From positions 1 to 50,850 of the forward strand of contig CAMDBX010000020.1 of NCBI GenBank assembly GCA_945889445.1: DNA of 50,850 nucleotides, in the 5' to 3' direction. Positions 1 through 50,850 of the stretch are shown here, piece by piece; within the stretch, counting starts at the first letter, position 1, and each line of letters starts with the position of its first letter. Position numbers and translations under genes: made by a program. The notes under the pieces are model-generated. The model saw only the letters and a list, made by a program, of their open reading frames with translations, was not told the DNA's origin and searched no databases. This DNA comes from Rhizobium sp. Q54. GTDB lineage: Bacteria > Pseudomonadota > Alphaproteobacteria > Rhizobiales > Aestuariivirgaceae.

Positions 1-310
1 TGATCTATTTCCGCACCGTCATCCGGTTCGAGACCGCCGCTCCCGCCCATGATGCCTTAAACCGCTCTCTGTTCCTGTCGGTCGGAGAGCGCCGGCCCGA
101 TGCGGTGGTGTTGCAACTCAGCGCCCTTTGACTGCCAGAAAAGCTTGCCAACGGCGATGAGACACGGCCTATCCCGTGGCACGTTCGTGTCATCTTGGTG
201 GCTCCCGCAATTGTCAATGAGTGTGACCGTGCCGCCAGCCAGTATCAAGCGTCGCCCAAGCCATGCTGAACTCGGTGTAGGTCTGGATAATGAACAGGAT
301 AGGAAGAGGA
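1..310. other. Left edge, no supported gene
   Basis: Short open frames exist on both strands, but none has a convincing ribosome binding site, a recognisable family or a coherent protein composition. The stretch lies on the outer side of the recombinase cassette and may be remnant accessory DNA. I see no tRNA, repeat or insertion-sequence end in it. Confidence 0.4.
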
Positions 311-487
311 TCAGGCTGCTACGACGCCAATGGTCCTGATCGCATGCTCGACAAGTTCGACGTGCCTCTCGCGGGCAATGCCGGGAAACTCGACTTGAAG
401 ATCTTCTACAAGCCGGCTCTTATCTGTTGCCAGTTTGGCGTCGAAGATTGCCTGTAAAATCGCGGTGATCCGCAGGATGGCATTCAT
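311..487 (-). CDS. Possible small protein of 58 residues, unknown
   Basis: This minus-strand frame starts at ATG (487) and ends at TGA (311). The predicted protein begins MNAILRITAI and ends RTIGVVAA; it has an even, helix-like mix of hydrophobic and charged residues, unlike the arginine- and serine-rich shadow frames around it. No clear Shine-Dalgarno sequence precedes the ATG, and I recognise no family. It lies upstream of the DUF3489-DUF2924-recombinase cassette and could be cargo of the same element, or the start of a decayed longer gene. Function unknown; the call rests on composition alone. Confidence 0.3.
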   Translation of the reverse strand: MNAILRITAILQAIFDAKLATDKSRLVEDLQVEFPGIARERHVELVEHAIRTIGVVAA

Positions 488-942
488 ATGAAATTTTCAA
501 AACTAGCGTGTATGGTAATTTTGCCGAAACACAAAGCCGGAATAAACGTGAATACCTTATCGTCTACATGAACGCTATCGAACTGCGTTGCTATGTATTC
601 TTTGCACTTGGGCCGGTGACTGTTTGCATAGCCGCAGGCTTGCAGTTCAGGCTCCGGAGGGCTGTCTCCGACCTCACCTTGAACAAGCTCATCCCGAAGG
701 TGGCGGCACGGGAAAATTACTGAGGCCCGCGCGGCGCCGGGCAGGCCCCGCGCATACATTGCGGCAACCTTCGAGCCTCTTCCGTCAGATTCTGCTGGAC
801 TTCGACCGCACAGCAAGCACTTCTACCTGTCAGTAAGACTTGGCGATCGGGCGCAGCTGCCCCGCCGAGAGCGCCCCGTTCAACTGCGGGGCTTTGAGTG
901 GTGCGAGAGCTAGATTGTCTGGCTCTGAACGGGAGCACCATC
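488..942. other. Intergenic stretch before the recombinase cassette
   Basis: No gene is supported here. The longest frame is a 110-codon minus-strand frame with no recognisable family and no ribosome binding site. A hairpin at 873-892 (arms GCCCCG and CGGGGC, 8-base loop, then TTT) is the only clear structure and could be a weak terminator or leader element just before the DUF3489 gene. Confidence 0.4.
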
Positions 943-1203
943 ATGATCAAGATCCTCAAGAGTAAGGCAAAGAAAGCCTCAACGGCTCAGCCCAAGTCGA
1001 AGACAGAACTGCTCGTTGGGCTGCTGGGCCGACCATCGGGCGCATCGATACCAGAGATGATGAAGTCGACTGGATGGCAGGCTCACAGTGTGAGAGGCTT
1101 TCTGGCAGGAAGCCTGAAGAAGAAGGGACATGCCGTTTCCAGTGAGCTAGACGCGAGCGGTGTCCGCCGCTATCGGCTGGCTGCAATGCCGGTGGGCGCA
1201 TGA
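943..1203 (+). CDS. DUF3489 domain protein
   Basis: The product is a small basic protein of 86 residues. It opens with a lysine-rich segment (MIKILKSKAKKA), followed by a winged-helix-like core with a GASIPEMMKSTGWQAHSVRGF segment shortened here to its key parts: an MMKxTGWQ helix and an HSVRGF turn, typical of DUF3489. I chose the ATG at 943 because GGGAG lies just upstream; an in-frame GTG at 898 lacks such a site. Its stop overlaps the start of the DUF2924 gene (ATGA), implying translational coupling. The fold suggests DNA binding, perhaps as an accessory factor or regulator of the recombinase two genes downstream, but no function is established that I know of. Confidence 0.85.
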   Translation: MIKILKSKAKKASTAQPKSKTELLVGLLGRPSGASIPEMMKSTGWQAHSVRGFLAGSLKKKGHAVSSELDASGVRRYRLAAMPVGA

Positions 1204-1754
1204 GCGGGACCAAGATGCGGCATGCCTCTTCGGCTGGCGAGTTATCGCCTGCCTTGGAGTTCAATCCGAGCGGGTTGTCGGCGATGGATTTAGACCGAGC
1301 CATTGCTACACTTGAGGCCCTCGACATTTCCAATTTGCAAATGAGATGGCGCGACATGTTCGGGCACAATGCCCCTGCCCGACTCGGCGCCGACCTTCTC
1401 CGGCGCGCAATTGCCCACCGCCTGCAGGAACTGGCACTGGGTAGGCTGAGCCGCCAGGCACAGTTGCGGCTGAAGTCGCTCGGTCAACGGTCGTCGAAGG
1501 GAGGTTCTTCTGGCGGCAGTAGTTCGCTGGCTCAGCTTGTCAAGCCGGGCACCCGCTTCGTGCGCGAGTGGCAGGGACAGATGCATGAGGTACAGGCCAT
1601 AGATACGGGCAACTTCGTTTATCGGGGCAAAGCCTATCGGAGCCTCTCGATCATCGCACGCGATATCACCGGGACGCACCAGTCCGGCCCCCGCTTCTTC
1701 GGCCTCAGCCGAAGCCAACCGCAGAAGGCTATGCGGGAAAATCTCAATGGGTGA
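1200..1754 (+). CDS. DUF2924 domain protein
   Basis: This 184-residue protein carries the DUF2924 pattern: a WRDMFG segment, then a helical region with LLRRAIAHRLQE, and a C-terminal part around FVREWQGQMHEV that is followed by a GKAYRSLSIIARDITGT segment. The family usually sits directly before a large serine recombinase, as it does here. It overlaps the upstream DUF3489 stop by four bases, and its own stop overlaps the start of the recombinase, so the three form one translationally coupled operon. The biochemical role is unknown; a recombination accessory or directionality factor is an inference from the fixed gene order. Confidence 0.88.
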   Translation: MSGTKMRHASSAGELSPALEFNPSGLSAMDLDRAIATLEALDISNLQMRWRDMFGHNAPARLGADLLRRAIAHRLQELALGRLSRQAQLRLKSLGQRSSKGGSSGGSSSLAQLVKPGTRFVREWQGQMHEVQAIDTGNFVYRGKAYRSLSIIARDITGTHQSGPRFFGLSRSQPQKAMRENLNG

Positions 1755-3483
1755 GCCCCTCACATCGAGACGCTGCGCAATCTATGTCCGCAAATCCTCC
1801 GAGGAAGGGCTCGACATGAGTTACAACTCGCTGGAGGCCCAGAGTGATGCCTGTGCCGCCTATATTGCCAGCCAGCGCCATGAGGGCTGGGCGAGGATTC
1901 AGCAGGTCTATGAGGATGGCGGCTATTCGGGCGGGACCTTGGAACGGCCAGGTCTGCAGCAGCTTCTCGCAGACGTTGCCTCGGGGAAGATTGACATCAT
2001 CGTAGTCTACAAGATTGATCGGCTGACCCGCTCTCTAACCGACTTCGCCAAATTGAACGACCTACTGGACCGGAACAAGGTTTCGTTCGTGGCTGTCACC
2101 CAGCAGTTCAATACCTCGACCTCGATGGGGCGACTGACGCTCAATGTTCTGCTTTCCTTTGCACAGTTCGAGCGCGAAGTGGCGGGCGAGCGCATCCGAG
2201 ACAAGGTGGCAGCTTCGAAGAAGAAGGGCATGTGGATGGGAGGACCCGTGCCGCTGGGATATGCTGTTCGCGATCGAAAGCTGATCATCGTTCCGGACGA
2301 GGCAGAGATCGTTCGAGGAATGTTCAAGCGATATCTTGAGCTTCGGTCGGTACACCTGCTTCAGCGCGAACTAGAAGAGCAAGGTGTCCGCTCCCGTCTC
2401 CGGCACCTCGGAGATGGCAGGACGCTCGGGGGACAGGTTCTTGGCCGCGGAGCGATCGCCCACATGCTGAAGAACCCCTTATATGTGGGCCAAGTCAGGT
2501 TCCAAAACCAGCTCCATGCAGGTCAGCATGACCAGATTGTCGAGCGGGAGTTGTTCGATTCCGCGCAGACGGCTCTGGCCGCGCAGTCTCCAGGAGAGGA
2601 TGCCCGGACCAAGCGGAAGATCGGCACTTCACTACAGGGGATCGCCTTTGACGATAATGGCAACCGGCTCACACCGAACTTCAGCAAAAAGAATGGCGTG
2701 CGATATCATTACTACACATCCGCCAAGCGACTGAAGGCCGCAAGCGACGATCTCCAAGGAATAAGGGTGCCGGCCGGAGACCTTGAGCGCCTTGTCGTCG
2801 TTGCCGTTGCGGATCGCCTACGTGACGGAACAAAGATGCAGCAGTGGGGCAGACTTCATGCTCCGGCGAGCGAACTTCCCAAGCTGCTATCGCGATGTTC
2901 CGGACTGGGCGCACTCGTCGGTTCCACGACGATTCGAGGAGAAACCGCAGCGCGAGAGGTCATCGAAAGAGTACAAGTCTCCAAAAGCCGGGTCCAGATT
3001 CACCTCTCGGCAAGCGGCTTGCGCAAGAACTTGGGCCTGACGGACAGCGCCCACGCTTGCACCGACAACTCACAGAATGATGCTTTGGACCGGGAGCACG
3101 ATGCATCATCCTTTGATCCGCTGGAGATCACCCTTGTCAGCCACCTCCTGCGCTGCGGAAAGCAGGTGAAATTAGTGCTCGGGCAGGACCCCAGTGAGCC
3201 GGCCAGGACCAACCCGCATCTGATCAACATGGTCGTGAAGGCCAGGCTCTGGTTTGATGGTCTGGCCTCGGCGCGATATCTGACGCTTCGTTCGATTGCC
3301 AACGAGGAAAACTGCGACAAGTCCTATGTGAGCCGCCTTCTCTCCATTGCCTTCCTGGCGCCAGACATCATTGAACGGATCCTCACGGGTGAGCACCCGG
3401 CGAGCCTGACGCCTGAGCGATTGCGCAAGGCCTGCCCTCTGCCCATGCGGTGGGAGGATCAGCGTGCCGTCCTCCTCGACTGA
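1747..3483 (+). CDS. Large serine recombinase
   Basis: The product has 578 residues and catalyses site-specific DNA recombination through a serine nucleophile. The resolvase-type catalytic domain spans about residues 9-155 and contains the YVRKS motif with the likely nucleophile Ser17, and VVYKIDRLTRS further on. A recombinase DNA-binding domain follows at about 175-290, then a region resembling the zinc-ribbon position but without CxxC pairs (NGVRYHYYTS), then a long helical tail with a helix-turn-helix-like segment (NCDKSYVSRLL). The ATG at 1747 overlaps the DUF2924 stop. Length and domain order are normal for recombinases linked to DUF2924, and no frameshift is seen. It is probably the mobility gene of an island bordering the tRNA-Val at 3758. 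Confidence 0.93.
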   Translation: MGEPLTSRRCAIYVRKSSEEGLDMSYNSLEAQSDACAAYIASQRHEGWARIQQVYEDGGYSGGTLERPGLQQLLADVASGKIDIIVVYKIDRLTRSLTDFAKLNDLLDRNKVSFVAVTQQFNTSTSMGRLTLNVLLSFAQFEREVAGERIRDKVAASKKKGMWMGGPVPLGYAVRDRKLIIVPDEAEIVRGMFKRYLELRSVHLLQRELEEQGVRSRLRHLGDGRTLGGQVLGRGAIAHMLKNPLYVGQVRFQNQLHAGQHDQIVERELFDSAQTALAAQSPGEDARTKRKIGTSLQGIAFDDNGNRLTPNFSKKNGVRYHYYTSAKRLKAASDDLQGIRVPAGDLERLVVVAVADRLRDGTKMQQWGRLHAPASELPKLLSRCSGLGALVGSTTIRGETAAREVIERVQVSKSRVQIHLSASGLRKNLGLTDSAHACTDNSQNDALDREHDASSFDPLEITLVSHLLRCGKQVKLVLGQDPSEPARTNPHLINMVVKARLWFDGLASARYLTLRSIANEENCDKSYVSRLLSIAFLAPDIIERILTGEHPASLTPERLRKACPLPMRWEDQRAVLLD

Positions 3484-3507
3484 CTGCAAAAAAAGCCAAA
3501 CTTCAGC

Positions 3508-3526
3508 GCCCGGTCTCGTGCCGGGC
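3508..3526. terminator. Hairpin after the recombinase gene
   Basis: The arms GCCCGG (3508-3513) and CCGGGC (3521-3526) flank a seven-base loop, 24 bases after the recombinase stop. There is no T tract on the plus strand; on the minus strand the A-rich run at 3488-3494 would supply one. A role as a terminator is possible but weak. Confidence 0.3.
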
Positions 3527-3560
3527 ACCTTCGCTTCTGACGGTACAAATGGACTATAAG

Positions 3561-3589
3561 ACGATGCAGGATCCACGCGCCTGCATCGT
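3561..3589. repeat. Perfect 10-bp inverted repeat between recombinase and tRNA
   Basis: ACGATGCAGG at 3561-3570 and its exact complement CCTGCATCGT at 3580-3589 are separated by nine bases. No T tract follows on either strand, so it is not a typical terminator. Its position between the recombinase gene and the tRNA makes it a candidate protein binding or recombination site, but that is a guess. Confidence 0.45.
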
Positions 3590-3757
3590 TGCGTTGACCA
3601 GAATTCGGCGATGCAGAGATCCCGGGCCCTGCAATCCGGGATTTGGGGTGCGTTTCTCCCTCTAATACTGACCAGAGACAAAACATAGCCGGTAACTACC
3701 CAGAAAGTCGGGAGAATTCCGTATGCCACTGGAAGTCTTGGTTCGTAGTGGGAAGAA

Positions 3758-3832
3758 TGGTGGGTGGTACAGGGATCGAACCTGTGACCCCTACCATGTC
3801 AAGGTAGTGCTCTACCGCTGAGCTAACCACCC
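3758..3832 (-). tRNA. tRNA-Val (GAC)
   Basis: Read on the minus strand, the sequence folds as a full tRNA: acceptor stem GGGTGGT pairing with ACCACCC, D arm containing AGCTCAGCGGTAGAGC, anticodon stem CTACC/GGTAG with loop TTGACAT, and T arm with GGTTCGATCCC. The anticodon is GAC, which reads valine codons. The discriminator A and the 3' CCA are encoded. It stands alone between the accessory region and the cpdR region. Confidence 0.95.
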
Positions 3833-3891
3833 ACGATCGACGCGGTGGCGACCCTATAGCTGGCGCCGGAGGGCCGCGCAACCCCCAAAAC

Positions 3892-4251
3892 TCAGGCCGC
3901 CATCAGCCTTTCAACCTCGTTGACGAGGTCGCGGAGGTGGAAGGGCTTCGAGAGTACCTTGGCGTCTTTCGGGGCCTGCGAATCCGGGTGGAGCGCCACC
4001 GCGGCGAAGCCGGTGATGAACATGATCTTGAGCGTGGGATCGAGTTCCGAGGCTCGGCGCGCCAGTTCGATTCCATCCATCTCAGGCATCACGATGTCGG
4101 TCAGGAGCAGGTCGAAGCTGGTTTGCTTGATTTCCTCGAACGCGCTCAAGCCCTCGCCGAAACTGGTCACTTCGTGGCCGGCCTTCTGCAGGGCCTTTAC
4201 CAGGAAGTTCCGCATGTCGTCGTCGTCTTCCGCAAGGAGAATCTTGGCCAT
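3892..4251 (-). CDS. cpdR: CpdR-type response regulator
   Basis: This single-domain receiver protein has 119 residues. In Caulobacter and relatives CpdR, when unphosphorylated, localises ClpXP and primes cell-cycle proteins for degradation; phosphorylation through the CckA-ChpT relay switches it off. The receiver hallmarks are present: acidic pocket AEDDDD near residues 8-12, phospho-acceptor Asp52 in LLLTDIVMPEMDG, a threonine in MFITGF, and lysine in LSKPFHLRDL. The segment around AVALHPDSQAPKDAKV is characteristic of CpdR. The protein ends in Ala-Ala, which in CpdR can serve as a ClpXP degron. I chose the ATG at 4251 by alignment with the family; in-frame ATGs lie up to 15 bases upstream. 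It is divergent from the N-formylglutamate amidohydrolase gene, a usual neighbour. Confidence 0.93.
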   Translation of the reverse strand: MAKILLAEDDDDMRNFLVKALQKAGHEVTSFGEGLSAFEEIKQTSFDLLLTDIVMPEMDGIELARRASELDPTLKIMFITGFAAVALHPDSQAPKDAKVLSKPFHLRDLVNEVERLMAA

Positions 4252-4416
4252 GGTCTTCATCGTCATCGTCACAAATCGTCCCGCACCCCGGGCGCCACCA
4301 TCGGAACGCCGTTTTAGCCTGCTATGGTTGTGGCGGTAAACGGTGAATGAAGTCTTGCTGCCGGCCGCCCTCTGGGCAAATATTGGGCAACAACCGTCAG
4401 GGGAACGCGAAACGGC

Positions 4417-5304
4417 ATGCCGGACCTGAAGAAACCACCCTTTGAAATCCTGTCGCCCGAGGAATGGACGGCACCGGCCGTCTTCAACTCGCCACACAGC
4501 GGAAGGGACTTCCCGGACGCGTTCCTGCGCCAATCCCGGCTTTCGAAGCCCACGCTGCGGAAATCGGAAGACTGCTTCGTGGATGAGCTGTTCCTGTCCT
4601 GCGTCACCCACGGCGCGCCGATGCTGCGGGCCCTGGTGCCGCGGAGCTACATCGACCTGAACCGTGAGCCATACGAGCTCGACCCCCGAATGTTCGCCGG
4701 CGAGCTTCCAGGCTATGCCAACACTGGTTCGCCACGCGTGGCCGGCGGGCTGGGCACGATCCCGCGGATCGTCTCGGAGGGCGAGGAAATCTACCGCGGC
4801 CGCATCGAGTTTGCGGAGGCGCGAAATCGCATCGAGCAGATCTATCTACCCTACCACCGCACGCTGTCGGCCCTCACCAACGCCGTGCTCTCCAAGGTGG
4901 GTGAGGTGTTGCTGGTCGATTGCCACTCCATGCCGGCCAGCGCCAGCGCCCATGTGGCGCCGCAGGTGGCTGGTGGCGTTGACGTGGTGCTGGGTGACCG
5001 CTTCGGCGCCTCCTGTGCGGAGGATATTTCAGGATTTGTCGAGGATGCCTTGCGCAACCACGGCCTCAGGGTGCTCCGGAACAAGCCCTATGCCGGTGGT
5101 TTCATCACCCAAAACCATGGTGCACCCCATCGCGGCCAACACGCGTTGCAGATCGAGATCAATCGCAGTCTCTACATGAATGAAGCAACGCTCGAGAAAA
5201 ACGCCGGCTTCCAGCAGATCAGGGCCGTCCTCGCCGAGCTTTCGGCCAACCTGCTGCCTTATCTCGAACAGCGCTTCGCGCCACGCCAACTCGCCGCCGA
5301 ATAG
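4417..5304 (+). CDS. N-formylglutamate amidohydrolase
   Basis: The 295-residue product belongs to the N-formylglutamate amidohydrolase family, zinc enzymes that hydrolyse N-formyl-L-glutamate to formate and glutamate, the last step of one histidine degradation route. Conserved family segments are visible: NSPHSGRDFP near the N terminus, YIDLNREPYELDPRMF, VDCHSMP in the middle, and a C-terminal NHGAPHRGQHALQIEINRS in which the histidines and glutamate are likely metal ligands. No other hut genes lie nearby, so its role in histidine catabolism here is not confirmed. It is transcribed away from cpdR across a 165-base intergenic region. Length is normal for the family. Confidence 0.92.
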   Translation: MPDLKKPPFEILSPEEWTAPAVFNSPHSGRDFPDAFLRQSRLSKPTLRKSEDCFVDELFLSCVTHGAPMLRALVPRSYIDLNREPYELDPRMFAGELPGYANTGSPRVAGGLGTIPRIVSEGEEIYRGRIEFAEARNRIEQIYLPYHRTLSALTNAVLSKVGEVLLVDCHSMPASASAHVAPQVAGGVDVVLGDRFGASCAEDISGFVEDALRNHGLRVLRNKPYAGGFITQNHGAPHRGQHALQIEINRSLYMNEATLEKNAGFQQIRAVLAELSANLLPYLEQRFAPRQLAAE

Positions 5305-5389
5305 AGCGCTTGGCTCAGACGGTCACCAGAACAGGCCTGTCACAAATCGTCAGCGGAAGCTGCAAGGGACGGCGTTGTCGTGGTGCAGG

Positions 5390-5482
5390 TTAGGCCACCA
5401 CGGTTTGCGCGATCAGTACGGCAAGCACCAGCCCCACCATGAGAGCAATTCAAGTAAGGACTTCAAAGATTGCTTTGGCCAT
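5390..5482 (-). pseudogene. Possible tiny membrane-protein ORF interrupted by TGA
   Basis: From ATG (5482) the frame reads MAKAIFEVLT, then TGA at codon 11, then continues in the same frame for 19 more codons (IALMVGLVLAVLIAQTVVA) to TAA at 5390. The whole reads as a single short transmembrane peptide of about 30 residues if the TGA replaces a tryptophan codon. The downstream part also has its own ATG. This may be a decayed small membrane protein gene or chance; I do not recognise a family. Confidence 0.3.
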
Positions 5483-5598
5483 GGACCCATGCCTTACAGA
5501 CACCGACGCACTTGAATCCGTGCATATGTCAGCAGTTTGAGCCTGGGTACCGAAACCGGCCACCGGTAAGGGTTTCAGCCCATGCCAGCCTGTAGAGA

Positions 5599-5949
5599 CT
5601 ATCGGTCTTCGCCACCCAGTGCGACAGAGGCGATGCGATAGGCGCGCGCAAACATCTTCCGGGCTCGCGGCGACAAGGTAAGGCGCTTCGTCCGCCCGTC
5701 GGGTTGGTCGCTGGAGCGTTCGATCCAGCCTTGGCTTTCGAGTTGATTGAGCGCGCTGTAAACGGTGGGAGCGGTCCCAACATTCGCGCATTTCACCAAC
5801 TGGCCAACGCTGAGCGCCGCACCATGCGCATCTTCCTCGCCGATGATGCGCAGGAGTTCCCGTGCCCGAAGATCAAGCTCTCCGGCGCCCGCCTCTCGCT
5901 CCGCCGATCCCAGCGCGCGCAACACATGAAAAATGAGCCGTGACTTCAT
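5599..5949 (-). CDS. MarR-like winged-helix transcriptional regulator
   Basis: The protein has 116 residues and carries a winged helix: a recognition region around TVYSALNQLESQGWIER followed by a basic wing DGRTKRLTLSPRARK, the layout of MarR/PadR-like regulators. The N-terminal helix (MKSRLIFHVLRAL) and C-terminal helix would form the dimer interface. Members of this class repress their own gene and neighbours and respond to small ligands or oxidation; the ligand is unknown here. Upstream of the start, a direct repeat of CTGTC occurs with 13-base spacing (about 5970-5987), which could be an operator. No obvious target gene lies beside it, and the upstream 490 bases appear empty. Confidence 0.75.
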   Translation of the reverse strand: MKSRLIFHVLRALGSAEREAGAGELDLRARELLRIIGEEDAHGAALSVGQLVKCANVGTAPTVYSALNQLESQGWIERSSDQPDGRTKRLTLSPRARKMFARAYRIASVALGGEDR

Positions 5950-6440
5950 CGTGATTCCCTTGGGATAGTTCGACTGTCAGACCACACTGTCCGACCGCGC
6001 AATAGGCCAATGGGCATACCCCTACAATGGTATGATCAGCACCCTGAACGGCGCGCCCTAGTCAAAGCATAAGAAAACTGCCGATGCATCAAGGTAACCG
6101 GCCAAAGTCTATGGCAAAACCGACCCATAGCATTGACATTCGAGTATATATACTAATCCCTGGATACACAACTGCACAAAATCGTTCATTCGAACGCAAA
6201 AATACTTACAGAAGACGCGCAGTTCTACTCCACGTCCCAAAGAGCATCAGGGTAATACGGAAACGCCCTCCGGTCCAGATGCCGTAAAAATTGGCGCGGC
6301 GGAGTGGAAGATAGGGCGACAAACTCAAGACGGGTGACCCAGAGCAAGGATTGCGCACAGCATGGCTACACTGGACAGACATGCTTGTGCCCGCGAGAAT
6401 CAGATTGCGGCGGTCGAACGCATTGTGCCCGACCGGTGCG
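5950..6440. other. Intergenic region, partly AT-rich
   Basis: No gene is supported. The only longer plus-strand frame (6084-6287) lacks a ribosome binding site and a recognisable family, and its product is rich in arginine and isoleucine. The part around 6060-6200 is noticeably richer in A and T than its surroundings, which may mark promoter DNA or a foreign insert. The regulator upstream of it and the phoH-like gene downstream are both on the minus strand. Confidence 0.4.
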
Positions 6441-7208
6441 TTAGGCGTGAGCCCCCGTCGTCCCCAAGCGGTCATCGAAGGCCCTAACCCACATCGCGCA
6501 GAGGCCCGACCGCACCACGTCGTCGGTCGAAAACTCGACCACCGGAACGGGGAGATTGCGTTCCTTCACCAGTCGAATGGCAAGGTGCAGGCCCGAGCCA
6601 TTGGCGAGGTCGCACTGCGCGATGTCACCGTTGATGACAGTCACGCAGCCCTCTCCTGTGCGGGTGAGGAACATCTTGATCTCGGTCTCGGTAGTGTTCT
6701 GTGCCTCATCCAGAAGCACGAAGGCATCGCGCCAGGACCGCCCCCGCATGACTTCGAAGGGCACCACTTCGATGTCGCCGTTCTTTACCGCGAGATCAAA
6801 CACGGCCTTGCCCAGTCTGTCACGCATGGCATCTGTCACCGGAACGGTCCAGGGCGCGAACTTGGACTCGATGGTTCCGGGAAAAAAGCCCAGGGAGCGA
6901 CCGCATGGCACGTTGGGCCGAGTGAGAATGATCTTGGTGATGAGGCCGCTGCGGTAGAGGTCTGCTGCATGCGACGCCGCGATCCAGGTTTTGCCTGTTC
7001 CGGCCGGTCCCAGCACGAAGACCTGCGGATGGGTCCTGAGGTAAGCGATGTACTCCGCCTGCCGGGCATTCATCGCGACGATCGGCGGTGCTTGCCGCTC
7101 CGCTTCGAACTTCCGCTTGAAGGGGATCACGGTCCCGTCCTCCCGGTCTTCAATCACACGTACGCGACGCTTGTCCTTGGCCTTCACTTTGGTCTTGGTC
7201 TTGCCCAT
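6441..7208 (-). CDS. PhoH family ATPase
   Basis: The 255-residue protein has the PhoH P-loop domain: Walker A in LGPAGTGKTWIA near residue 65, ILTRPNVPCG, the family segment LGFFPGTIESK, and Walker B FVLLDEAQNTT followed by TRTGEGCVTVINGD. PhoH proteins bind and hydrolyse ATP and are thought to act in RNA metabolism; E. coli phoH is a Pho-regulon gene. A lysine-rich leader (MGKTKTKVKAKDK) precedes the domain. I set the start at the ATG at 7208 because AAGGAG lies seven bases upstream. I did not find a good Pho box before it, although the genes that follow concern polyphosphate. Confidence 0.9.
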   Translation of the reverse strand: MGKTKTKVKAKDKRRVRVIEDREDGTVIPFKRKFEAERQAPPIVAMNARQAEYIAYLRTHPQVFVLGPAGTGKTWIAASHAADLYRSGLITKIILTRPNVPCGRSLGFFPGTIESKFAPWTVPVTDAMRDRLGKAVFDLAVKNGDIEVVPFEVMRGRSWRDAFVLLDEAQNTTETEIKMFLTRTGEGCVTVINGDIAQCDLANGSGLHLAIRLVKERNLPVPVVEFSTDDVVRSGLCAMWVRAFDDRLGTTGAHA

Positions 7209-7616
7209 CTGGTTCTCCTTAAGGCACTTTAACCAACGTAAAACGCTCTTCGTCGCACAACCGACTGACACCGGCTCGCACGTGTTGAATCATCCAGAAT
7301 GTGAGGAGGTTCGAAATGAAGCCGCCTGTGGCGGTCAGCAGAACACTTCGCATGAGCGCAGAAGCACTGATTCTCATGACAGTTTGACAACTACAAACAC
7401 GTCAAGCGCAGTCCCTGCGCGAAGCTGAGAGAGCACAATTCTCGGTTGAAACGCGAAGGTTGACTCGGTTGAATCCTGTTAGTCAGCGACGCACCTCCTT
7501 CAGCAGCATGTCCGGAAACAGACGCGCCGCGGGAAAGCCAACAGCGACTAAACGCCAAATGTTGATTGTGACAATGCCGCCCCTTAAGCCGAGCCCGAGT
7601 TGGCTGAGAGGACCTG
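7209..7616. other. Divergent intergenic region
   Basis: This region separates the minus-strand PhoH gene from the plus-strand CYTH gene. It contains a short ORF with a strong ribosome binding site (listed separately) and otherwise no gene. I searched by eye for Pho-box-like sites and found none of good quality; CTGTCAT occurs once on the minus strand near 7373-7379 without a properly spaced partner. Confidence 0.4.
7316..7387 (+). CDS. Possible 23-residue leader peptide
   Basis: ATG at 7316 is preceded by GAGGAGG with a six-base spacer, a near-perfect Shine-Dalgarno sequence. The frame encodes MKPPVAVSRTLRMSAEALILMTV and stops at TGA. It lies 230 bases before the CYTH gene. It could be a translated leader or a small protein; no family is recognised, and the ribosome binding site is the only strong support. 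Confidence 0.3.
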   Translation: MKPPVAVSRTLRMSAEALILMTV

Positions 7617-8102
7617 ATGAAAGTTGAAATCGAACGCAAGTTTCTGCTTGCGTCGGAGGGGTGGCGTCGTGAAGTTCACCGTAGTGATTACATTCGTGAC
7701 GGCCTCGTTGCGAGCAGCGATGAACGCAAGGCCCGTGTCAGGATCATTGGCGAGCGCGCCACGCTGACGGTAAAGACCCAGCGGGTCGCGGGCAGCCGAT
7801 ATGAATTCGAGTATGACATCCCACTGGAAGATGCCGAGCTCATCCTTTCAAGCTGTGGGAACAATGCCACGGCCAAGCGCAGGCACTACGTGTTGCACGG
7901 AGGCCTGACATGGGAGATCGATGAATATGACGGCATCTTGAAAGGCATCGTGATGGCAGAAGTTGAACTGGATGCCATCGACCAACTAATCGACATGCCA
8001 GGTTGGATTGGTCCGGAGGTCACTGCACAAGCACCCTACCGCAAGATCAACATGCTGCAGGCGCGCCAGAGAGATTTGACAAACCCTCCTTCGGAAACAT
8101 GA
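7617..8102 (+). CDS. CYTH domain protein (triphosphate tunnel family)
   Basis: The 161-residue protein is a single CYTH domain. It opens with MKVEIERKF, which contains the diagnostic ExExK motif at Glu4, Glu6 and Lys8. Alternating basic and acidic strands follow (RKARVRIIGERATLTVKTQR, then YEFEYDIP, WEIDEYDG, MAEVELD), as in the tunnel-shaped fold that binds triphosphates with divalent metal. Small bacterial relatives hydrolyse inorganic triphosphate or other polyphosphates. The context agrees: a Nudix hydrolase, a CYTH-CHAD protein and a PPK2 kinase follow. Its stop lies 29 bases from the converging Nudix gene. The substrate is inferred, not shown. Confidence 0.9.
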   Translation: MKVEIERKFLLASEGWRREVHRSDYIRDGLVASSDERKARVRIIGERATLTVKTQRVAGSRYEFEYDIPLEDAELILSSCGNNATAKRRHYVLHGGLTWEIDEYDGILKGIVMAEVELDAIDQLIDMPGWIGPEVTAQAPYRKINMLQARQRDLTNPPSET

Positions 8103-8131
8103 GCAAGGGTGGTGCGAAAGCGCAATTCAGC

Positions 8132-8563
8132 TCAAGTGCCAACGGCACTTCGCTGCGAGGCGATCTCGGCTCCATATTGTTCAATCAGTCCGGCAAGCGC
8201 CCTAGAGCAGACAATAGACAGAGCCGTCTCCATGTTGCAGAGCCGCACCGTCCTCTGCCGCTTCTCGTCAAAATCCCTTAGCTGCTTCTCAACATGCATG
8301 GGGTACACATCAACAAGGCAGGTTTCGCCGGAAACGCGCAGGCGATGGAACTCGAAGCTGCCGAGCCGACGCTGCCGGACCTGGCCTACAAGCCCGGCCT
8401 CTTCCCTCGCCTCCCGCGCAGCCACATCTGGAGGCGACAGTCCTGAAATCGGGTTCCCCTTGGGAATGATCCAGCGCCCGCTGCCCCGGCTGGTCACCAG
8501 GAACACATCGATGGTGCCATCGGCATTGGCTCTGACCGGGAGGGCTGCGATTTGTCGGAGCAT
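8132..8563 (-). CDS. Nudix hydrolase
   Basis: This 143-residue enzyme has a Nudix fold. The Nudix box is visible as PKGNPISGLSPPDVAARE followed by AREEAGLVG. The REAREEAG core keeps the catalytic glutamates, while the usual first glutamate is replaced by leucine, as in alphaproteobacterial members with PKGxPxxGLS. A tryptophan and PKG just before the box resemble enzymes that cleave diphosphoinositol polyphosphates or dinucleoside polyphosphates. Lying between two CYTH genes and near PPK2, it may act on polyphosphate-type substrates, but the true substrate is unknown. It is convergent with the CYTH gene and divergent from the CYTH-CHAD gene. Confidence 0.88.
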   Translation of the reverse strand: MLRQIAALPVRANADGTIDVFLVTSRGSGRWIIPKGNPISGLSPPDVAAREAREEAGLVGQVRQRRLGSFEFHRLRVSGETCLVDVYPMHVEKQLRDFDEKRQRTVRLCNMETALSIVCSRALAGLIEQYGAEIASQRSAVGT

Positions 8564-8681
8564 GCGGGACGTCCAGTCGGCAAACGTGATTCGGTCTCAA
8601 TTATGGGTCCGATCCTTGTCACACACTCGACATACTTCGGGGGCCGAGACAAGCTAGAGTGCCGGCTGGGGAGGTCAAAAC

Positions 8682-10280
8682 ATGAACGGCGATCCAGTAG
8701 CCAGGCCCGATTCGTCTCCAACCGCTCAGGCAACGGAGGCAGCGAAATCCGGACGCGAAGTGGAGATCAAGTTTCGGGCAGACCCAGCAACGGTTCAGGC
8801 GGTGCTGAACGCTCCGCAGCTTGCTGGCGTCACTGTCGGCCCGGAGCGGGAAATTGTTTCGATTTATTTCGACACGCCATCTCGCGAGCTGAAACGCAAG
8901 GGCCTCACCCTTCGGCTACGCCGCAAAGGTCGTGCTGCGCCGGTGCTCGGCGTGAAGTGGACTGGAGAAACAACCGAGGATGCCTTTACGCGTGGCGAGA
9001 TCGAGGTGCGAGCGCCGGAGGGGATGCCCAACATCAACCTCTTCGAGCCAACGCTGCGCGATCGCATGAAGTCGGTGATCGGGGAGGCTAGCATAATCCC
9101 CTTGTTCGAAACCCGTTTCAAGCGCCGGACCGCTGTTCTCACCCATGGCCGCTCCACCATCGAACTCGCCGTCGATCATGGGGCAATCATCGCGGGAGAT
9201 GCACGCTTGCCATTAGCGGAGCTGGAACTCGAACTGAAGAGTGGAAACATCGCCGATCTCGTCAGCTGTGCACGGGGGCTCGCCAAGGAATGCAGCCTCA
9301 GCCTTCAGTTCGAACCGAAGGCGGGGCGCGGCTACCGCTTGCTGGAGGGTGAAGCGGCACGGCCGCAAAAGGCACTGCCAGTCGCCCTGACCCGGACTGC
9401 AAATTTCGACGATCTCATCACCGCTGTCATATCCAGCAGCCTCATGCATTTCGTTGCAAACTGGACATCGCTGAACGACTCCGATGCGCCAGAATCCATT
9501 CATCAACTGCGGGTGGCACTCCGCCGCATGCGAAGTGCCCTGAGCATCTTCCGGAAAACAATCACGCTGCCTGAACTGGAGGATATTCGGTCCGAGGCGC
9601 GTCGCATTGCGTCCGCACTGGGACCGGCGCGCGAGTGTGATGCATTCCGGCAAAACGCCCTTGCCGGACCATTCCGCAATCAGTCAAAGCGCTTCAATTC
9701 CGCCGCAGTCCTGCTCGAGGTCGTCGAGAAACGCCGCCAGGAAAGCTACCTCAGCGCGCGTCAGATCATTGAAAGTCCAGCAACGACACTCTTCGTTCTC
9801 GACGTCCAGTCATTCCTGCTGCGACGTGCCTGGCGCACCGCACTTGCCCCGCAGGAACTGTCCCTGCTGACATCAGAAGCTCGCGCCTTCGCAGGCCCGG
9901 TGCTTGACAGGCTGAGGCGGCGGGTCCTGAAGCGCGGAAAGCATCTTCCCGACATGCCGGATGATGAGCGCCACGAACTCCGCATTGCTTTGAAGAACCT
10001 CCGCTACGCGATCGAGTTTTTTGGTAGCCTGTTCGGCAACGGCAAAGACGTGAGAGACTTCCTGCGGATCGTCGCAGATCTGCAGGAGGACCTCGGCATC
10101 CACAATGATTCCGTCACAGCCGAGAGCTTCATCGCCACGCTAGACGTCGAGAACAACGCCGAGGCACAATACGCGGCTGGATACCTGTTGGGATATTACC
10201 GCCATGCCACAATTCTAGCCGACACTCATTTGTCGAAAAAGTGGAAGAACTTCCGACGCGCTACTACTTTCTGGGCATGA
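8682..10280 (+). CDS. CYTH-CHAD polyphosphate-related protein
   Basis: The 532-residue protein has two parts. The N-terminal CYTH domain (about residues 25-220) has the ExExK motif at Glu26, Glu28 and Lys30 in REVEIKF. The C-terminal CHAD domain (about 250-520) contains repeated helical motifs with conserved histidines, seen as IHQLRVALRRMRSAL and RHELRIALKNLRYAIEFF. CHAD domains bind inorganic polyphosphate and locate to polyphosphate granules; CYTH domains bind or cleave tripolyphosphate. The next gene, PPK2, begins 31 bases downstream, so the two are probably cotranscribed: a synthase/kinase with a polymer-binding partner. The ATG at 8682 is preceded by GGGGAGG. Length and domain order are typical. 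Confidence 0.93.
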   Translation: MNGDPVARPDSSPTAQATEAAKSGREVEIKFRADPATVQAVLNAPQLAGVTVGPEREIVSIYFDTPSRELKRKGLTLRLRRKGRAAPVLGVKWTGETTEDAFTRGEIEVRAPEGMPNINLFEPTLRDRMKSVIGEASIIPLFETRFKRRTAVLTHGRSTIELAVDHGAIIAGDARLPLAELELELKSGNIADLVSCARGLAKECSLSLQFEPKAGRGYRLLEGEAARPQKALPVALTRTANFDDLITAVISSSLMHFVANWTSLNDSDAPESIHQLRVALRRMRSALSIFRKTITLPELEDIRSEARRIASALGPARECDAFRQNALAGPFRNQSKRFNSAAVLLEVVEKRRQESYLSARQIIESPATTLFVLDVQSFLLRRAWRTALAPQELSLLTSEARAFAGPVLDRLRRRVLKRGKHLPDMPDDERHELRIALKNLRYAIEFFGSLFGNGKDVRDFLRIVADLQEDLGIHNDSVTAESFIATLDVENNAEAQYAAGYLLGYYRHATILADTHLSKKWKNFRRATTFWA

Positions 10281-10311
10281 CCAGACACGACATCAAAAAG
10301 GGAGACGGGAC

Positions 10312-11217
10312 GTGAACACGCAGCTTCTCGAAGAGGAATACGTCCGGCAGGACTGGCTCGACAGCCTCGACGAGGAACTTGAGCAAGAGCTAGATGACGG
10401 ACGCCTTGATGCACTGGTCGAGGATGAAGATGGAGGCATGGCCGATCTCGGCCGCCGTTTCTACTACGAAGAACTGTTCCGCCTGCAACGCGAACTGATC
10501 AAGCTTCAGGATTGGGTAGCCACGACGAAGCAGAAGGTCGTGGTGATCTTCGAGGGTCGCGATGCCGCCGGCAAGGGTGGCGTCATCAAGCGTATCACGC
10601 AGCGGCTCAACCCGCGTGTCTGTCGCGTGGTTGCCCTTCCCGCGCCCAGCGAACGCGAACGCGGGCAGTGGTATTTCCAGCGCTACGTTCCGCATCTTCC
10701 AGGGCCTGGAGAGATCGTGCTGTTCGACCGCTCATGGTACAATCGCGCCGGCGTCGAACGGGTGATGGGATTCTGCACCGAGGAAGATGTCGCTGAGTTC
10801 TTCCGCAGCTGCCCTGAGTTCGAGCGCATGCTGGTGCGCTCCGGCATAAAAGTGGTCAAATACTGGTTCTCGATCACCGACAATGAGCAGCACAAGCGCT
10901 TCCTGATGCGCATCCGCGACCCGCTGAAGCAGTGGAAGCTGAGCCCAATGGACCTGCAGTCCCGCGTGCGATGGGAAGCCTATACCAAAGCCAAGGAGGC
11001 GATGCTCGAACACACCAACATCGCGGAAGCGCCGTGGTGGGTAGTCGAAGCCGTCGACAAGAAGCGGGCACGGTTGAACTGCATTGCGCATCTCCTGAGT
11101 CAGTTCCCTTACGAGGAGATCGTCAGGCCGGAGGTCGTTCTACCGGAGCGGGTGCACAATCCTGACTACCACCGCGGACCTATCCCGAAGAACATGTACG
11201 TTCCTGCAAAATACTAA
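10312..11217 (+). CDS. ppk2: Polyphosphate kinase 2 (PPK2)
   Basis: The 301-residue protein is a PPK2-family kinase, which transfers phosphate between polyphosphate and nucleotides, usually favouring NDP phosphorylation to NTP at the expense of polyphosphate. Walker A is FEGRDAAGKGGVIK, Walker B and lid residues are VLFDRSWYNRAGVERVMGF (19 residues), and the conserved WKLSPMD and RVRWEAYTKAKEAM segments follow. A long acidic N-terminal leader (LDEELEQELDDG) precedes the catalytic domain, as in class I members. The start is GTG at 10312 with GGGAGACGGGAC before it. The gene follows the CYTH-CHAD gene closely, and its stop overlaps the converging acyltransferase gene by four bases. Confidence 0.94.
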   Translation: MNTQLLEEEYVRQDWLDSLDEELEQELDDGRLDALVEDEDGGMADLGRRFYYEELFRLQRELIKLQDWVATTKQKVVVIFEGRDAAGKGGVIKRITQRLNPRVCRVVALPAPSERERGQWYFQRYVPHLPGPGEIVLFDRSWYNRAGVERVMGFCTEEDVAEFFRSCPEFERMLVRSGIKVVKYWFSITDNEQHKRFLMRIRDPLKQWKLSPMDLQSRVRWEAYTKAKEAMLEHTNIAEAPWWVVEAVDKKRARLNCIAHLLSQFPYEEIVRPEVVLPERVHNPDYHRGPIPKNMYVPAKY

Positions 11218-12125
11218 TCGAAAGTGATGTGACGGGGCCAGCGGAACTCCAGTTCCGCTGGCGGGGCATCGGGTCCACGCAACGATAGCGTGCGGCAGCG
11301 CAAGTCCTTGATCACTGCATCGCGCGCGCCGATCAGCTTAAGGTCTTCAGCCCGCACCGGCGTGCCGATGGTGACCGATATCCGGGTGCTCTGACGCCGC
11401 CGCGACTCACTGAACAGCAGCGCCACTCGAAGGGCATAGTGGATGTGGCTCGCGATCTGGAACAGCCTTGAGTTCTGCCCCTGGAAGCAGACCGGCACGA
11501 CCGTCACGCCTGGGAGCAGCGCAAGCTTTGCCACAAAGGGGTGCCATGCCGCATCCACCGCCGGCCCGCGCCATGGGGATGGCGATGTCGAAACACTGCC
11601 CGCCGGGAACACCGCGACGGCATGGCCGCCGCGCAGCCATTCAACGCAACGCCGGCGCGTCAACGCTGATGTCTGTACAGCCTCAGTCGTGCCGCCAAAG
11701 TCGACCGGGAGCAAGAACTCGCGTGCCTCGGGAATCTGGCACAGCAGGCTGTGGGTCATGACCTTTGTGTCGGGCCGCACGGTGGTTGCCAGATGGCCCA
11801 ACATGAGGCCGTCGATCACACCGAAGGGATGGTTGGCAACGAACAGGACCGGCCCCTCGGATGGCACGCGCGTCAACGCCGAAGCATCAATGTCGATCGT
11901 GATGTCGAGAAGGCGCATGGCGGCTGCGAAAAAATTCTCTCCCTCCGGTGGGTTCACGGCCCATTCGCGATAGAGACGCTCAAGACGCTGCTGTCCGCTG
12001 AGGCGCTCCACCGCGCGAATGAAGCTGCGGTTCAGCCATCGCTGCTCAGGACGGGAGTAGGAAAAGCGGATGGCGCCACGCTGCGTGCGGTTGCGCAATT
12101 CGGCATATTCGAAAGTCTCGGTCAT
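11214..12125 (-). CDS. PlsC-like acyltransferase
   Basis: The 303-residue protein is related to the lysophospholipid acyltransferase family, in the branch often labelled putative hemolysin. The acceptor motif is VANHPFGVIDG (histidine and aspartate separated by five residues), followed by a block around VFPAGSVSTSP that corresponds to the second acyltransferase motif, and VVPVCFQGQNSRLF. Such enzymes transfer acyl groups from acyl-ACP or acyl-CoA to lysolipids, including lyso-ornithine lipid. Ornithine lipids often replace phospholipids under phosphate starvation, which would suit the neighbourhood, but no ornithine N-acyltransferase (OlsB) is present here, so that role is speculative. Its gene end overlaps the PPK2 stop. 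Confidence 0.8.
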   Translation of the reverse strand: MTETFEYAELRNRTQRGAIRFSYSRPEQRWLNRSFIRAVERLSGQQRLERLYREWAVNPPEGENFFAAAMRLLDITIDIDASALTRVPSEGPVLFVANHPFGVIDGLMLGHLATTVRPDTKVMTHSLLCQIPEAREFLLPVDFGGTTEAVQTSALTRRRCVEWLRGGHAVAVFPAGSVSTSPSPWRGPAVDAAWHPFVAKLALLPGVTVVPVCFQGQNSRLFQIASHIHYALRVALLFSESRRRQSTRISVTIGTPVRAEDLKLIGARDAVIKDLRCRTLSLRGPDAPPAELEFRWPRHITFD

Positions 12126-12222
12126 TTGTCCTGCCGCAAATTTTTGATTCTTCTGTTGCGGAAGGATGACAGGAATATGAACCCGCCAACAAACATTGGG
12201 CCCATGCGCACTGGCGATTTGG

Positions 12223-12240
12223 GTGACATAGCACTGTCAC
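12223..12240 (+). promoter_or_regulatory. Pho-box-like site before the ABC importer
   Basis: GTGACAT-AGCA-CTGTCAC matches the PhoB pattern of two CTGTCAT/C heptamers with a four-base spacer at 12 of 14 positions by my count. It lies 72 bases upstream of the substrate-binding protein start. The same bases contain a 6-bp inverted repeat (GTGACA/TGTCAC), so weaker binding in the opposite orientation, toward the acyltransferase gene, is possible. Confidence 0.6.
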
Positions 12241-12311
12241 ATGATGGGCCTAGTCACGCCCCGTCGTAGCGATCGTCGACGCGCGGCGTGGCAACACAAC
12301 AGGATATGATC

Positions 12312-13415
12312 ATGAAATTCACAACCCGACTTCTGCATTCCACCATGGCTCTCGCCATGCTTGCATCGGTGGTACCCGCCCATGCTGGCGCGATGGAAGA
12401 CCTCGTGGCCGCCGCGCAGAAGGAAGGCGAGCTGACCGTCATCGCTCTGCCGCATGACTGGTGTGGCTATGGCAAGGTGATCGAAGGCTTCAAGGCCAAG
12501 TACGGCCTCAAAGTCAACGAACTCAATCCCGACGCAGGCTCGGCCGATGAACTCGAGGCGATCCGCGCCAACAAGGACAACAAGGGCCCGCAGGCTCCGG
12601 ACGTGATCGACGTCGGCCTCGCCTTTGGCCCGCAGGCCCAGAAGGAAGGCCTGCTGCAGCCTTACAAGGTCATGACCTGGGACGAGATCCCGGCTGACGT
12701 TAAGGACGCCGACGGACATTGGTACGCTGACTACTACGGCGTCATGGCTTTTGGCGTGAACAAGGACATCGTGAAGACGACTCCGGCCGACTGGTCCGAC
12801 CTTCTGAAGTCCGATTACGCCGCTTCGGTTGCTCTCACGGGCGATCCGCGCGCCTCGAACCAGGCAATCCTCGCCATCATGTCGGCCGGCATGTCGCGGG
12901 GTGCCAAGCCTGGCATCGAGTCGGGCGAGAAGGGCCTCGAACTGATGGCTGAGCTCAACAAGGCCGGCAACTTCGTTCCCGTCACCGGCAAGTCGGGCAC
13001 CATCGCCCAGGGCCAGACGCCAATCGTCATCGCCTGGGACTACAACCTGCTGGCCTGGCGCGACAGCCTGAAGGGCAACCCCCCGATGGACGTGGTGATC
13101 CCGGCTTCCTCGTCGCTCGCCGGTGTCTACGTGCAGGCGATCTCGGCCTTCGCGCCGCATCCGAGCGCCGCAAAGCTGTGGATGGAATATCTCTACTCGG
13201 ATGAAGGCCAGCTCGCCTGGCTCGAGGGCTATTGCCACCCGGCCCGCTTCAACGCCATGTCGGCCGCCGGCAAAATCCCGGCTGACCTGCTGGCCAAGCT
13301 GCCGCCCGCCGAAGGCTATGCTAAGGCCGTGTTCCCCACCGTCGAGCAGCAGGAGGCCAACAAGGCCGCTGTGACCGGTGGCTGGGACAAGGTCGTCGGC
13401 GCCAACGTTCAGTAA
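12312..13415 (+). CDS. ABC importer, periplasmic substrate-binding protein
   Basis: The 367-residue protein starts with a cleavable signal peptide (MKFTTRLLHSTMALAM, cleavage near VPAHAGA) and then has the fold of the extracellular solute-binding families that serve iron, polyamine, 2-aminoethylphosphonate and sugar-phosphate importers. I chose the ATG at 12312 because AGGA sits eight bases upstream; the ATG six bases earlier is too close. Notable segments are LPHDWCGYGK, ending strand 1, and DVIDVGLAFGPQA. I cannot tell the substrate from sequence. A Pho-box-like site upstream and nearby phosphonate and arsenic genes suggest a phosphorus-containing or anionic ligand. A strong hairpin follows the stop before the first permease gene. 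Confidence 0.88.
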   Translation: MKFTTRLLHSTMALAMLASVVPAHAGAMEDLVAAAQKEGELTVIALPHDWCGYGKVIEGFKAKYGLKVNELNPDAGSADELEAIRANKDNKGPQAPDVIDVGLAFGPQAQKEGLLQPYKVMTWDEIPADVKDADGHWYADYYGVMAFGVNKDIVKTTPADWSDLLKSDYAASVALTGDPRASNQAILAIMSAGMSRGAKPGIESGEKGLELMAELNKAGNFVPVTGKSGTIAQGQTPIVIAWDYNLLAWRDSLKGNPPMDVVIPASSSLAGVYVQAISAFAPHPSAAKLWMEYLYSDEGQLAWLEGYCHPARFNAMSAAGKIPADLLAKLPPAEGYAKAVFPTVEQQEANKAAVTGGWDKVVGANVQ

Positions 13416-13437
13416 GTAGCGTACCCACCCCAAACTT

Positions 13438-13466
13438 GCTCCGTCCCGTACCTCTCGGGACGGAGC
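13438..13466 (+). terminator. Intercistronic hairpin after the binding-protein gene
   Basis: GCTCCGTCCCG (13438-13448) pairs perfectly with CGGGACGGAGC (13456-13466) around a seven-base loop and is followed by CTTTATTT. It lies between the binding-protein gene and the first permease. Such hairpins stabilise the upstream message or cause partial termination, giving more binding protein than membrane components. Confidence 0.7.
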
Positions 13467-13486
13467 CTTTATTTGGAACACTTGCC

Positions 13487-14362
13487 ATGAGCGCGAATGC
13501 CCCTCTGCGGCGCAGCGAAGCGAACCTCCTCAAGTGGTTCGGCGTGGTGCCCTTCGCGCTGTTCGCGCTGCTGTTCCTCATCCTGCCGACGATCCGGATC
13601 GTCATCGCATCCTTTCAGACGCCGGATGGGTTCTTCACCCTCGGCAACATCGCCGGCCTCGCCGCGCCAAACATCGTTGACGCCACGATACTGTCGCTGA
13701 AACTCAGCCTGCTCACCGCCTTCTTCGGTTGTTTTCTGGGCCTCGGCATCGCCATCGCCGTAACGCGGGGCGGGCTCCCGGAGTGGCTGCGTGGCGGCAT
13801 GCTGACGTTCTCGGGCGTCGCTTCCAATTTCGCTGGTGTGCCGCTGGCCTTCGCCTTCATAGCCACGCTGGGCCGCCTCGGCCTCATCACCGTGCTGTTG
13901 CGTGACTGGTTTGGCATCAATCTCGCCGCGCTGGGCTTCAATCTCATCAGCTTCACCGGTCTCGCCGTGACCTATCTCTACTTTCAGATCCCGCTGATGA
14001 TCCTGATCATCACGCCAGCCCTCGACGGTCTCAAGCGTGAGTGGAACGAGGCGGCCCAGACGCTGGGTGCCAACAATGTACAATACTGGCGGATGGTGGC
14101 ACTGCCCGTCCTGTGGCCTGCGCTGCTGGGGTCCTTCGCGCTCCTATTCGCCAATGCCTTCGGCGCGGTGGCCACCGCCATGGCGCTCACTGGATCTGCA
14201 CTGTCCATCATTCCCATCATTCTCTTTGCGCAGATTCGTGGTGATGTTCTGAATGATCCGCACCTCGGCTATGCGTTGGCCTTCGGAATGATCGTCGTCA
14301 CCGGCATCGCCAACCTCATCTACATCCTGTTGCGCGTGCGCGCCGAACGGTGGCTCAAGTGA
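13487..14362 (+). CDS. ABC importer permease, first subunit
   Basis: The 291-residue membrane protein belongs to the PotB/FbpB-type permeases with about six transmembrane helices; hydrophobic runs begin at FGVVPFALFALLF and recur through LIYILL near the end. The coupling loop to the ATPase is recognisable as EWNEAAQTLGANNVQYWRMV (an EAA motif). It carries the bound solute across the inner membrane together with the next permease. The ATG at 13487 begins MSANAPL; the frame extends upstream into the hairpin, but this is not likely to be translated. The stop lies 13 bases inside the next gene, so the two permeases are coupled. Substrate unknown. Confidence 0.88.
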   Translation: MSANAPLRRSEANLLKWFGVVPFALFALLFLILPTIRIVIASFQTPDGFFTLGNIAGLAAPNIVDATILSLKLSLLTAFFGCFLGLGIAIAVTRGGLPEWLRGGMLTFSGVASNFAGVPLAFAFIATLGRLGLITVLLRDWFGINLAALGFNLISFTGLAVTYLYFQIPLMILIITPALDGLKREWNEAAQTLGANNVQYWRMVALPVLWPALLGSFALLFANAFGAVATAMALTGSALSIIPIILFAQIRGDVLNDPHLGYALAFGMIVVTGIANLIYILLRVRAERWLK

Positions 14363-15147
14363 AGTCCGGCAAGTTCTGGGCCTGGATCGCTGCCGCCGGC
14401 GGCATCATCTACTTCCTGCTGCCGCTCATCGGCACGTTCGAGTTTTCGCTGCGTGCCCGCCGCGGCGTCTATTCCTTCGACGCCTACCGAAGCGTTCTGT
14501 TCGATCCACAGTTTCAGGAAACATTCCTCTATTCGATCGTCATGGCCCTTCTCACCATCGTCATGGGCGTGCTGATCGTGACGCCAACGGCCTTCTGGGT
14601 GAGGCTCAAACTGCCCGCCATCCGCCCTGTCGTGGAGTTTATCACGCTACTTCCGCTGGTGATCCCGCCTATCGTGCTCGTCTTCGGATATATCCGCCTC
14701 TACAATACATCAAGTTTCCTCCCGCTCACCGGCTCGACCATGGGTACCAACCTTCTGCTGATGCTGGGCTACACAACGTTGGCACTGCCTTATATGTACC
14801 GCGCCGTCGACACCGGACTGCGCACCCTTGATGTCCGCACCATGACAGAAGCCGCACAGATGCTGGGAGCCGGATGGATCACAATCCTCGGGCGGTTGAT
14901 CCTCCCCAATGTGCTGGTTGCCGTACTATCCGGCGCCTTCCTCACCTTCGCGATTGTGATAGGCGAGTATGTGCTGGCAGCTCTCCTCAACCGCCCGGCT
15001 TTCGGGCCCTACATGGTGTGGATGGGCTCAAACCGTGCCTATGAGCCAGCGGCACTTGCCGTCATCGCATTTGCCGTCACCTGGGGTTGCCTGGGGCTCA
15101 TTCAGCTTGCCACGCGCCTTGCCCCGCATACGAGAGCCAAACGCTGA
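14350..15147 (+). CDS. ABC importer permease, second subunit
   Basis: The 265-residue protein is a PotC-type permease with about six membrane helices, starting with WAWIAAAGGIIYFLLPLIG. The EAA coupling loop is MTEAAQMLGAGWITILGRL (19 residues). It forms the translocation channel with the preceding permease. The start is GTG at 14350, which overlaps the upstream gene by 13 bases; a second GTG at 14359 is an alternative. Its TGA overlaps the ATG of the ATPase gene. All four genes from 12312 to 16205 therefore form one compact importer operon. Confidence 0.87.
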   Translation: MAQVKSGKFWAWIAAAGGIIYFLLPLIGTFEFSLRARRGVYSFDAYRSVLFDPQFQETFLYSIVMALLTIVMGVLIVTPTAFWVRLKLPAIRPVVEFITLLPLVIPPIVLVFGYIRLYNTSSFLPLTGSTMGTNLLLMLGYTTLALPYMYRAVDTGLRTLDVRTMTEAAQMLGAGWITILGRLILPNVLVAVLSGAFLTFAIVIGEYVLAALLNRPAFGPYMVWMGSNRAYEPAALAVIAFAVTWGCLGLIQLATRLAPHTRAKR

Positions 15148-16205
15148 TGTCCTTCATCCAACTCAACCGTCTCGCCAAGCAGTTTGGCTCCACAAAGGTC
15201 GTCAACGACTTCTCGCTGTCAATCCCCAAGGGTGCCTTCGTATCGCTGCTCGGTCCTTCGGGCTGCGGCAAGACCACCGTGCTGCGCATGCTGGCAGGCC
15301 TCGAGACTCCGACCGCTGGCTCCATCACGATTGACGGCCGGGACGTGACGGGGTTGAAGGCCAATCAGCGCCAGATCGGCATGGTGTTCCAGGCTTATGC
15401 GCTGTTCCCCAACCTGACGGTTGCCCAGAACGTCGCCTTCGGGCTCCGCGTCGCCAACAAGCCGCGCGCCGAGATCGACAAGCGCGTAATGGAAATGCTG
15501 GAACTGATCGGTCTGCCCGACCTTGGCGGCCGCTACCCCTTCCAACTATCAGGTGGTCAGCAGCAGCGCGTGGCGCTGGCGCGCGCCATCGCACCCCGCC
15601 CGCGCGTCCTGCTGCTTGATGAGCCGCTCTCGGCCCTCGATGCCAAGATCCGCGTCAGCCTGCGGAGCGAAATCCGCGCCATCCAACGTGAACTCGGCAT
15701 CACAACGGTGTTCGTGACGCATGATCAGGAAGAAGCGCTTAGCATCTCTGACCAGGTTGTTGTCATGTACAAGGGGATCGCCGAGCAGGCGGGAACCCCC
15801 TTCGAAGTCTATAACGCGCCCAAGACACGGTTCGTCGCCACCTTCGTCGGCACGCTCAATGTGCTGCAGGCAACGGTAGAGGATTCGGCGAGCGGAACTG
15901 TAAGGGTGGGCGACTTTGTTTTTCCGGTCAGCATGGCTGCCCCATCGGGCAACGGTGCCCGGATCTCCCTGGCCATTCGGCCCGAAAGCATCAGGCTCAA
16001 AGGCGCAGAGGCCTGCGACATCAATGTCCCAGCCGACATCCAGGACGTCTCCTTCCTTGGCTCGGTCATCCGCATCCGGGCCATGGTCCTCGGTGCACCA
16101 GTCGAGTTCGACATGTTCAACCAACCGGACATGCCACCACCCGCCCCTGGCTCCCGTGTCACCGTCGGCATCAACAGCCGCGACCTGCTCCTTCTTGCCG
16201 ACTAA
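15147..16205 (+). CDS. ABC importer ATP-binding protein
   Basis: The 352-residue ATPase powers the importer. Walker A is GPSGCGKTTVLRML (near residue 38), the Q-loop is VFQAYALFPN, the signature is [15 protein letters not shown], Walker B is VLLLDEPLSALDA, and the switch histidine is in FVTHDQEEAL. After about residue 240 comes a TOBE-type regulatory domain (LNVLQATVEDSASGTVRVGD, then SLAIRPESIRL). This architecture belongs to the PotA/FbpC/PhnT group. The ATG at 15147 overlaps the previous stop (TGATG). No separate terminator follows; 68 bases later the arsR gene begins, with its own regulatory sites between. Confidence 0.92.
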   Translation: MSFIQLNRLAKQFGSTKVVNDFSLSIPKGAFVSLLGPSGCGKTTVLRMLAGLETPTAGSITIDGRDVTGLKANQRQIGMVFQAYALFPNLTVAQNVAFGLRVANKPRAEIDKRVMEMLELIGLPDLGGRYPFQLSGGQQQRVALARAIAPRPRVLLLDEPLSALDAKIRVSLRSEIRAIQRELGITTVFVTHDQEEALSISDQVVVMYKGIAEQAGTPFEVYNAPKTRFVATFVGTLNVLQATVEDSASGTVRVGDFVFPVSMAAPSGNGARISLAIRPESIRLKGAEACDINVPADIQDVSFLGSVIRIRAMVLGAPVEFDMFNQPDMPPPAPGSRVTVGINSRDLLLLAD

Positions 16206-16230
16206 GACGGTCTGGTTTGCCGCCGATCGT

Positions 16231-16248
16231 CCGTCACGCGATTGTCAT
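16231..16248 (+). promoter_or_regulatory. Pho-box-like site before arsR
   Basis: CCGTCAC-GCGA-TTGTCAT matches the PhoB half-site pattern at 12 of 14 positions by my count and lies 25 bases before the arsR start. If bound by PhoB it would link the arsenate-export genes to phosphate starvation. Confidence 0.55.
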
Positions 16249-16253
16249 AGATT

Positions 16254-16273
16254 GTGTCGATATCTCTCGACAC
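16254..16273 (+). promoter_or_regulatory. Inverted repeat at the arsR start, probable ArsR operator
   Basis: GTGTCGA-N6-TCGACAC is a perfect seven-base inverted repeat ending immediately before the arsR ATG. ArsR/SmtB repressors bind such dyads and release DNA on binding arsenite. It lies six bases after the Pho-box-like site. Confidence 0.6.
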
Positions 16274-16660
16274 ATGAGAGCAATTGAAGCAATCGAAGCC
16301 TTGTCGGCGCTTGCGCAGGGCACGCGTCTGGAGGCGTTCCGCCTGCTGGTGAACCACGAACCCGAAGGGCTGCCGGCAGGGGACATCGCGCGCCTGCTGA
16401 ACGTGCCTCACAATACCTTGTCCAGCCACCTCGCCACACTAGCCCGCGCGGGGTTAGTCACGGTCGAACGCCGAAGCCGGACGATGATTTACCGCGTCGA
16501 ACTTGGGACCGTCCGGAGCCTGGTGATGTTCCTTCTCAGGGACTGCTGCAACGGTCAGCCCGAACTATGCAGCCCCCTGGTTGACGAGATCGCAAGAGTG
16601 TGTTCGCCCCAAGTAGCTTGCGGATGCGAGGAAAACGAGTCTTTGCGCCCGGCAGATTGA
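16274..16660 (+). CDS. arsR: ArsR family transcriptional repressor
   Basis: The 128-residue protein is a winged-helix ArsR/SmtB regulator: [15 protein letters not shown], then [21 protein letters not shown] as the DNA-reading helices, and the wing [17 protein letters not shown]. The C-terminal half is rich in cysteine (Cys91, Cys92, Cys99, Cys110, Cys116, Cys118), a plausible arsenite-binding site. The pair Cys91-Cys92 resembles ArsR variants whose metalloid site is near the C terminus rather than in the recognition helix. The start at 16274 fits the family N terminus; an upstream extension is in frame but would overlap the operator. The arsenic-specific GAPDH gene begins 14 bases after its stop. 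Confidence 0.9.
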
Positions 16661-16674
16661 TCGAGGAGAAACTC

Positions 16675-17721
16675 ATGCGCGTCGGTATCAACGGAATGGG
16701 CCGCATCGGACGGCTGGCCTTGCGGGCCGCTCTTGGAGCGGCTGAGCGCGGCGAGGACGATCCACGCCGCGGCAACGGGCTCGAGGTCGTCCATCTCAAC
16801 GAGATCAAGGGAGGGGCGGCAGCGACCGCCCACCTGCTCGAGTTTGATTCCGTCCAGGGGCGCTGGCGCGGCAACATAAGCTCTGAAGGCGAAGACACCA
16901 TTCGCATCGGCGAACGCAAGCTCGGCTTTTCCACAATACCCGCCGCCGGGGACATTCCGTGGGGTGACCTCGGCGTTGAATTGGTGCTGGAATGCAGCGG
17001 CAAATTCCTGACCCACGCGACCCTCGACGGCCATCTGAAACGTGGCGCAAAGCGGGTCATCGTTGCAGCCCCGGTCAAGGAACCGGACGTTCTCAACGTC
17101 GTGGTGGGCGTCAACCATCACCTCTATGATCCCACCAAGCACCCGATCGTCACCGCAGCCTCCTGCACCACCAACTGCCTCGCCCCGGTGGTCAAGGTCG
17201 TTCACGAGTCGATCGGCATCCGCCACGGCCAGATCACCACCATCCACGACCCGACCAATACCAATGTGGTGACCGACGCGCCGCACAAGGACCTGCGTCG
17301 CGCCCGCTCCGCCATGCTGTCGTTGCAACCGACGACGACAGGCAGCGCCACGGCCATCGCCCTCATCTACCCCGAACTCAAGGGCAAGCTTGACGGCCAT
17401 GCGGTGCGCGCACCTGTTCTCAACGCCTCACTGACCGACTGCGTGTTCGAACTCCAGCGTGCGACGACAAGGGAAGAGGTCAACGAACTGTTCGCCGAGG
17501 CCGCCAAGGGACCGCTCGCCGGCATCCTCGGCTATGAACCCCGCCCGCTGGTCTCGATCGACTATGCGCGCGATACCCGCTCTTCCATCATCGATGGGCT
17601 CTCGACGCTGGTAACGGACGGCACGCTGCTCAAGGTCTATGCCTGGTACGACAATGAGATGGGCTATGCCTGCCGCATGGTCGATCTTGCCTGCCACCTG
17701 CGCGAAGTCGGCATCTCATGA
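16675..17721 (+). CDS. ArsJ-associated glyceraldehyde-3-phosphate dehydrogenase
   Basis: The 348-residue enzyme is a GAPDH of the type linked with arsJ. With arsenate in place of phosphate it forms 1-arseno-3-phosphoglycerate, which ArsJ exports. The Rossmann start is [16 protein letters not shown], and the catalytic Cys164 lies in [11 protein letters not shown]. The NAD-binding and catalytic segments ([33 protein letters not shown]) are intact. I placed the start at 16675, preceded by GAGGAGAA; an upstream in-frame extension covers the end of arsR. The stop overlaps the arsJ start by four bases. It is unlikely to be the housekeeping glycolytic enzyme. Confidence 0.93.
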
Positions 17722-18947
17722 CGGCGGGCACGCGCAACTACGCAATCGTCACGTCCGCCTACTGGGGGTTCACCCTCACCGATGGCGCCTTGCGCATGTT
17801 GGTTCTGCTGCACTTCTTCAATCTGGGCTATTCACCCTTCGTGCTGTCCTTCCTGTTCCTCCTCTATGAAGCGGCAGGGATAGCGGCCAATTTCGTCGGT
17901 GGCTGGCTCGCTACCCGCTTCGGCATCACGCGGATGCTGACGGTCGGCCTCTCGACGCAAATCATCGGCTTCCTCGTGCTCTCTGCCCTCTCGCCCGATT
18001 GGACCGCCGCTGCGTCGGTCGCATGGGTCGTCATGGCGCAGGGCATCTGTGGTGTTGCCAAGGACCTCACAAAAACCGCATCGAAGTCAGCCATCAAGGT
18101 GGCCGAGAAGGAAGCCCGCGCTGAGGATGCGGAAGGCCGCCTGTTCCGCTGGGTGGCATGGTTCACCGGATCGAAGAACGCCATGAAGGGGCTCGGCTTC
18201 TTCCTGGGCGGCGTTCTGCTCCAGGTCGCAGGCTTCAGCCTGTCGCTGTGGCTGATGGCGCTGATGCTGGCACTGGTGCTTGTGGGCGTTGTCTGGTCGC
18301 TGCCGCCGATGATGGGAAAGAGCAAGGCCTCTTCATCGGCAAGGGAACTGTTCGGCAAGTCGCGGGGCGTAAACCTGCTTGCCGCTGCCCGCATCTTCCT
18401 CTTCGGCGCACGAGACGTGTGGTTCGTCGTGGGGGTCCCTGTCTTTCTCTATGCCAATGGCTGGACCTTCACCATGGTTGGCGGCTTCATGGCGCTGTGG
18501 ACCATTTTCTACGGCCTCACCCAGGCGTCGGCACCTGCCGTTATCAAACGGAGCGCTGACGGACTGACGGCTGAAGTGCCAGCGGCTCGCCTGTGGTCCG
18601 CGCTACTCGCGCTCGTGCCGGTCATCATCATCCTAGCACTTGCCGCCAACACCCCGGTTCGACCCGACATCATTCTCGTCGCAGGCCTTGCTGTGTTCGG
18701 GGCGGCCTTCGCCATCAACTCCTCCGTACACTCCTACCTGATCCTTGCCTATGCCGGGTCAGAGAAGGCGGCTGAGGACGTGGGATTCTACTATGCGGCC
18801 AACGCCGCTGGTCGCTTTACGGGGACGCTTCTGTCAGGCATGCTTTACCAATGGGGTGGGCTCACGGCTTGTCTTGCAGGCTCTGCCATCATGCTTGCAC
18901 TTTGCTTTGTCGCGACGATGATGCTGCCGTTATCGAGAGAGGCCTAG
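17718..18947 (+). CDS. arsJ: ArsJ organoarsenical efflux transporter
   Basis: The 409-residue major-facilitator protein has about twelve membrane helices and the ArsJ-type opening [20 protein letters not shown] polar loop with [16 protein letters not shown], followed by a [17 protein letters not shown] segment, is characteristic of the family. ArsJ exports 1-arseno-3-phosphoglycerate, which breaks down outside to arsenate, so the pair acts as an arsenate efflux route that needs no reduction. Its start overlaps the GAPDH stop (ATGA). No arsenate reductase or ArsB/Acr3 pump is present in this window, so this route stands alone here. Confidence 0.93.
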
Positions 18948-18998
18948 ACTACCCAGCCAGAATCTCCACTGAGGCCAGCTACCAGAACGCAACCGCGC

Positions 18999-19694
18999 TC
19001 AACGTGGCAAGGATGCAGTTGTATCCTTCTTGGGCCGCGGGCCAGAAGGACCCTTGCCATCCACGAGATAGCAAATATTCTCGGCGATATTCGTCGCGTG
19101 GTCGCCGATGCGCTCCATGTTCTTCGCCGCGAAAACCAGGTGCGTGGCAGTGCCGATGGTGCGCGGATTTTCAAGCATATAGGTCAGGAGTTGCCGGAAG
19201 ACGGCGTTGTAGAGCTCGTCCAGCTCCTCGTCGCGCTGCCAGACGGACAGCGCGGCAGCCGTATCGTTGTCCCTGAAGGCCATTAGAACCTTGCGCAGTT
19301 CCTCCTCTGCCAACTCGCCGATAGGGAGCACCACAGCTGCCAGACGCGTGCTGTGGTCTGACATGGCGGCAGATCGTTTGGCAATATTCTTCGCCAAATC
19401 ACCGATGCGCTCAAGATCGGCTGCGATCTTGAGCGAGGCCATGATCGCACGAAGATCGCCAGCCAACGGCTGGCGCCTCGCAATCATGCGGACCGCCTTC
19501 TCCTCAATGTCCCTGAACAGGCAATCGACCGTGATATCCTTACGGACCGCCTGTTCCGCCAGTCTTGCGTCGAACCGTTGCAAGGCCTCTCCAGCGGCGC
19601 CGACTTGCTCAACCACCACGTCACCCATGGTCTCGATCAGAGACCGAAGTTCCGCGAGGTCCCCGTCAAATGCTCTTACGATATGTTCAGACAT
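18999..19694 (-). CDS. phoU: PhoU phosphate-signalling protein
   Basis: The 231-residue protein is PhoU, a two-fold repeat of three-helix bundles. Metal-cluster motifs of the family are seen twice: KIAADLERIGDLAKNIA and AKNMERIGDHATNIAE. PhoU links phosphate transporters to the PhoR/PhoB system and keeps the Pho regulon off when phosphate is ample. Usually it follows pst genes; here it stands alone, divergent from phnC, which places a negative Pho regulator beside a Pho-box-controlled importer. The ATG at 19694 begins MSEHIVRAF. The gene converges with arsJ across about 50 bases. Length is normal. Confidence 0.95.
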   Translation of the reverse strand: MSEHIVRAFDGDLAELRSLIETMGDVVVEQVGAAGEALQRFDARLAEQAVRKDITVDCLFRDIEEKAVRMIARRQPLAGDLRAIMASLKIAADLERIGDLAKNIAKRSAAMSDHSTRLAAVVLPIGELAEEELRKVLMAFRDNDTAAALSVWQRDEELDELYNAVFRQLLTYMLENPRTIGTATHLVFAAKNMERIGDHATNIAENICYLVDGKGPSGPRPKKDTTASLPR

Positions 19695-19840
19695 GACAAT
19701 CCATGAAAGCCGCACGAGGTATACCTGACGGCCGGAGGGAGGCCGGCAGCCAGATGATCCTAGCATTCTCGTCGCACTGCAGCAATGCCACCACCTTGTT
19801 CTTGCTTGGCAACTGCTGTTGCCAGGCTCACTCCCACCGA

Positions 19841-19880
19841 CCGTCATCCAGTTGCAATCTATCTGTCACGCAGCTGTTGT
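19841..19880 (+). promoter_or_regulatory. Extended Pho-box-like site before phnC
   Basis: Four heptamers occur in 11-base phase: CCGTCAT, TTGCAAT, CTGTCAC and CTGTTGT. The best pair, CTGTCAC-GCAG-CTGTTGT at 19863-19880, matches at 12 of 14 positions by my count. It lies 39 bases before the phnC start, the expected place for PhoB activation. Confidence 0.65.
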
Positions 19881-19919
19881 TGCCTTGCGGTTAATCCCAA
19901 ATCCGCAAGGAAGGCGCAC

Positions 19920-20729
19920 ATGCTCCGCATCGAAAACCTCGGCAAGCGTTTCGGCGGCAAGCCCGCCCTTTCAGGAGTTTCCGCCGAGATCATCGACGGC
20001 TCATTTGTCGGTGTTATCGGCCGCTCCGGCGCCGGCAAGTCGACTTTGCTCCGCTGCATCAACCGTCTCGTGGATCCGTCCGAGGGCCGCATCTCCTTCC
20101 AAGGCAAAGACGTCACCAGCCTGCGTGGGCGGGCGCTTCGCGACTGGCGGTCCTCCTGCGGCATGATCTTCCAGCAGTTCAATCTCGCCGGGCGGTTGGA
20201 CGTCCTCACCAACGTGCTGATGGGGCGCATCAATCACATTTCGCTGGTCCCGGCCCTGCTCAAGGCCTGGCCGGACGAGGAAAAGCTGCGGGCACTCCGC
20301 GCCCTCGACCGACTGGACCTCGCCGAACTCGCCGGTCAGCGTGCCGAGAGCCTGTCAGGCGGGCAACAGCAGCGCGTCGCCATCGCCCGAACGCTTGTGC
20401 AGGACCCGCGCATCATCCTCGCCGACGAACCTGTCGCCTCGCTCGATCCGCGCAATACCAAGATTGTGATGGACTCGCTCCGGAACCTTCACCGTGAGTC
20501 CGGCATCACCGTCATGTGTAATCTCCACTCCCTCGATCTTGCCCGAGAATACTGCACACGGCTCATCGGCATGAAGGCTGGGCGCGTAGTCTTTGACGGC
20601 ACGCCCGAGGCGCTCACCGAAGACATCGTCATCGACCTCTATGGTCTTGAAGCGAACGACGTGCTGGACCTCCCGGAGGCGGCAGCACGGCAGTCCACCG
20701 GGTCCGCAGCGTTAGACAGCGCGGCCTGA
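19920..20729 (+). CDS. phnC: Phosphonate ABC importer ATP-binding protein
   Basis: The 269-residue ATPase drives phosphonate/phosphate-ester uptake. Walker A is [17 protein letters not shown], the Q-loop is [18 protein letters not shown], which is typical of PhnC, and the signature is [15 protein letters not shown]. Walker B is [13 protein letters not shown], and [12 protein letters not shown] holds the switch histidine. The ATG at 19920 is preceded by AAGGAAGG; the frame extends upstream without a better site. The genes phnC, phnD and two phnE copies are consecutive, as in the phoCDET/phnCDEE systems of rhizobia, some of which transport phosphate as well as phosphonates. Confidence 0.95.
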
Positions 20730-20773
20730 ACTCGCCTCCCAATCTCACGATCCAACAAACAGGAGCTCTAGCC

Positions 20774-21682
20774 ATGATGAACCGTCGTAACATTCTGCAG
20801 GCCGCTGCCGGCCTCGCCACCCTGCCGGTCCTCGCGACCGCAGCCCGCGCCGACTGGAAGGCCGATTTCCCTGAACTGACGTTCGCGGTCGTGCCGGACG
20901 AGAATGCCACAGGTACCGAAAAGCGTTACGAGCCCTTTATACAATATCTCAGCAAGCAACTAGGCGTTCCAGTCAAGCTGCGAATTGCCAACGACTACGC
21001 CGCCGTTATCGAAGGGCAGATTGCCGGCAATATCCAGATCGCTCTTTATGGTCCTTCGGCATTTGCCCGCGCCCTGATGAACGGCGCCAAGACCGACGCA
21101 TTTGCCATGCAGGTGAACAAGGACGGCACGAAGGGCTACTACTCGGTACTCTATGTAAAGGCCGACTCACCCTATCAGAAGATTGAGGACCTGAAAGGCA
21201 AGAACCTCGGACTTGTCGATCCGAATTCGACCTCCGGGAACAACGTTCCGCGCTTTGAGATGAATACGATGGGCATCAAGCCAGAAGAGTTCTTCTCCAA
21301 CGTGGTTTACACTGGCAGTCACGAGAACGCTGTGATTGCCCTTCAGCAGGGCCAGGTTGACGGAGCCTTCAACTGGTGGAACGACGAGAACGAGTCCATG
21401 CTCCGCCGCATGGAGCGTAAGTCGATGGCGAAGTACGATGACTTCCGCATCATATTTAAGTCCAACCAGATCGTAAACTCGCCCTTCGCCATGCTGAACA
21501 CCCTGCCTGCCGAGCTTCAGACGGCAATCAAGGATGCCTTCTTCAGCATTGAGAAGAATGACCCGGAAGCCTTCCAGGTTATGACTGATGGCGAGCAGCA
21601 ACTTTGGACGCCAATCACCAACGCTGATTATCAGGTCATCATCGACCTGAACACCTTTGTCGACTCGTTGCGCAAGTCGTAA
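20774..21682 (+). CDS. phnD: Phosphonate-binding protein PhnD
   Basis: The 302-residue periplasmic protein begins with a signal peptide that carries a twin arginine (MMNRRNILQAAAG) and a likely cleavage site after ATAARA, so Tat export is possible. The mature part follows the PhnD fold: LTFAVVPDENATGTEKRYEP, a domain hinge near GQIAGNIQIALYGPSAFARA, and the ligand-pocket loop LVDPNSTSGNNVPR, where serine and threonine hydroxyls bind phosphonate oxygens. It hands ligand to the two PhnE permeases. AGGAG lies nine bases upstream of the start. A perfect hairpin follows the stop. Confidence 0.95.
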   Translation: MMNRRNILQAAAGLATLPVLATAARADWKADFPELTFAVVPDENATGTEKRYEPFIQYLSKQLGVPVKLRIANDYAAVIEGQIAGNIQIALYGPSAFARALMNGAKTDAFAMQVNKDGTKGYYSVLYVKADSPYQKIEDLKGKNLGLVDPNSTSGNNVPRFEMNTMGIKPEEFFSNVVYTGSHENAVIALQQGQVDGAFNWWNDENESMLRRMERKSMAKYDDFRIIFKSNQIVNSPFAMLNTLPAELQTAIKDAFFSIEKNDPEAFQVMTDGEQQLWTPITNADYQVIIDLNTFVDSLRKS

Positions 21683-21692
21683 CGCGGAACAG

Positions 21693-21717
21693 GACCCGCG
21701 CCACCTTGGCGCGGGTC
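21693..21717 (+). terminator. Intercistronic hairpin after phnD
   Basis: GACCCGCGCCA (21693-21703) pairs perfectly with TGGCGCGGGTC (21707-21717) around a three-base loop. It has no T tract. Lying between phnD and phnE, it probably protects the phnD message or reduces read-through, as with the hairpin after the other binding-protein gene at 13438. Confidence 0.6.
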
Positions 21718-21736
21718 GCTCCGCCGGGTACATCAT

Positions 21737-22627
21737 ATGAACTCCTCCGCCGCTATGCCGCCGCGCCCCACCGTAGAGCAGATGGCCAGCGCCTATGCTG
21801 CCGAGGTCGCTCTCAAGCGCCGGCGCTTTTTGGTCTCCACCATAGGTTTCGCCGCACTTGTAGTTCTGGCAGGCTGGATGGCGGAGATACGGCTTGACGT
21901 ATTCTTTGCCAACATTCACAAGTTTCCAAATTATATCGCCAGGCTTTTCGTTCTGGATTCAGGCCCCTTTGCAGGGCACTTCGTTCTCCTTGATGTACCA
22001 GCGTGGTTCTGGGGCATTGGAAAATGGCTCCGCCTTCTAGTCGACACGCTGTTGATCGCATATGTGGCTACATTTCTCGGAGCACTCTTTGCCTTCATTG
22101 CCTGCTTTCTTGCGGCCAACAACCTCGGTTCATCTCATTGGTCATCGTTCGCGGCGCGCCGCTTTCTGGAGTTTTGCCGCACCGTACCGGAACTCGTTTT
22201 TGCGCTGATCTTCGTCATGGCCTTCGGGCTGGGACCGATCGCCGGTATCCTCGCCATCGTCATCCACACAACCGGTGCCCTCGGAAAGCTCTTCTATGAA
22301 GTGCTCGAAAATGTCGACCAGAAGCCCATCGAAGGGCTGGTTGCCAGTGGTGCGTCGTGGACCAAGACGATGCGATTCGCCGTTCTGCCGCAGGTATTGG
22401 CCAACTTCCTCAGCTATGCACTGCTGCGCTTCGAGATCAATGTGCGCGGAGCATCAGTCATGGGCTTCGTCGGCGCCGGTGGCATCGGGCAGGACCTGAT
22501 GGAGGCGATCCGCAAATTCTACTACCCCGATGTCTCGGCCATTCTTGTTCTGATCATCATCACAGTGGCACTCATCGACCTCGTGACAGAACGCGTACGC
22601 CACCACTTCATCACGCAGGTGAGCTGA
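21737..22627 (+). CDS. phnE: Phosphonate ABC permease PhnE, first copy
   Basis: The 296-residue inner-membrane protein has about six transmembrane helices after a charged N-terminal stretch (ALKRRRFL). It bears the PhnE-specific sequence FCRTVPELVFALIFVMAFGLGP and the cytoplasmic loop IEGLVASGASWTKTM that docks with PhnC. GFVGAGGIGQDL follows near the C terminus, as in the family. It forms a heterodimeric channel with the adjacent second PhnE. The start at 21737 follows the hairpin; no strong ribosome site is seen, so translation may depend on the upstream message. One base separates it from the second copy. Confidence 0.94.
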   Translation: MNSSAAMPPRPTVEQMASAYAAEVALKRRRFLVSTIGFAALVVLAGWMAEIRLDVFFANIHKFPNYIARLFVLDSGPFAGHFVLLDVPAWFWGIGKWLRLLVDTLLIAYVATFLGALFAFIACFLAANNLGSSHWSSFAARRFLEFCRTVPELVFALIFVMAFGLGPIAGILAIVIHTTGALGKLFYEVLENVDQKPIEGLVASGASWTKTMRFAVLPQVLANFLSYALLRFEINVRGASVMGFVGAGGIGQDLMEAIRKFYYPDVSAILVLIIITVALIDLVTERVRHHFITQVS

Positions 22628-22628
22628 C

Positions 22629-23495
22629 ATGGCCAACACCGAACGCGCCGACGGCTATACCGAGATCGAGAACGCCGCAATGCGCGCTCGCTATGCCTCG
22701 GTCTTCGCACCACCCAGCTGGGGTGGAAGGTTGTTTGCCGCAGCGGCACTGGCGCTGCTGGTCTTCGGGCTTTGGCATCTCGGCTTCTCGCCCTCGCGCT
22801 TCCTCAACGGCGTTGGAAGCCTCGGCAAGCTCATCGTATTGATGTTCCCACCGGAGTGGGGCGACACGGCCACCCTGTGGCGCTTCGTGAAGTCATTGGG
22901 CGAAACCGTCGCGATCGCCTTCCTCGGCACTCTGCTCGCCGCCGGCATAGCCCTGCCGCTCAGCCTCATCGCGGCCCGAAACACCACCGTGTCACGCGTT
23001 CTGCGCTTCTTCACGCGGCGCAGCTTCGACACGCTGCGCGGGGTCGATACGTTGGTCTGGGCCCTGATCTGGGTGAATGTCGTCGGGCTCGGGCCCTTCG
23101 CCGGCGTGCTGGCCATCGCCATTTCCGACATCGGCTCCCTGGGAAAGTTGTTCTCCGAGGCCATCGAGGCCTCCGACCAGCGTTCGGTGGAAGGCGTCAA
23201 GGCGTCGGGCGGCGCCAAGCTGCACACCATCCGCTTCGGTCTTCTCCCGCAAGTCGCGCCAGTCCTTATCGGACAGTGCCTCTATTACTTCGAGTCGAAC
23301 ACCCGTTCGGCAACCATCATCGGCATCGTGGGTGCTGGCGGCATCGGATTGCAGCTTTCAGAGCAGATCCGGACACTTGAATGGCAGAAGGTCGCCTTGT
23401 TGATCATCATGATCCTCATCACCGTGTCGATCATCGATCATGTCTCAACCCGGCTGCGCAATGCGATTGTAGGCGGCAAGCCGACCGCGATCTGA
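22629..23495 (+). CDS. phnE: Phosphonate ABC permease PhnE, second copy
   Basis: The 288-residue protein is the second PhnE subunit, with about six membrane helices and the family segments RGVDTLVWALIWVNVVGLGP, EGVKASGGAKLHTIRFGLLP and IGIVGAGGIGLQL. The start codon begins one base after the previous stop, so the pair is coupled. Two different PhnE proteins after PhnC and PhnD match the rhizobial type of importer. Its end converges with the phnM paralogue, with about 80 bases between and no clear terminator. Confidence 0.94.
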   Translation: MANTERADGYTEIENAAMRARYASVFAPPSWGGRLFAAAALALLVFGLWHLGFSPSRFLNGVGSLGKLIVLMFPPEWGDTATLWRFVKSLGETVAIAFLGTLLAAGIALPLSLIAARNTTVSRVLRFFTRRSFDTLRGVDTLVWALIWVNVVGLGPFAGVLAIAISDIGSLGKLFSEAIEASDQRSVEGVKASGGAKLHTIRFGLLPQVAPVLIGQCLYYFESNTRSATIIGIVGAGGIGLQLSEQIRTLEWQKVALLIIMILITVSIIDHVSTRLRNAIVGGKPTAI

Positions 23496-23576
23496 ACTAG
23501 GTTGCAAGGAAACGTCCTCGTGACTGAGCGGCACGCCCCTTCCCGATGAGCGGTCGCACCGGAGTGGCGTCAAAGA

Positions 23577-24728
23577 CTAATGAGCCCGATAGACTGGCCG
23601 CCCGGCAACGATCGTCATCACAGGCATCCGATGCGTGGGCGAGATGACGACGAGGTCGGCGCGCCTCCCCACTTCGATACGACCCCGATCTAGCAGTCCG
23701 CTTGCCATGGCCGGCGCCGCGCTGATCAGCGCCCAAGCCTCATCCAAGCCGAGCACACCCCGCTCCTCGAGAGCGAATGCTGCCCTGAGTTGCGCGGGAT
23801 AGTAGTAGTCCGAGGCGAGAACTGTGCATCTGCCACCCCGAATCGCATCCTCGGCGCCGATCGCACCATTGTGACTTCCGCCGCGCACCACATTCGGAGC
23901 ACCAAGGACAATGACGTCACCCGCCTCCGCGGAGGCTGCCAGCGTCAGCTGGTTCATGGGAAACTCCGCGATCGCAGCACCCAGCGCCCGGTAGGCAAGG
24001 CGCTTGTCCGGCGTCATGTCATCGTGCGACAGCATGGCTATGCCCTGTGACGCCGCTACGGAGGCGATGGCCTGTATGGCGCCAGGAACCGCATCCTGCC
24101 TTTGTCCGATCCGCTGAAGAAGTTCGTTGTAGGCGGAAACATCCAGCATGGCCCGCTCCGCCGAACCCCGCAGCTTTATTTCCGAGCGTGACCCGGCAAG
24201 TGTCGGCGTCGTGTGGTCGTTGAAGGCCAGCAGTGGCTTCTTCGTGCGTGAGAACAGCGCCTGAACGTCCGCCATTTCATCGAGAGCGAATGTCTCCCAT
24301 CGGATGTGAATCCGATGGTCAACGAGGAGCCGCTCCTCAAGTCGATCAAGAACCTCAATGATCTTGAGCGCCTGCCCCAGGCTCCGAAGGCCGGGTTCCC
24401 AGGAGACGGTGATCCCGTGATAGGCCGTCGTGATGCCGTTGGCAGCAAGCTGCCTGTCCGTTTCGAGCATGGCGATCTCAAGGGGAAACACCGTCTTGGG
24501 CCGCGGCATGATCTGTCGCTCGAAGGCATCGCCGTGAATGTCGACGATCCCCGGCAGAACAAGGCAGCCATGAACATCGATCGCCCGTCCCGACGCCGCA
24601 CCCAAGGTGCGCAGCGCGACGATCTCCCCACCTGCACAAACGACGTCCGCCGAAACCAGTCCCTCGCCGGGTAAAAGGCAAAGCCCACCCCTGACAATCA
24701 GTTCCTGCTGAGGCCCGGCATCATCCAT
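23577..24728 (-). CDS. Diverged PhnM-like amidohydrolase
   Basis: The 383-residue protein is an amidohydrolase related to PhnM, which cleaves ribose 1-methylphosphonate 5-triphosphate to diphosphate and the 5-phosphate in the C-P lyase pathway. Metal-site segments are kept: GIVDIHGDAFERQIMPRPK, FNDHTTPT, LSHDDMTP and ASDYYYPAQLRAAF. The first site differs from the canonical HTDxxExHxxPRP by a glycine and by glutamine in place of a histidine position. A canonical PhnM lies 3 kb away, so this copy may act on another phosphonate intermediate. I chose the ATG at 24728, with GGAG nine bases upstream; GTG at 24743 is the alternative. A Pho-box-like site precedes it. Confidence 0.85.
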   Translation of the reverse strand: MDDAGPQQELIVRGGLCLLPGEGLVSADVVCAGGEIVALRTLGAASGRAIDVHGCLVLPGIVDIHGDAFERQIMPRPKTVFPLEIAMLETDRQLAANGITTAYHGITVSWEPGLRSLGQALKIIEVLDRLEERLLVDHRIHIRWETFALDEMADVQALFSRTKKPLLAFNDHTTPTLAGSRSEIKLRGSAERAMLDVSAYNELLQRIGQRQDAVPGAIQAIASVAASQGIAMLSHDDMTPDKRLAYRALGAAIAEFPMNQLTLAASAEAGDVIVLGAPNVVRGGSHNGAIGAEDAIRGGRCTVLASDYYYPAQLRAAFALEERGVLGLDEAWALISAAPAMASGLLDRGRIEVGRRADLVVISPTHRMPVMTIVAGRPVYRAH

Positions 24729-24765
24729 TTTCACGGTCTCCACCTTTGCACAAAGACGTGACGGC

Positions 24766-24788
24766 TCTTCATGACAGTGTCATGAAAC
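24766..24788. promoter_or_regulatory. Near-palindromic Pho-box-like site, divergent promoter
   Basis: On the minus strand GTTTCAT-GACA-CTGTCAT (24771-24788) matches the Pho pattern at 12 of 14 positions by my count. The site contains the 19-base palindrome TTCATGACAGTGTCATGAA (24768-24786), so the plus strand also offers a weaker match (24766-24783). It lies 43 bases before the phnM paralogue and about 40 before the second binding-protein gene. Confidence 0.6.
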
Positions 24789-24826
24789 GTTGCAAACTAA
24801 GCTTCGTCATACGAGGAGCGACATTC

Positions 24827-25693
24827 ATGACAATTCAGAAATGGCTTGCCAGCCTTGCACTTGCCGCTGGCCTTATCTCGACGGCTGCATCAGCCGAAAC
24901 CATCCGTCTCGCCGTCACAGACGTCGAAGGCATGGAGCAGCTGCAACGCGAGTATGGTGGCTTCGTCGAGGAACTCGAAAAGGCGACGGGCTATGACGTT
25001 GAATTCACGCCAGTCAACAACCGCACCGCCGCCGTCGAAGCCATGCGCGCCGAGCAGGTTGACTTCGTTCTGACTGGGCCGGCCGAATACGTGATCTTCG
25101 CCAAGCTCACGGACGCCAAGCCCGTGGTCGGCTGGCACCGCCCCGATTACTTCGCCCAGGTTGTGGTGATGGCCGAAGGTGATATCAAGTCGATGGCTGA
25201 CTTGAAGGGCAAGAAGGTTGCCTTCGGTGAGGTCGGTTCCACATCGCAGCAGCTCGGCCCCGCGCAGGTGCTGTCCGACGCCGGACTGAAGTACAATACC
25301 GACTACACCGCTGAAATCATCAAGCGCAACGTGGCTGTGGAAGCCATGATCCGCGGTGACGTTCAGGCCATAGGCATGAATCTCACTCACCTGCGCTCCG
25401 TGCGCGAGAAGTTCCCCGGCCAGAAGTTCGCCGTTGTCGGCCGCGGGCCAGACCTGCCGAATGACATCCTGATCTCCGCCTCCTATGTGAAGCCCGAGGT
25501 TGTCGAGACCGTGCGCAAGGCCTTCCTTGAGAAGGGCGACGTTCTCATGGGCGGCGTGCTCAAGGGTGAAGACACCAAGAAGTATGACGGCGGCTACTTC
25601 GTCGCCACGGTGAACGACAAGGACTACGACATGGTCCGCCTGATGTACGCTACCATCGGCGTGCCGGAGTTCTCCAAGTTCCTCGGTGAGTGA
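24827..25693 (+). CDS. Second PhnD-type phosphonate-binding protein
   Basis: The 288-residue periplasmic protein has a signal peptide (MTIQKWLASLALAAGL, cleavage after ASA) and the phosphonate-binding fold: IRLAVTDVEGMEQLQREYGG, VDFVLTGPAEYVIFAK, and the pocket loop FGEVGSTSQQLGP, which takes the place of the STSG loop of PhnD. It is clearly different from the PhnD at 20774, so it should bind another ligand, for example phosphite, methylphosphonate or 2-aminoethylphosphonate; sequence alone cannot decide. The ATG at 24827 is preceded by GAGGAG. The ATPase gene begins directly after its stop. Confidence 0.9.
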   Translation: MTIQKWLASLALAAGLISTAASAETIRLAVTDVEGMEQLQREYGGFVEELEKATGYDVEFTPVNNRTAAVEAMRAEQVDFVLTGPAEYVIFAKLTDAKPVVGWHRPDYFAQVVVMAEGDIKSMADLKGKKVAFGEVGSTSQQLGPAQVLSDAGLKYNTDYTAEIIKRNVAVEAMIRGDVQAIGMNLTHLRSVREKFPGQKFAVVGRGPDLPNDILISASYVKPEVVETVRKAFLEKGDVLMGGVLKGEDTKKYDGGYFVATVNDKDYDMVRLMYATIGVPEFSKFLGE

Positions 25694-26479
25694 GTGAACG
25701 TCGAATTCACATCTATCAAGCAGTCAGCGGAGGTCGGTCCCTCCGCTGCCATTGCCATTTCGGGTCTGACCAAATCCTTCACACCGGGCATGCCGGTATT
25801 CTCGGACATCACGCTCGACATCGAACCGGGCAGCATCGTTGCCCTCATCGGAGCGAATGGCGCGGGGAAGTCGACGCTTCTGCGCTGCATTCCGCGCCTG
25901 ATCGAGCCCGACATGGGCAAGATACGTGTTCTGGGTTCCAATGTTCTGGGGCCAAGCCGGGAGTTACGTGGTGTGCGCACACGCATCGGCTTCGTCTTCC
26001 AGAAGCACAACCTCGTTGGCAGACTGTCCGCGCTGACGAATGTGGTTCATGGCGCACAGGCAAGGGGTTTCGGCGCCAAGGCATGGCTGCAGTCCCTTGC
26101 GCCTCAGTCCATCCGCAAGGAAGCGCTTCATTGCCTCGGGCGCGTAGGTCTCGCAGCCATGGCCGCCCAGCGGGCCGACCAGCTTTCGGGTGGTCAATCG
26201 CAACGTGTGGCAATCGCACGCGCTCTCATGCAGCACCCCGAGATCGTGCTGGCCGATGAACCGGCCGCGAGCCTCGATCCGCAGGCAGGCGACGAGGTCA
26301 TGCAGCTCTTTGCAGCACTGATGCGGCAGGAGGCCAAGACGGTCGTCTTCACCTCGCACAATCTTTCCCACTCTCTGTTGTTTGCCGATCGGGTAATCGC
26401 CCTGGGCGGCGGCAAGATCGTGCTCGATTCCCCATCAGCCCGCCTCAGGGAAAGCGAACTCCGGGACCTCTATGTCTGA
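25694..26479 (+). CDS. Second PhnC-type ATP-binding protein
   Basis: The 261-residue ATPase has Walker [18 protein letters not shown], a Q-loop VFQKHNLVGRLSALTNV as in PhnC, signature LSGGQSQRVAIARAL and Walker B IVLADEPAASLDP. The start is GTG at 25694, directly abutting the binding-protein stop, with no other good start. Its end overlaps the permease start by eight bases. It belongs to the phosphonate-type importer group but is distinct from the phnC gene at 19920. Together with the genes on either side it forms a second importer that has one permease gene, not two. Confidence 0.91.
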   Translation: MNVEFTSIKQSAEVGPSAAIAISGLTKSFTPGMPVFSDITLDIEPGSIVALIGANGAGKSTLLRCIPRLIEPDMGKIRVLGSNVLGPSRELRGVRTRIGFVFQKHNLVGRLSALTNVVHGAQARGFGAKAWLQSLAPQSIRKEALHCLGRVGLAAMAAQRADQLSGGQSQRVAIARALMQHPEIVLADEPAASLDPQAGDEVMQLFAALMRQEAKTVVFTSHNLSHSLLFADRVIALGGGKIVLDSPSARLRESELRDLYV

Positions 26480-27260
26480 GATTGCCCTTCCATCGCGGGT
26501 CTCACGGGTTTCGCCGCTCACATTCGCGCTGAGCCTCGCTGTGATCGCCTTCGTTATTGCGAGCTTCACCACCAGTGGCATTGCCCCCGACAAGCTGTCA
26601 CGCGGCATTCCGGCGCTGGGCCGCCTGGTCGGGCAGATGTTCCCGCCCTCGGTCGAGCGGCTCGAACCAGTTCTCTGGTCGCTCCTCCAGACATTTCAGA
26701 TGGCGGTTGCTGGCACCATTCTGGGGCTCATTTTCAGCCTGCCGCTCGCGATACTGGCCGCTCCAAGCCTCTCGCCGCACCCGGCGGTGGTGTGGGTGGT
26801 GCGCAGCGTGGTGGCGCTGTTCCGGACGGTCCCCGACCTCGTGTGGGCCATCGTGTTCGTGATCGCCGTTGGGCTTGGGCCCGCGGCGGGTGTGCTGGCT
26901 TTGATGGTCGACACCATCGGTTTTGCCGCTCGCTTCTTCGCCGAGGCCATGGAGGAGACGGAGAAAGGTCCGCGCGAAGCACTCACCGCCATGGGCGCGC
27001 GCCGCAGCGGCATCATCTTCGCCTCGGTCATCCCCCAGGCTCTGCCTTCAATGATCAACACGTCGCTGTTTTCGCTGGAGAAGGCCACACGCGGGTCCGT
27101 GGTGCTGGGCCTGGTGGGCGCCGGCGGCATCGGCATCGAACTCAAGGTCTCACTGGAGATGTTCGACTATGATCAGGCCGCGACCATTGTCATCGCGATC
27201 TTCCTGCTCGTTCTGGCTGTCGAGCGCGCCTCCACCTGGGTTCGCAACCGGATTCTTTAA
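26472..27260 (+). CDS. Second PhnE-type permease
   Basis: The 262-residue protein has about six membrane helices and the PhnE motifs FRTVPDLVWAIVFVIAVGLGP, EALTAMGARRSGIIFA and GLVGAGGIGIEL. As the only permease of this unit it would form a homodimer. The start overlaps the ATPase gene by eight bases. Its last 111 bases lie opposite the extended 3' end of phnN on the other strand, an unusually long convergent overlap. The three genes at 24827-27260 form one operon driven from the divergent promoter shared with the phnM paralogue. Confidence 0.91.
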   Translation: MSEIALPSRVSRVSPLTFALSLAVIAFVIASFTTSGIAPDKLSRGIPALGRLVGQMFPPSVERLEPVLWSLLQTFQMAVAGTILGLIFSLPLAILAAPSLSPHPAVVWVVRSVVALFRTVPDLVWAIVFVIAVGLGPAAGVLALMVDTIGFAARFFAEAMEETEKGPREALTAMGARRSGIIFASVIPQALPSMINTSLFSLEKATRGSVVLGLVGAGGIGIELKVSLEMFDYDQAATIVIAIFLLVLAVERASTWVRNRIL

Positions 27261-27800
27261 AACCTCGCAGAAACGGGCAACGGCACGCTCAAGCGGCCCG
27301 TCATTGGTGATCCGAACCACGCGCACGCCGGCGGGGTAATCCGGCACCTTGCGCTGCACACGCTCGCGCGCCTGCTCAGGCGTTTCCCGACCACGCGCCA
27401 CGATGCGCGCCACGAGAACATCTTCAGGGGCGGAAATCTCCGCGACGGTGACATTGGCAAAGCGTTCGAAGGCATCGCCCACCGAGGCGCGTGAGCAGTT
27501 CACCACCACCGTGGCGCCGGACTCGAGATGGCTCTCGATGAAGCGGCCGATGCCATAAGAGTTGCCATGGGCACGCCACCACAGAGCGAATGCTCCATCC
27601 GCCACCGCGAGCGCGAATTCCATCTCCGTCATGGAAACATGGTCCTCGGCATCGGGATTGCTGAGGCGCGTCACGAAGCGGCGCGGGAAGACCACGTTGC
27701 CATCGCCTTTGAGGATGTGCCTCGCACCCGTCATCACGGCATCCTTGCCGGCCCCGCTGGGGCCAACGACCAGAACGAGCCGACCTGTTGCAGCATTCAT
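27150..27800 (-). CDS. phnN: Ribose 1,5-bisphosphate phosphokinase PhnN, extended C terminus
   Basis: PhnN phosphorylates ribose 1,5-bisphosphate to PRPP, closing the C-P lyase pathway. Walker A is VVGPSGAGKDAVM (residues 11-23), and guanylate-kinase-like segments follow (FVTRLSNPDAEDH, HGNSYGI). The protein is 216 residues long, where relatives have about 185; homology appears to end near RFCEVL at residue 181. The last 35 or so residues are hydrophilic (ALDSQNEQEDRDDNGRG) and are encoded opposite the 3' end of the permease gene, so they look like read-through after loss of the original stop. The start overlaps the phnM stop by one base. The PRPP-forming core seems intact. Confidence 0.9.
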   Translation of the reverse strand: MNAATGRLVLVVGPSGAGKDAVMTGARHILKGDGNVVFPRRFVTRLSNPDAEDHVSMTEMEFALAVADGAFALWWRAHGNSYGIGRFIESHLESGATVVVNCSRASVGDAFERFANVTVAEISAPEDVLVARIVARGRETPEQARERVQRKVPDYPAGVRVVRITNDGPLERAVARFCEVLKNPVANPGGGALDSQNEQEDRDDNGRGLIIVEHLQ

Positions 27801-28939
27801 CACATCACCCGCACGCCTTCCCGCCATACGCGGCGCACGGCAGGGATACCATCCCGAACACAGACTTGGACCAGGTCGGCTCGCCGGTGCGGCTCGATGG
27901 CGCCACGATCATCGAGCCCGGCGGCACGTGCCGGATTGAGGGTGATGGTGCGCATCGCCGCTGGAAGCGTCATGCCCGGCACGGTGTCGGCAAGGCGGAA
28001 GGCGGCCGGCAGAAGGCTGGATGGCACATAGTCAGAGGACAACACGTCGAGATGGCCGCTGGCCGCCACCTCCACCGCCGAGATGTTGCCAGAGTGAGAC
28101 TTGCCGCGCACGACGTTGGGCGCGCCCATCAGCACGGCAAGGCCATTTCGGTGCGCGGCCTGCGCGGCCTCCCGCGTCGTCGGGAACTCGGCGATCGCCA
28201 CACCATCGGCAATGGCCTCCTCCACATGCGCCACGGTCGCATCGTCATGGCTCGCAAGTCGCACGCCAAGCCTCGCTGCCATGTCGAGGATTGCCCGCTT
28301 GTTGATGCCGGCATGCTTGGCCTGCATCTGCTGACGGACGGCGATATAGTCATCCATCTGCTCAGGCAGGATGAGCTTCTTGCCGATGTAGTACTCGCGA
28401 AACTTGTCGATCGACACGAACTGCCGGGCACCCGGCGTATGGTCCATGATGGAGATGAGATGAAGTGGCCCGGCCTGGGCCGTTATCTCCGCCGATTCCG
28501 CTGTATCTGCGCAGGGAAGTTCGCAGCGGAGATGGATGAAGTGCTGGGCCCGCAGGCGCCCGCTGTTCTGGGCCTGAAATATCGCCGCGCACAGCGACAT
28601 GGCCTCGCGAGCCGAGCGATCAACCGGCTCGAAGCTTCCCGCCCGCAGCGCATCGAAGACGGTTGTGATGCCGGCCGCGGCGATCTGCGCATCATGCGCC
28701 ATGACCGCCGGGATGGCCGGCCAGGCTACGCCGGGGCGCGGCATGTAGTGGCTCTCAAGATGATCGGTATGAAGCTCGACGAGGCCTGGAACCAGATAGT
28801 CACCGTCAATGTCCTCGGCAGGTGCCGCAACATTTCCGGCGATCACTTCGAAGACCTTGCCGTCGCGAACGATCACTGTCCCCTCAAGGATCTCGTCAGG
28901 AAGCACGACGCGGGCATTGGTGAAGAGGGTCTCGGTCAT
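27800..28939 (-). CDS. phnM: Ribose 1-methylphosphonate 5-triphosphate diphosphatase PhnM
   Basis: The 379-residue amidohydrolase removes diphosphate from ribose 1-phosphonate 5-triphosphate before C-P cleavage. The canonical metal-site motif is complete: PGLVELHTDHLESHYMPRPG, then HLRCELPCADT, SIMDHTPGARQF, LASHDDATVAH and LSSDYVPSSLL. It is close in layout to E. coli PhnM, unlike the diverged copy at 23577. The start overlaps the DUF1045 stop by four bases, and the stop overlaps the phnN start, so it is in the middle of the coupled operon. Confidence 0.95.
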   Translation of the reverse strand: MTETLFTNARVVLPDEILEGTVIVRDGKVFEVIAGNVAAPAEDIDGDYLVPGLVELHTDHLESHYMPRPGVAWPAIPAVMAHDAQIAAAGITTVFDALRAGSFEPVDRSAREAMSLCAAIFQAQNSGRLRAQHFIHLRCELPCADTAESAEITAQAGPLHLISIMDHTPGARQFVSIDKFREYYIGKKLILPEQMDDYIAVRQQMQAKHAGINKRAILDMAARLGVRLASHDDATVAHVEEAIADGVAIAEFPTTREAAQAAHRNGLAVLMGAPNVVRGKSHSGNISAVEVAASGHLDVLSSDYVPSSLLPAAFRLADTVPGMTLPAAMRTITLNPARAAGLDDRGAIEPHRRADLVQVCVRDGIPAVRRVWREGVRVM

Positions 28940-29631
28940 GCGGCAACCTCGGCGACTGAATGGGGAAAGGGAAAGTGTCGTGTTGCCAGGAAGGGCGCGC
29001 CCGGAGCCGGCTCCTCGAACAACGCAAGCCCGTCGATGAGCACGGGAGTGTCCAGCACGGGCGCAAAATGCTCCACCGCCGCGGCTTCGAACCGGTCTGC
29101 GTCCGTCGGAGGAAGACGCTCGGTCAGCGTCATGTGGAAGCGAAAGTCCTCGAAGACATAGGGGTAGCCCCAGTCCACCAGATGCCGCTCCTGACGCTCG
29201 CTGAGACCTGCCGACCTGCGGCGTGCCAGTTCGGAGGCAGAGGGCCGGCAGCGGAAGCCGTCGAGTTCACGCACCGCTCGGTCAGCGATGCGATGCAGTG
29301 GCGCACAGGGCTCGCGCGGCACCAACGCGAGAAAACGATCAAGCAGCGACACTTTGAGCGACACCCGAAAACACTGTTCTTTCGCGACAAGTGCGGCCAC
29401 CGCCCGCAACAAGGCCTCTGGGCGCACGGTGTCGCGCAGCGCGAAGGGAGGCTTCATCGTGGCATGGAAGCCATAGCGGCGCGGATCACCGGTCACCGCG
29501 GAAAGGCCCGCGACCCCAGGCTGTTCAAGCGCCTCGCCGGTGAAGGCATCGCGGCCGAGCCAGCGCGAGCCCAGCGCATGAAGGGCCGTGCCGCACGGCG
29601 GCGCGAAATAGATGGCGTAACGCATCGACAT
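28936..29631 (-). CDS. DUF1045 protein, probable 2H phosphoesterase
   Basis: The 231-residue protein belongs to DUF1045, a family found in C-P lyase operons. It has two HxT motifs, His56-Ala-Thr58 in YGFHATMKPPF and His166-Met-Thr168 in FRFHMTLTERL, the catalytic signature of 2H phosphoesterases, which open cyclic phosphodiesters. No phnP is visible in the operon; PhnP opens the 5-phosphoribosyl 1,2-cyclic phosphate made by C-P lyase. DUF1045 is a sensible stand-in, but that is inference. The ATG at 29631 gives MSMRYAIYF; the ATG six bases later gives the usual family start MRYAIYF and is equally possible. It overlaps phnM by four bases. Confidence 0.88.
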   Translation of the reverse strand: MSMRYAIYFAPPCGTALHALGSRWLGRDAFTGEALEQPGVAGLSAVTGDPRRYGFHATMKPPFALRDTVRPEALLRAVAALVAKEQCFRVSLKVSLLDRFLALVPREPCAPLHRIADRAVRELDGFRCRPSASELARRRSAGLSERQERHLVDWGYPYVFEDFRFHMTLTERLPPTDADRFEAAAVEHFAPVLDTPVLIDGLALFEEPAPGAPFLATRHFPFPHSVAEVAA

Positions 29632-29632
29632 C

Positions 29633-30313
29633 TCAGTCCAGCCTGATGCTGCGCGAGCAGGCGCGCCGGCGCTCGTTCTCGTCATGGAACACGGCAAGAA
29701 TGGCGCTGCCCTGCCCCTGAGCCTCGGCAATCAGTTCGAGCACGCGATTTCGGTTCTCGGTGTCAAGCGATGCGGTGGGCTCATCGAGCAGCAGGATCGG
29801 GAAGTGGGCTGCAAAGCCACGCGCGATGTTCACCCGCTGCTGCTCGCCACCCGAGAAGGTCATGGGCGACAGATGCCAGAGGCGCTTCGGGATGTTGAGC
29901 CTTTCAAGCAGCATGCGAGCTCGCGCCAGCGCCTGCTCCTCTGCAATGCCGCGGTCCATCATCGGCTCCGCCACCACCATCTCGGCCGGAACCCGGGGGA
30001 TGACTCGCAGGAATTGCGTGACATAACCAATCACGTCGCGCCGCAATTCGATCACGTCGCGCGGCGCCGCCGTCACCACATCTGTCCAGTCAGTGCCGGA
30101 CAACACGCGGATCGCACCGGCATTGGCGCGGTAGGTGCCATAGACGAGCTTCAACAGAGAACTCTTGCCGCGGCCCGACGGCCCGGTGACAGCCACGGCT
30201 TCACCTGCCCCGACTTCGGCGTTGAGGCTCTCGAATACCGGGATGCGCGCACCAGCCTGCTGATGCAGCAGGAACGACTTGGTGAGGTTTTCGATCTTCA
30301 GCACCGCGCTCAT
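29633..30313 (-). CDS. phnL: C-P lyase complex protein PhnL
   Basis: The 226-residue ABC-type ATPase-like protein is PhnL, which together with PhnG, PhnH, PhnI and PhnM is needed to form ribose 1-phosphonate triphosphate. Walker A is GPSGRGKSSLLKLVYG, the signature is FSGGEQQRVNIARGF, and Walker B is ILLLDEPTASLD. The segment VIGYVTQFLRVIPRVPA is characteristic of PhnL. It has no membrane partner and is not a transporter ATPase. The ATG at 30313 follows the phnK stop by two bases; an overlapping GTG at 30319 is an alternative. Confidence 0.95.
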   Translation of the reverse strand: MSAVLKIENLTKSFLLHQQAGARIPVFESLNAEVGAGEAVAVTGPSGRGKSSLLKLVYGTYRANAGAIRVLSGTDWTDVVTAAPRDVIELRRDVIGYVTQFLRVIPRVPAEMVVAEPMMDRGIAEEQALARARMLLERLNIPKRLWHLSPMTFSGGEQQRVNIARGFAAHFPILLLDEPTASLDTENRNRVLELIAEAQGQGSAILAVFHDENERRRACSRSIRLD

Positions 30314-30315
30314 GG

Positions 30316-31086
30316 TCACACCTGCAGCACGGAGGAAACGAGAAGCTGGGTATAGGGCGCCTGCGGATCCTCGAGGATCTGGTCCGTCAGCCCCTGTTCG
30401 ATGACCTGCCCCTGTTGCATGACCATCATTCGCGACGAGAGAAGCCGCGCCACGGCAAGGTCATGCGTCACCACGATGGCCGCAAGGTCGAGCCGTTTGA
30501 CGAGACCGCGGATAAGGTCGAGCAGCCGTGCCTGCACCGAAACATCGAGGCCGCCGGTTGGTTCATCCATGAACACGAGGCGCGGCGAGGTCACGAGATT
30601 GCGCGCGATCTGAAGGCGCTGGCGCATCCCGCCGGAGTAGGACCACGGGCTGTCGTCAATCCGGTCCTCGGGAATCTCGACGCGCTTCAGCCAGTCGGTT
30701 GCCGTGGCGCGGATGTGGCCATAGTGCCGCTCGCCCACGGCCATCATGCGCTCGCCGACATTGGCGCCGGCGGAGACACCCATGCGCAGGCCATCACGCG
30801 CATCCTGATGCACAAAGCCCCAGTCGGTGCGCATCAGCAACCGCCGCTCAGCCTCGCTCATCTCGTCGAGGGCCACGTTGCGACCATCTCTCATGGTGTA
30901 GCGAACCTTGCCGGAACTGGCCGGCAGGTGGCCGGACAGGCAGCGCAACAGGGTCGTCTTGCCGGAGCCCGATTCACCCACGATGGCCAGCACTTCACCT
31001 GGCCACAGTTCGAAAGACACGTCCCGGCAGCCGGCACGCGTGCCATAGAACTTGCTGACATTCTCGGCGGACAGCAGAACGCTCAT
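30316..31086 (-). CDS. phnK: C-P lyase complex protein PhnK
   Basis: The 256-residue ABC-like protein is PhnK, which binds the PhnGHIJ core and is needed for C-P bond cleavage in vivo. Walker A is GESGSGKTTLLRCLSG, the signature is YSGGMRQRLQIARNL, Walker B is LVFMDEPTGGLD, and the switch histidine is in VVTHDLAVARLL. The family insert FVHQDARDGLRMGVSAG is present. The start at 31086 overlaps the phnJ stop by four bases; a longer frame upstream is not needed. Confidence 0.95.
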   Translation of the reverse strand: MSVLLSAENVSKFYGTRAGCRDVSFELWPGEVLAIVGESGSGKTTLLRCLSGHLPASSGKVRYTMRDGRNVALDEMSEAERRLLMRTDWGFVHQDARDGLRMGVSAGANVGERMMAVGERHYGHIRATATDWLKRVEIPEDRIDDSPWSYSGGMRQRLQIARNLVTSPRLVFMDEPTGGLDVSVQARLLDLIRGLVKRLDLAAIVVTHDLAVARLLSSRMMVMQQGQVIEQGLTDQILEDPQAPYTQLLVSSVLQV

Positions 31087-31919
31087 CGGTCTCCCCGCTT
31101 TCCAGCGCAGAAGTCGGTGTCGGAGCACACGAACATGCGCGTGCCCTGGTCATCCATCACGATTTCGTCGAGGAAGCTGTCACGCGATCCGCACAGCGCA
31201 CAGGGCTCGTCCCAGGACTGTACCTCGAAGGGGTGGTCCTCGAAGTCGAGGCTCTTTACTTTCGTATAGGGCGGCACCGCATAGATGCGCTTCTCGCGAC
31301 CGGCACCGAACAGCTGCAGCGCCGGGCAATCATCGAGCTTGGGGTTGTCGAATTTCGGGATCGGCGAGGGATCGAAGACATAGCGGTCCGCCACCTTGGC
31401 CGGATAGGCATAGGTCGTGGCGATCTCGCCATATTGCGCGATGTCCTCATAGAGCTTCACGTGCATCACGCCATATTCTTCCAGCGCATGCATGGTGCGG
31501 GTCTCGGTCTCGCGTGGCTCAAGGAAACGCAAGGGCTCCGGGATCGGCACCTGGAAGACGAGGATCTGGTCCTCGGTCAACCGCGCTTCGGGTATGCGAT
31601 GGCGGGTCTGGATGACGCTCGCCTCTTCCGTCCGCTCCGTTGTCGCCACGCCCGCCGTCTTGACGAAAAACTTGCGGATGGAGACGGCATTGGTGGTGTC
31701 GTCCGCGCCCTGGTCGATCACCTTGAGCGTATCCTCGGGCGTCAGCACTGCGGCCGTCACCTGCACGCCGCCCGTGCCCCAGCCATAGGGCATTGGCATC
31801 TCGCGGCTGGCGAAGGGCACCTGATAGCCGGGAACGGCAATGGCCTTGAGGATGGCCCGGCGGATCATCCGCTTGGTCTGCTCGTTGAGGTAGGCGAAGT
31901 TGTAGGCGGGCGCGTTCAT
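31083..31919 (-). CDS. phnJ: Carbon-phosphorus lyase PhnJ
   Basis: The 278-residue PhnJ is the radical SAM enzyme that breaks the C-P bond of ribose 1-phosphonate 5-phosphate, giving a hydrocarbon (methane from methylphosphonate) and 5-phosphoribosyl 1,2-cyclic phosphate. The iron-sulfur and thiyl cysteines are all present at 240, 243, 265 and 271 (CALC, then VCSDTDFC), equivalent to E. coli 241, 244, 266 and 272. The PhnJ core segment GYQVPFASREMPMPYGWGTG (20 residues) is also conserved. The start overlaps the phnI stop by four bases. Confidence 0.97.
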   Translation of the reverse strand: MNAPAYNFAYLNEQTKRMIRRAILKAIAVPGYQVPFASREMPMPYGWGTGGVQVTAAVLTPEDTLKVIDQGADDTTNAVSIRKFFVKTAGVATTERTEEASVIQTRHRIPEARLTEDQILVFQVPIPEPLRFLEPRETETRTMHALEEYGVMHVKLYEDIAQYGEIATTYAYPAKVADRYVFDPSPIPKFDNPKLDDCPALQLFGAGREKRIYAVPPYTKVKSLDFEDHPFEVQSWDEPCALCGSRDSFLDEIVMDDQGTRMFVCSDTDFCAGKRGDR

Positions 31920-33007
31920 TCCGCCGCCTCCAGCCTGTCCTTCGCGCCGTCAATCTCGGCGCGCATGCGGCGCAGCAGAACCAGTTCCGACTGGAAGTCG
32001 ACATAATGCGGTAGCTTGAGGTGCTCGACGAAGCCCGTCGCCTGCACATTGTCGGAATGCGACAGCACGAACTCCTCGTCCTGGGCCGGCGCCACACGCT
32101 CCTCGCCCAGTTCACCGGCGCGCAGCGACCGGTCAACCAGCGCCATGGACATCACCTTGCGCTCGCACTGGCCGAAGCCCAGCCCATAGCCGCGCGTGAA
32201 TTGCGGCTTTACCGTCGCCGAGCCCTTGAACTGGTTGATCATCTCGCATTCGGTGACGGTAATCTCGCCGATGACGACCGGAAAACCCAACTCCTCCGGC
32301 GTGAAGCTCACCTCCACAGTGCCAAGCCTGATCTCGCCCGCAAACGGATGGGTGCGGCCATAGCCACGCTGTGTGGAGTAGGCGAGCGCCAACAGGAAGC
32401 CCTCGTCGCCGCGTGCCAGGTTCTGCAGGCGCAGGTCACGCCCGGCGGGAAAGTTCAGCGGGTCCTGCGTCAGGTCGCCCGGTTCACCAGCCTCTGCCGA
32501 CGGTTGTTCCATCAGTCCTTCATTGCCCAGCAGTTCCAGCACGCGGGGCATGTCACTGCGCAATGCGCTGGGTGCGCGCGCCGCTTCGGCAGGTTCCACA
32601 TCCCCGGCCAGCGAGAAGTCCAGCAAGCGATGGGTGTAGTCGAATGTGGGGCCCAGGATCTGCCCGCCCGGAATGTCCTTGAAGGCGGCAGAGACGCGGC
32701 GCTTCACGCGCATCGACTGGGTATCGAGCGGCTCGGCATAACCAAAGCGGGCAAGCGTCGTGCGCGTGGCGCGGATCAGGAAGATCGCCTCGATCAGGTC
32801 GCCCCGCGCCTGCTTGATGGCCAGTGAGGCCAGCTCGCGGTCATAGAGCGAGCCTTCGTTCATCACCCGGTCGACGGCCAGCGTCAGCTGCTCGGCGATC
32901 TGGTCCAGCGTGATGGACGGCACGCTGCGGTCGCCGCGGCGCTCTTCGTCGAGCAACCGGTGCGCGGCATCGATGGCCTGCTCGCCACCTTTCACGGCCA
33001 CATACAT
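31916..33007 (-). CDS. phnI: C-P lyase complex protein PhnI
   Basis: The 363-residue PhnI is the nucleosidase subunit of the C-P lyase core; with PhnG, PhnH and PhnL it swaps the base of ATP for a phosphonate. The N terminus MYVAVKGGEQAI and segments FGYAEPLDTQSMRVKRRVSA, LALAYSTQRGYGRTHPF and SDNVQATGFVEHLKLPHYVD are typical. It is somewhat shorter inside the family range. The start codon overlaps the phnH stop by one base. Confidence 0.96.
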   Translation of the reverse strand: MYVAVKGGEQAIDAAHRLLDEERRGDRSVPSITLDQIAEQLTLAVDRVMNEGSLYDRELASLAIKQARGDLIEAIFLIRATRTTLARFGYAEPLDTQSMRVKRRVSAAFKDIPGGQILGPTFDYTHRLLDFSLAGDVEPAEAARAPSALRSDMPRVLELLGNEGLMEQPSAEAGEPGDLTQDPLNFPAGRDLRLQNLARGDEGFLLALAYSTQRGYGRTHPFAGEIRLGTVEVSFTPEELGFPVVIGEITVTECEMINQFKGSATVKPQFTRGYGLGFGQCERKVMSMALVDRSLRAGELGEERVAPAQDEEFVLSHSDNVQATGFVEHLKLPHYVDFQSELVLLRRMRAEIDGAKDRLEAAE

Positions 33008-33597
33008 CAGGCGGGCTCCAGCATGCGGATTTCGGTCGACCGCGGCAGGGCCGCCACCCGTCCAGGGGCGGCAAAGATCACATCTATGCCCACGGGAAAA
33101 TCAGCATGGTTGTTGGCCATCGCCGCCCAGAAGGACGCGCTCAACCCAGTCACACCGAATGGCTCGCTGCCCCGGATGCCGGGGCCGGAAAGGGCCACGG
33201 CACCGGGCATGAAGCCTTCAACCTGAATGATCAGTGTCGCCGACCGGTCAGGATACTCATGCGTACCCTGCATCAGCACGTCGGGCGCGGGCAGCGTCGG
33301 GCCTGCCTCGGCAAATAGGAATTGCGCCTTGTCCGGCTCCGCCATGATCGGCGCTCCGGCATGGAAGCGCAGATAGTGCGTCACTTTGTCATTACGCAGC
33401 TCGGGCGCCAGCCAGATCGGAGTCTGGAAGTCACACAGCGTGAGGGCAATGGCGGCGGTGCTCGCAAGCAAAGGCTCCGGTGCCTCGATGTCAGCACCCA
33501 GTTCAAGCACGCGGCCCGGCCTCGCCATGGCCTGCATGATCGCCCGGAAGGCATGGGCGGACTGCACCGCCACGTCGGAAAAGCCGCGTTCAGTCAT
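33007..33597 (-). CDS. phnH: C-P lyase complex protein PhnH
   Basis: The 196-residue PhnH is a core subunit of C-P lyase related in fold to PLP-dependent transferases but lacking their catalytic residues. Segments visible are FRAIMQAMARPGRVLEL, LTLCDFQTPIWLAPEL, LMQGTHEYPDRSATLIIQV and LSGPGIRGSEPFGVTGL, all conserved in the family. I placed the start at 33597 (MTERGF); it overlaps phnG by eight bases. A longer frame upstream is the phnG coding region in another frame. Confidence 0.95.
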   Translation of the reverse strand: MTERGFSDVAVQSAHAFRAIMQAMARPGRVLELGADIEAPEPLLASTAAIALTLCDFQTPIWLAPELRNDKVTHYLRFHAGAPIMAEPDKAQFLFAEAGPTLPAPDVLMQGTHEYPDRSATLIIQVEGFMPGAVALSGPGIRGSEPFGVTGLSASFWAAMANNHADFPVGIDVIFAAPGRVAALPRSTEIRMLEPA

Positions 33598-34051
33598 CGC
33601 CACGCACCATGGTGAAGAAGTCGACCTTGGTGGCAGCTGCCTTGGTGGACGTCTCCACATGCGCGGCCTGCAGCTTCGCCTCCAGTGGTGCGATCACCTT
33701 CTCGGAAATCACCATGCTGGTGTCACGTCCTTGCAGCAACGCGTCACAAATGGCTGCGAGACGCGCATGCGCACCATTGCGACCCATCACATAGGAATGA
33801 CCCTCCGTACCGTCACCAAGGCGCACGGCGCAGCGCGTTACCGTTGCCTCACCGAGGTTGAAGGCAGCACCGGTTGCCCCCATCCGGCCGCGCAGCATGA
33901 CGAGGCCGGTCTCGGGCGCCCGCAGCACGTCATGTGGCGTGGCAGCGACATCCCTGGCACAGGACTCAAGATCGTTCCACGCGGACAGTGACAGAACGCG
34001 CATCCACGCCGCGCGCTGGTTCCCGGCGGATGTCGGAGATTGTGATGGCAT
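33590..34051 (-). CDS. phnG: C-P lyase complex protein PhnG
   Basis: The 153-residue PhnG is the small core subunit. It is recognised by RAAWMRVLSLSAWNDLESC near the N terminus, VLRAPETGLVMLRGRMGATGAAFNLGEATVTRC in the middle (here cited in shortened form as APETGLVMLRGRMG and FNLGEATVTRCAV), and GHSYVMGRNGAHARLAAICD. The start at 34051 lies seven bases after the stop of the hexapeptide transferase gene, so the operon probably begins with that gene rather than here. No separate Pho box of good quality precedes phnG. Confidence 0.94.
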   Translation of the reverse strand: MPSQSPTSAGNQRAAWMRVLSLSAWNDLESCARDVAATPHDVLRAPETGLVMLRGRMGATGAAFNLGEATVTRCAVRLGDGTEGHSYVMGRNGAHARLAAICDALLQGRDTSMVISEKVIAPLEAKLQAAHVETSTKAAATKVDFFTMVRGDD

Positions 34052-34058
34052 GGATCCA

Positions 34059-34706
34059 CTAACCAACCGAATGTAACGGCTGGATGACAGAGACATGCTC
34101 ATAGCGCTCGAGGAAGGCCTCGGCCGAGAGCGACCGAAAATCCGGTAGCGCGGCGCGAATCTCCTCGTGCGACCAGTCCCACCAGGCCAACGCCTGCAAC
34201 CTGTCCGCAATGTCGCGCGGGTGGCGCCACTTGATGAAGCGCGCCGGCGCACCTGCCACCACCGCATAAGGGGCCACGTCCTTGGTCACCACCGATTGTG
34301 CCCCGATGATGGCGCCATCACCAATGGTCACGCCCTTCATGACGATCGCGCCATGCCCGATCCACGTGTCGTGCCCCACCCGCACCGGGCGGGACCGGCG
34401 CCAGTCGAAGACCGCCTGCTCGTCCTGCTCGTCCGGCCAGAAATAACTCGAGCGATACATGAAATGATGCAGAGATGCCCGGTGATAGGGGTGTTCGCCG
34501 GGGTTGAGCCGCGTGAAGGCGGCAACGTTCACGAACTTGCCGAGCACCGAATAGGCAATATCGGCATAGCGCGCAGTGTAGCTGTAGTCGCCCATCTCCG
34601 ATTCAAGGATGTTGGAACCTTCTCCAATCTCAACAAAGGCGCCGAGCTGGCTGTTGCGCACCGTGGCATTGGGATGAAGGAAGGGCTGAGGTCCAAGTTG
34701 CGGCAT
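34059..34706 (-). CDS. Hexapeptide-repeat transferase of C-P lyase operons
   Basis: The 215-residue protein is a left-handed beta-helix acyltransferase of the group found with phn genes. Hexapeptide turns are seen at NATVRNSQLGAFVEIGEGS and at VRVGHDTWIGHGAIVMKGVT, with GAIIGAQSVVTKDVAPYAVV near the end, and the catalytic-type histidine lies in the HHFMYRSSYFW region. Relatives of the chloramphenicol/xenobiotic type acetylate small amines; here it may acetylate aminoalkylphosphonates, a role played by PhnO elsewhere. It is the first gene of the phn operon, with a Pho-box-like site 37 bases upstream. Confidence 0.9.
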   Translation of the reverse strand: MPQLGPQPFLHPNATVRNSQLGAFVEIGEGSNILESEMGDYSYTARYADIAYSVLGKFVNVAAFTRLNPGEHPYHRASLHHFMYRSSYFWPDEQDEQAVFDWRRSRPVRVGHDTWIGHGAIVMKGVTIGDGAIIGAQSVVTKDVAPYAVVAGAPARFIKWRHPRDIADRLQALAWWDWSHEEIRAALPDFRSLSAEAFLERYEHVSVIQPLHSVG

Positions 34707-34742
34707 GCTGTGTCTCCGAAACCCTTCTCTTCCGAGCGTTCG

Positions 34743-34760
34743 GTGACATGCAGATGAAGG
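34743..34760 (-). promoter_or_regulatory. Pho-box-like site of the C-P lyase operon
   Basis: On the minus strand CCTTCAT-CTGC-ATGTCAC matches the Pho pattern at 11 of 14 positions by my count. It lies 37 bases upstream of the hexapeptide transferase start and would control the whole operon down to phnN. Confidence 0.55.
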
Positions 34761-34774
34761 ATGGTTGCGAAGGC

Positions 34775-35107
34775 TTAGGAATTGTCTTCACGGGCCGCAA
34801 CTGTTGCCGCAGCGCCGTCGACGATGTTCAAGTGCTCGGTCAGGCTGGCCATCTGCAGCATTTCCCGTACTGTGCCATTGCGCGGAGCAAACGTCACGAA
34901 TGCAATGCCGCGCTGTTTGAACTGCTTGAGGGTGGAAACCAGCAGGCGAATCCCCATCGACGATAGGTAAGTGAGGTCTTGGAGGTCGATTGTCACCTTG
35001 CCATCCTGCGCATTCACCGCACCTGCCTTGGCAGCGAACCCGGTTTCGATCTTAGCCACCGCAGCGGTGTCGAGTCGGCCTTCGAGCTTCAGGATTTGAA
35101 CGGTCAT
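34775..35107 (-). CDS. STAS domain protein (anti-sigma factor antagonist type)
   Basis: The 110-residue protein is a single STAS domain: VQILKLEGRLDTAAVAKIE, VTIDLQDLTYLSSMGIRLLV and GIAFVTFAPRNGTVREML. The phospho-accepting serine of SpoIIAA-like proteins would be in the YLSSMG loop, and both serines are present. Such proteins bind anti-sigma factors or sensor kinases and change state by phosphorylation. The ATG at 35107 has GGAGG eight bases upstream. A Pho-box-like site lies 53 bases before it, so it may connect phosphate starvation to another signalling path. No partner kinase or sigma factor is beside it. Confidence 0.9.
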   Translation of the reverse strand: MTVQILKLEGRLDTAAVAKIETGFAAKAGAVNAQDGKVTIDLQDLTYLSSMGIRLLVSTLKQFKQRGIAFVTFAPRNGTVREMLQMASLTEHLNIVDGAAATVAAREDNS

Positions 35108-35159
35108 ATCAATTGCCTCCGGCGACATTGGATGATGCATTGTGTGGTGCTCAGATTAC

Positions 35160-35177
35160 ATGACAGTTTTGTGACTT
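35160..35177 (-). promoter_or_regulatory. Pho-box-like site before the STAS gene
   Basis: On the minus strand AAGTCAC-AAAA-CTGTCAT matches the Pho pattern at 12 of 14 positions by my count, with a perfect second half-site. It lies 53 bases before the STAS start. Confidence 0.55.
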
Positions 35178-35193
35178 CTCTGCAGCGTGTTGG

Positions 35194-36162
35194 CTAACTC
35201 CGGTCCATCAATTTAAGATACAGGATCACCGCACCCGAGGAGAGCAGGCACAGCCCGGCGGCCGCCCAGAAGCCCCAGGGCGAGTCGGTGAAAGGAATGC
35301 CCTCCAGATTCATTCCGAACATGCCAGCCACCAGCGCGGGCGGCAGGAAGGTGGCCGTCAGGGCAGACAGGGTGAAGAGCTGCCGGTTGGTCTCGGATGC
35401 CAGCTTGGCATCGATCTCGTCATGGAAGAACCGCGCCCGCGCTTCCATGTCGGCGAAGTCCTGGTCGAGATTGCTCAGTCGCGCTGCGGCAAGGCCGAAG
35501 CCTTCGGGAGTCGGGATGCTTGCCCTCTCAGCCGTCTGCAGCGCTCTTCGCATGGCGCGCATGTGGCGGTGAAGCTGGGCGATCTCGCGGCGCGTGAGCA
35601 TCAGCCGCTTGCGCTCTCCACGATGGTGCTCGTCAAGGACATGGTCCTCGATCATCTCCAACTCGTCGGACAGCTGGTGCAGCGCCACGTCCAGCGTATC
35701 ACTGTAAAGCGACAGGAGGTGCGACAGCAAGCTGGCTGGATTTGCGAAGCTGGAACCCGTCCCGATCGTCTGCCGCAACCGCTCAGCCGACTGCACCGCC
35801 TTGACCCGCCCGGTGATCAGGAAGCGCTCGCCCAATGCGAAGTGAATCCATGCGAATTCGGTCGAATCCGCATCGAACTCTCGGCGAAAGTCAGCCAGAT
35901 GGCCATACAACACGCTCTCCGACGCACTCACATGCTGTCGCAAGGGAGGGTCGCATATTTCGTTCACAAGCTCGACCGGAAAACCGAAGGTCTGGGCCAG
36001 CCAGCGGCGGCAGCGCCAATCAGCAAAATTAAGGTGAAGCCACAACCATTCATCCGCGCCAGGAAGAGGTTCGCTGAGCGCGTCTTCGGACAAAGGCCGC
36101 GCGCGGCCCGATGCATCGAATCCAAAGGCACAGATCAGGCCCGGAACGGCGGTGGCGTTCAA
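35194..36162 (-). CDS. CorA/ZntB-type divalent metal transporter
   Basis: The 322-residue protein is a member of the 2-TM-GxN family. A soluble N-terminal domain (residues 1-260) contains a long helix (RGERKRLMLTRREIAQLHRH), and two membrane helices follow near the C terminus. The signature GMFGMNLEGIP sits between them, with the GMN motif intact. The EWLWLHLNFAD start and the PPLRQHV segment resemble ZntB, which moves zinc, more than classical CorA, which moves magnesium. The metal is therefore uncertain. It lies upstream of the STAS gene on the same strand, with about 85 bases between. Confidence 0.9.
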   Translation of the reverse strand: MNATAVPGLICAFGFDASGRARPLSEDALSEPLPGADEWLWLHLNFADWRCRRWLAQTFGFPVELVNEICDPPLRQHVSASESVLYGHLADFRREFDADSTEFAWIHFALGERFLITGRVKAVQSAERLRQTIGTGSSFANPASLLSHLLSLYSDTLDVALHQLSDELEMIEDHVLDEHHRGERKRLMLTRREIAQLHRHMRAMRRALQTAERASIPTPEGFGLAAARLSNLDQDFADMEARARFFHDEIDAKLASETNRQLFTLSALTATFLPPALVAGMFGMNLEGIPFTDSPWGFWAAAGLCLLSSGAVILYLKLMDRS

Positions 36163-36561
36163 AAGAGGGTGTCCGGCGTTGAGCAGCGAAGGTGCCCCCG
36201 GCTACGCCAGGCGTGTGACAGTTCCACGACACTCCGTATTCACGCGGGCGGGGTCCTGGTGAGCCAGTCGTCACACCCCCGATATGCATCGGCAGCAGCG
36301 TCAGCAGTCTGGCTTCGCCTCCGTGGGCCAGCCTGCGAGCCTCGCTCCCTGCGAGATGGAGCGGGGCTCGCCCCAAGCAGGCAGTTAGGTTGCTTAAAGA
36401 CGCTTGAAGAAAGGCCCTGAGAGCGCTGGTGGCCGGCAGAAGTTCCCGATCCCGGCGGTTCGTCATGGTCAACGGGAGATAACGGACAACCACCGCCATA
36501 TGCGCGAGCGGCCCCACCCCGTGCAGCCAGTCGGAACTGAAGCCCTCAAACCATCCCAGAA

Positions 36562-36641
36562 AGAAAAAAGGGCCGCAGGTTTGCACCGCGCGGCCCAAGT
36601 CTAGGGAGGAAACGCCCAAGAAGGGCATGCAGGGCATCGCT
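36562..36641 (-). ncRNA. Candidate MmgR/suhB-family small RNA (alpha-r8 type)
   Basis: Read on the minus strand there is a short hairpin GCCC-TTCTT-GGGC (36614-36626), a single-stranded TTTCCTCCCTAGACTT motif, and then a strong intrinsic terminator: GGGCCGC (36590-36596) pairing with GCGGCCC (36570-36576) followed by TTTTTT. The CCTCCC anti-Shine-Dalgarno motif before a GC-rich terminator, and the position next to an inositol-monophosphatase-type gene, are features of the suhB/MmgR RNAs of rhizobia. MmgR limits phasin and storage-granule formation. The 3' end is firm; the 5' end is estimated from the usual length of about 77 bases. Confidence 0.6.
36564..36596 (-). terminator. Intrinsic terminator of the small RNA
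   Basis: Seven-base perfect stem GGGCCGC/GCGGCCC with a 13-base loop, followed on the minus strand by a run of six T. It has the form of a rho-independent terminator. Confidence 0.8.
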
Positions 36642-36702
36642 GCCTCGCAAGGGGGCATATGGCAGTGCGACATGGATTTCGCAAGAGGGGCTTCGGCAGA
36701 AT

Positions 36703-36755
36703 TTTGCACAGAGGGTCAAAATTTGCACGAGGACTGCCGGAGGATCATGTGCAAA
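36703..36755. repeat. Repeated TTTGCAC motifs upstream of the small RNA
   Basis: TTTGCAC occurs at 36703-36709 and 36722-36728 and as GTGCAAA at 36749-36755; the last two form an inverted repeat with a 20-base spacer. A fourth copy is in the terminator loop at 36580-36586. The cluster lies where a promoter of the small RNA would be, so it may be an operator. Confidence 0.5.
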
Positions 36756-36803
36756 TATCTGAAGTAACATGTTTATTCTACTGCGCTCGGAAGCCCTCGT
36801 GAA

Positions 36804-36892
36804 GCCATGCAGAAAATGCATGGCGTCGGGATTATGCTGCAACGCAGCATGAAAGCCGGTCTTGAGGCCGGCGTGTCCTTCACCTAGGAAGG
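36804..36892 (+). promoter_or_regulatory. Tandem hairpins in the leader of the HisN-type gene
   Basis: Four stem-loops follow each other: GCCATGCA/TGCATGGC (36804-36824), ATGCTGC/GCAGCAT (36834-36850), GCCGG/CCGGC (36855-36872) and CCTTC/GAAGG (36877-36892). The last ends 20 bases before the start codon at 36913. This suggests a structured 5' leader that may control translation, or an RNA element on either strand. No known riboswitch is recognised. Confidence 0.45.
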
Positions 36893-36912
36893 GTGCGGAG
36901 AGGAAAGACACC

Positions 36913-37704
36913 ATGACTGCGCCGGACTGGGCTGAACTCACCCGCTTTGCCATTGCTCTGGCCGAGGCCTCCGCTGCCGCCATCCTTCCCTATTTCCGCA
37001 AGAACGCCGCCATCGAGGTGAAGGACGGCCCCGTCTGGGACCCCGTCACCGAGGGCGACCGCGCTGGCGAACGGGCCATCCGGGCGCTGATCGAGCGCCA
37101 TTTCCCCGACCATGGCATCCACGGAGAGGAATACGGCATCAAGCCCGGCAGTTCGCCCTTCACCTGGGTGCTGGACCCGGTCGACGGGACCCGCAGCTTC
37201 GTCTGCGGCATGCCGACCTGGGCCACCCTGATCGGCCTCAGCTTCGAGGGCCGCCCCGTGTTGGGGCTGATGAACCAGCCCGTGGTGGGCGACATGTTCT
37301 ATGGCAACCCACACGGCGCGTGGCATGCCTACCGCGGTGCTACCATGCCGATCACCACGCGCACTGGCGTTCCGCTCAGCCGGGCCACGCTCGCCACCAC
37401 AGCACCCGAACTCTATCGCAGCACGGAAAACCAGCGCCGCTTCCATAGCCTCAAGGACAGGGCACAACTCACCCGCTATGGCGGCGACGCCTATTTCTTC
37501 TGCATGGTGGCAGCGGGCCACATCGACATCGCCATGGACTGCGGCCTGCAGCCTTATGACATCACCCCCCTGCTCCCCATCGTCAGCGGCGCGGGCGGTT
37601 TTGCCGCGGAGTGGACGGGCGGCGATCTCACCAAGGGCGGCAACGTCATCACCGCGGGCTCGCAGGCGCTGCTCGACGAGGCGCTCGCTATCATGGCGCA
37701 TTGA
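36913..37704 (+). CDS. hisN: Inositol monophosphatase family protein, HisN-type phosphatase
   Basis: The 263-residue enzyme belongs to the lithium-sensitive phosphatase family. Metal-binding motifs are complete: GEEYG, LDPVDGTRSFVCGMPTWATLIG and the C-terminal DCGLQPYDITPLLPIV. The DPVDGTRSF form with a following G-PTW is like the histidinol-phosphate phosphatases (HisN) of alphaproteobacteria, which remove phosphate in histidine synthesis; inositol-1-phosphate phosphatase is the alternative. The ATG at 36913 is preceded by GGAGAGGAAAG. A structured leader and a candidate small RNA lie upstream. Adenine deaminase follows 50 bases later, probably in one operon. Confidence 0.87.
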   Translation: MTAPDWAELTRFAIALAEASAAAILPYFRKNAAIEVKDGPVWDPVTEGDRAGERAIRALIERHFPDHGIHGEEYGIKPGSSPFTWVLDPVDGTRSFVCGMPTWATLIGLSFEGRPVLGLMNQPVVGDMFYGNPHGAWHAYRGATMPITTRTGVPLSRATLATTAPELYRSTENQRRFHSLKDRAQLTRYGGDAYFFCMVAAGHIDIAMDCGLQPYDITPLLPIVSGAGGFAAEWTGGDLTKGGNVITAGSQALLDEALAIMAH

Positions 37705-37754
37705 TTGCGCGAGGACGCCCGCCATCTATAGTGCCTCCAAACGAGGAGTTCACC

Positions 37755-39548
37755 ATGAGCGCATTGCAGAGTTGGGCCGACAGTGCCGCCCTTTTGGTCG
37801 ACACCGCCACGGGCCGCGCCAAGGCCGACATGGTGATCCGCAACGGCCGCTGGGTGAACGTTCATTCGGGCGAGATCATTCCCGGCACCGACATCGCCAT
37901 CGCCGCTGGCCGCTTCGCCTATGTGGGGCCTGACGCATCCCACGCCATCGGCCCCGCCACGCAGGTGATCGATGCTGATGGCCGTTATCTGGTGCCGGGC
38001 CTCTGCGATGCGCACATGCATGTGGAAAGCGGCATGGTGACGGTCACCGAATTCGCCCGCGCCGTAATTCCACACGGCACCACCTCGATGTTCATCGACC
38101 CGCACGAGATCGCCAATGTGCTGGGCCTGCCGGGCGTCAGGCTCATGCATGACGAGGCGATGGGCCTTCCCGTCAGTGTCTTCGTGCAGATGCCCTCCTG
38201 CGTGCCAAGCGCGCCGGGCCTCGAGAACCCCGGCGCGGTGCTCGGCCCCGACGAGGTGCGCGAGGCGATGGCCTGGCCCAACATCATCGGCCTCGGCGAG
38301 ATGATGAATTTTCCCGGCGTGATCGCCGGCGACCACAAGATGCTGGCGGAGATTGCCGCCACCCAGCGCGCCGGCAAGACGGTGGGTGGCCATTATGCCT
38401 CGCCCGACCTCGGCCTGCCCTTCCACGCCTATGCCGCGGGCGGCCCCGCCGATGACCACGAGGGCACGCGCGCCGAGGACGCCATCGCCCGGGTCCGCCA
38501 GGGCATGCGCGCCATGCTGCGGCTGGGGTCCGCCTGGTATGACGTGGCAGCCCAGATCAAGGTGGTCACCGAGAGTGGGCTCGATCCCCGCAATTTCATT
38601 CTGTGCACGGATGATTCGCATTCCGGAACGCTGGTGAAGGACGGGCACATGAACCGTGTCGTCCGCCATGCCATCGCCCAGGGGCTCAAGCCCATCACCG
38701 CCATCCAGATGGCCACGCTGAACACCGCCCAGCATTTCGGCCTCGAGCGTGAGTTGGGTTCCATCACGCCCGGCCGCCGCGCCGACGTTGTTCTCACCTC
38801 GGATCTCGTGACGCTTCCCATCGAAATGGTCATTGCCCGCGGCAAGGTGCTGGCCGAGCACGGAAAACTGACGGCGGATATTCCAGCCTTCGCCTACCCC
38901 GCCAGTGCCAAGAACACCGTCAACATGAAGCGTGACCTAACAGCGGCGGATTTCGCCATCGCCGCCCCCAAGGGCGCGAACGAAGTGACGGCCCGCGTCA
39001 TCGGCGTCATCGAGAACCAGGCGCCAACGCGCGCGCTGGAGAAGCGGTTGAAGGTCTCATCCGGCCTCGTCGATGCCGACGGCCAGTCCGGCGTCTGCCA
39101 GACCGCCGTGGTCGAGCGCCACAAGGCCACGGGCGGCATCAGCAACGCCTTCGTCTCGGGCTTCGGCTACAATGTCGATTGCGCGGTGGCCTCCACCGTC
39201 GCCCATGACAGCCACCACATGATCGTCGTCGGCACCAACCGCGACGACATGGCCACCGCGGCCAACATTTTACGCAAGGTGGGCGGCGGTGCGGTGGTGG
39301 TCAGCAAGGGCAGAACGCTGGCGCTGGTCGAACTGCCCATCGCGGGGCTGATGTCGGACGAGCGCGCCGAGATCGTCGCGGTGAAGGCCGGCCAACTTGT
39401 CGACGCCATGAAGGCCTGCGGCTGCACCCTCAACAACGCCTACATGCAGCACTCGCTGCTGGCGCTGGTGGTGATTCCCGAGTTGCGGATCTCGGACATC
39501 GGCCTGGTGGACGTGCGGACCTTCGAGAAGGTCGATCTCTTCGTTTGA
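37755..39548 (+). CDS. ade: Adenine deaminase
   Basis: The 597-residue amidohydrolase converts adenine to hypoxanthine and ammonia in purine salvage. It has the AdeC-type metal motif PGLCDAHMHVESGMVTVTEF, followed by GTTSMFIDPHEIANVLG, IGLGEMMNFPGV and CTDDSHSGTLV, then a C-terminal domain with SGFGYNVDCAVASTVAHDSH. Length is normal. The ATG at 37755 has GAGGAG at the right distance; a longer frame upstream overlaps the HisN gene and is not needed. A perfect hairpin at 39556 lies just after the stop. Confidence 0.94.
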   Translation: MSALQSWADSAALLVDTATGRAKADMVIRNGRWVNVHSGEIIPGTDIAIAAGRFAYVGPDASHAIGPATQVIDADGRYLVPGLCDAHMHVESGMVTVTEFARAVIPHGTTSMFIDPHEIANVLGLPGVRLMHDEAMGLPVSVFVQMPSCVPSAPGLENPGAVLGPDEVREAMAWPNIIGLGEMMNFPGVIAGDHKMLAEIAATQRAGKTVGGHYASPDLGLPFHAYAAGGPADDHEGTRAEDAIARVRQGMRAMLRLGSAWYDVAAQIKVVTESGLDPRNFILCTDDSHSGTLVKDGHMNRVVRHAIAQGLKPITAIQMATLNTAQHFGLERELGSITPGRRADVVLTSDLVTLPIEMVIARGKVLAEHGKLTADIPAFAYPASAKNTVNMKRDLTAADFAIAAPKGANEVTARVIGVIENQAPTRALEKRLKVSSGLVDADGQSGVCQTAVVERHKATGGISNAFVSGFGYNVDCAVASTVAHDSHHMIVVGTNRDDMATAANILRKVGGGAVVVSKGRTLALVELPIAGLMSDERAEIVAVKAGQLVDAMKACGCTLNNAYMQHSLLALVVIPELRISDIGLVDVRTFEKVDLFV

Positions 39549-39555
39549 ACAAAAA

Positions 39556-39581
39556 TGCGCGGGGACAGGGCCCCGCGCATG
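39556..39581 (-). terminator. Terminator between ade and the small secreted-protein gene
   Basis: ATGCGCGGGG (39556-39565) pairs perfectly with CCCCGCGCAT (39572-39581) around a six-base loop. On the minus strand it is followed by TTTTG, so it fits as an intrinsic terminator of the minus-strand gene at 39606 and may also stop transcription from ade. Confidence 0.75.
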
Positions 39582-39605
39582 CTGTGGTCGGCGGTGGCGG
39601 AATGC

Positions 39606-39878
39606 TTACTGCATCGCCAGCTTCAGGCACTTGCCAGCCGCCATGGCAGCGGGGCGGGCAGCCGACATCGGTACCTGGCCCGACTCGACGAGCGCCTTCG
39701 TCGCGGTCGTCACAACGGCCTTGAGGTCGACGCCGGGCGTCACCTGCGGCATTGCGGCGCTGAAGATGGCCTGGCCATTGGTATCGAGGCCCGAGGCGCA
39801 GCTCGTGGCCTCGGCGGCGCCCGCGAAGGCCGGGGCAGCGGTGATCGCCAGAAGGGCGATGGCGGTGATAATGCGCAT
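39606..39878 (-). CDS. Small secreted protein, unknown
   Basis: The 90-residue product has a clear signal peptide (MRIITAIALLAITAAPAFAG, cleavage after AFA). The mature part is about 70 residues, with two cysteines (TSCASGL and GKCLKL) that could form a disulfide. I recognise no family. It is rich in alanine and has one predicted helix. A good intrinsic terminator lies 25 bases after the stop, and the gene is alone in its transcript. Exported to the periplasm or beyond; function unknown. Confidence 0.7.
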   Translation of the reverse strand: MRIITAIALLAITAAPAFAGAAEATSCASGLDTNGQAIFSAAMPQVTPGVDLKAVVTTATKALVESGQVPMSAARPAAMAAGKCLKLAMQ

Positions 39879-40000
39879 GTGCGTATCCTTTCGAGAATGC
39901 GTTCGGCGAAACCTCTAGCCGAGCTCGGGGGAATGTGAATCCGTAAAACCCTGCGTCAGGGGCGAAAATGAAGAGGCCACCCGGAGGCCGCCCTTGTCGC

Positions 40001-40417
40001 TCAATCGTCCCGGTACACGCGTTCGCGTCGCTCGTGGCGTTCCTGTGCCTCGATCGACAGCGTGGCAATCGGGCGCGCGTCCAGCCGCTTCAGGCTGATC
40101 GGCTCACCCGTTTCCTCGCAATATCCGTAGGATCCGTCTTCGATCCGCTTCAGCGCCGAGTCGATCTTGGAGATCAGCTTGCGCTGGCGGTCGCGGGTGC
40201 GCAGCTCCAGCGAACGGTCGGTTTCGGAGGACGCGCGGTCGGCCAAGTCGGGCAGGACGTGGTTCTCGTCCTGCAGATGGGCGATGGTTTCCCGGCTTTC
40301 CTTCAGGATCTCTTCCTTCCAGGTCATGAGCTTTGCCCGGAAATATTCGCGCTGCCGTTCATTCATGAACGGCTCGTCGTCACTGGGTTTGTAGGCTTCG
40401 TCGACTTCTGCAGCCAT
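40001..40417 (-). CDS. dksA: DksA-type RNA polymerase-binding factor
   Basis: The 138-residue protein is DksA, which enters the RNA polymerase secondary channel and works with ppGpp in the stringent response. The coiled-coil tip and zinc-finger region are recognisable: REYFRAKLMTWKEEILKES, then DLADRASSETDRSLELRTRDR (two acidic tip residues present), and GSYGYCEETGEPISLKRLDA. Only one of the four zinc cysteines is present (in YCEETG), as in many alphaproteobacterial DksA proteins that work without zinc. I set the start at 40417 (MAAEVDEAY); an upstream extension is unlikely. Confidence 0.93.
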   Translation of the reverse strand: MAAEVDEAYKPSDDEPFMNERQREYFRAKLMTWKEEILKESRETIAHLQDENHVLPDLADRASSETDRSLELRTRDRQRKLISKIDSALKRIEDGSYGYCEETGEPISLKRLDARPIATLSIEAQERHERRERVYRDD

Positions 40418-40616
40418 TTCGAACTCTCTGTGAACCCCTGCTTGGGCGCGGCTTATAGCGTCAGCCCGGGCCTTCCACAATAGCTGGCTTGCACCCCGGT
40501 CGGGCCATCCACAGGCCTGCTATGGCCATGAATTTGCAACGTTTTTATGACATTTGCCAGGCGCTCCGCGGAATGCCACAAAGGCTCCCGGCCGGAACCA
40601 GAAGGACCACGAACGC

Positions 40617-41462
40617 ATGCGCTTTGAAGGAACAGCGGATTATGTCGCAACCGACGACCTGAAAACGGCCGTCAACGCGGCCATCGTGCTGGAGCGCCCG
40701 CTCCTGGTGAAGGGCGAACCCGGCACCGGCAAGACGGTGCTGGCGCGCGAGATTGCCTCGGGCCTCGGCGCACCCATCATCGAGTGGCACATCAAGTCCA
40801 CCACCAAGGCGCAGCAGGGCCTCTATGAGTATGACGCGGTGGCCCGCCTGCGCGACTCGCAGCTGGGCGACACGCGCGTACACGACATTGCCAACTACAT
40901 TCGCCGCGGCAAGCTGTGGGAGGCCTTCACCGCGCCCGAGCGTCCGGTGCTGCTGATCGACGAGATCGACAAGGCCGACATCGAATTCCCCAACGACCTG
41001 CTGCAGGAGTTGGACCGCATGGAATTCTTTGTCTACGAGACGGGCAAGATCGTGAAGGCCGAGCGCCGCCCCATCGTCATCATCACGTCCAACAACGAGA
41101 AGGAGCTCCCCGACGCCTTCCTGCGGCGCTGCTTCTTCCACTACATCAAGTTCCCTGATGCCGAGACCATGCAGGCCATCGTCGACGTGCACTTCCCCGG
41201 CATCAAGAAGCGGCTGGTGTCGGAGGCGCTCAACATTTTCTTCGAACTGCGCGACGTGCCGGGCCTCAAGAAGAAGCCTTCCACCTCCGAACTCCTCGAC
41301 TGGCTGAAGCTGATCCTCAACGAGGACATCGACGTCGAGGCGCTGCGCGAGCGCGACCCGCGCAAGGTCATCCCGCCGCTGCACGGAGCCCTCCTCAAAA
41401 ACGAGCAGGACGTGATGCTGTTCGAACGCCTGGCCTTCATGGCACGGCGCGAGGGCCGCTAG
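40617..41462 (+). CDS. MoxR family AAA ATPase
   Basis: The 281-residue protein is a MoxR-type AAA+ ATPase, a chaperone-like motor. Walker A is VKGEPGTGKTVLAREI, Walker B is VLLIDEIDKADIEFPNDLLQ, sensor 1 is VIITSNNEKELPDAFLRRC, and the arginine finger and lid follow. MoxR proteins usually work with a von Willebrand factor A protein encoded next door to insert metal or mature a partner enzyme. Here the next gene converges from the other strand and is not a VWA protein, so the partner must lie elsewhere. AAGGA lies before the ATG at 40617. Confidence 0.9.
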   Translation: MRFEGTADYVATDDLKTAVNAAIVLERPLLVKGEPGTGKTVLAREIASGLGAPIIEWHIKSTTKAQQGLYEYDAVARLRDSQLGDTRVHDIANYIRRGKLWEAFTAPERPVLLIDEIDKADIEFPNDLLQELDRMEFFVYETGKIVKAERRPIVIITSNNEKELPDAFLRRCFFHYIKFPDAETMQAIVDVHFPGIKKRLVSEALNIFFELRDVPGLKKKPSTSELLDWLKLILNEDIDVEALRERDPRKVIPPLHGALLKNEQDVMLFERLAFMARREGR

Positions 41463-41465
41463 TCC

Positions 41466-41493
41466 GGCAGGCGCCGGAAGCCCGGCGCCTGCC
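41466..41493. terminator. Perfect 12-bp hairpin between convergent genes
   Basis: GGCAGGCGCCGG (41466-41477) pairs with CCGGCGCCTGCC (41482-41493) around a four-base loop, between the ends of the MoxR gene and the large secreted-protein gene. It lacks a T tract but probably serves as a bidirectional terminator. Confidence 0.65.
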
Positions 41494-41503
41494 CGTCACG
41501 TGA

Positions 41504-44500
41504 TCACTGCTGCTGCAGAAGGTTCGGATCGATCTTGTAGGTCGGCGCCTGCAGCAGCGGCTCTTGCTGTTGCGGCTGTTCCTGCTGCTTGCGCTTCTGG
41601 TTCTTCTTGCGCACGCAGGTCTTCACCTTCTCGCTGTAGACATAGCCGTCAGGACAGTTGGTGTTGGGCGTCCTGTTATTGGTGCCGGGGGTCTTGTTGT
41701 TGGTGCCCCCCGGCTTGTAGCAGTTCGGCCACTCGCCATATGTTCCCTTCGGACAGACATTGGTCACGCAGTTCGGCCACTTTCCGGAGGTGCCCTTCGG
41801 GCAGCGCGGGTTTGGCTTTGTGCAGTTCGGCCATGTTCCGACGGAGCCCTTCGGGCAATCGCGGACGATGGTCTCGCAGTTCGGCCATTTACCAACCGTG
41901 CCCTTCGGGCATTGCTTCTGACGGCAATTGCCCGGTTCGCCATAGGTCCCCTTGCGGCACACGCAGTTCGGATACGTGCCCACCGAGTCGGAGGGGCAAT
42001 AGCGGACCGTGATCTTCTTGCAGTTCGGATACTTACCCGTGGTACCGGACGGACACACTGGCTTGGTCACCGTCTTGCAGTTCGGGTACTTGCCCGTGGT
42101 GCCGGACGGGCACACCGGCTTGGTCACCGTCTTGCAGTTCGGATATGTCCCAGAGGTGCCGGACGGGCAGACCGGCTTGGTTATCCCGCCCGAGCACGAC
42201 TGGCCGTTCCACCTCTGGCCTTCCGGGCAGCAGCCCTGATCCGGCATCTGCCTTTCCGTGGGGCACATGTCGATCTTCTGGTCCTGCACATCGGTGCAGA
42301 TGTTGACCGGACCATTGGCGACAGCCGTTGCCACGTCATCCGCGGCAATGCCATTGAGTGGCGCACCGACCGGCTGCGAGATCCAGGCCTGGTTCACGAC
42401 GCGGCACTGGCTGGCGCGCACCGCGGCGCGGGTCGTGGCGACCTGCACATTGAAGGTCGCCGTGGCGCCCGCCGGCATGCCTGCCCCGTTGGTGCAGGCC
42501 GTCATTGGGCCCGGCGCAGCACAGACCCAGCCAGGCTGGCCGCCGGCAGGAGCAATCGCCGTGAGGCCCGCCACGCTTGGCGCGTCGAAGAAGGTGACCG
42601 CCTCGTTCACGTTGCCAGGCCCGGCATTGGTGACCGTCACCTGGTAGCTGCAGATGACGCCCGAGGGCTGGGCCAGCACGGCCGTGAGATTCGCATTGCC
42701 ACCAAGTTCGCAGCCGATGCCCGTCTTGGTGATGATCAGGTTGGATTGCGGCGCCTGCGGCGGGTTGCACTCAGGCGACGGCACCTCCTGGGTGACGAGC
42801 GCGGTGGCATCGTTGCCGGCATTGCTGTTGGCATCGCTTCCGCCGACGGGCACCTTGATGCTCGCCTGGTTGCCGATCTCGCAGATCTGCCGGCCCACCG
42901 GCACCATCATCGCCATGTTCAGCGGCCGGCTCTCGCCGGCGCCAAGCGGCGCGGCGGAGAGATCGAGCGAACAGTCGAAGCCGCCACCGGCAGGCACGCA
43001 GGCCCAGGGTGCCGCGAACAAAGGTGCCGCGCCGCCAGCCGACGGTTCATCGTGAACCGTCACCACGCCGGCGAATTCATCGGGGCCTTCGTTCTTCACC
43101 GTCACCACGAAGGCGCAGGCGAAGCCAGCGCCACCCGGCGTATACTCACAGCCCTTGGGCTCCTTGGTGATCGAGAGGTCTGACTTCTTGCCCGTCTCCG
43201 GCACGCAGTTGGGGCCGGGTGTCTGGGCCTCGGCCTGCGCCTGGTCATCGCCCGCGTTGATGTTGCCGGGCGAGCCGCCGGGCGCATCGGTGATGCGCAC
43301 GCGGTTCACCACGCTGCAGCGGTTGGCGGCCTCATGCTCGCGTGCCGGCACCTTCACCGAGAACCACAGCTCGACGCTCTGGCCCGGGTTCAGGCTGACC
43401 GGCGCATGGCTGCAGGCATGGCTTCCGCCACCACCCGCCACGCAGTTCCAGCCGGGAGGGTTGGGCTGCGGGCCATAATTCACCGCGCCATCCACCGACA
43501 TCTCGTCCACCACCGAGATCGGGCCATTGTACATGCCGGGGCCCGTATTGGTGACGTTGATGAGGAAGTCGCAGTTCCAGTTGCCGCCGTCCAGCGTGCA
43601 GCGTTCATTCACCGCGCGCTTGGCAATGGTCAGGTTGGTGTTGTCGCCACGCGGCAGGCAGTCCTCGTCCGGGATCTGCGCCTCGGCATAGTCGAAGTCA
43701 TCCCACGGGTTGGCGTCGCCATAGCCATCCCACCAGAAGATCTCCGCGCCGTTTCCGGCAAAACAGATGTTGCCGTTCACCACGTCGTTGATCCCGATTG
43801 CCCCCAGCGGCTGTGCCACGGTGACGAACAGGTCAACGCTGTCGCCCGGCCACAGGAAGGCGCCAGGCAGCGTGCACTCATACTCGGCAAGCCCCAGTGC
43901 CGTGCACAACCACGGCGGCTGGAAGTCGAAGCTCACCACCGCGCCGGGCGCCAGCACCGGCATCCAGTCGCGCACCGTGAGCGGCCCCCAATAGGGCACC
44001 GAGCCGGTGTTGGTGACGCGGATCGTGTAGTAGCACAACCAGCCCAGTTCACCGGGCACGCACAGCCCGGGTGTCGCTTCCTTGTCGAGCGTCAGGTTGA
44101 AGGAGCCCGACGGCGGCGGCTCATAGCCGGGCGGGAAGTAGAAGGGCGGCGGCTGGTAACCAGGATAACCGAGATAACCCTGTGCGCCTTCGCACGGCTG
44201 ATAGATTTCGACGTCGCCCATCCAGCCTTGCCGTTCGGGATGGTCGAAGTTGCCGTCATAATCGGTGAAATAGGAACCGAAGGGCGGCGAATTCGCCGGC
44301 TTCACCAGCGATGCGTCATTGCCCTGAAGCCCGTCGACGATGGCCGGGCCACCGGCTGCAAGCTGTGCGGCCAGTGCCGGATCATCACGCAGCGCCTCGC
44401 CCGTGGTCCACAGGAAGGCGTTGCAGGAACCGCCGCGCACCACGCCGTTCGAATCGAAACCATAACCCAGGGCAACGCCGCCATCGGTGTTGCGCTGGTC

Positions 44501-45682
44501 GGGGCGGAAGCCCACCGCATATTCGTCAGGCACCGGCACCCAGGTGCCGGGCGTTGCCGGATCATCGGGGATCTCGCGGGTGTAGCGCACCACCGAGGAC
44601 GTCTTGGGTTCGGCGAAGACGCTGTAGTCGAAGCTGCCACGCTGGCCGCCGCGCTGTGCGAGGATCATGCGCCCGGTGGAATCGAACACCATGTCGGTCA
44701 CGGGGTTGGTGCTGGCGAGGCCCGCCACGTCGAGCTCCCAGCGCGCGTCGGCGCGGAACGACCCGTCAAGTTCGATCCCGACGGACCACACCTGCGGCCC
44801 CTCCGCCACGGCGTAATAGAGGCGGCCGCCATAGGCGGCCATGCCGCCCACGCGGCGTTCGGGCTGGGTCAGCCCCCATGTGGCCGGATCTTCCGAATTG
44901 AAGGCCGGGTTGGAAATGTTCATCCGGCTGCCGTCGTCGGCGACAGGCGGCAGACCCCTGGCCGGGCGCGCTACTTGGCCATGGTCGAAGGTGTCGGCGA
45001 TGAGGCCCGATGAATCGAGGCGGTAGATCAGGCCGGTGTCGAGGTCGGAGGCGAAGAACTGGCGGGTGGCGCGGTCGAACACCACGTCGCCCAGCCCCGG
45101 CCCGGCATTGCTGCCGATCGAGGAGAACAGCGTGATCTCGCCCGTGGTGCCGTCCATCCGGTAGATGCTGCCGGGCGCGCCGCCCTTGTCGGTGCCCCAT
45201 TGGCCCTGCATGAACTGCGCGCCGGGCATGCCCTGCTTCACATGGCGCGGCGTGCCGTCGTCGCCCGGTGCCACGATGTGAATGCCGAAGGACGATGTGG
45301 CGCCGAGATAGATGTTGGGAGCCTGCGCATCGTCGAGCGTCACGGCGAAGACCTGGCCCACGTCGCGGGCCGGCGCGGTGACAAGCGCAGGCGCGTCGAT
45401 CAGTTGCCCGGCCGGCGGCCCTGCCGGAAGGAAGCGCTGCACCTGCATCGCGGCACCATCGGGATCGATGAATGTATAGTCCAGCGGGTCCGCGCCGTCG
45501 GGCAGCCCATCGGGCGGCGGCAAGGTGCCCGAGAAGCCTGTCACCACCGCATCACCGGGGCTCAGCAGCCCGGCACCCTCGCCGGCCTGCACGGCGGCGG
45601 GTGAGCCCGCCATCAGCAGCAGCGCCGCGGCAATGGCCCGGAGGCGCCTCGCCGGAACGGTGTTTTCAGTGAACCACAGCAT
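41504..45682 (-). CDS. Large secreted DUF11 protein with cysteine-rich repeat tail
   Basis: This 1392-residue protein has a signal peptide (cleavage after AVQA near residue 33). Residues 35-500 resemble a propeller-like domain (IYLGATSSFGIH, GDVVFDRATRQFFASDLDTG, MVFDSTGRMILAQ). Four DUF11-type beta domains follow, beginning near 528, 681, 835 and 980, each with NLTxxK-like openings and paired cysteines. Residues about 1150-1355 hold nine short repeats of the form CPxGTxGxxPNC and two related cysteine pairs. The tail is rich in lysine and glutamine. I chose the ATG at 45682, with GGAGGA eight bases upstream; the ATG at 45706 is less likely. It may be a surface or matrix protein; function unknown. 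A CRP/FNR-type palindrome lies upstream. Confidence 0.85.
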   Translation of the reverse strand: MLWFTENTVPARRLRAIAAALLLMAGSPAAVQAGEGAGLLSPGDAVVTGFSGTLPPPDGLPDGADPLDYTFIDPDGAAMQVQRFLPAGPPAGQLIDAPALVTAPARDVGQVFAVTLDDAQAPNIYLGATSSFGIHIVAPGDDGTPRHVKQGMPGAQFMQGQWGTDKGGAPGSIYRMDGTTGEITLFSSIGSNAGPGLGDVVFDRATRQFFASDLDTGLIYRLDSSGLIADTFDHGQVARPARGLPPVADDGSRMNISNPAFNSEDPATWGLTQPERRVGGMAAYGGRLYYAVAEGPQVWSVGIELDGSFRADARWELDVAGLASTNPVTDMVFDSTGRMILAQRGGQRGSFDYSVFAEPKTSSVVRYTREIPDDPATPGTWVPVPDEYAVGFRPDQRNTDGGVALGYGFDSNGVVRGGSCNAFLWTTGEALRDDPALAAQLAAGGPAIVDGLQGNDASLVKPANSPPFGSYFTDYDGNFDHPERQGWMGDVEIYQPCEGAQGYLGYPGYQPPPFYFPPGYEPPPSGSFNLTLDKEATPGLCVPGELGWLCYYTIRVTNTGSVPYWGPLTVRDWMPVLAPGAVVSFDFQPPWLCTALGLAEYECTLPGAFLWPGDSVDLFVTVAQPLGAIGINDVVNGNICFAGNGAEIFWWDGYGDANPWDDFDYAEAQIPDEDCLPRGDNTNLTIAKRAVNERCTLDGGNWNCDFLINVTNTGPGMYNGPISVVDEMSVDGAVNYGPQPNPPGWNCVAGGGGSHACSHAPVSLNPGQSVELWFSVKVPAREHEAANRCSVVNRVRITDAPGGSPGNINAGDDQAQAEAQTPGPNCVPETGKKSDLSITKEPKGCEYTPGGAGFACAFVVTVKNEGPDEFAGVVTVHDEPSAGGAAPLFAAPWACVPAGGGFDCSLDLSAAPLGAGESRPLNMAMMVPVGRQICEIGNQASIKVPVGGSDANSNAGNDATALVTQEVPSPECNPPQAPQSNLIITKTGIGCELGGNANLTAVLAQPSGVICSYQVTVTNAGPGNVNEAVTFFDAPSVAGLTAIAPAGGQPGWVCAAPGPMTACTNGAGMPAGATATFNVQVATTRAAVRASQCRVVNQAWISQPVGAPLNGIAADDVATAVANGPVNICTDVQDQKIDMCPTERQMPDQGCCPEGQRWNGQSCSGGITKPVCPSGTSGTYPNCKTVTKPVCPSGTTGKYPNCKTVTKPVCPSGTTGKYPNCKKITVRYCPSDSVGTYPNCVCRKGTYGEPGNCRQKQCPKGTVGKWPNCETIVRDCPKGSVGTWPNCTKPNPRCPKGTSGKWPNCVTNVCPKGTYGEWPNCYKPGGTNNKTPGTNNRTPNTNCPDGYVYSEKVKTCVRKKNQKRKQQEQPQQQEPLLQAPTYKIDPNLLQQQ
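42018..42188 (-). repeat. Three tandem 57-bp repeats inside the large protein gene
   Basis: Units at 42018-42074, 42075-42131 and 42132-42188 are nearly identical and each encodes 19 residues containing one CPSGTTGKYPNC-type motif. More diverged copies continue toward 41700. Recent duplication is likely, and copy number could vary between strains. Confidence 0.85.
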
Positions 45683-45829
45683 TCTCAAGTCCTCCGCTCG
45701 CCACATTGAGTCCGGGCCTTCAGCTGCGCCTTGGCCGGCAGGAAATCACGTGAGGGGCACAGCCCGTCAGGCGGGCGGCGCCGGGTATTCTGGTAACGGC
45801 AACTTACGCACACATCCGCCCATGTCTGT

Positions 45830-45845
45830 TTTGACGCATGTCAAA
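45830..45845. promoter_or_regulatory. CRP/FNR-type palindrome before the large secreted-protein gene
   Basis: TTTGAC-GCAT-GTCAAA is a perfect inverted repeat with the TTGA-N6-TCAA core of FNR/FixK-type sites. It lies about 150 bases upstream of the large gene, rather far for direct activation, and just after the YARHG gene. Confidence 0.4.
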
Positions 45846-45930
45846 CCAGCGCGGCGGCGTGCAGGAAGAAATCCGTCGCCAGCATCAATCTGCTACCTGC
45901 GGGAAACTTTCCCGCCCGGTGTTGATCCGC

Positions 45931-46275
45931 CTAGCGGCAGCCCTTTCTGCGCTCCACCGCCACGATCCGGTCGATGTTGGCGCGCTCATAGGCATTGAAC
46001 TTGAGTGCGGCCGCGTTGCTGACGTGGCAGCCCTCGTTGGAGAAGATCTCCTTGGCCCGCGCCGTCCGGAAGCAGTAGCCGTTCTCGTCGTAAATGGTGT
46101 TGCGCACCGTCCACAGCGCATCGCAGGACAGGCCGCGAAGCGCGCTCTTGGACATGTCGTGGTCATCGGTGCAGCCGATGCCCGATTCGAAGCAGGCGGC
46201 ATGGGCGGCCGGCGCCGCAAGGCAGATGCCGAGGATGGCGGCAGCGAACAGTGTCCGGCGTGTCAGGCGTCCCAT
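45931..46275 (-). CDS. YARHG-type secreted protein
   Basis: The 114-residue protein has a signal peptide (RTLFAAAILGICLAAPAAHA) and a C-terminal region with the YARHG domain pattern: LSCDALWTVRNTIYDENGYC, then FRTARAKEIFSNEGC and an NIDRIVAVERRKGC end. The domain is an extracellular module whose role is unknown. Six cysteines in the mature part suggest disulfides. I chose the ATG at 46275 because AGGAGAGG is just upstream. It is followed on the same strand by the large secreted protein after 250 bases. A GTGA-N6-TCAC palindrome lies about 60 bases before its start. Confidence 0.8.
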   Translation of the reverse strand: MGRLTRRTLFAAAILGICLAAPAAHAACFESGIGCTDDHDMSKSALRGLSCDALWTVRNTIYDENGYCFRTARAKEIFSNEGCHVSNAAALKFNAYERANIDRIVAVERRKGCR

Positions 46276-46335
46276 GGGCCTCTCCTTCCGCTTCAACGTA
46301 TGGAAGGGATCATAGGCCGCCCGCGGGCCGCCGCC

Positions 46336-46349
46336 GTGATATGCATCAC
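46336..46349. promoter_or_regulatory. CRP-type palindrome before the YARHG gene
   Basis: GTGAT-ATGC-ATCAC contains GTGA-N6-TCAC, the half-site layout of CRP/FNR-family regulators. It lies about 60 bases upstream of the YARHG start codon and between it and the end of the oxidoreductase gene. Confidence 0.4.
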
Positions 46350-46378
46350 ACTGCGAAAACGTCCGGTTGATATTCCGC

Positions 46379-47674
46379 TCAGCGGTCGTTGCGGCTCATC
46401 CATTTCAGCGCATGGGGCACGAACCACGCATTGCCGCGATACCAGAACTTGGCGGGCGGCGCCGTGTCGAACACGCTCTCGCCGCCCGTCTCGCCCAGGA
46501 TTCGTCGCGCGATCTTGATGCCGAACAGCGTGCCCATCGGCACCCCGGCGAAGCAGTAGCCGCTGCCATAATGAGCACCCTCATGGCAGCCGATACGCGG
46601 CGTGATGTCGAAGGTGCCGCCGCACTTGCCTGTCCACACATTGTCGAACTGGATGCCCTCCATGTCGGGGAATATCCGCACCAGCCGCTGCTGCAACCGC
46701 TCGGCCATGATGCGCAGGTCGGCATCCACCTCGCCCGTCAGCCCGCCGAACTGGAGGCGCGTGTTGTCACCCGGCGCGATCCTCATCCAGTCGACGTTGA
46801 AGTTCCAGTCGATGAAGGTGCGGTCTCCGGGCAGCAGCGCGCGCACCCGGTTCTCGCTCATCGGTGCGGTCACCGCCTGATAGGCGTGGAACGGCATGAT
46901 GCGCCGCTGCAGCCACGGAAACTCCTTGCCGCCATAGCCATTGGTGGCGAACACCAGCTCGCGCGCCTCGACCTTCGCGCCCTTCACGAACACCGTGAAG
47001 CCCTGTGCTTGCCTGCGATAACCATAGACGGGTGTGTGGGCGCAGATGGTGACACCCGCCGCGCGCGCCGCATCGAGCAGACCCTGGTGATAAAGCCCCG
47101 GGTGCAGCCCGGCATGGTCCGGAATGCGCACGCCGCCGAAATAGTGGTCGGTGGCGATCTCCTCGCGCTGCTCCGCCCGGCTCACAGTCTGGAACGGCTC
47201 GCCAAGATGCTTCTCGCGCAAGCCGAACTCGCGCGCCATGTCGTCATACATCTTGGTGGAGGTCGCCATCAGCAGCCGCCCCTGCTGCTTGTAGTGGCAG
47301 GCGATCTTCTCCCGCTCCACCACGTCCCTGACGGCGATGAAGGCCTCCATCAGCTCGCCATAGGTGGCCTTGGCCTTGTCGAGGCCCTCAGTCTCCATGA
47401 TCTCGCCGAAGGAATGCTTCAGCGTGCGGCCCACATAACCCGCATTGCGGGTGGAAGCGCCATGGCCCGGCTCCTTCGCCTCGAACACCGTCACCTGCCG
47501 CCCGCCGCGGGCGAGGTTGATCGCCGCATTCAGGCCGGTGATGCCGGAGCCGACGATCGCCACGTCGGTGCGCTTGGGCGGGGCAGCGCGTGCCTGATCT
47601 TCGTGCGGGGCAGCGCGCCACCAATAGGGGTCGAAGGAGGCGTTGTTGCTGAGTGCCGGGCTGCCGAAGGCCAT
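46379..47674 (-). CDS. FAD-dependent oxidoreductase (DAO family), downstream copy
   Basis: The 431-residue protein is a D-amino-acid-oxidase-type flavoenzyme. The dinucleotide-binding motif is VAIVGSGITGLNAAINLARGG (20 residues shown as VAIVGSGITGLNAAINLARG), preceded by a short N-terminal arm, and the FAD segment FEAKEPGHGASTRNAGYVG follows. A C-terminal GGTFDITPRIGCHEG and GYCFAGVPMGTLFG complete the FAD site. Family members oxidise amines such as gamma-glutamylputrescine, sarcosine or glycine betaine derivatives; the substrate here is unknown. The upstream oxidoreductase gene ends one base before its start, so they form an operon. Confidence 0.88.
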   Translation of the reverse strand: MAFGSPALSNNASFDPYWWRAAPHEDQARAAPPKRTDVAIVGSGITGLNAAINLARGGRQVTVFEAKEPGHGASTRNAGYVGRTLKHSFGEIMETEGLDKAKATYGELMEAFIAVRDVVEREKIACHYKQQGRLLMATSTKMYDDMAREFGLREKHLGEPFQTVSRAEQREEIATDHYFGGVRIPDHAGLHPGLYHQGLLDAARAAGVTICAHTPVYGYRRQAQGFTVFVKGAKVEARELVFATNGYGGKEFPWLQRRIMPFHAYQAVTAPMSENRVRALLPGDRTFIDWNFNVDWMRIAPGDNTRLQFGGLTGEVDADLRIMAERLQQRLVRIFPDMEGIQFDNVWTGKCGGTFDITPRIGCHEGAHYGSGYCFAGVPMGTLFGIKIARRILGETGGESVFDTAPPAKFWYRGNAWFVPHALKWMSRNDR

Positions 47675-47675
47675 G

Positions 47676-48965
47676 TCAGGCGGCCTTTCCGTAGCGCCGC
47701 TCGTCGATCACGTCCTTCAATTGCATGTACCAATAGCCCGCCTGCACGCCCACGCGGCCGAAGGGCCCGCCCGCCCAATCGGGCGCATAAGGACTGAAGC
47801 GGCGATATTCATCGTCCTTGGCACCGATGGCACGCGCCATCAGGATGCCGCCCATCGCCGTGGTGTTCATGCCATGGCCACCGAAGGCGGTCGCCCACCA
47901 CTGTCCCTGCCCGTCGGAGCCGATCAACGGCATGAAGTGCCTCGCATAGCCCATCAGGCCAGCCCAGGCATAATCGATCTTCGGGTTGCCCAGTTCGGGG
48001 AACACCGACACCATGTCGCCCTTCATGCGCTCGGCGAGGTGTGCAGGCTCCGAGACGCGGGTGGTGATGGCGCCACCCCAAAGGAGACGCCCCTCGTCCA
48101 CCAGCCGGTAATAGTTGCCTGCACGCCGCGTATCCGAAATGGCGCTCCGTGTACGGATCACATCCTGCGTCAGTGGCTCTGTCACCGCCACATAGGTGGC
48201 AACCGGCAGCACGGCGCGGCCCGTCGGCTGGTGCAGCGTCCGGTCAAGCGACGAGACGCAATAGACGACATTCGCCGCCCGCGCTTCACCCTGCGCGGTG
48301 CGCACCGACCACAGCGCGCCCTGCTTCTCCACCGACACCGCCGGCGAATTCTCGTAAAGCCTTGCCCCCGCCGCTTCCGCTTTCTTCGCAATCATCAGCG
48401 CATAGCGCAACGGGTGCATGTGGAAGGCGGTGGGGTCGTAGGAGGACTGGAAATAGCGCTTCGTGTTCACCCGCGCGCGGGTCTCCGTCACGTCGAAGAA
48501 CGACATCTCCTGGCCATAGTCGCGGGTCATCTCGGCCACCGCCGCCTGCTTTTCGGCGGCGTTGGAATAGCGGATGCAGCCCTGCCAGCCGTCGCCCATC
48601 CGGATCGAGGGGTCGGTCTCGGCAATCTCGCGGCGCACGAACTCGGTGCCATGGCGGGACAGCTGGTAAAGCGCCTGCGCGGCGGTGAGCCCCACCCGCT
48701 TCGCCACAGCGCCCATGCCTTCGGCAAAGCCGTTGGACACGAAGCCGCCGTTCCGCCCGGAAGCCCCCCAGGCGATCCGCTTGGCCTCCAGCAGCACCAC
48801 GGATTTGCCCCGCCGGGCCAGTTCCAGCGCGGTCGTCAGCCCGGCGAGGCCCGCCCCGATCACGCAGGCCTCGGCCTCGACCCGGCCCATCAGGGCGGGG
48901 CGGAGCGCCCCCCGGTCCACCGTGGCCTCGTACCAGGTCCGTTCGGAATAATTCGCGTCGATCAT
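47676..48965 (-). CDS. FAD-dependent oxidoreductase (DAO family), upstream copy
   Basis: The 429-residue flavoenzyme opens with an arm typical of PuuB-like oxidases (SERTWYEATVDRG), then the FAD-binding ACVIGAGLAGLTTALELARR (20 residues) and LLEAKRIAWGASGRNGGFVS. The C-terminal FAD segment AGLMGYARHFMPLIG and GGHGMNTTAMGG are intact. The ARRGKSVVLLE strand fits the Rossmann fold. Like its neighbour it should oxidise an amine; the pair may act on two substrates or form a hetero-oligomer. The start is ATG at 48965; a TTG six bases earlier is an alternative. It is divergent from the P-loop gene across 63 bases. Confidence 0.87.
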   Translation of the reverse strand: MIDANYSERTWYEATVDRGALRPALMGRVEAEACVIGAGLAGLTTALELARRGKSVVLLEAKRIAWGASGRNGGFVSNGFAEGMGAVAKRVGLTAAQALYQLSRHGTEFVRREIAETDPSIRMGDGWQGCIRYSNAAEKQAAVAEMTRDYGQEMSFFDVTETRARVNTKRYFQSSYDPTAFHMHPLRYALMIAKKAEAAGARLYENSPAVSVEKQGALWSVRTAQGEARAANVVYCVSSLDRTLHQPTGRAVLPVATYVAVTEPLTQDVIRTRSAISDTRRAGNYYRLVDEGRLLWGGAITTRVSEPAHLAERMKGDMVSVFPELGNPKIDYAWAGLMGYARHFMPLIGSDGQGQWWATAFGGHGMNTTAMGGILMARAIGAKDDEYRRFSPYAPDWAGGPFGRVGVQAGYWYMQLKDVIDERRYGKAA

Positions 48966-49028
48966 TCTCAAGCCTCACGCAAACGCACCAGTTGCTCCCG
49001 CCCCATGCCTTCCGCTATGGAACGCCTC

Positions 49029-49886
49029 ATGCGCTTCACTTCAGGCAAAGACTTCGCGAACCAGCCGCAGAAGGCAGTCACCATATTCGGCATGTCCGGT
49101 GTGGGCAAGACAACGCTCTCGAACCTCCTGCAGGATTCGGGCTGGTACCACTATTCCGTCGATTACCGCATCGGCACCCGCTACATGGGCGAGCACATCG
49201 TCGACAACTTCAAGCGCGAGGCGATGCGCGTTCCGTTCCTGCGTGACCTGCTGCTGTCGGACTCGATCCACATCCAGTCCAACATCACCTTCGATCACCT
49301 GAAGCCGCTGTCGACCTATCTCGGCAAGCCCGGCAATCCGGACAAGGGTGGCATTTCCTTTGCAGAATACCGCAGGCGGCAGACACAGCACCGTGCAGCC
49401 GAGATTTCAGCCCTGCTCGATGTTCCCGCCTTCATCGAGAAGTCGCGCGACATCTACAGTTACGAGAACTTCGTCTGCGACTCCGGCGGCTCGCTGTGCG
49501 AGATCGTCGATCCGTCGAACCCGCGCGATCCCGTGCTCTCCTGCCTCGCGGAGAACACCCTGCTCCTCTACATCGAGGGCACGCCCGAACACACCCGCAT
49601 GCTGGCGGAGCGCTTCCGCAAGGATCCGAAGCCCATGTACTACCAGCCCCAGTTCCTCGAGAAGAAGTGGGCGGAGTACAAGGAGATCAATAAGATTTCG
49701 AACGACGATCAGGTCGACCCGGACGGCTTCGCCGTGTGGGGCTTCGAGCAGCTGCTTCACCACCGCATCCCGCTCTACAAGGCGATTGCCGATAATTTCG
49801 GCTACACGGTCCGAATGCGAGACGTTCCAGACGTCCAGTCCGAACAGGACTTCACCGCACTCGTCGCCAACGCCATCGCAAAGTAA
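49029..49886 (+). CDS. P-loop protein of unknown function next to metA
   Basis: The 285-residue protein has a Walker A motif GMSGVGKT at residues 21-28 in a kinase-like start ([19 protein letters not shown]), followed by [15 protein letters not shown] and a region with [11 protein letters not shown] and [14 protein letters not shown], layouts seen in small-molecule kinases. I recognise it only as a conserved hypothetical ATPase of alphaproteobacteria. It lies five bases from metA on the same strand and probably shares its transcript. I chose ATG at 49029 with GGAA upstream; in-frame ATGs at 49017 and 49005 are possible. Confidence 0.8.
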
Positions 49887-49891
49887 GTCAC

Positions 49892-50809
49892 ATGCCCATC
49901 CGCATTCCGAACGACCTTCCCGCCCGCCGCACGCTCGATTCCGAGGGCGTGATGGTGATGACGGAAGCGAGCGCCGCCCGCCAGGACATCCGCCCCCTGA
50001 AGATCGGCCTCCTCAACCTGATGCCCAACAAGATCAAGACCGAGACGCAGTTCGCGCGCCTGATTGGTGCGACACCGCTGCAGGTGGAGCTCACCCTCGT
50101 CAAGATCACGTCGCACACGCCGAAGAACGCGAGCCCGGAACACATGCTCGCCTTCTACGAGGACTGGGAGGACGTGAAGGACCAGAAGTTCGACGGCTTC
50201 ATCGTCACCGGCGCACCCGTGGAACTTCTCGACTTCAGCGACGTCAACTACTGGGACGAGCTGTCGCGCATCTATGACTGGACGCAGACGCACGTGCAGT
50301 CCACCTTCAACATCTGCTGGGGCGCGCAGGCGGGCCTCTGGCACTTCCACAAGGTGCCCAAGCACGCGCTGCCCAAGAAGCGCTTCGGCGTCTACACTCA
50401 CCGCAACCTGAAGCCCAACTCGCCCTACTTGCGCGGCTTCTCGGATGATTTCTCGATCCCCGTGTCGCGCTGGACCGAGAACCACCGGGCAGACCTGCCC
50501 GCCGACCGCGGCCTCGAACTGCTGATGGAGTCGGACCAGGCGGGCCTTTGCCTCATCAACGATCCGTCAAAGCGCTCGCTCTACATGTTCAACCACATCG
50601 AGTACGACACCACCTCGCTGTCGGACGAATACTGGCGCGACCGGAACGCGGGCAAGCCCATCGATCTTCCCGTCAACTACTTCCCCAAGGACGATCCGGA
50701 ACAACCGCCTGAGAACCGCTGGCGCAGCCACGCGCACCTCCTGTTCGGCAACTGGATCAACGAGCTCTACCAGACGACACCCTTCGACCCCGCGAAGATC
50801 GGCGGCTGA
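49892..50809 (+). CDS. metA: Homoserine O-acetyltransferase (MetA family)
   Basis: The 305-residue enzyme activates homoserine in methionine synthesis. The catalytic Cys142 is in [10 protein letters not shown], and His235 and Glu237 are in FNHIEYD. Residue 111 is glutamate ([10 protein letters not shown]), which in MetA proteins indicates acetyl-CoA rather than succinyl-CoA, where glycine is found. So this is most likely an acetyltransferase, although many databases label the family succinyltransferase. It starts five bases after the P-loop gene. No SAM riboswitch is seen before the P-loop gene or metA. Confidence 0.94.
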
Positions 50810-50850
50810 AGAAACCCGCTGCCTAGGCAACATTCTCAATTCTCATCATG

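What the first reader, a model, noticed from the sequence alone, without database searches (positions are those of the whole stretch)
12223..35177. Six Pho-box-like sites unite importer, arsenic, phosphonate and STAS genes
Sites made of two CTGTCAT/C-like heptamers with a four-base spacer occur before the ABC importer (12223), arsR (16231), phnC (19863), the phnM paralogue and second importer (24771, minus strand), the C-P lyase operon (34743, minus) and the STAS gene (35160, minus). By hand count each matches 11 or 12 of 14 positions and lies 25-75 bases from a start. Together they suggest one PhoB-controlled block of about 23 kb.
Basis: partly seen in the sequence, partly recalled or inferred. 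Interest (0 to 1): 0.72.

Follow-up and report, generated by a model that had tools for sequence, protein, structure and literature searches.

The report
Phosphate-starvation sites control arsenate export
A bacterium's phosphonate-use genes and its arsenate-export operon sit behind conserved sites of the kind bound by the phosphate-starvation regulator PhoB, and many related arsenate-export operons carry the same kind of site right beside an arsenic-repressor site.

Summary
All six sites are present, and the window (1.03% of the genome) holds 9 of 86 genome-wide matches to CTGTCAY-N4-CTGTCAY at up to 2 mismatches. A matrix trained only on relatives' pstS promoters ranks the genome's own pstS first and scores the block above background. 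Taken singly, four of the six sites are matched by 4-9% of background promoters; conservation in relatives is what makes them convincing.

The surprise is arsR-gapJ-arsJ: its Pho box lies 4 bp before an ArsR-type inverted repeat. Among 73 usable arsJ loci, mostly Alpha- and Betaproteobacteria, 39 have a box (shuffle mean 1.4); unseeded motif search finds the ArsR-type palindrome, then the Pho box; their spacing clusters at 3-5 or 13-14 bp. I read this as a PhoB-activated, ArsR-repressed promoter. In a wider set it is common within the window's class (9 of 18) and rarer outside (6 of 40). No binding or expression was measured.

The parts
12155..12183 (-). Pho-box-like three-heptamer array before the acyltransferase gene 11214-12125
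   Evidence: matrix score 13.3, 29 bp before the start; no clear conservation
11214..12125 (-). OlsA/GlsA-like acyltransferase gene
12223..12240 (+). Pho box before the ABC importer
   Evidence: score 6.1; site at a similar place in 3 of 3 relatives scored
12312..16205 (+). ABC importer: binding protein, two permeases, ATPase (2-aminoethylphosphonate-type by weak family matches, none over cut-off)
16231..16248 (+). Pho box of the arsR promoter, on the -35 side
   Evidence: score 12.1, 25 bp before ATG; repeats at the same place in 5 of 5 same-genus promoters scored
16253..16274 (.). inverted repeat TGTGTCGA-N6-TCGACACA, candidate ArsR operator running to the start codon
   Evidence: operator role inferred
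16274..16660 (+). arsR
   Evidence: NF033788 over cut-off; start
16675..17721 (+). gapJ, ArsJ-associated GAPDH
   Evidence: NF033735 over cut-off
17718..18947 (+). arsJ, organoarsenical efflux permease
   Evidence: NF033734 over cut-off
18999..19694 (-). second phoU; no Pho box of its own
19841..19880 (+). array of four heptamers at 11-bp spacing before phnC
   Evidence: scores 15.8 (19841) and 15.4 (19863); middle heptamer TTGCAAT is weak
19920..23495 (+). phnC, phnD, phnE, phnE
23577..24728 (-). phnM paralogue
24766..24788 (.). palindrome-centred double Pho box: TCTTCATGACAGTGTCAT on + and GTTTCATGACACTGTCAT on -
24827..27260 (+). second phosphonate-type importer (phnD2, phnC2, phnE3)
27150..34706 (-). 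C-P lyase operon: hexapeptide protein, phnG, H, I, J, K, L, TIGR03223 protein, phnM, phnN
34073..34090 (-). Pho box before phnG, inside the end of the hexapeptide gene
   Evidence: highest score in the window (17.2); a site in 12 of 12 relatives scored, 11 of them at 54-69 bp
34743..34760 (-). Pho box before the hexapeptide gene
   Evidence: score 8.4; same place in 7 of 10 relatives scored
34775..35140 (-). STAS-domain gene
35160..35177 (-). Pho box before STAS
   Evidence: score 6.6; same place in the 1 relative scored
36204..36232 (-). three-heptamer Pho-box array before the corA-like gene
   Evidence: site at the same place in 2 of 2 relatives scored, with scores 3.0 and 11.3
35194..36162 (-). 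CorA-family transporter gene

Best explanation
The block at about 11.2-36.2 kb is a Pho-regulon island. Nine sites of direct-repeat PhoB type serve up to ten promoters, so phosphate starvation (PhoR-PhoB, genes on contig C9) should switch on phosphonate import, C-P lyase, a second phosphonate-type importer, a further ABC importer and arsR-gapJ-arsJ. At arsR the box lies on the -35 side and an ArsR-type operator covers the presumed -10 and runs to the start codon, so PhoB should recruit polymerase and ArsR should block it until arsenic binds ArsR. The cell would arm arsenate export (GAPDH makes 1-arseno-3-phosphoglycerate, ArsJ exports it) just when it induces the phosphate uptake by which arsenate enters. 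Shown: the sites, their excess, their conservation, and the spacing to the ArsR-type repeat. Inferred: that PhoB and ArsR bind there, the direction of control, the -10, and the physiology.
For: 9 of 86 genome matches in 1.03% of the genome. Matrix from 26 relatives' pstS promoters, own pstS held out, ranks own pstS first of 349 background genes and the block high. Conserved sites: importer 3 of 3, phnG 12 of 12, operon head 7 of 10, corA 2 of 2, STAS 1 of 1, second importer 2 of 2 relatives scored. arsR promoter: box identity to the window 0.61-0.83, operator 0.62-0.86, upstream flank 0.21-0.28 in 5 same-genus promoters. Wider: 39 of 73 arsJ loci with a site at up to 3 mismatches, shuffle mean 1.43, maximum 6 in 100 shuffles; unseeded EM finds the box as second motif in 43 gapJ-headed (fraction 0.77) and 42 arsR-headed promoters (0.50); 20 of 31 box-operator gaps at 3-5 or 13-14 bp, permutation mean 10.1, maximum 16 of 5000. 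PhoB, PstCAB and PhoU families over cut-off.
Against: No binding or expression data. Four of the six sites are weak singly. The pstS matrix scores the same-genus arsR boxes only 1.4 to 11.3. phnM-paralogue box in only 2 of 6 relatives; phnC not testable; 3 of 10 operon heads without it at that place. 34 of 73 named arsJ loci lack a site at that threshold, among them several Bosea and Acetobacteraceae; outside the window's class only 6 of 40 have one, and EM on 42 phylum gapJ-headed promoters finds none. Two arsR promoters from genomes without arsJ also carry a box. In three of five same-genus arsR promoters a TTGAC that could be a normal -35 sits in the box spacer.
Confidence: 0.78

Rival explanations
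1. The phosphonate promoters are PhoB-controlled, but the arsR element is only an ordinary -35 plus ArsR operator, and its GTCA repeats are incidental.
For: arsR orthologues from 28 genomes of the order without arsJ have TTGAC at that place in 15 of 28, and three of five same-genus promoters keep TTGAC in the box spacer.
Against: A -35 explains TTGAC, not two GTCA repeats 11 bp apart; the window and L260 lack TTGAC but keep the repeats; EM finds the repeat as a separate motif after the operator is masked.
Confidence: 0.13
2. The palindrome at 24768-24786 is the operator of some other regulator of the divergent phnM-paralogue and importer genes, not a PhoB box.
For: Perfect 9-bp inverted repeat with 1-bp centre; no other match within 1 mismatch in the genome, one place at 2 mismatches; found only where the two genes are divergent.
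Against: Each strand reads as a box with scores 10.7 and 8.9 and normal distance to its gene.
Confidence: 0.3
3. The sites are chance matches to a loose pattern.
For: Four of six are equalled by 4-9% of background promoters; 51 of 86 genome matches lie inside called genes.
Against: Clustering, held-out matrix, conservation against diverged flanks.
Confidence: 0.04

Closest known systems
Pho regulon of proteobacteria with phn operons as members (review PMC4415409, passages; Yuan et al. 2006 recalled, not held)
   Same: Direct repeats of a CTGTCAT-like heptamer with a 4-bp spacer; phosphonate genes as targets
   Different: Here the arsR-gapJ-arsJ operon, a STAS gene and a corA-like gene are in the same cluster, and the C-P lyase core has its own box before phnG
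PhoB control of arsenite oxidase aioBA in Halomonas HAL1 (PMC4563254, passages) and of aio/pst genes in Agrobacterium (PMC7533571, passages)
   Same: PhoB box at an arsenic gene, shown by EMSA in HAL1; coupling to low phosphate
   Different: Target is arsenite oxidation, not arsenate export; no joined ArsR operator is described in the passages I saw
Arsenic islands with ars, pst and phn genes (PMC3834237, passages)
   Same: ars, pst and phn genes side by side
   Different: Those islands centre on arsenite oxidase; in the passages I saw no Pho boxes at ars operons were reported
ArsJ-GAPDH arsenate export (PMC5930303, passages; Chen et al. 2016 recalled)
   Same: Same two protein families; in GFAJ-1 also beside a pst operon
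   Different: That paper's main text does not contain the term PhoB
Nodularia arsR-sphX-gapJ-arsJ cluster (PMC9846622, passages)
   Same: gapJ, and in one column arsJ, higher in phosphate limitation while arsR is lower
   Different: Cyanobacterium, no Pho box named; the paper says most arsenate-related genes did not change much

Membership tests
Pho regulon promoters | tandem CTGTCAT-like heptamers at 11-bp spacing | tested here: met
Pho regulon promoters | a PhoB-PhoR system in the genome | tested here: met
   PhoB over cut-off, PhoR-like kinase just under its cut-off
Pho regulon promoters | site conserved before orthologues | tested here: met
   for most; phnC not testable, phnM paralogue 2 of 6, acyltransferase not clear
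Pho regulon promoters | PhoB binding and phosphate-dependent expression | not testable with these tools
   needs footprint, reporter or RNA-seq
ArsJ-GAPDH export module | gapJ and arsJ adjacent, both over family cut-off | tested here: met
ArsJ-GAPDH export module | arsenate resistance and 1-arseno-3-phosphoglycerate export | not testable with these tools
   bench work
ArsR-controlled operon | inverted-repeat operator at the -10/start of arsR | tested here: met
   binding not tested
ArsR-controlled operon | ArsR with an arsenite-binding cysteine cluster | tested here: inconclusive
   Cys91, Cys92, Cys99 present; that such a cluster binds arsenite is recalled
C-P lyase operon | phnG, H, I, J, K, L and M present | tested here: met
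   phnI and phnJ by Pfam

The most novel reading that the evidence does not exclude
A composite PhoB-ArsR core promoter, with a Pho box on the -35 side and an ArsR operator on the -10 side kept on one face of the helix (gap 3-5 or 13-14 bp), is a common control element of ArsJ arsenate-export operons in Alpha- and Betaproteobacteria: an AND gate that licenses arsenate export in phosphate starvation and fires it when arsenic binds ArsR.
Probability: 0.6. Interest if true: 0.72.

Novelty: new variant of a known kind. Interest (0 to 1): 0.63.

Why it matters
Arsenate enters cells as a phosphate mimic, so phosphate-starved cells are the most exposed. A promoter that reads phosphate through PhoB and arsenic through ArsR at one short element would explain how export is matched to that risk, and predicts that ArsJ-based tolerance depends on phosphate status, so tests in rich phosphate could miss it. 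The element is short and directly testable. In my ten paper searches, nine of them on arsenic, I found no statement of a Pho box at ArsJ operons (open-licence PMC only, listings and passages read), so it may be unreported.

Tried and rejected
Considered and rejected: counting the matches at 14831, 15811 and 33786 as sites (inside genes); the 40536 minus-strand match as part of the block (score 12.6, 119 bp from a short called gene; by the background rate about one such score is expected in the window). An arsJ-only rule: L341 and L362 are arsR promoters with a box in genomes without arsJ. TIGR00975 as PstS probe matched 8 of 61 genomes; the genome's own PstS matched 54 of 61. EM on the phylum gapJ-headed set gave a start-region motif and no Pho box. 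A PDB sequence search with PhoB added nothing.

Limits. My gene caller is crude: it missed arsR and mis-started corA; I added both by hand to the named list, not to its 45-gene count. The matrix background is 20 stretches of 20 kb from large contigs, picked by me and including the pst region. The matrix EM was started from the consensus; three pstS loci were skipped. The named set is the best 80 of 563 confirmed ArsJ stretches, itself a capped list; 7 of 80 gave no usable promoter. The 60 phylum regions were picked by hand from 118 positive genomes, mostly one per genus; 58 were usable; the split 9 of 18 and 6 of 40 is my count of the rows. An arsJ locus could give two regions; shuffles used the same regions. 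The 65 of 1413 comparison takes all ORFs of 200 aa or more in the same loci, gapJ itself not removed and spurious ORFs included. In the 28-promoter class control arsJ status was checked for only four genomes; the order control (28, all checked) is cleaner. The Fisher value against arsR promoters pools both. The gap classes were chosen after seeing the gaps. Shuffles kept single-base composition only.
Full report
Where it is. The window is the whole of contig C20 of a 4.94-Mb draft genome, 99.6% complete. Four same-genus contigs have the lengths of named records, one titled Aestuariivirga, so the genus is probably Aestuariivirga in the GTDB sense (inference). PhoB lies on contig C9 with a PstS-like gene, pstC, pstA, pstB and phoU, and a PhoR-like kinase gene upstream; PhoB, PstC, PstA, PstB and PhoU pass their curated cut-offs, PstS and PhoR do not quite.

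Genes of the block: an OlsA/GlsA-like acyltransferase (minus), an ABC importer, arsR, gapJ, arsJ, a second phoU (minus), phnCDEE, a phnM paralogue (minus) opposite a second phosphonate-type importer, the C-P lyase operon (minus), a STAS gene and a CorA-like gene (both minus).

The six sites. All are present; five match 12 of 14 positions of CTGTCAY-N4-CTGTCAY and one 11 of 14. The genome has 86 matches at up to 2 mismatches, against 34 for the pattern read backwards; 9 of 86 are in the window (P = 2.9e-7). By my gene of the 86 have a same-strand gene start within 200 bp, five of them in the window; arsR and corA are missing from the 16 because the caller missed or mis-started them. 51 of the 86 lie inside called genes.

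Matrix test. An 18-column matrix with masked spacer was trained by EM, started from the consensus, on 26 relatives' pstS promoters, own pstS held out. Of 349 background genes in 400 kb, own pstS scored highest, 16.6. Window promoters: phnG 17.2, phnC 15.8, acyltransferase 13.3, arsR 12.1, second importer 10.7, phnM paralogue 8.9, C-P operon head 8.4, STAS 6.6, corA 6.2, importer 6.1; phoU2 and ppk2 below zero. The last five with a site are each equalled or beaten by 4-9% of 195 background promoters that have an upstream gap.

Conservation (relatives that could be scored). Importer: a site at 72-83 bp in 3 of 3. phnG: best score at least 5.7 in 12 of 12, eleven of them at 54-69 bp. C-P operon head: 7 of 10 at 35-42 bp; L274 has one at 161 bp, L275 and L277 none, L276 was too short. 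corA: 2 of 2 (scores 3.0 and 11.3). STAS: 1 of 1. Second importer: 2 of 2. phnM paralogue: 2 of 6, exactly those with the divergent importer. phnC: no relative could be scored. Acyltransferase: one distant relative with a weak site elsewhere.

The two-way box. A perfect palindrome, 24768-24786, reads as a box on each strand. The genome has one further place at 2 mismatches and none nearer. Both relatives with the divergent pair keep it with at most small changes. It may be a shared PhoB site or another regulator's operator; I cannot tell.

The arsR promoter. In 5 of 5 same-genus promoters that could be scored (L260-L263, L266; L264 too short, L265 without arsR nearby) two GTC(A/G) repeats 11 bp apart lie 25 bp before the ATG, followed by a palindrome like TGTCGATAATTCTCGACA that runs to the start codon; upstream sequence is unrelated. 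Identity to the window: box 0.61-0.83, operator 0.62-0.86, flank 0.21-0.28. The pstS matrix gives these boxes only 1.4 to 11.3. The palindrome holds a GATAAT-like -10, so the box falls where a -35 belongs. In arsR orthologues from 28 genomes of the order without arsJ that place has TTGAC in 15 of 28, and 2 of 28 have a box, L341 and L362. TTGAC is also in the box spacer of L261, L262 and L263, so there box and -35 may be superposed; the window and L260 lack it. By eye, with no family search, L260, L261, L263 and L266 have an Acr3-like gene between arsR and gapJ (with an OsmC-like one in three of them), and the more distant L267 and L074 have ArsC-like and Acr3-like genes. The window has neither there, and no Acr3 (TIGR00832) match was found in the draft genome.

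Breadth. Named set: the best 80 ArsJ relatives kept from a capped list, 73 usable: 17 with a site at up to 2 mismatches (shuffle mean 0.13) and 39 at up to 3 (mean 1.43, maximum 6 of 100 shuffles); 34 have none. By title the 39 include Phreatobacter, Beijerinckiaceae, some Bosea, Neoroseomonas, Roseomonas, Comamonadaceae, Hydrogenophaga and Thauera; the 34 include other Bosea and Acetobacteraceae. All ORFs of at least 200 aa in the same loci, gapJ not removed: 23 and 65 of 1413. Phylum set: 58 usable of 60: 9 at up to 2 and 15 at up to 3 mismatches (shuffle means 0.1 and 0.93; maxima 1 and 3 of 60 shuffles); by matrix score at least 6 only 11 (null mean 4.3, maximum 10), at least 9, 8 (null mean 1.4, maximum 5). 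By my count of its rows the 15 are 9 of 18 in the window's class and 6 of 40 outside it.

Motif search from random seeds. On 43 gapJ-headed named promoters: first an ArsR-type palindrome (LL 297, shuffled 74), then, with it masked, tGTCAt..a..tGTCAt (LL 203, shuffled 53-56, fraction 0.77). On 42 arsR-headed promoters: an ArsR-type motif, then ccGTCAtcgAA.ctTCAC (LL 186, shuffled 57-59, fraction 0.50). On 42 phylum gapJ-headed promoters: no Pho motif. In the 31 promoters with both elements, the window among them, the gap is 13-14 bp in 15 and 3-5 bp in 5; 20 in these classes against a permutation mean of 10.1 and maximum of 16 in 5000. The classes were picked after seeing the gaps; that they differ by about one helical turn is suggestive.

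Mechanism. PhoB boxes overlap the -35 region in classical activated promoters (recalled), so the layout predicts activation by PhoB and exclusion of polymerase by ArsR. ArsR here has Cys91, Cys92 and Cys99, as expected of an arsenite sensor (recalled). GAPDH and ArsJ together act as an arsenate efflux system via 1-arseno-3-phosphoglycerate (PMC5930303, passages). Because arsenate enters by phosphate uptake, gating export by phosphate starvation makes sense.

Known ground. PhoB binding at aioBA is shown in Halomonas HAL1 (PMC4563254, passages); PhoB-arsenic coupling in Agrobacterium is reviewed in PMC7533571 (passages); arsenic islands with ars, pst and phn genes are described in PMC3834237 (passages). 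In Nodularia gapJ is up in the first two columns of the table and arsJ in the second (I take them as two times of phosphate limitation) while arsR is down, and the text says most arsenate-related genes changed little (PMC9846622, passages). I found no statement of a Pho box at arsJ operons in ten searches, nine of them on arsenic; these cover open-licence papers only.

Verdict. The most interesting part is the composite PhoB-ArsR element of arsJ operons, which a simple reporter test could prove or refute.

Noticed in passing
window 11214-12125 and L013:442-1485 (contig C4): Two OlsA-like acyltransferase genes, 49% identical over 268 residues, each with a Pho-box-like site upstream (scores 13.3 and 9.4): possible phosphate control of a lipid change.
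   Followed up: partly
L004 1501 (contig C32) and L169 1501 (contig C88): Strong boxes (16.4 and 17.2) 20 bp before a DUF2794 gene and 32 bp before an ORF without Pfam match.
   Followed up: partly
L141 1501 (contig C29): Box (8.9) 48 bp before a gene with a phytase-like esterase domain, a plausible further Pho target.
   Followed up: partly
G000 contig C128:10531-10749: Partial second ArsJ match (profile positions 318-390) near a contig end.
   Followed up: no
window 8682-11217: A CYTH-CHAD protein gene next to a polyphosphate kinase 2 gene just outside the block; no Pho box before ppk2.
   Followed up: no
L274 and L277: The block's first ABC importer has relatives beside the C-P lyase operon in two same-genus genomes, and in L262 it precedes gapJ-arsJ as here; its substrate may be an organophosphorus compound.
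   Followed up: partly
window 40536-40553, minus strand: Pho-box-like site ATGTCATAAAAACGTTGC (score 12.6), 119 bp before a short called gene 40001-40417; could be chance.
   Followed up: no
L362: An arsR promoter with a Pho box in a genome without arsJ, followed by ArsC-like and aquaporin-like ORFs recognised by eye.
   Followed up: partly
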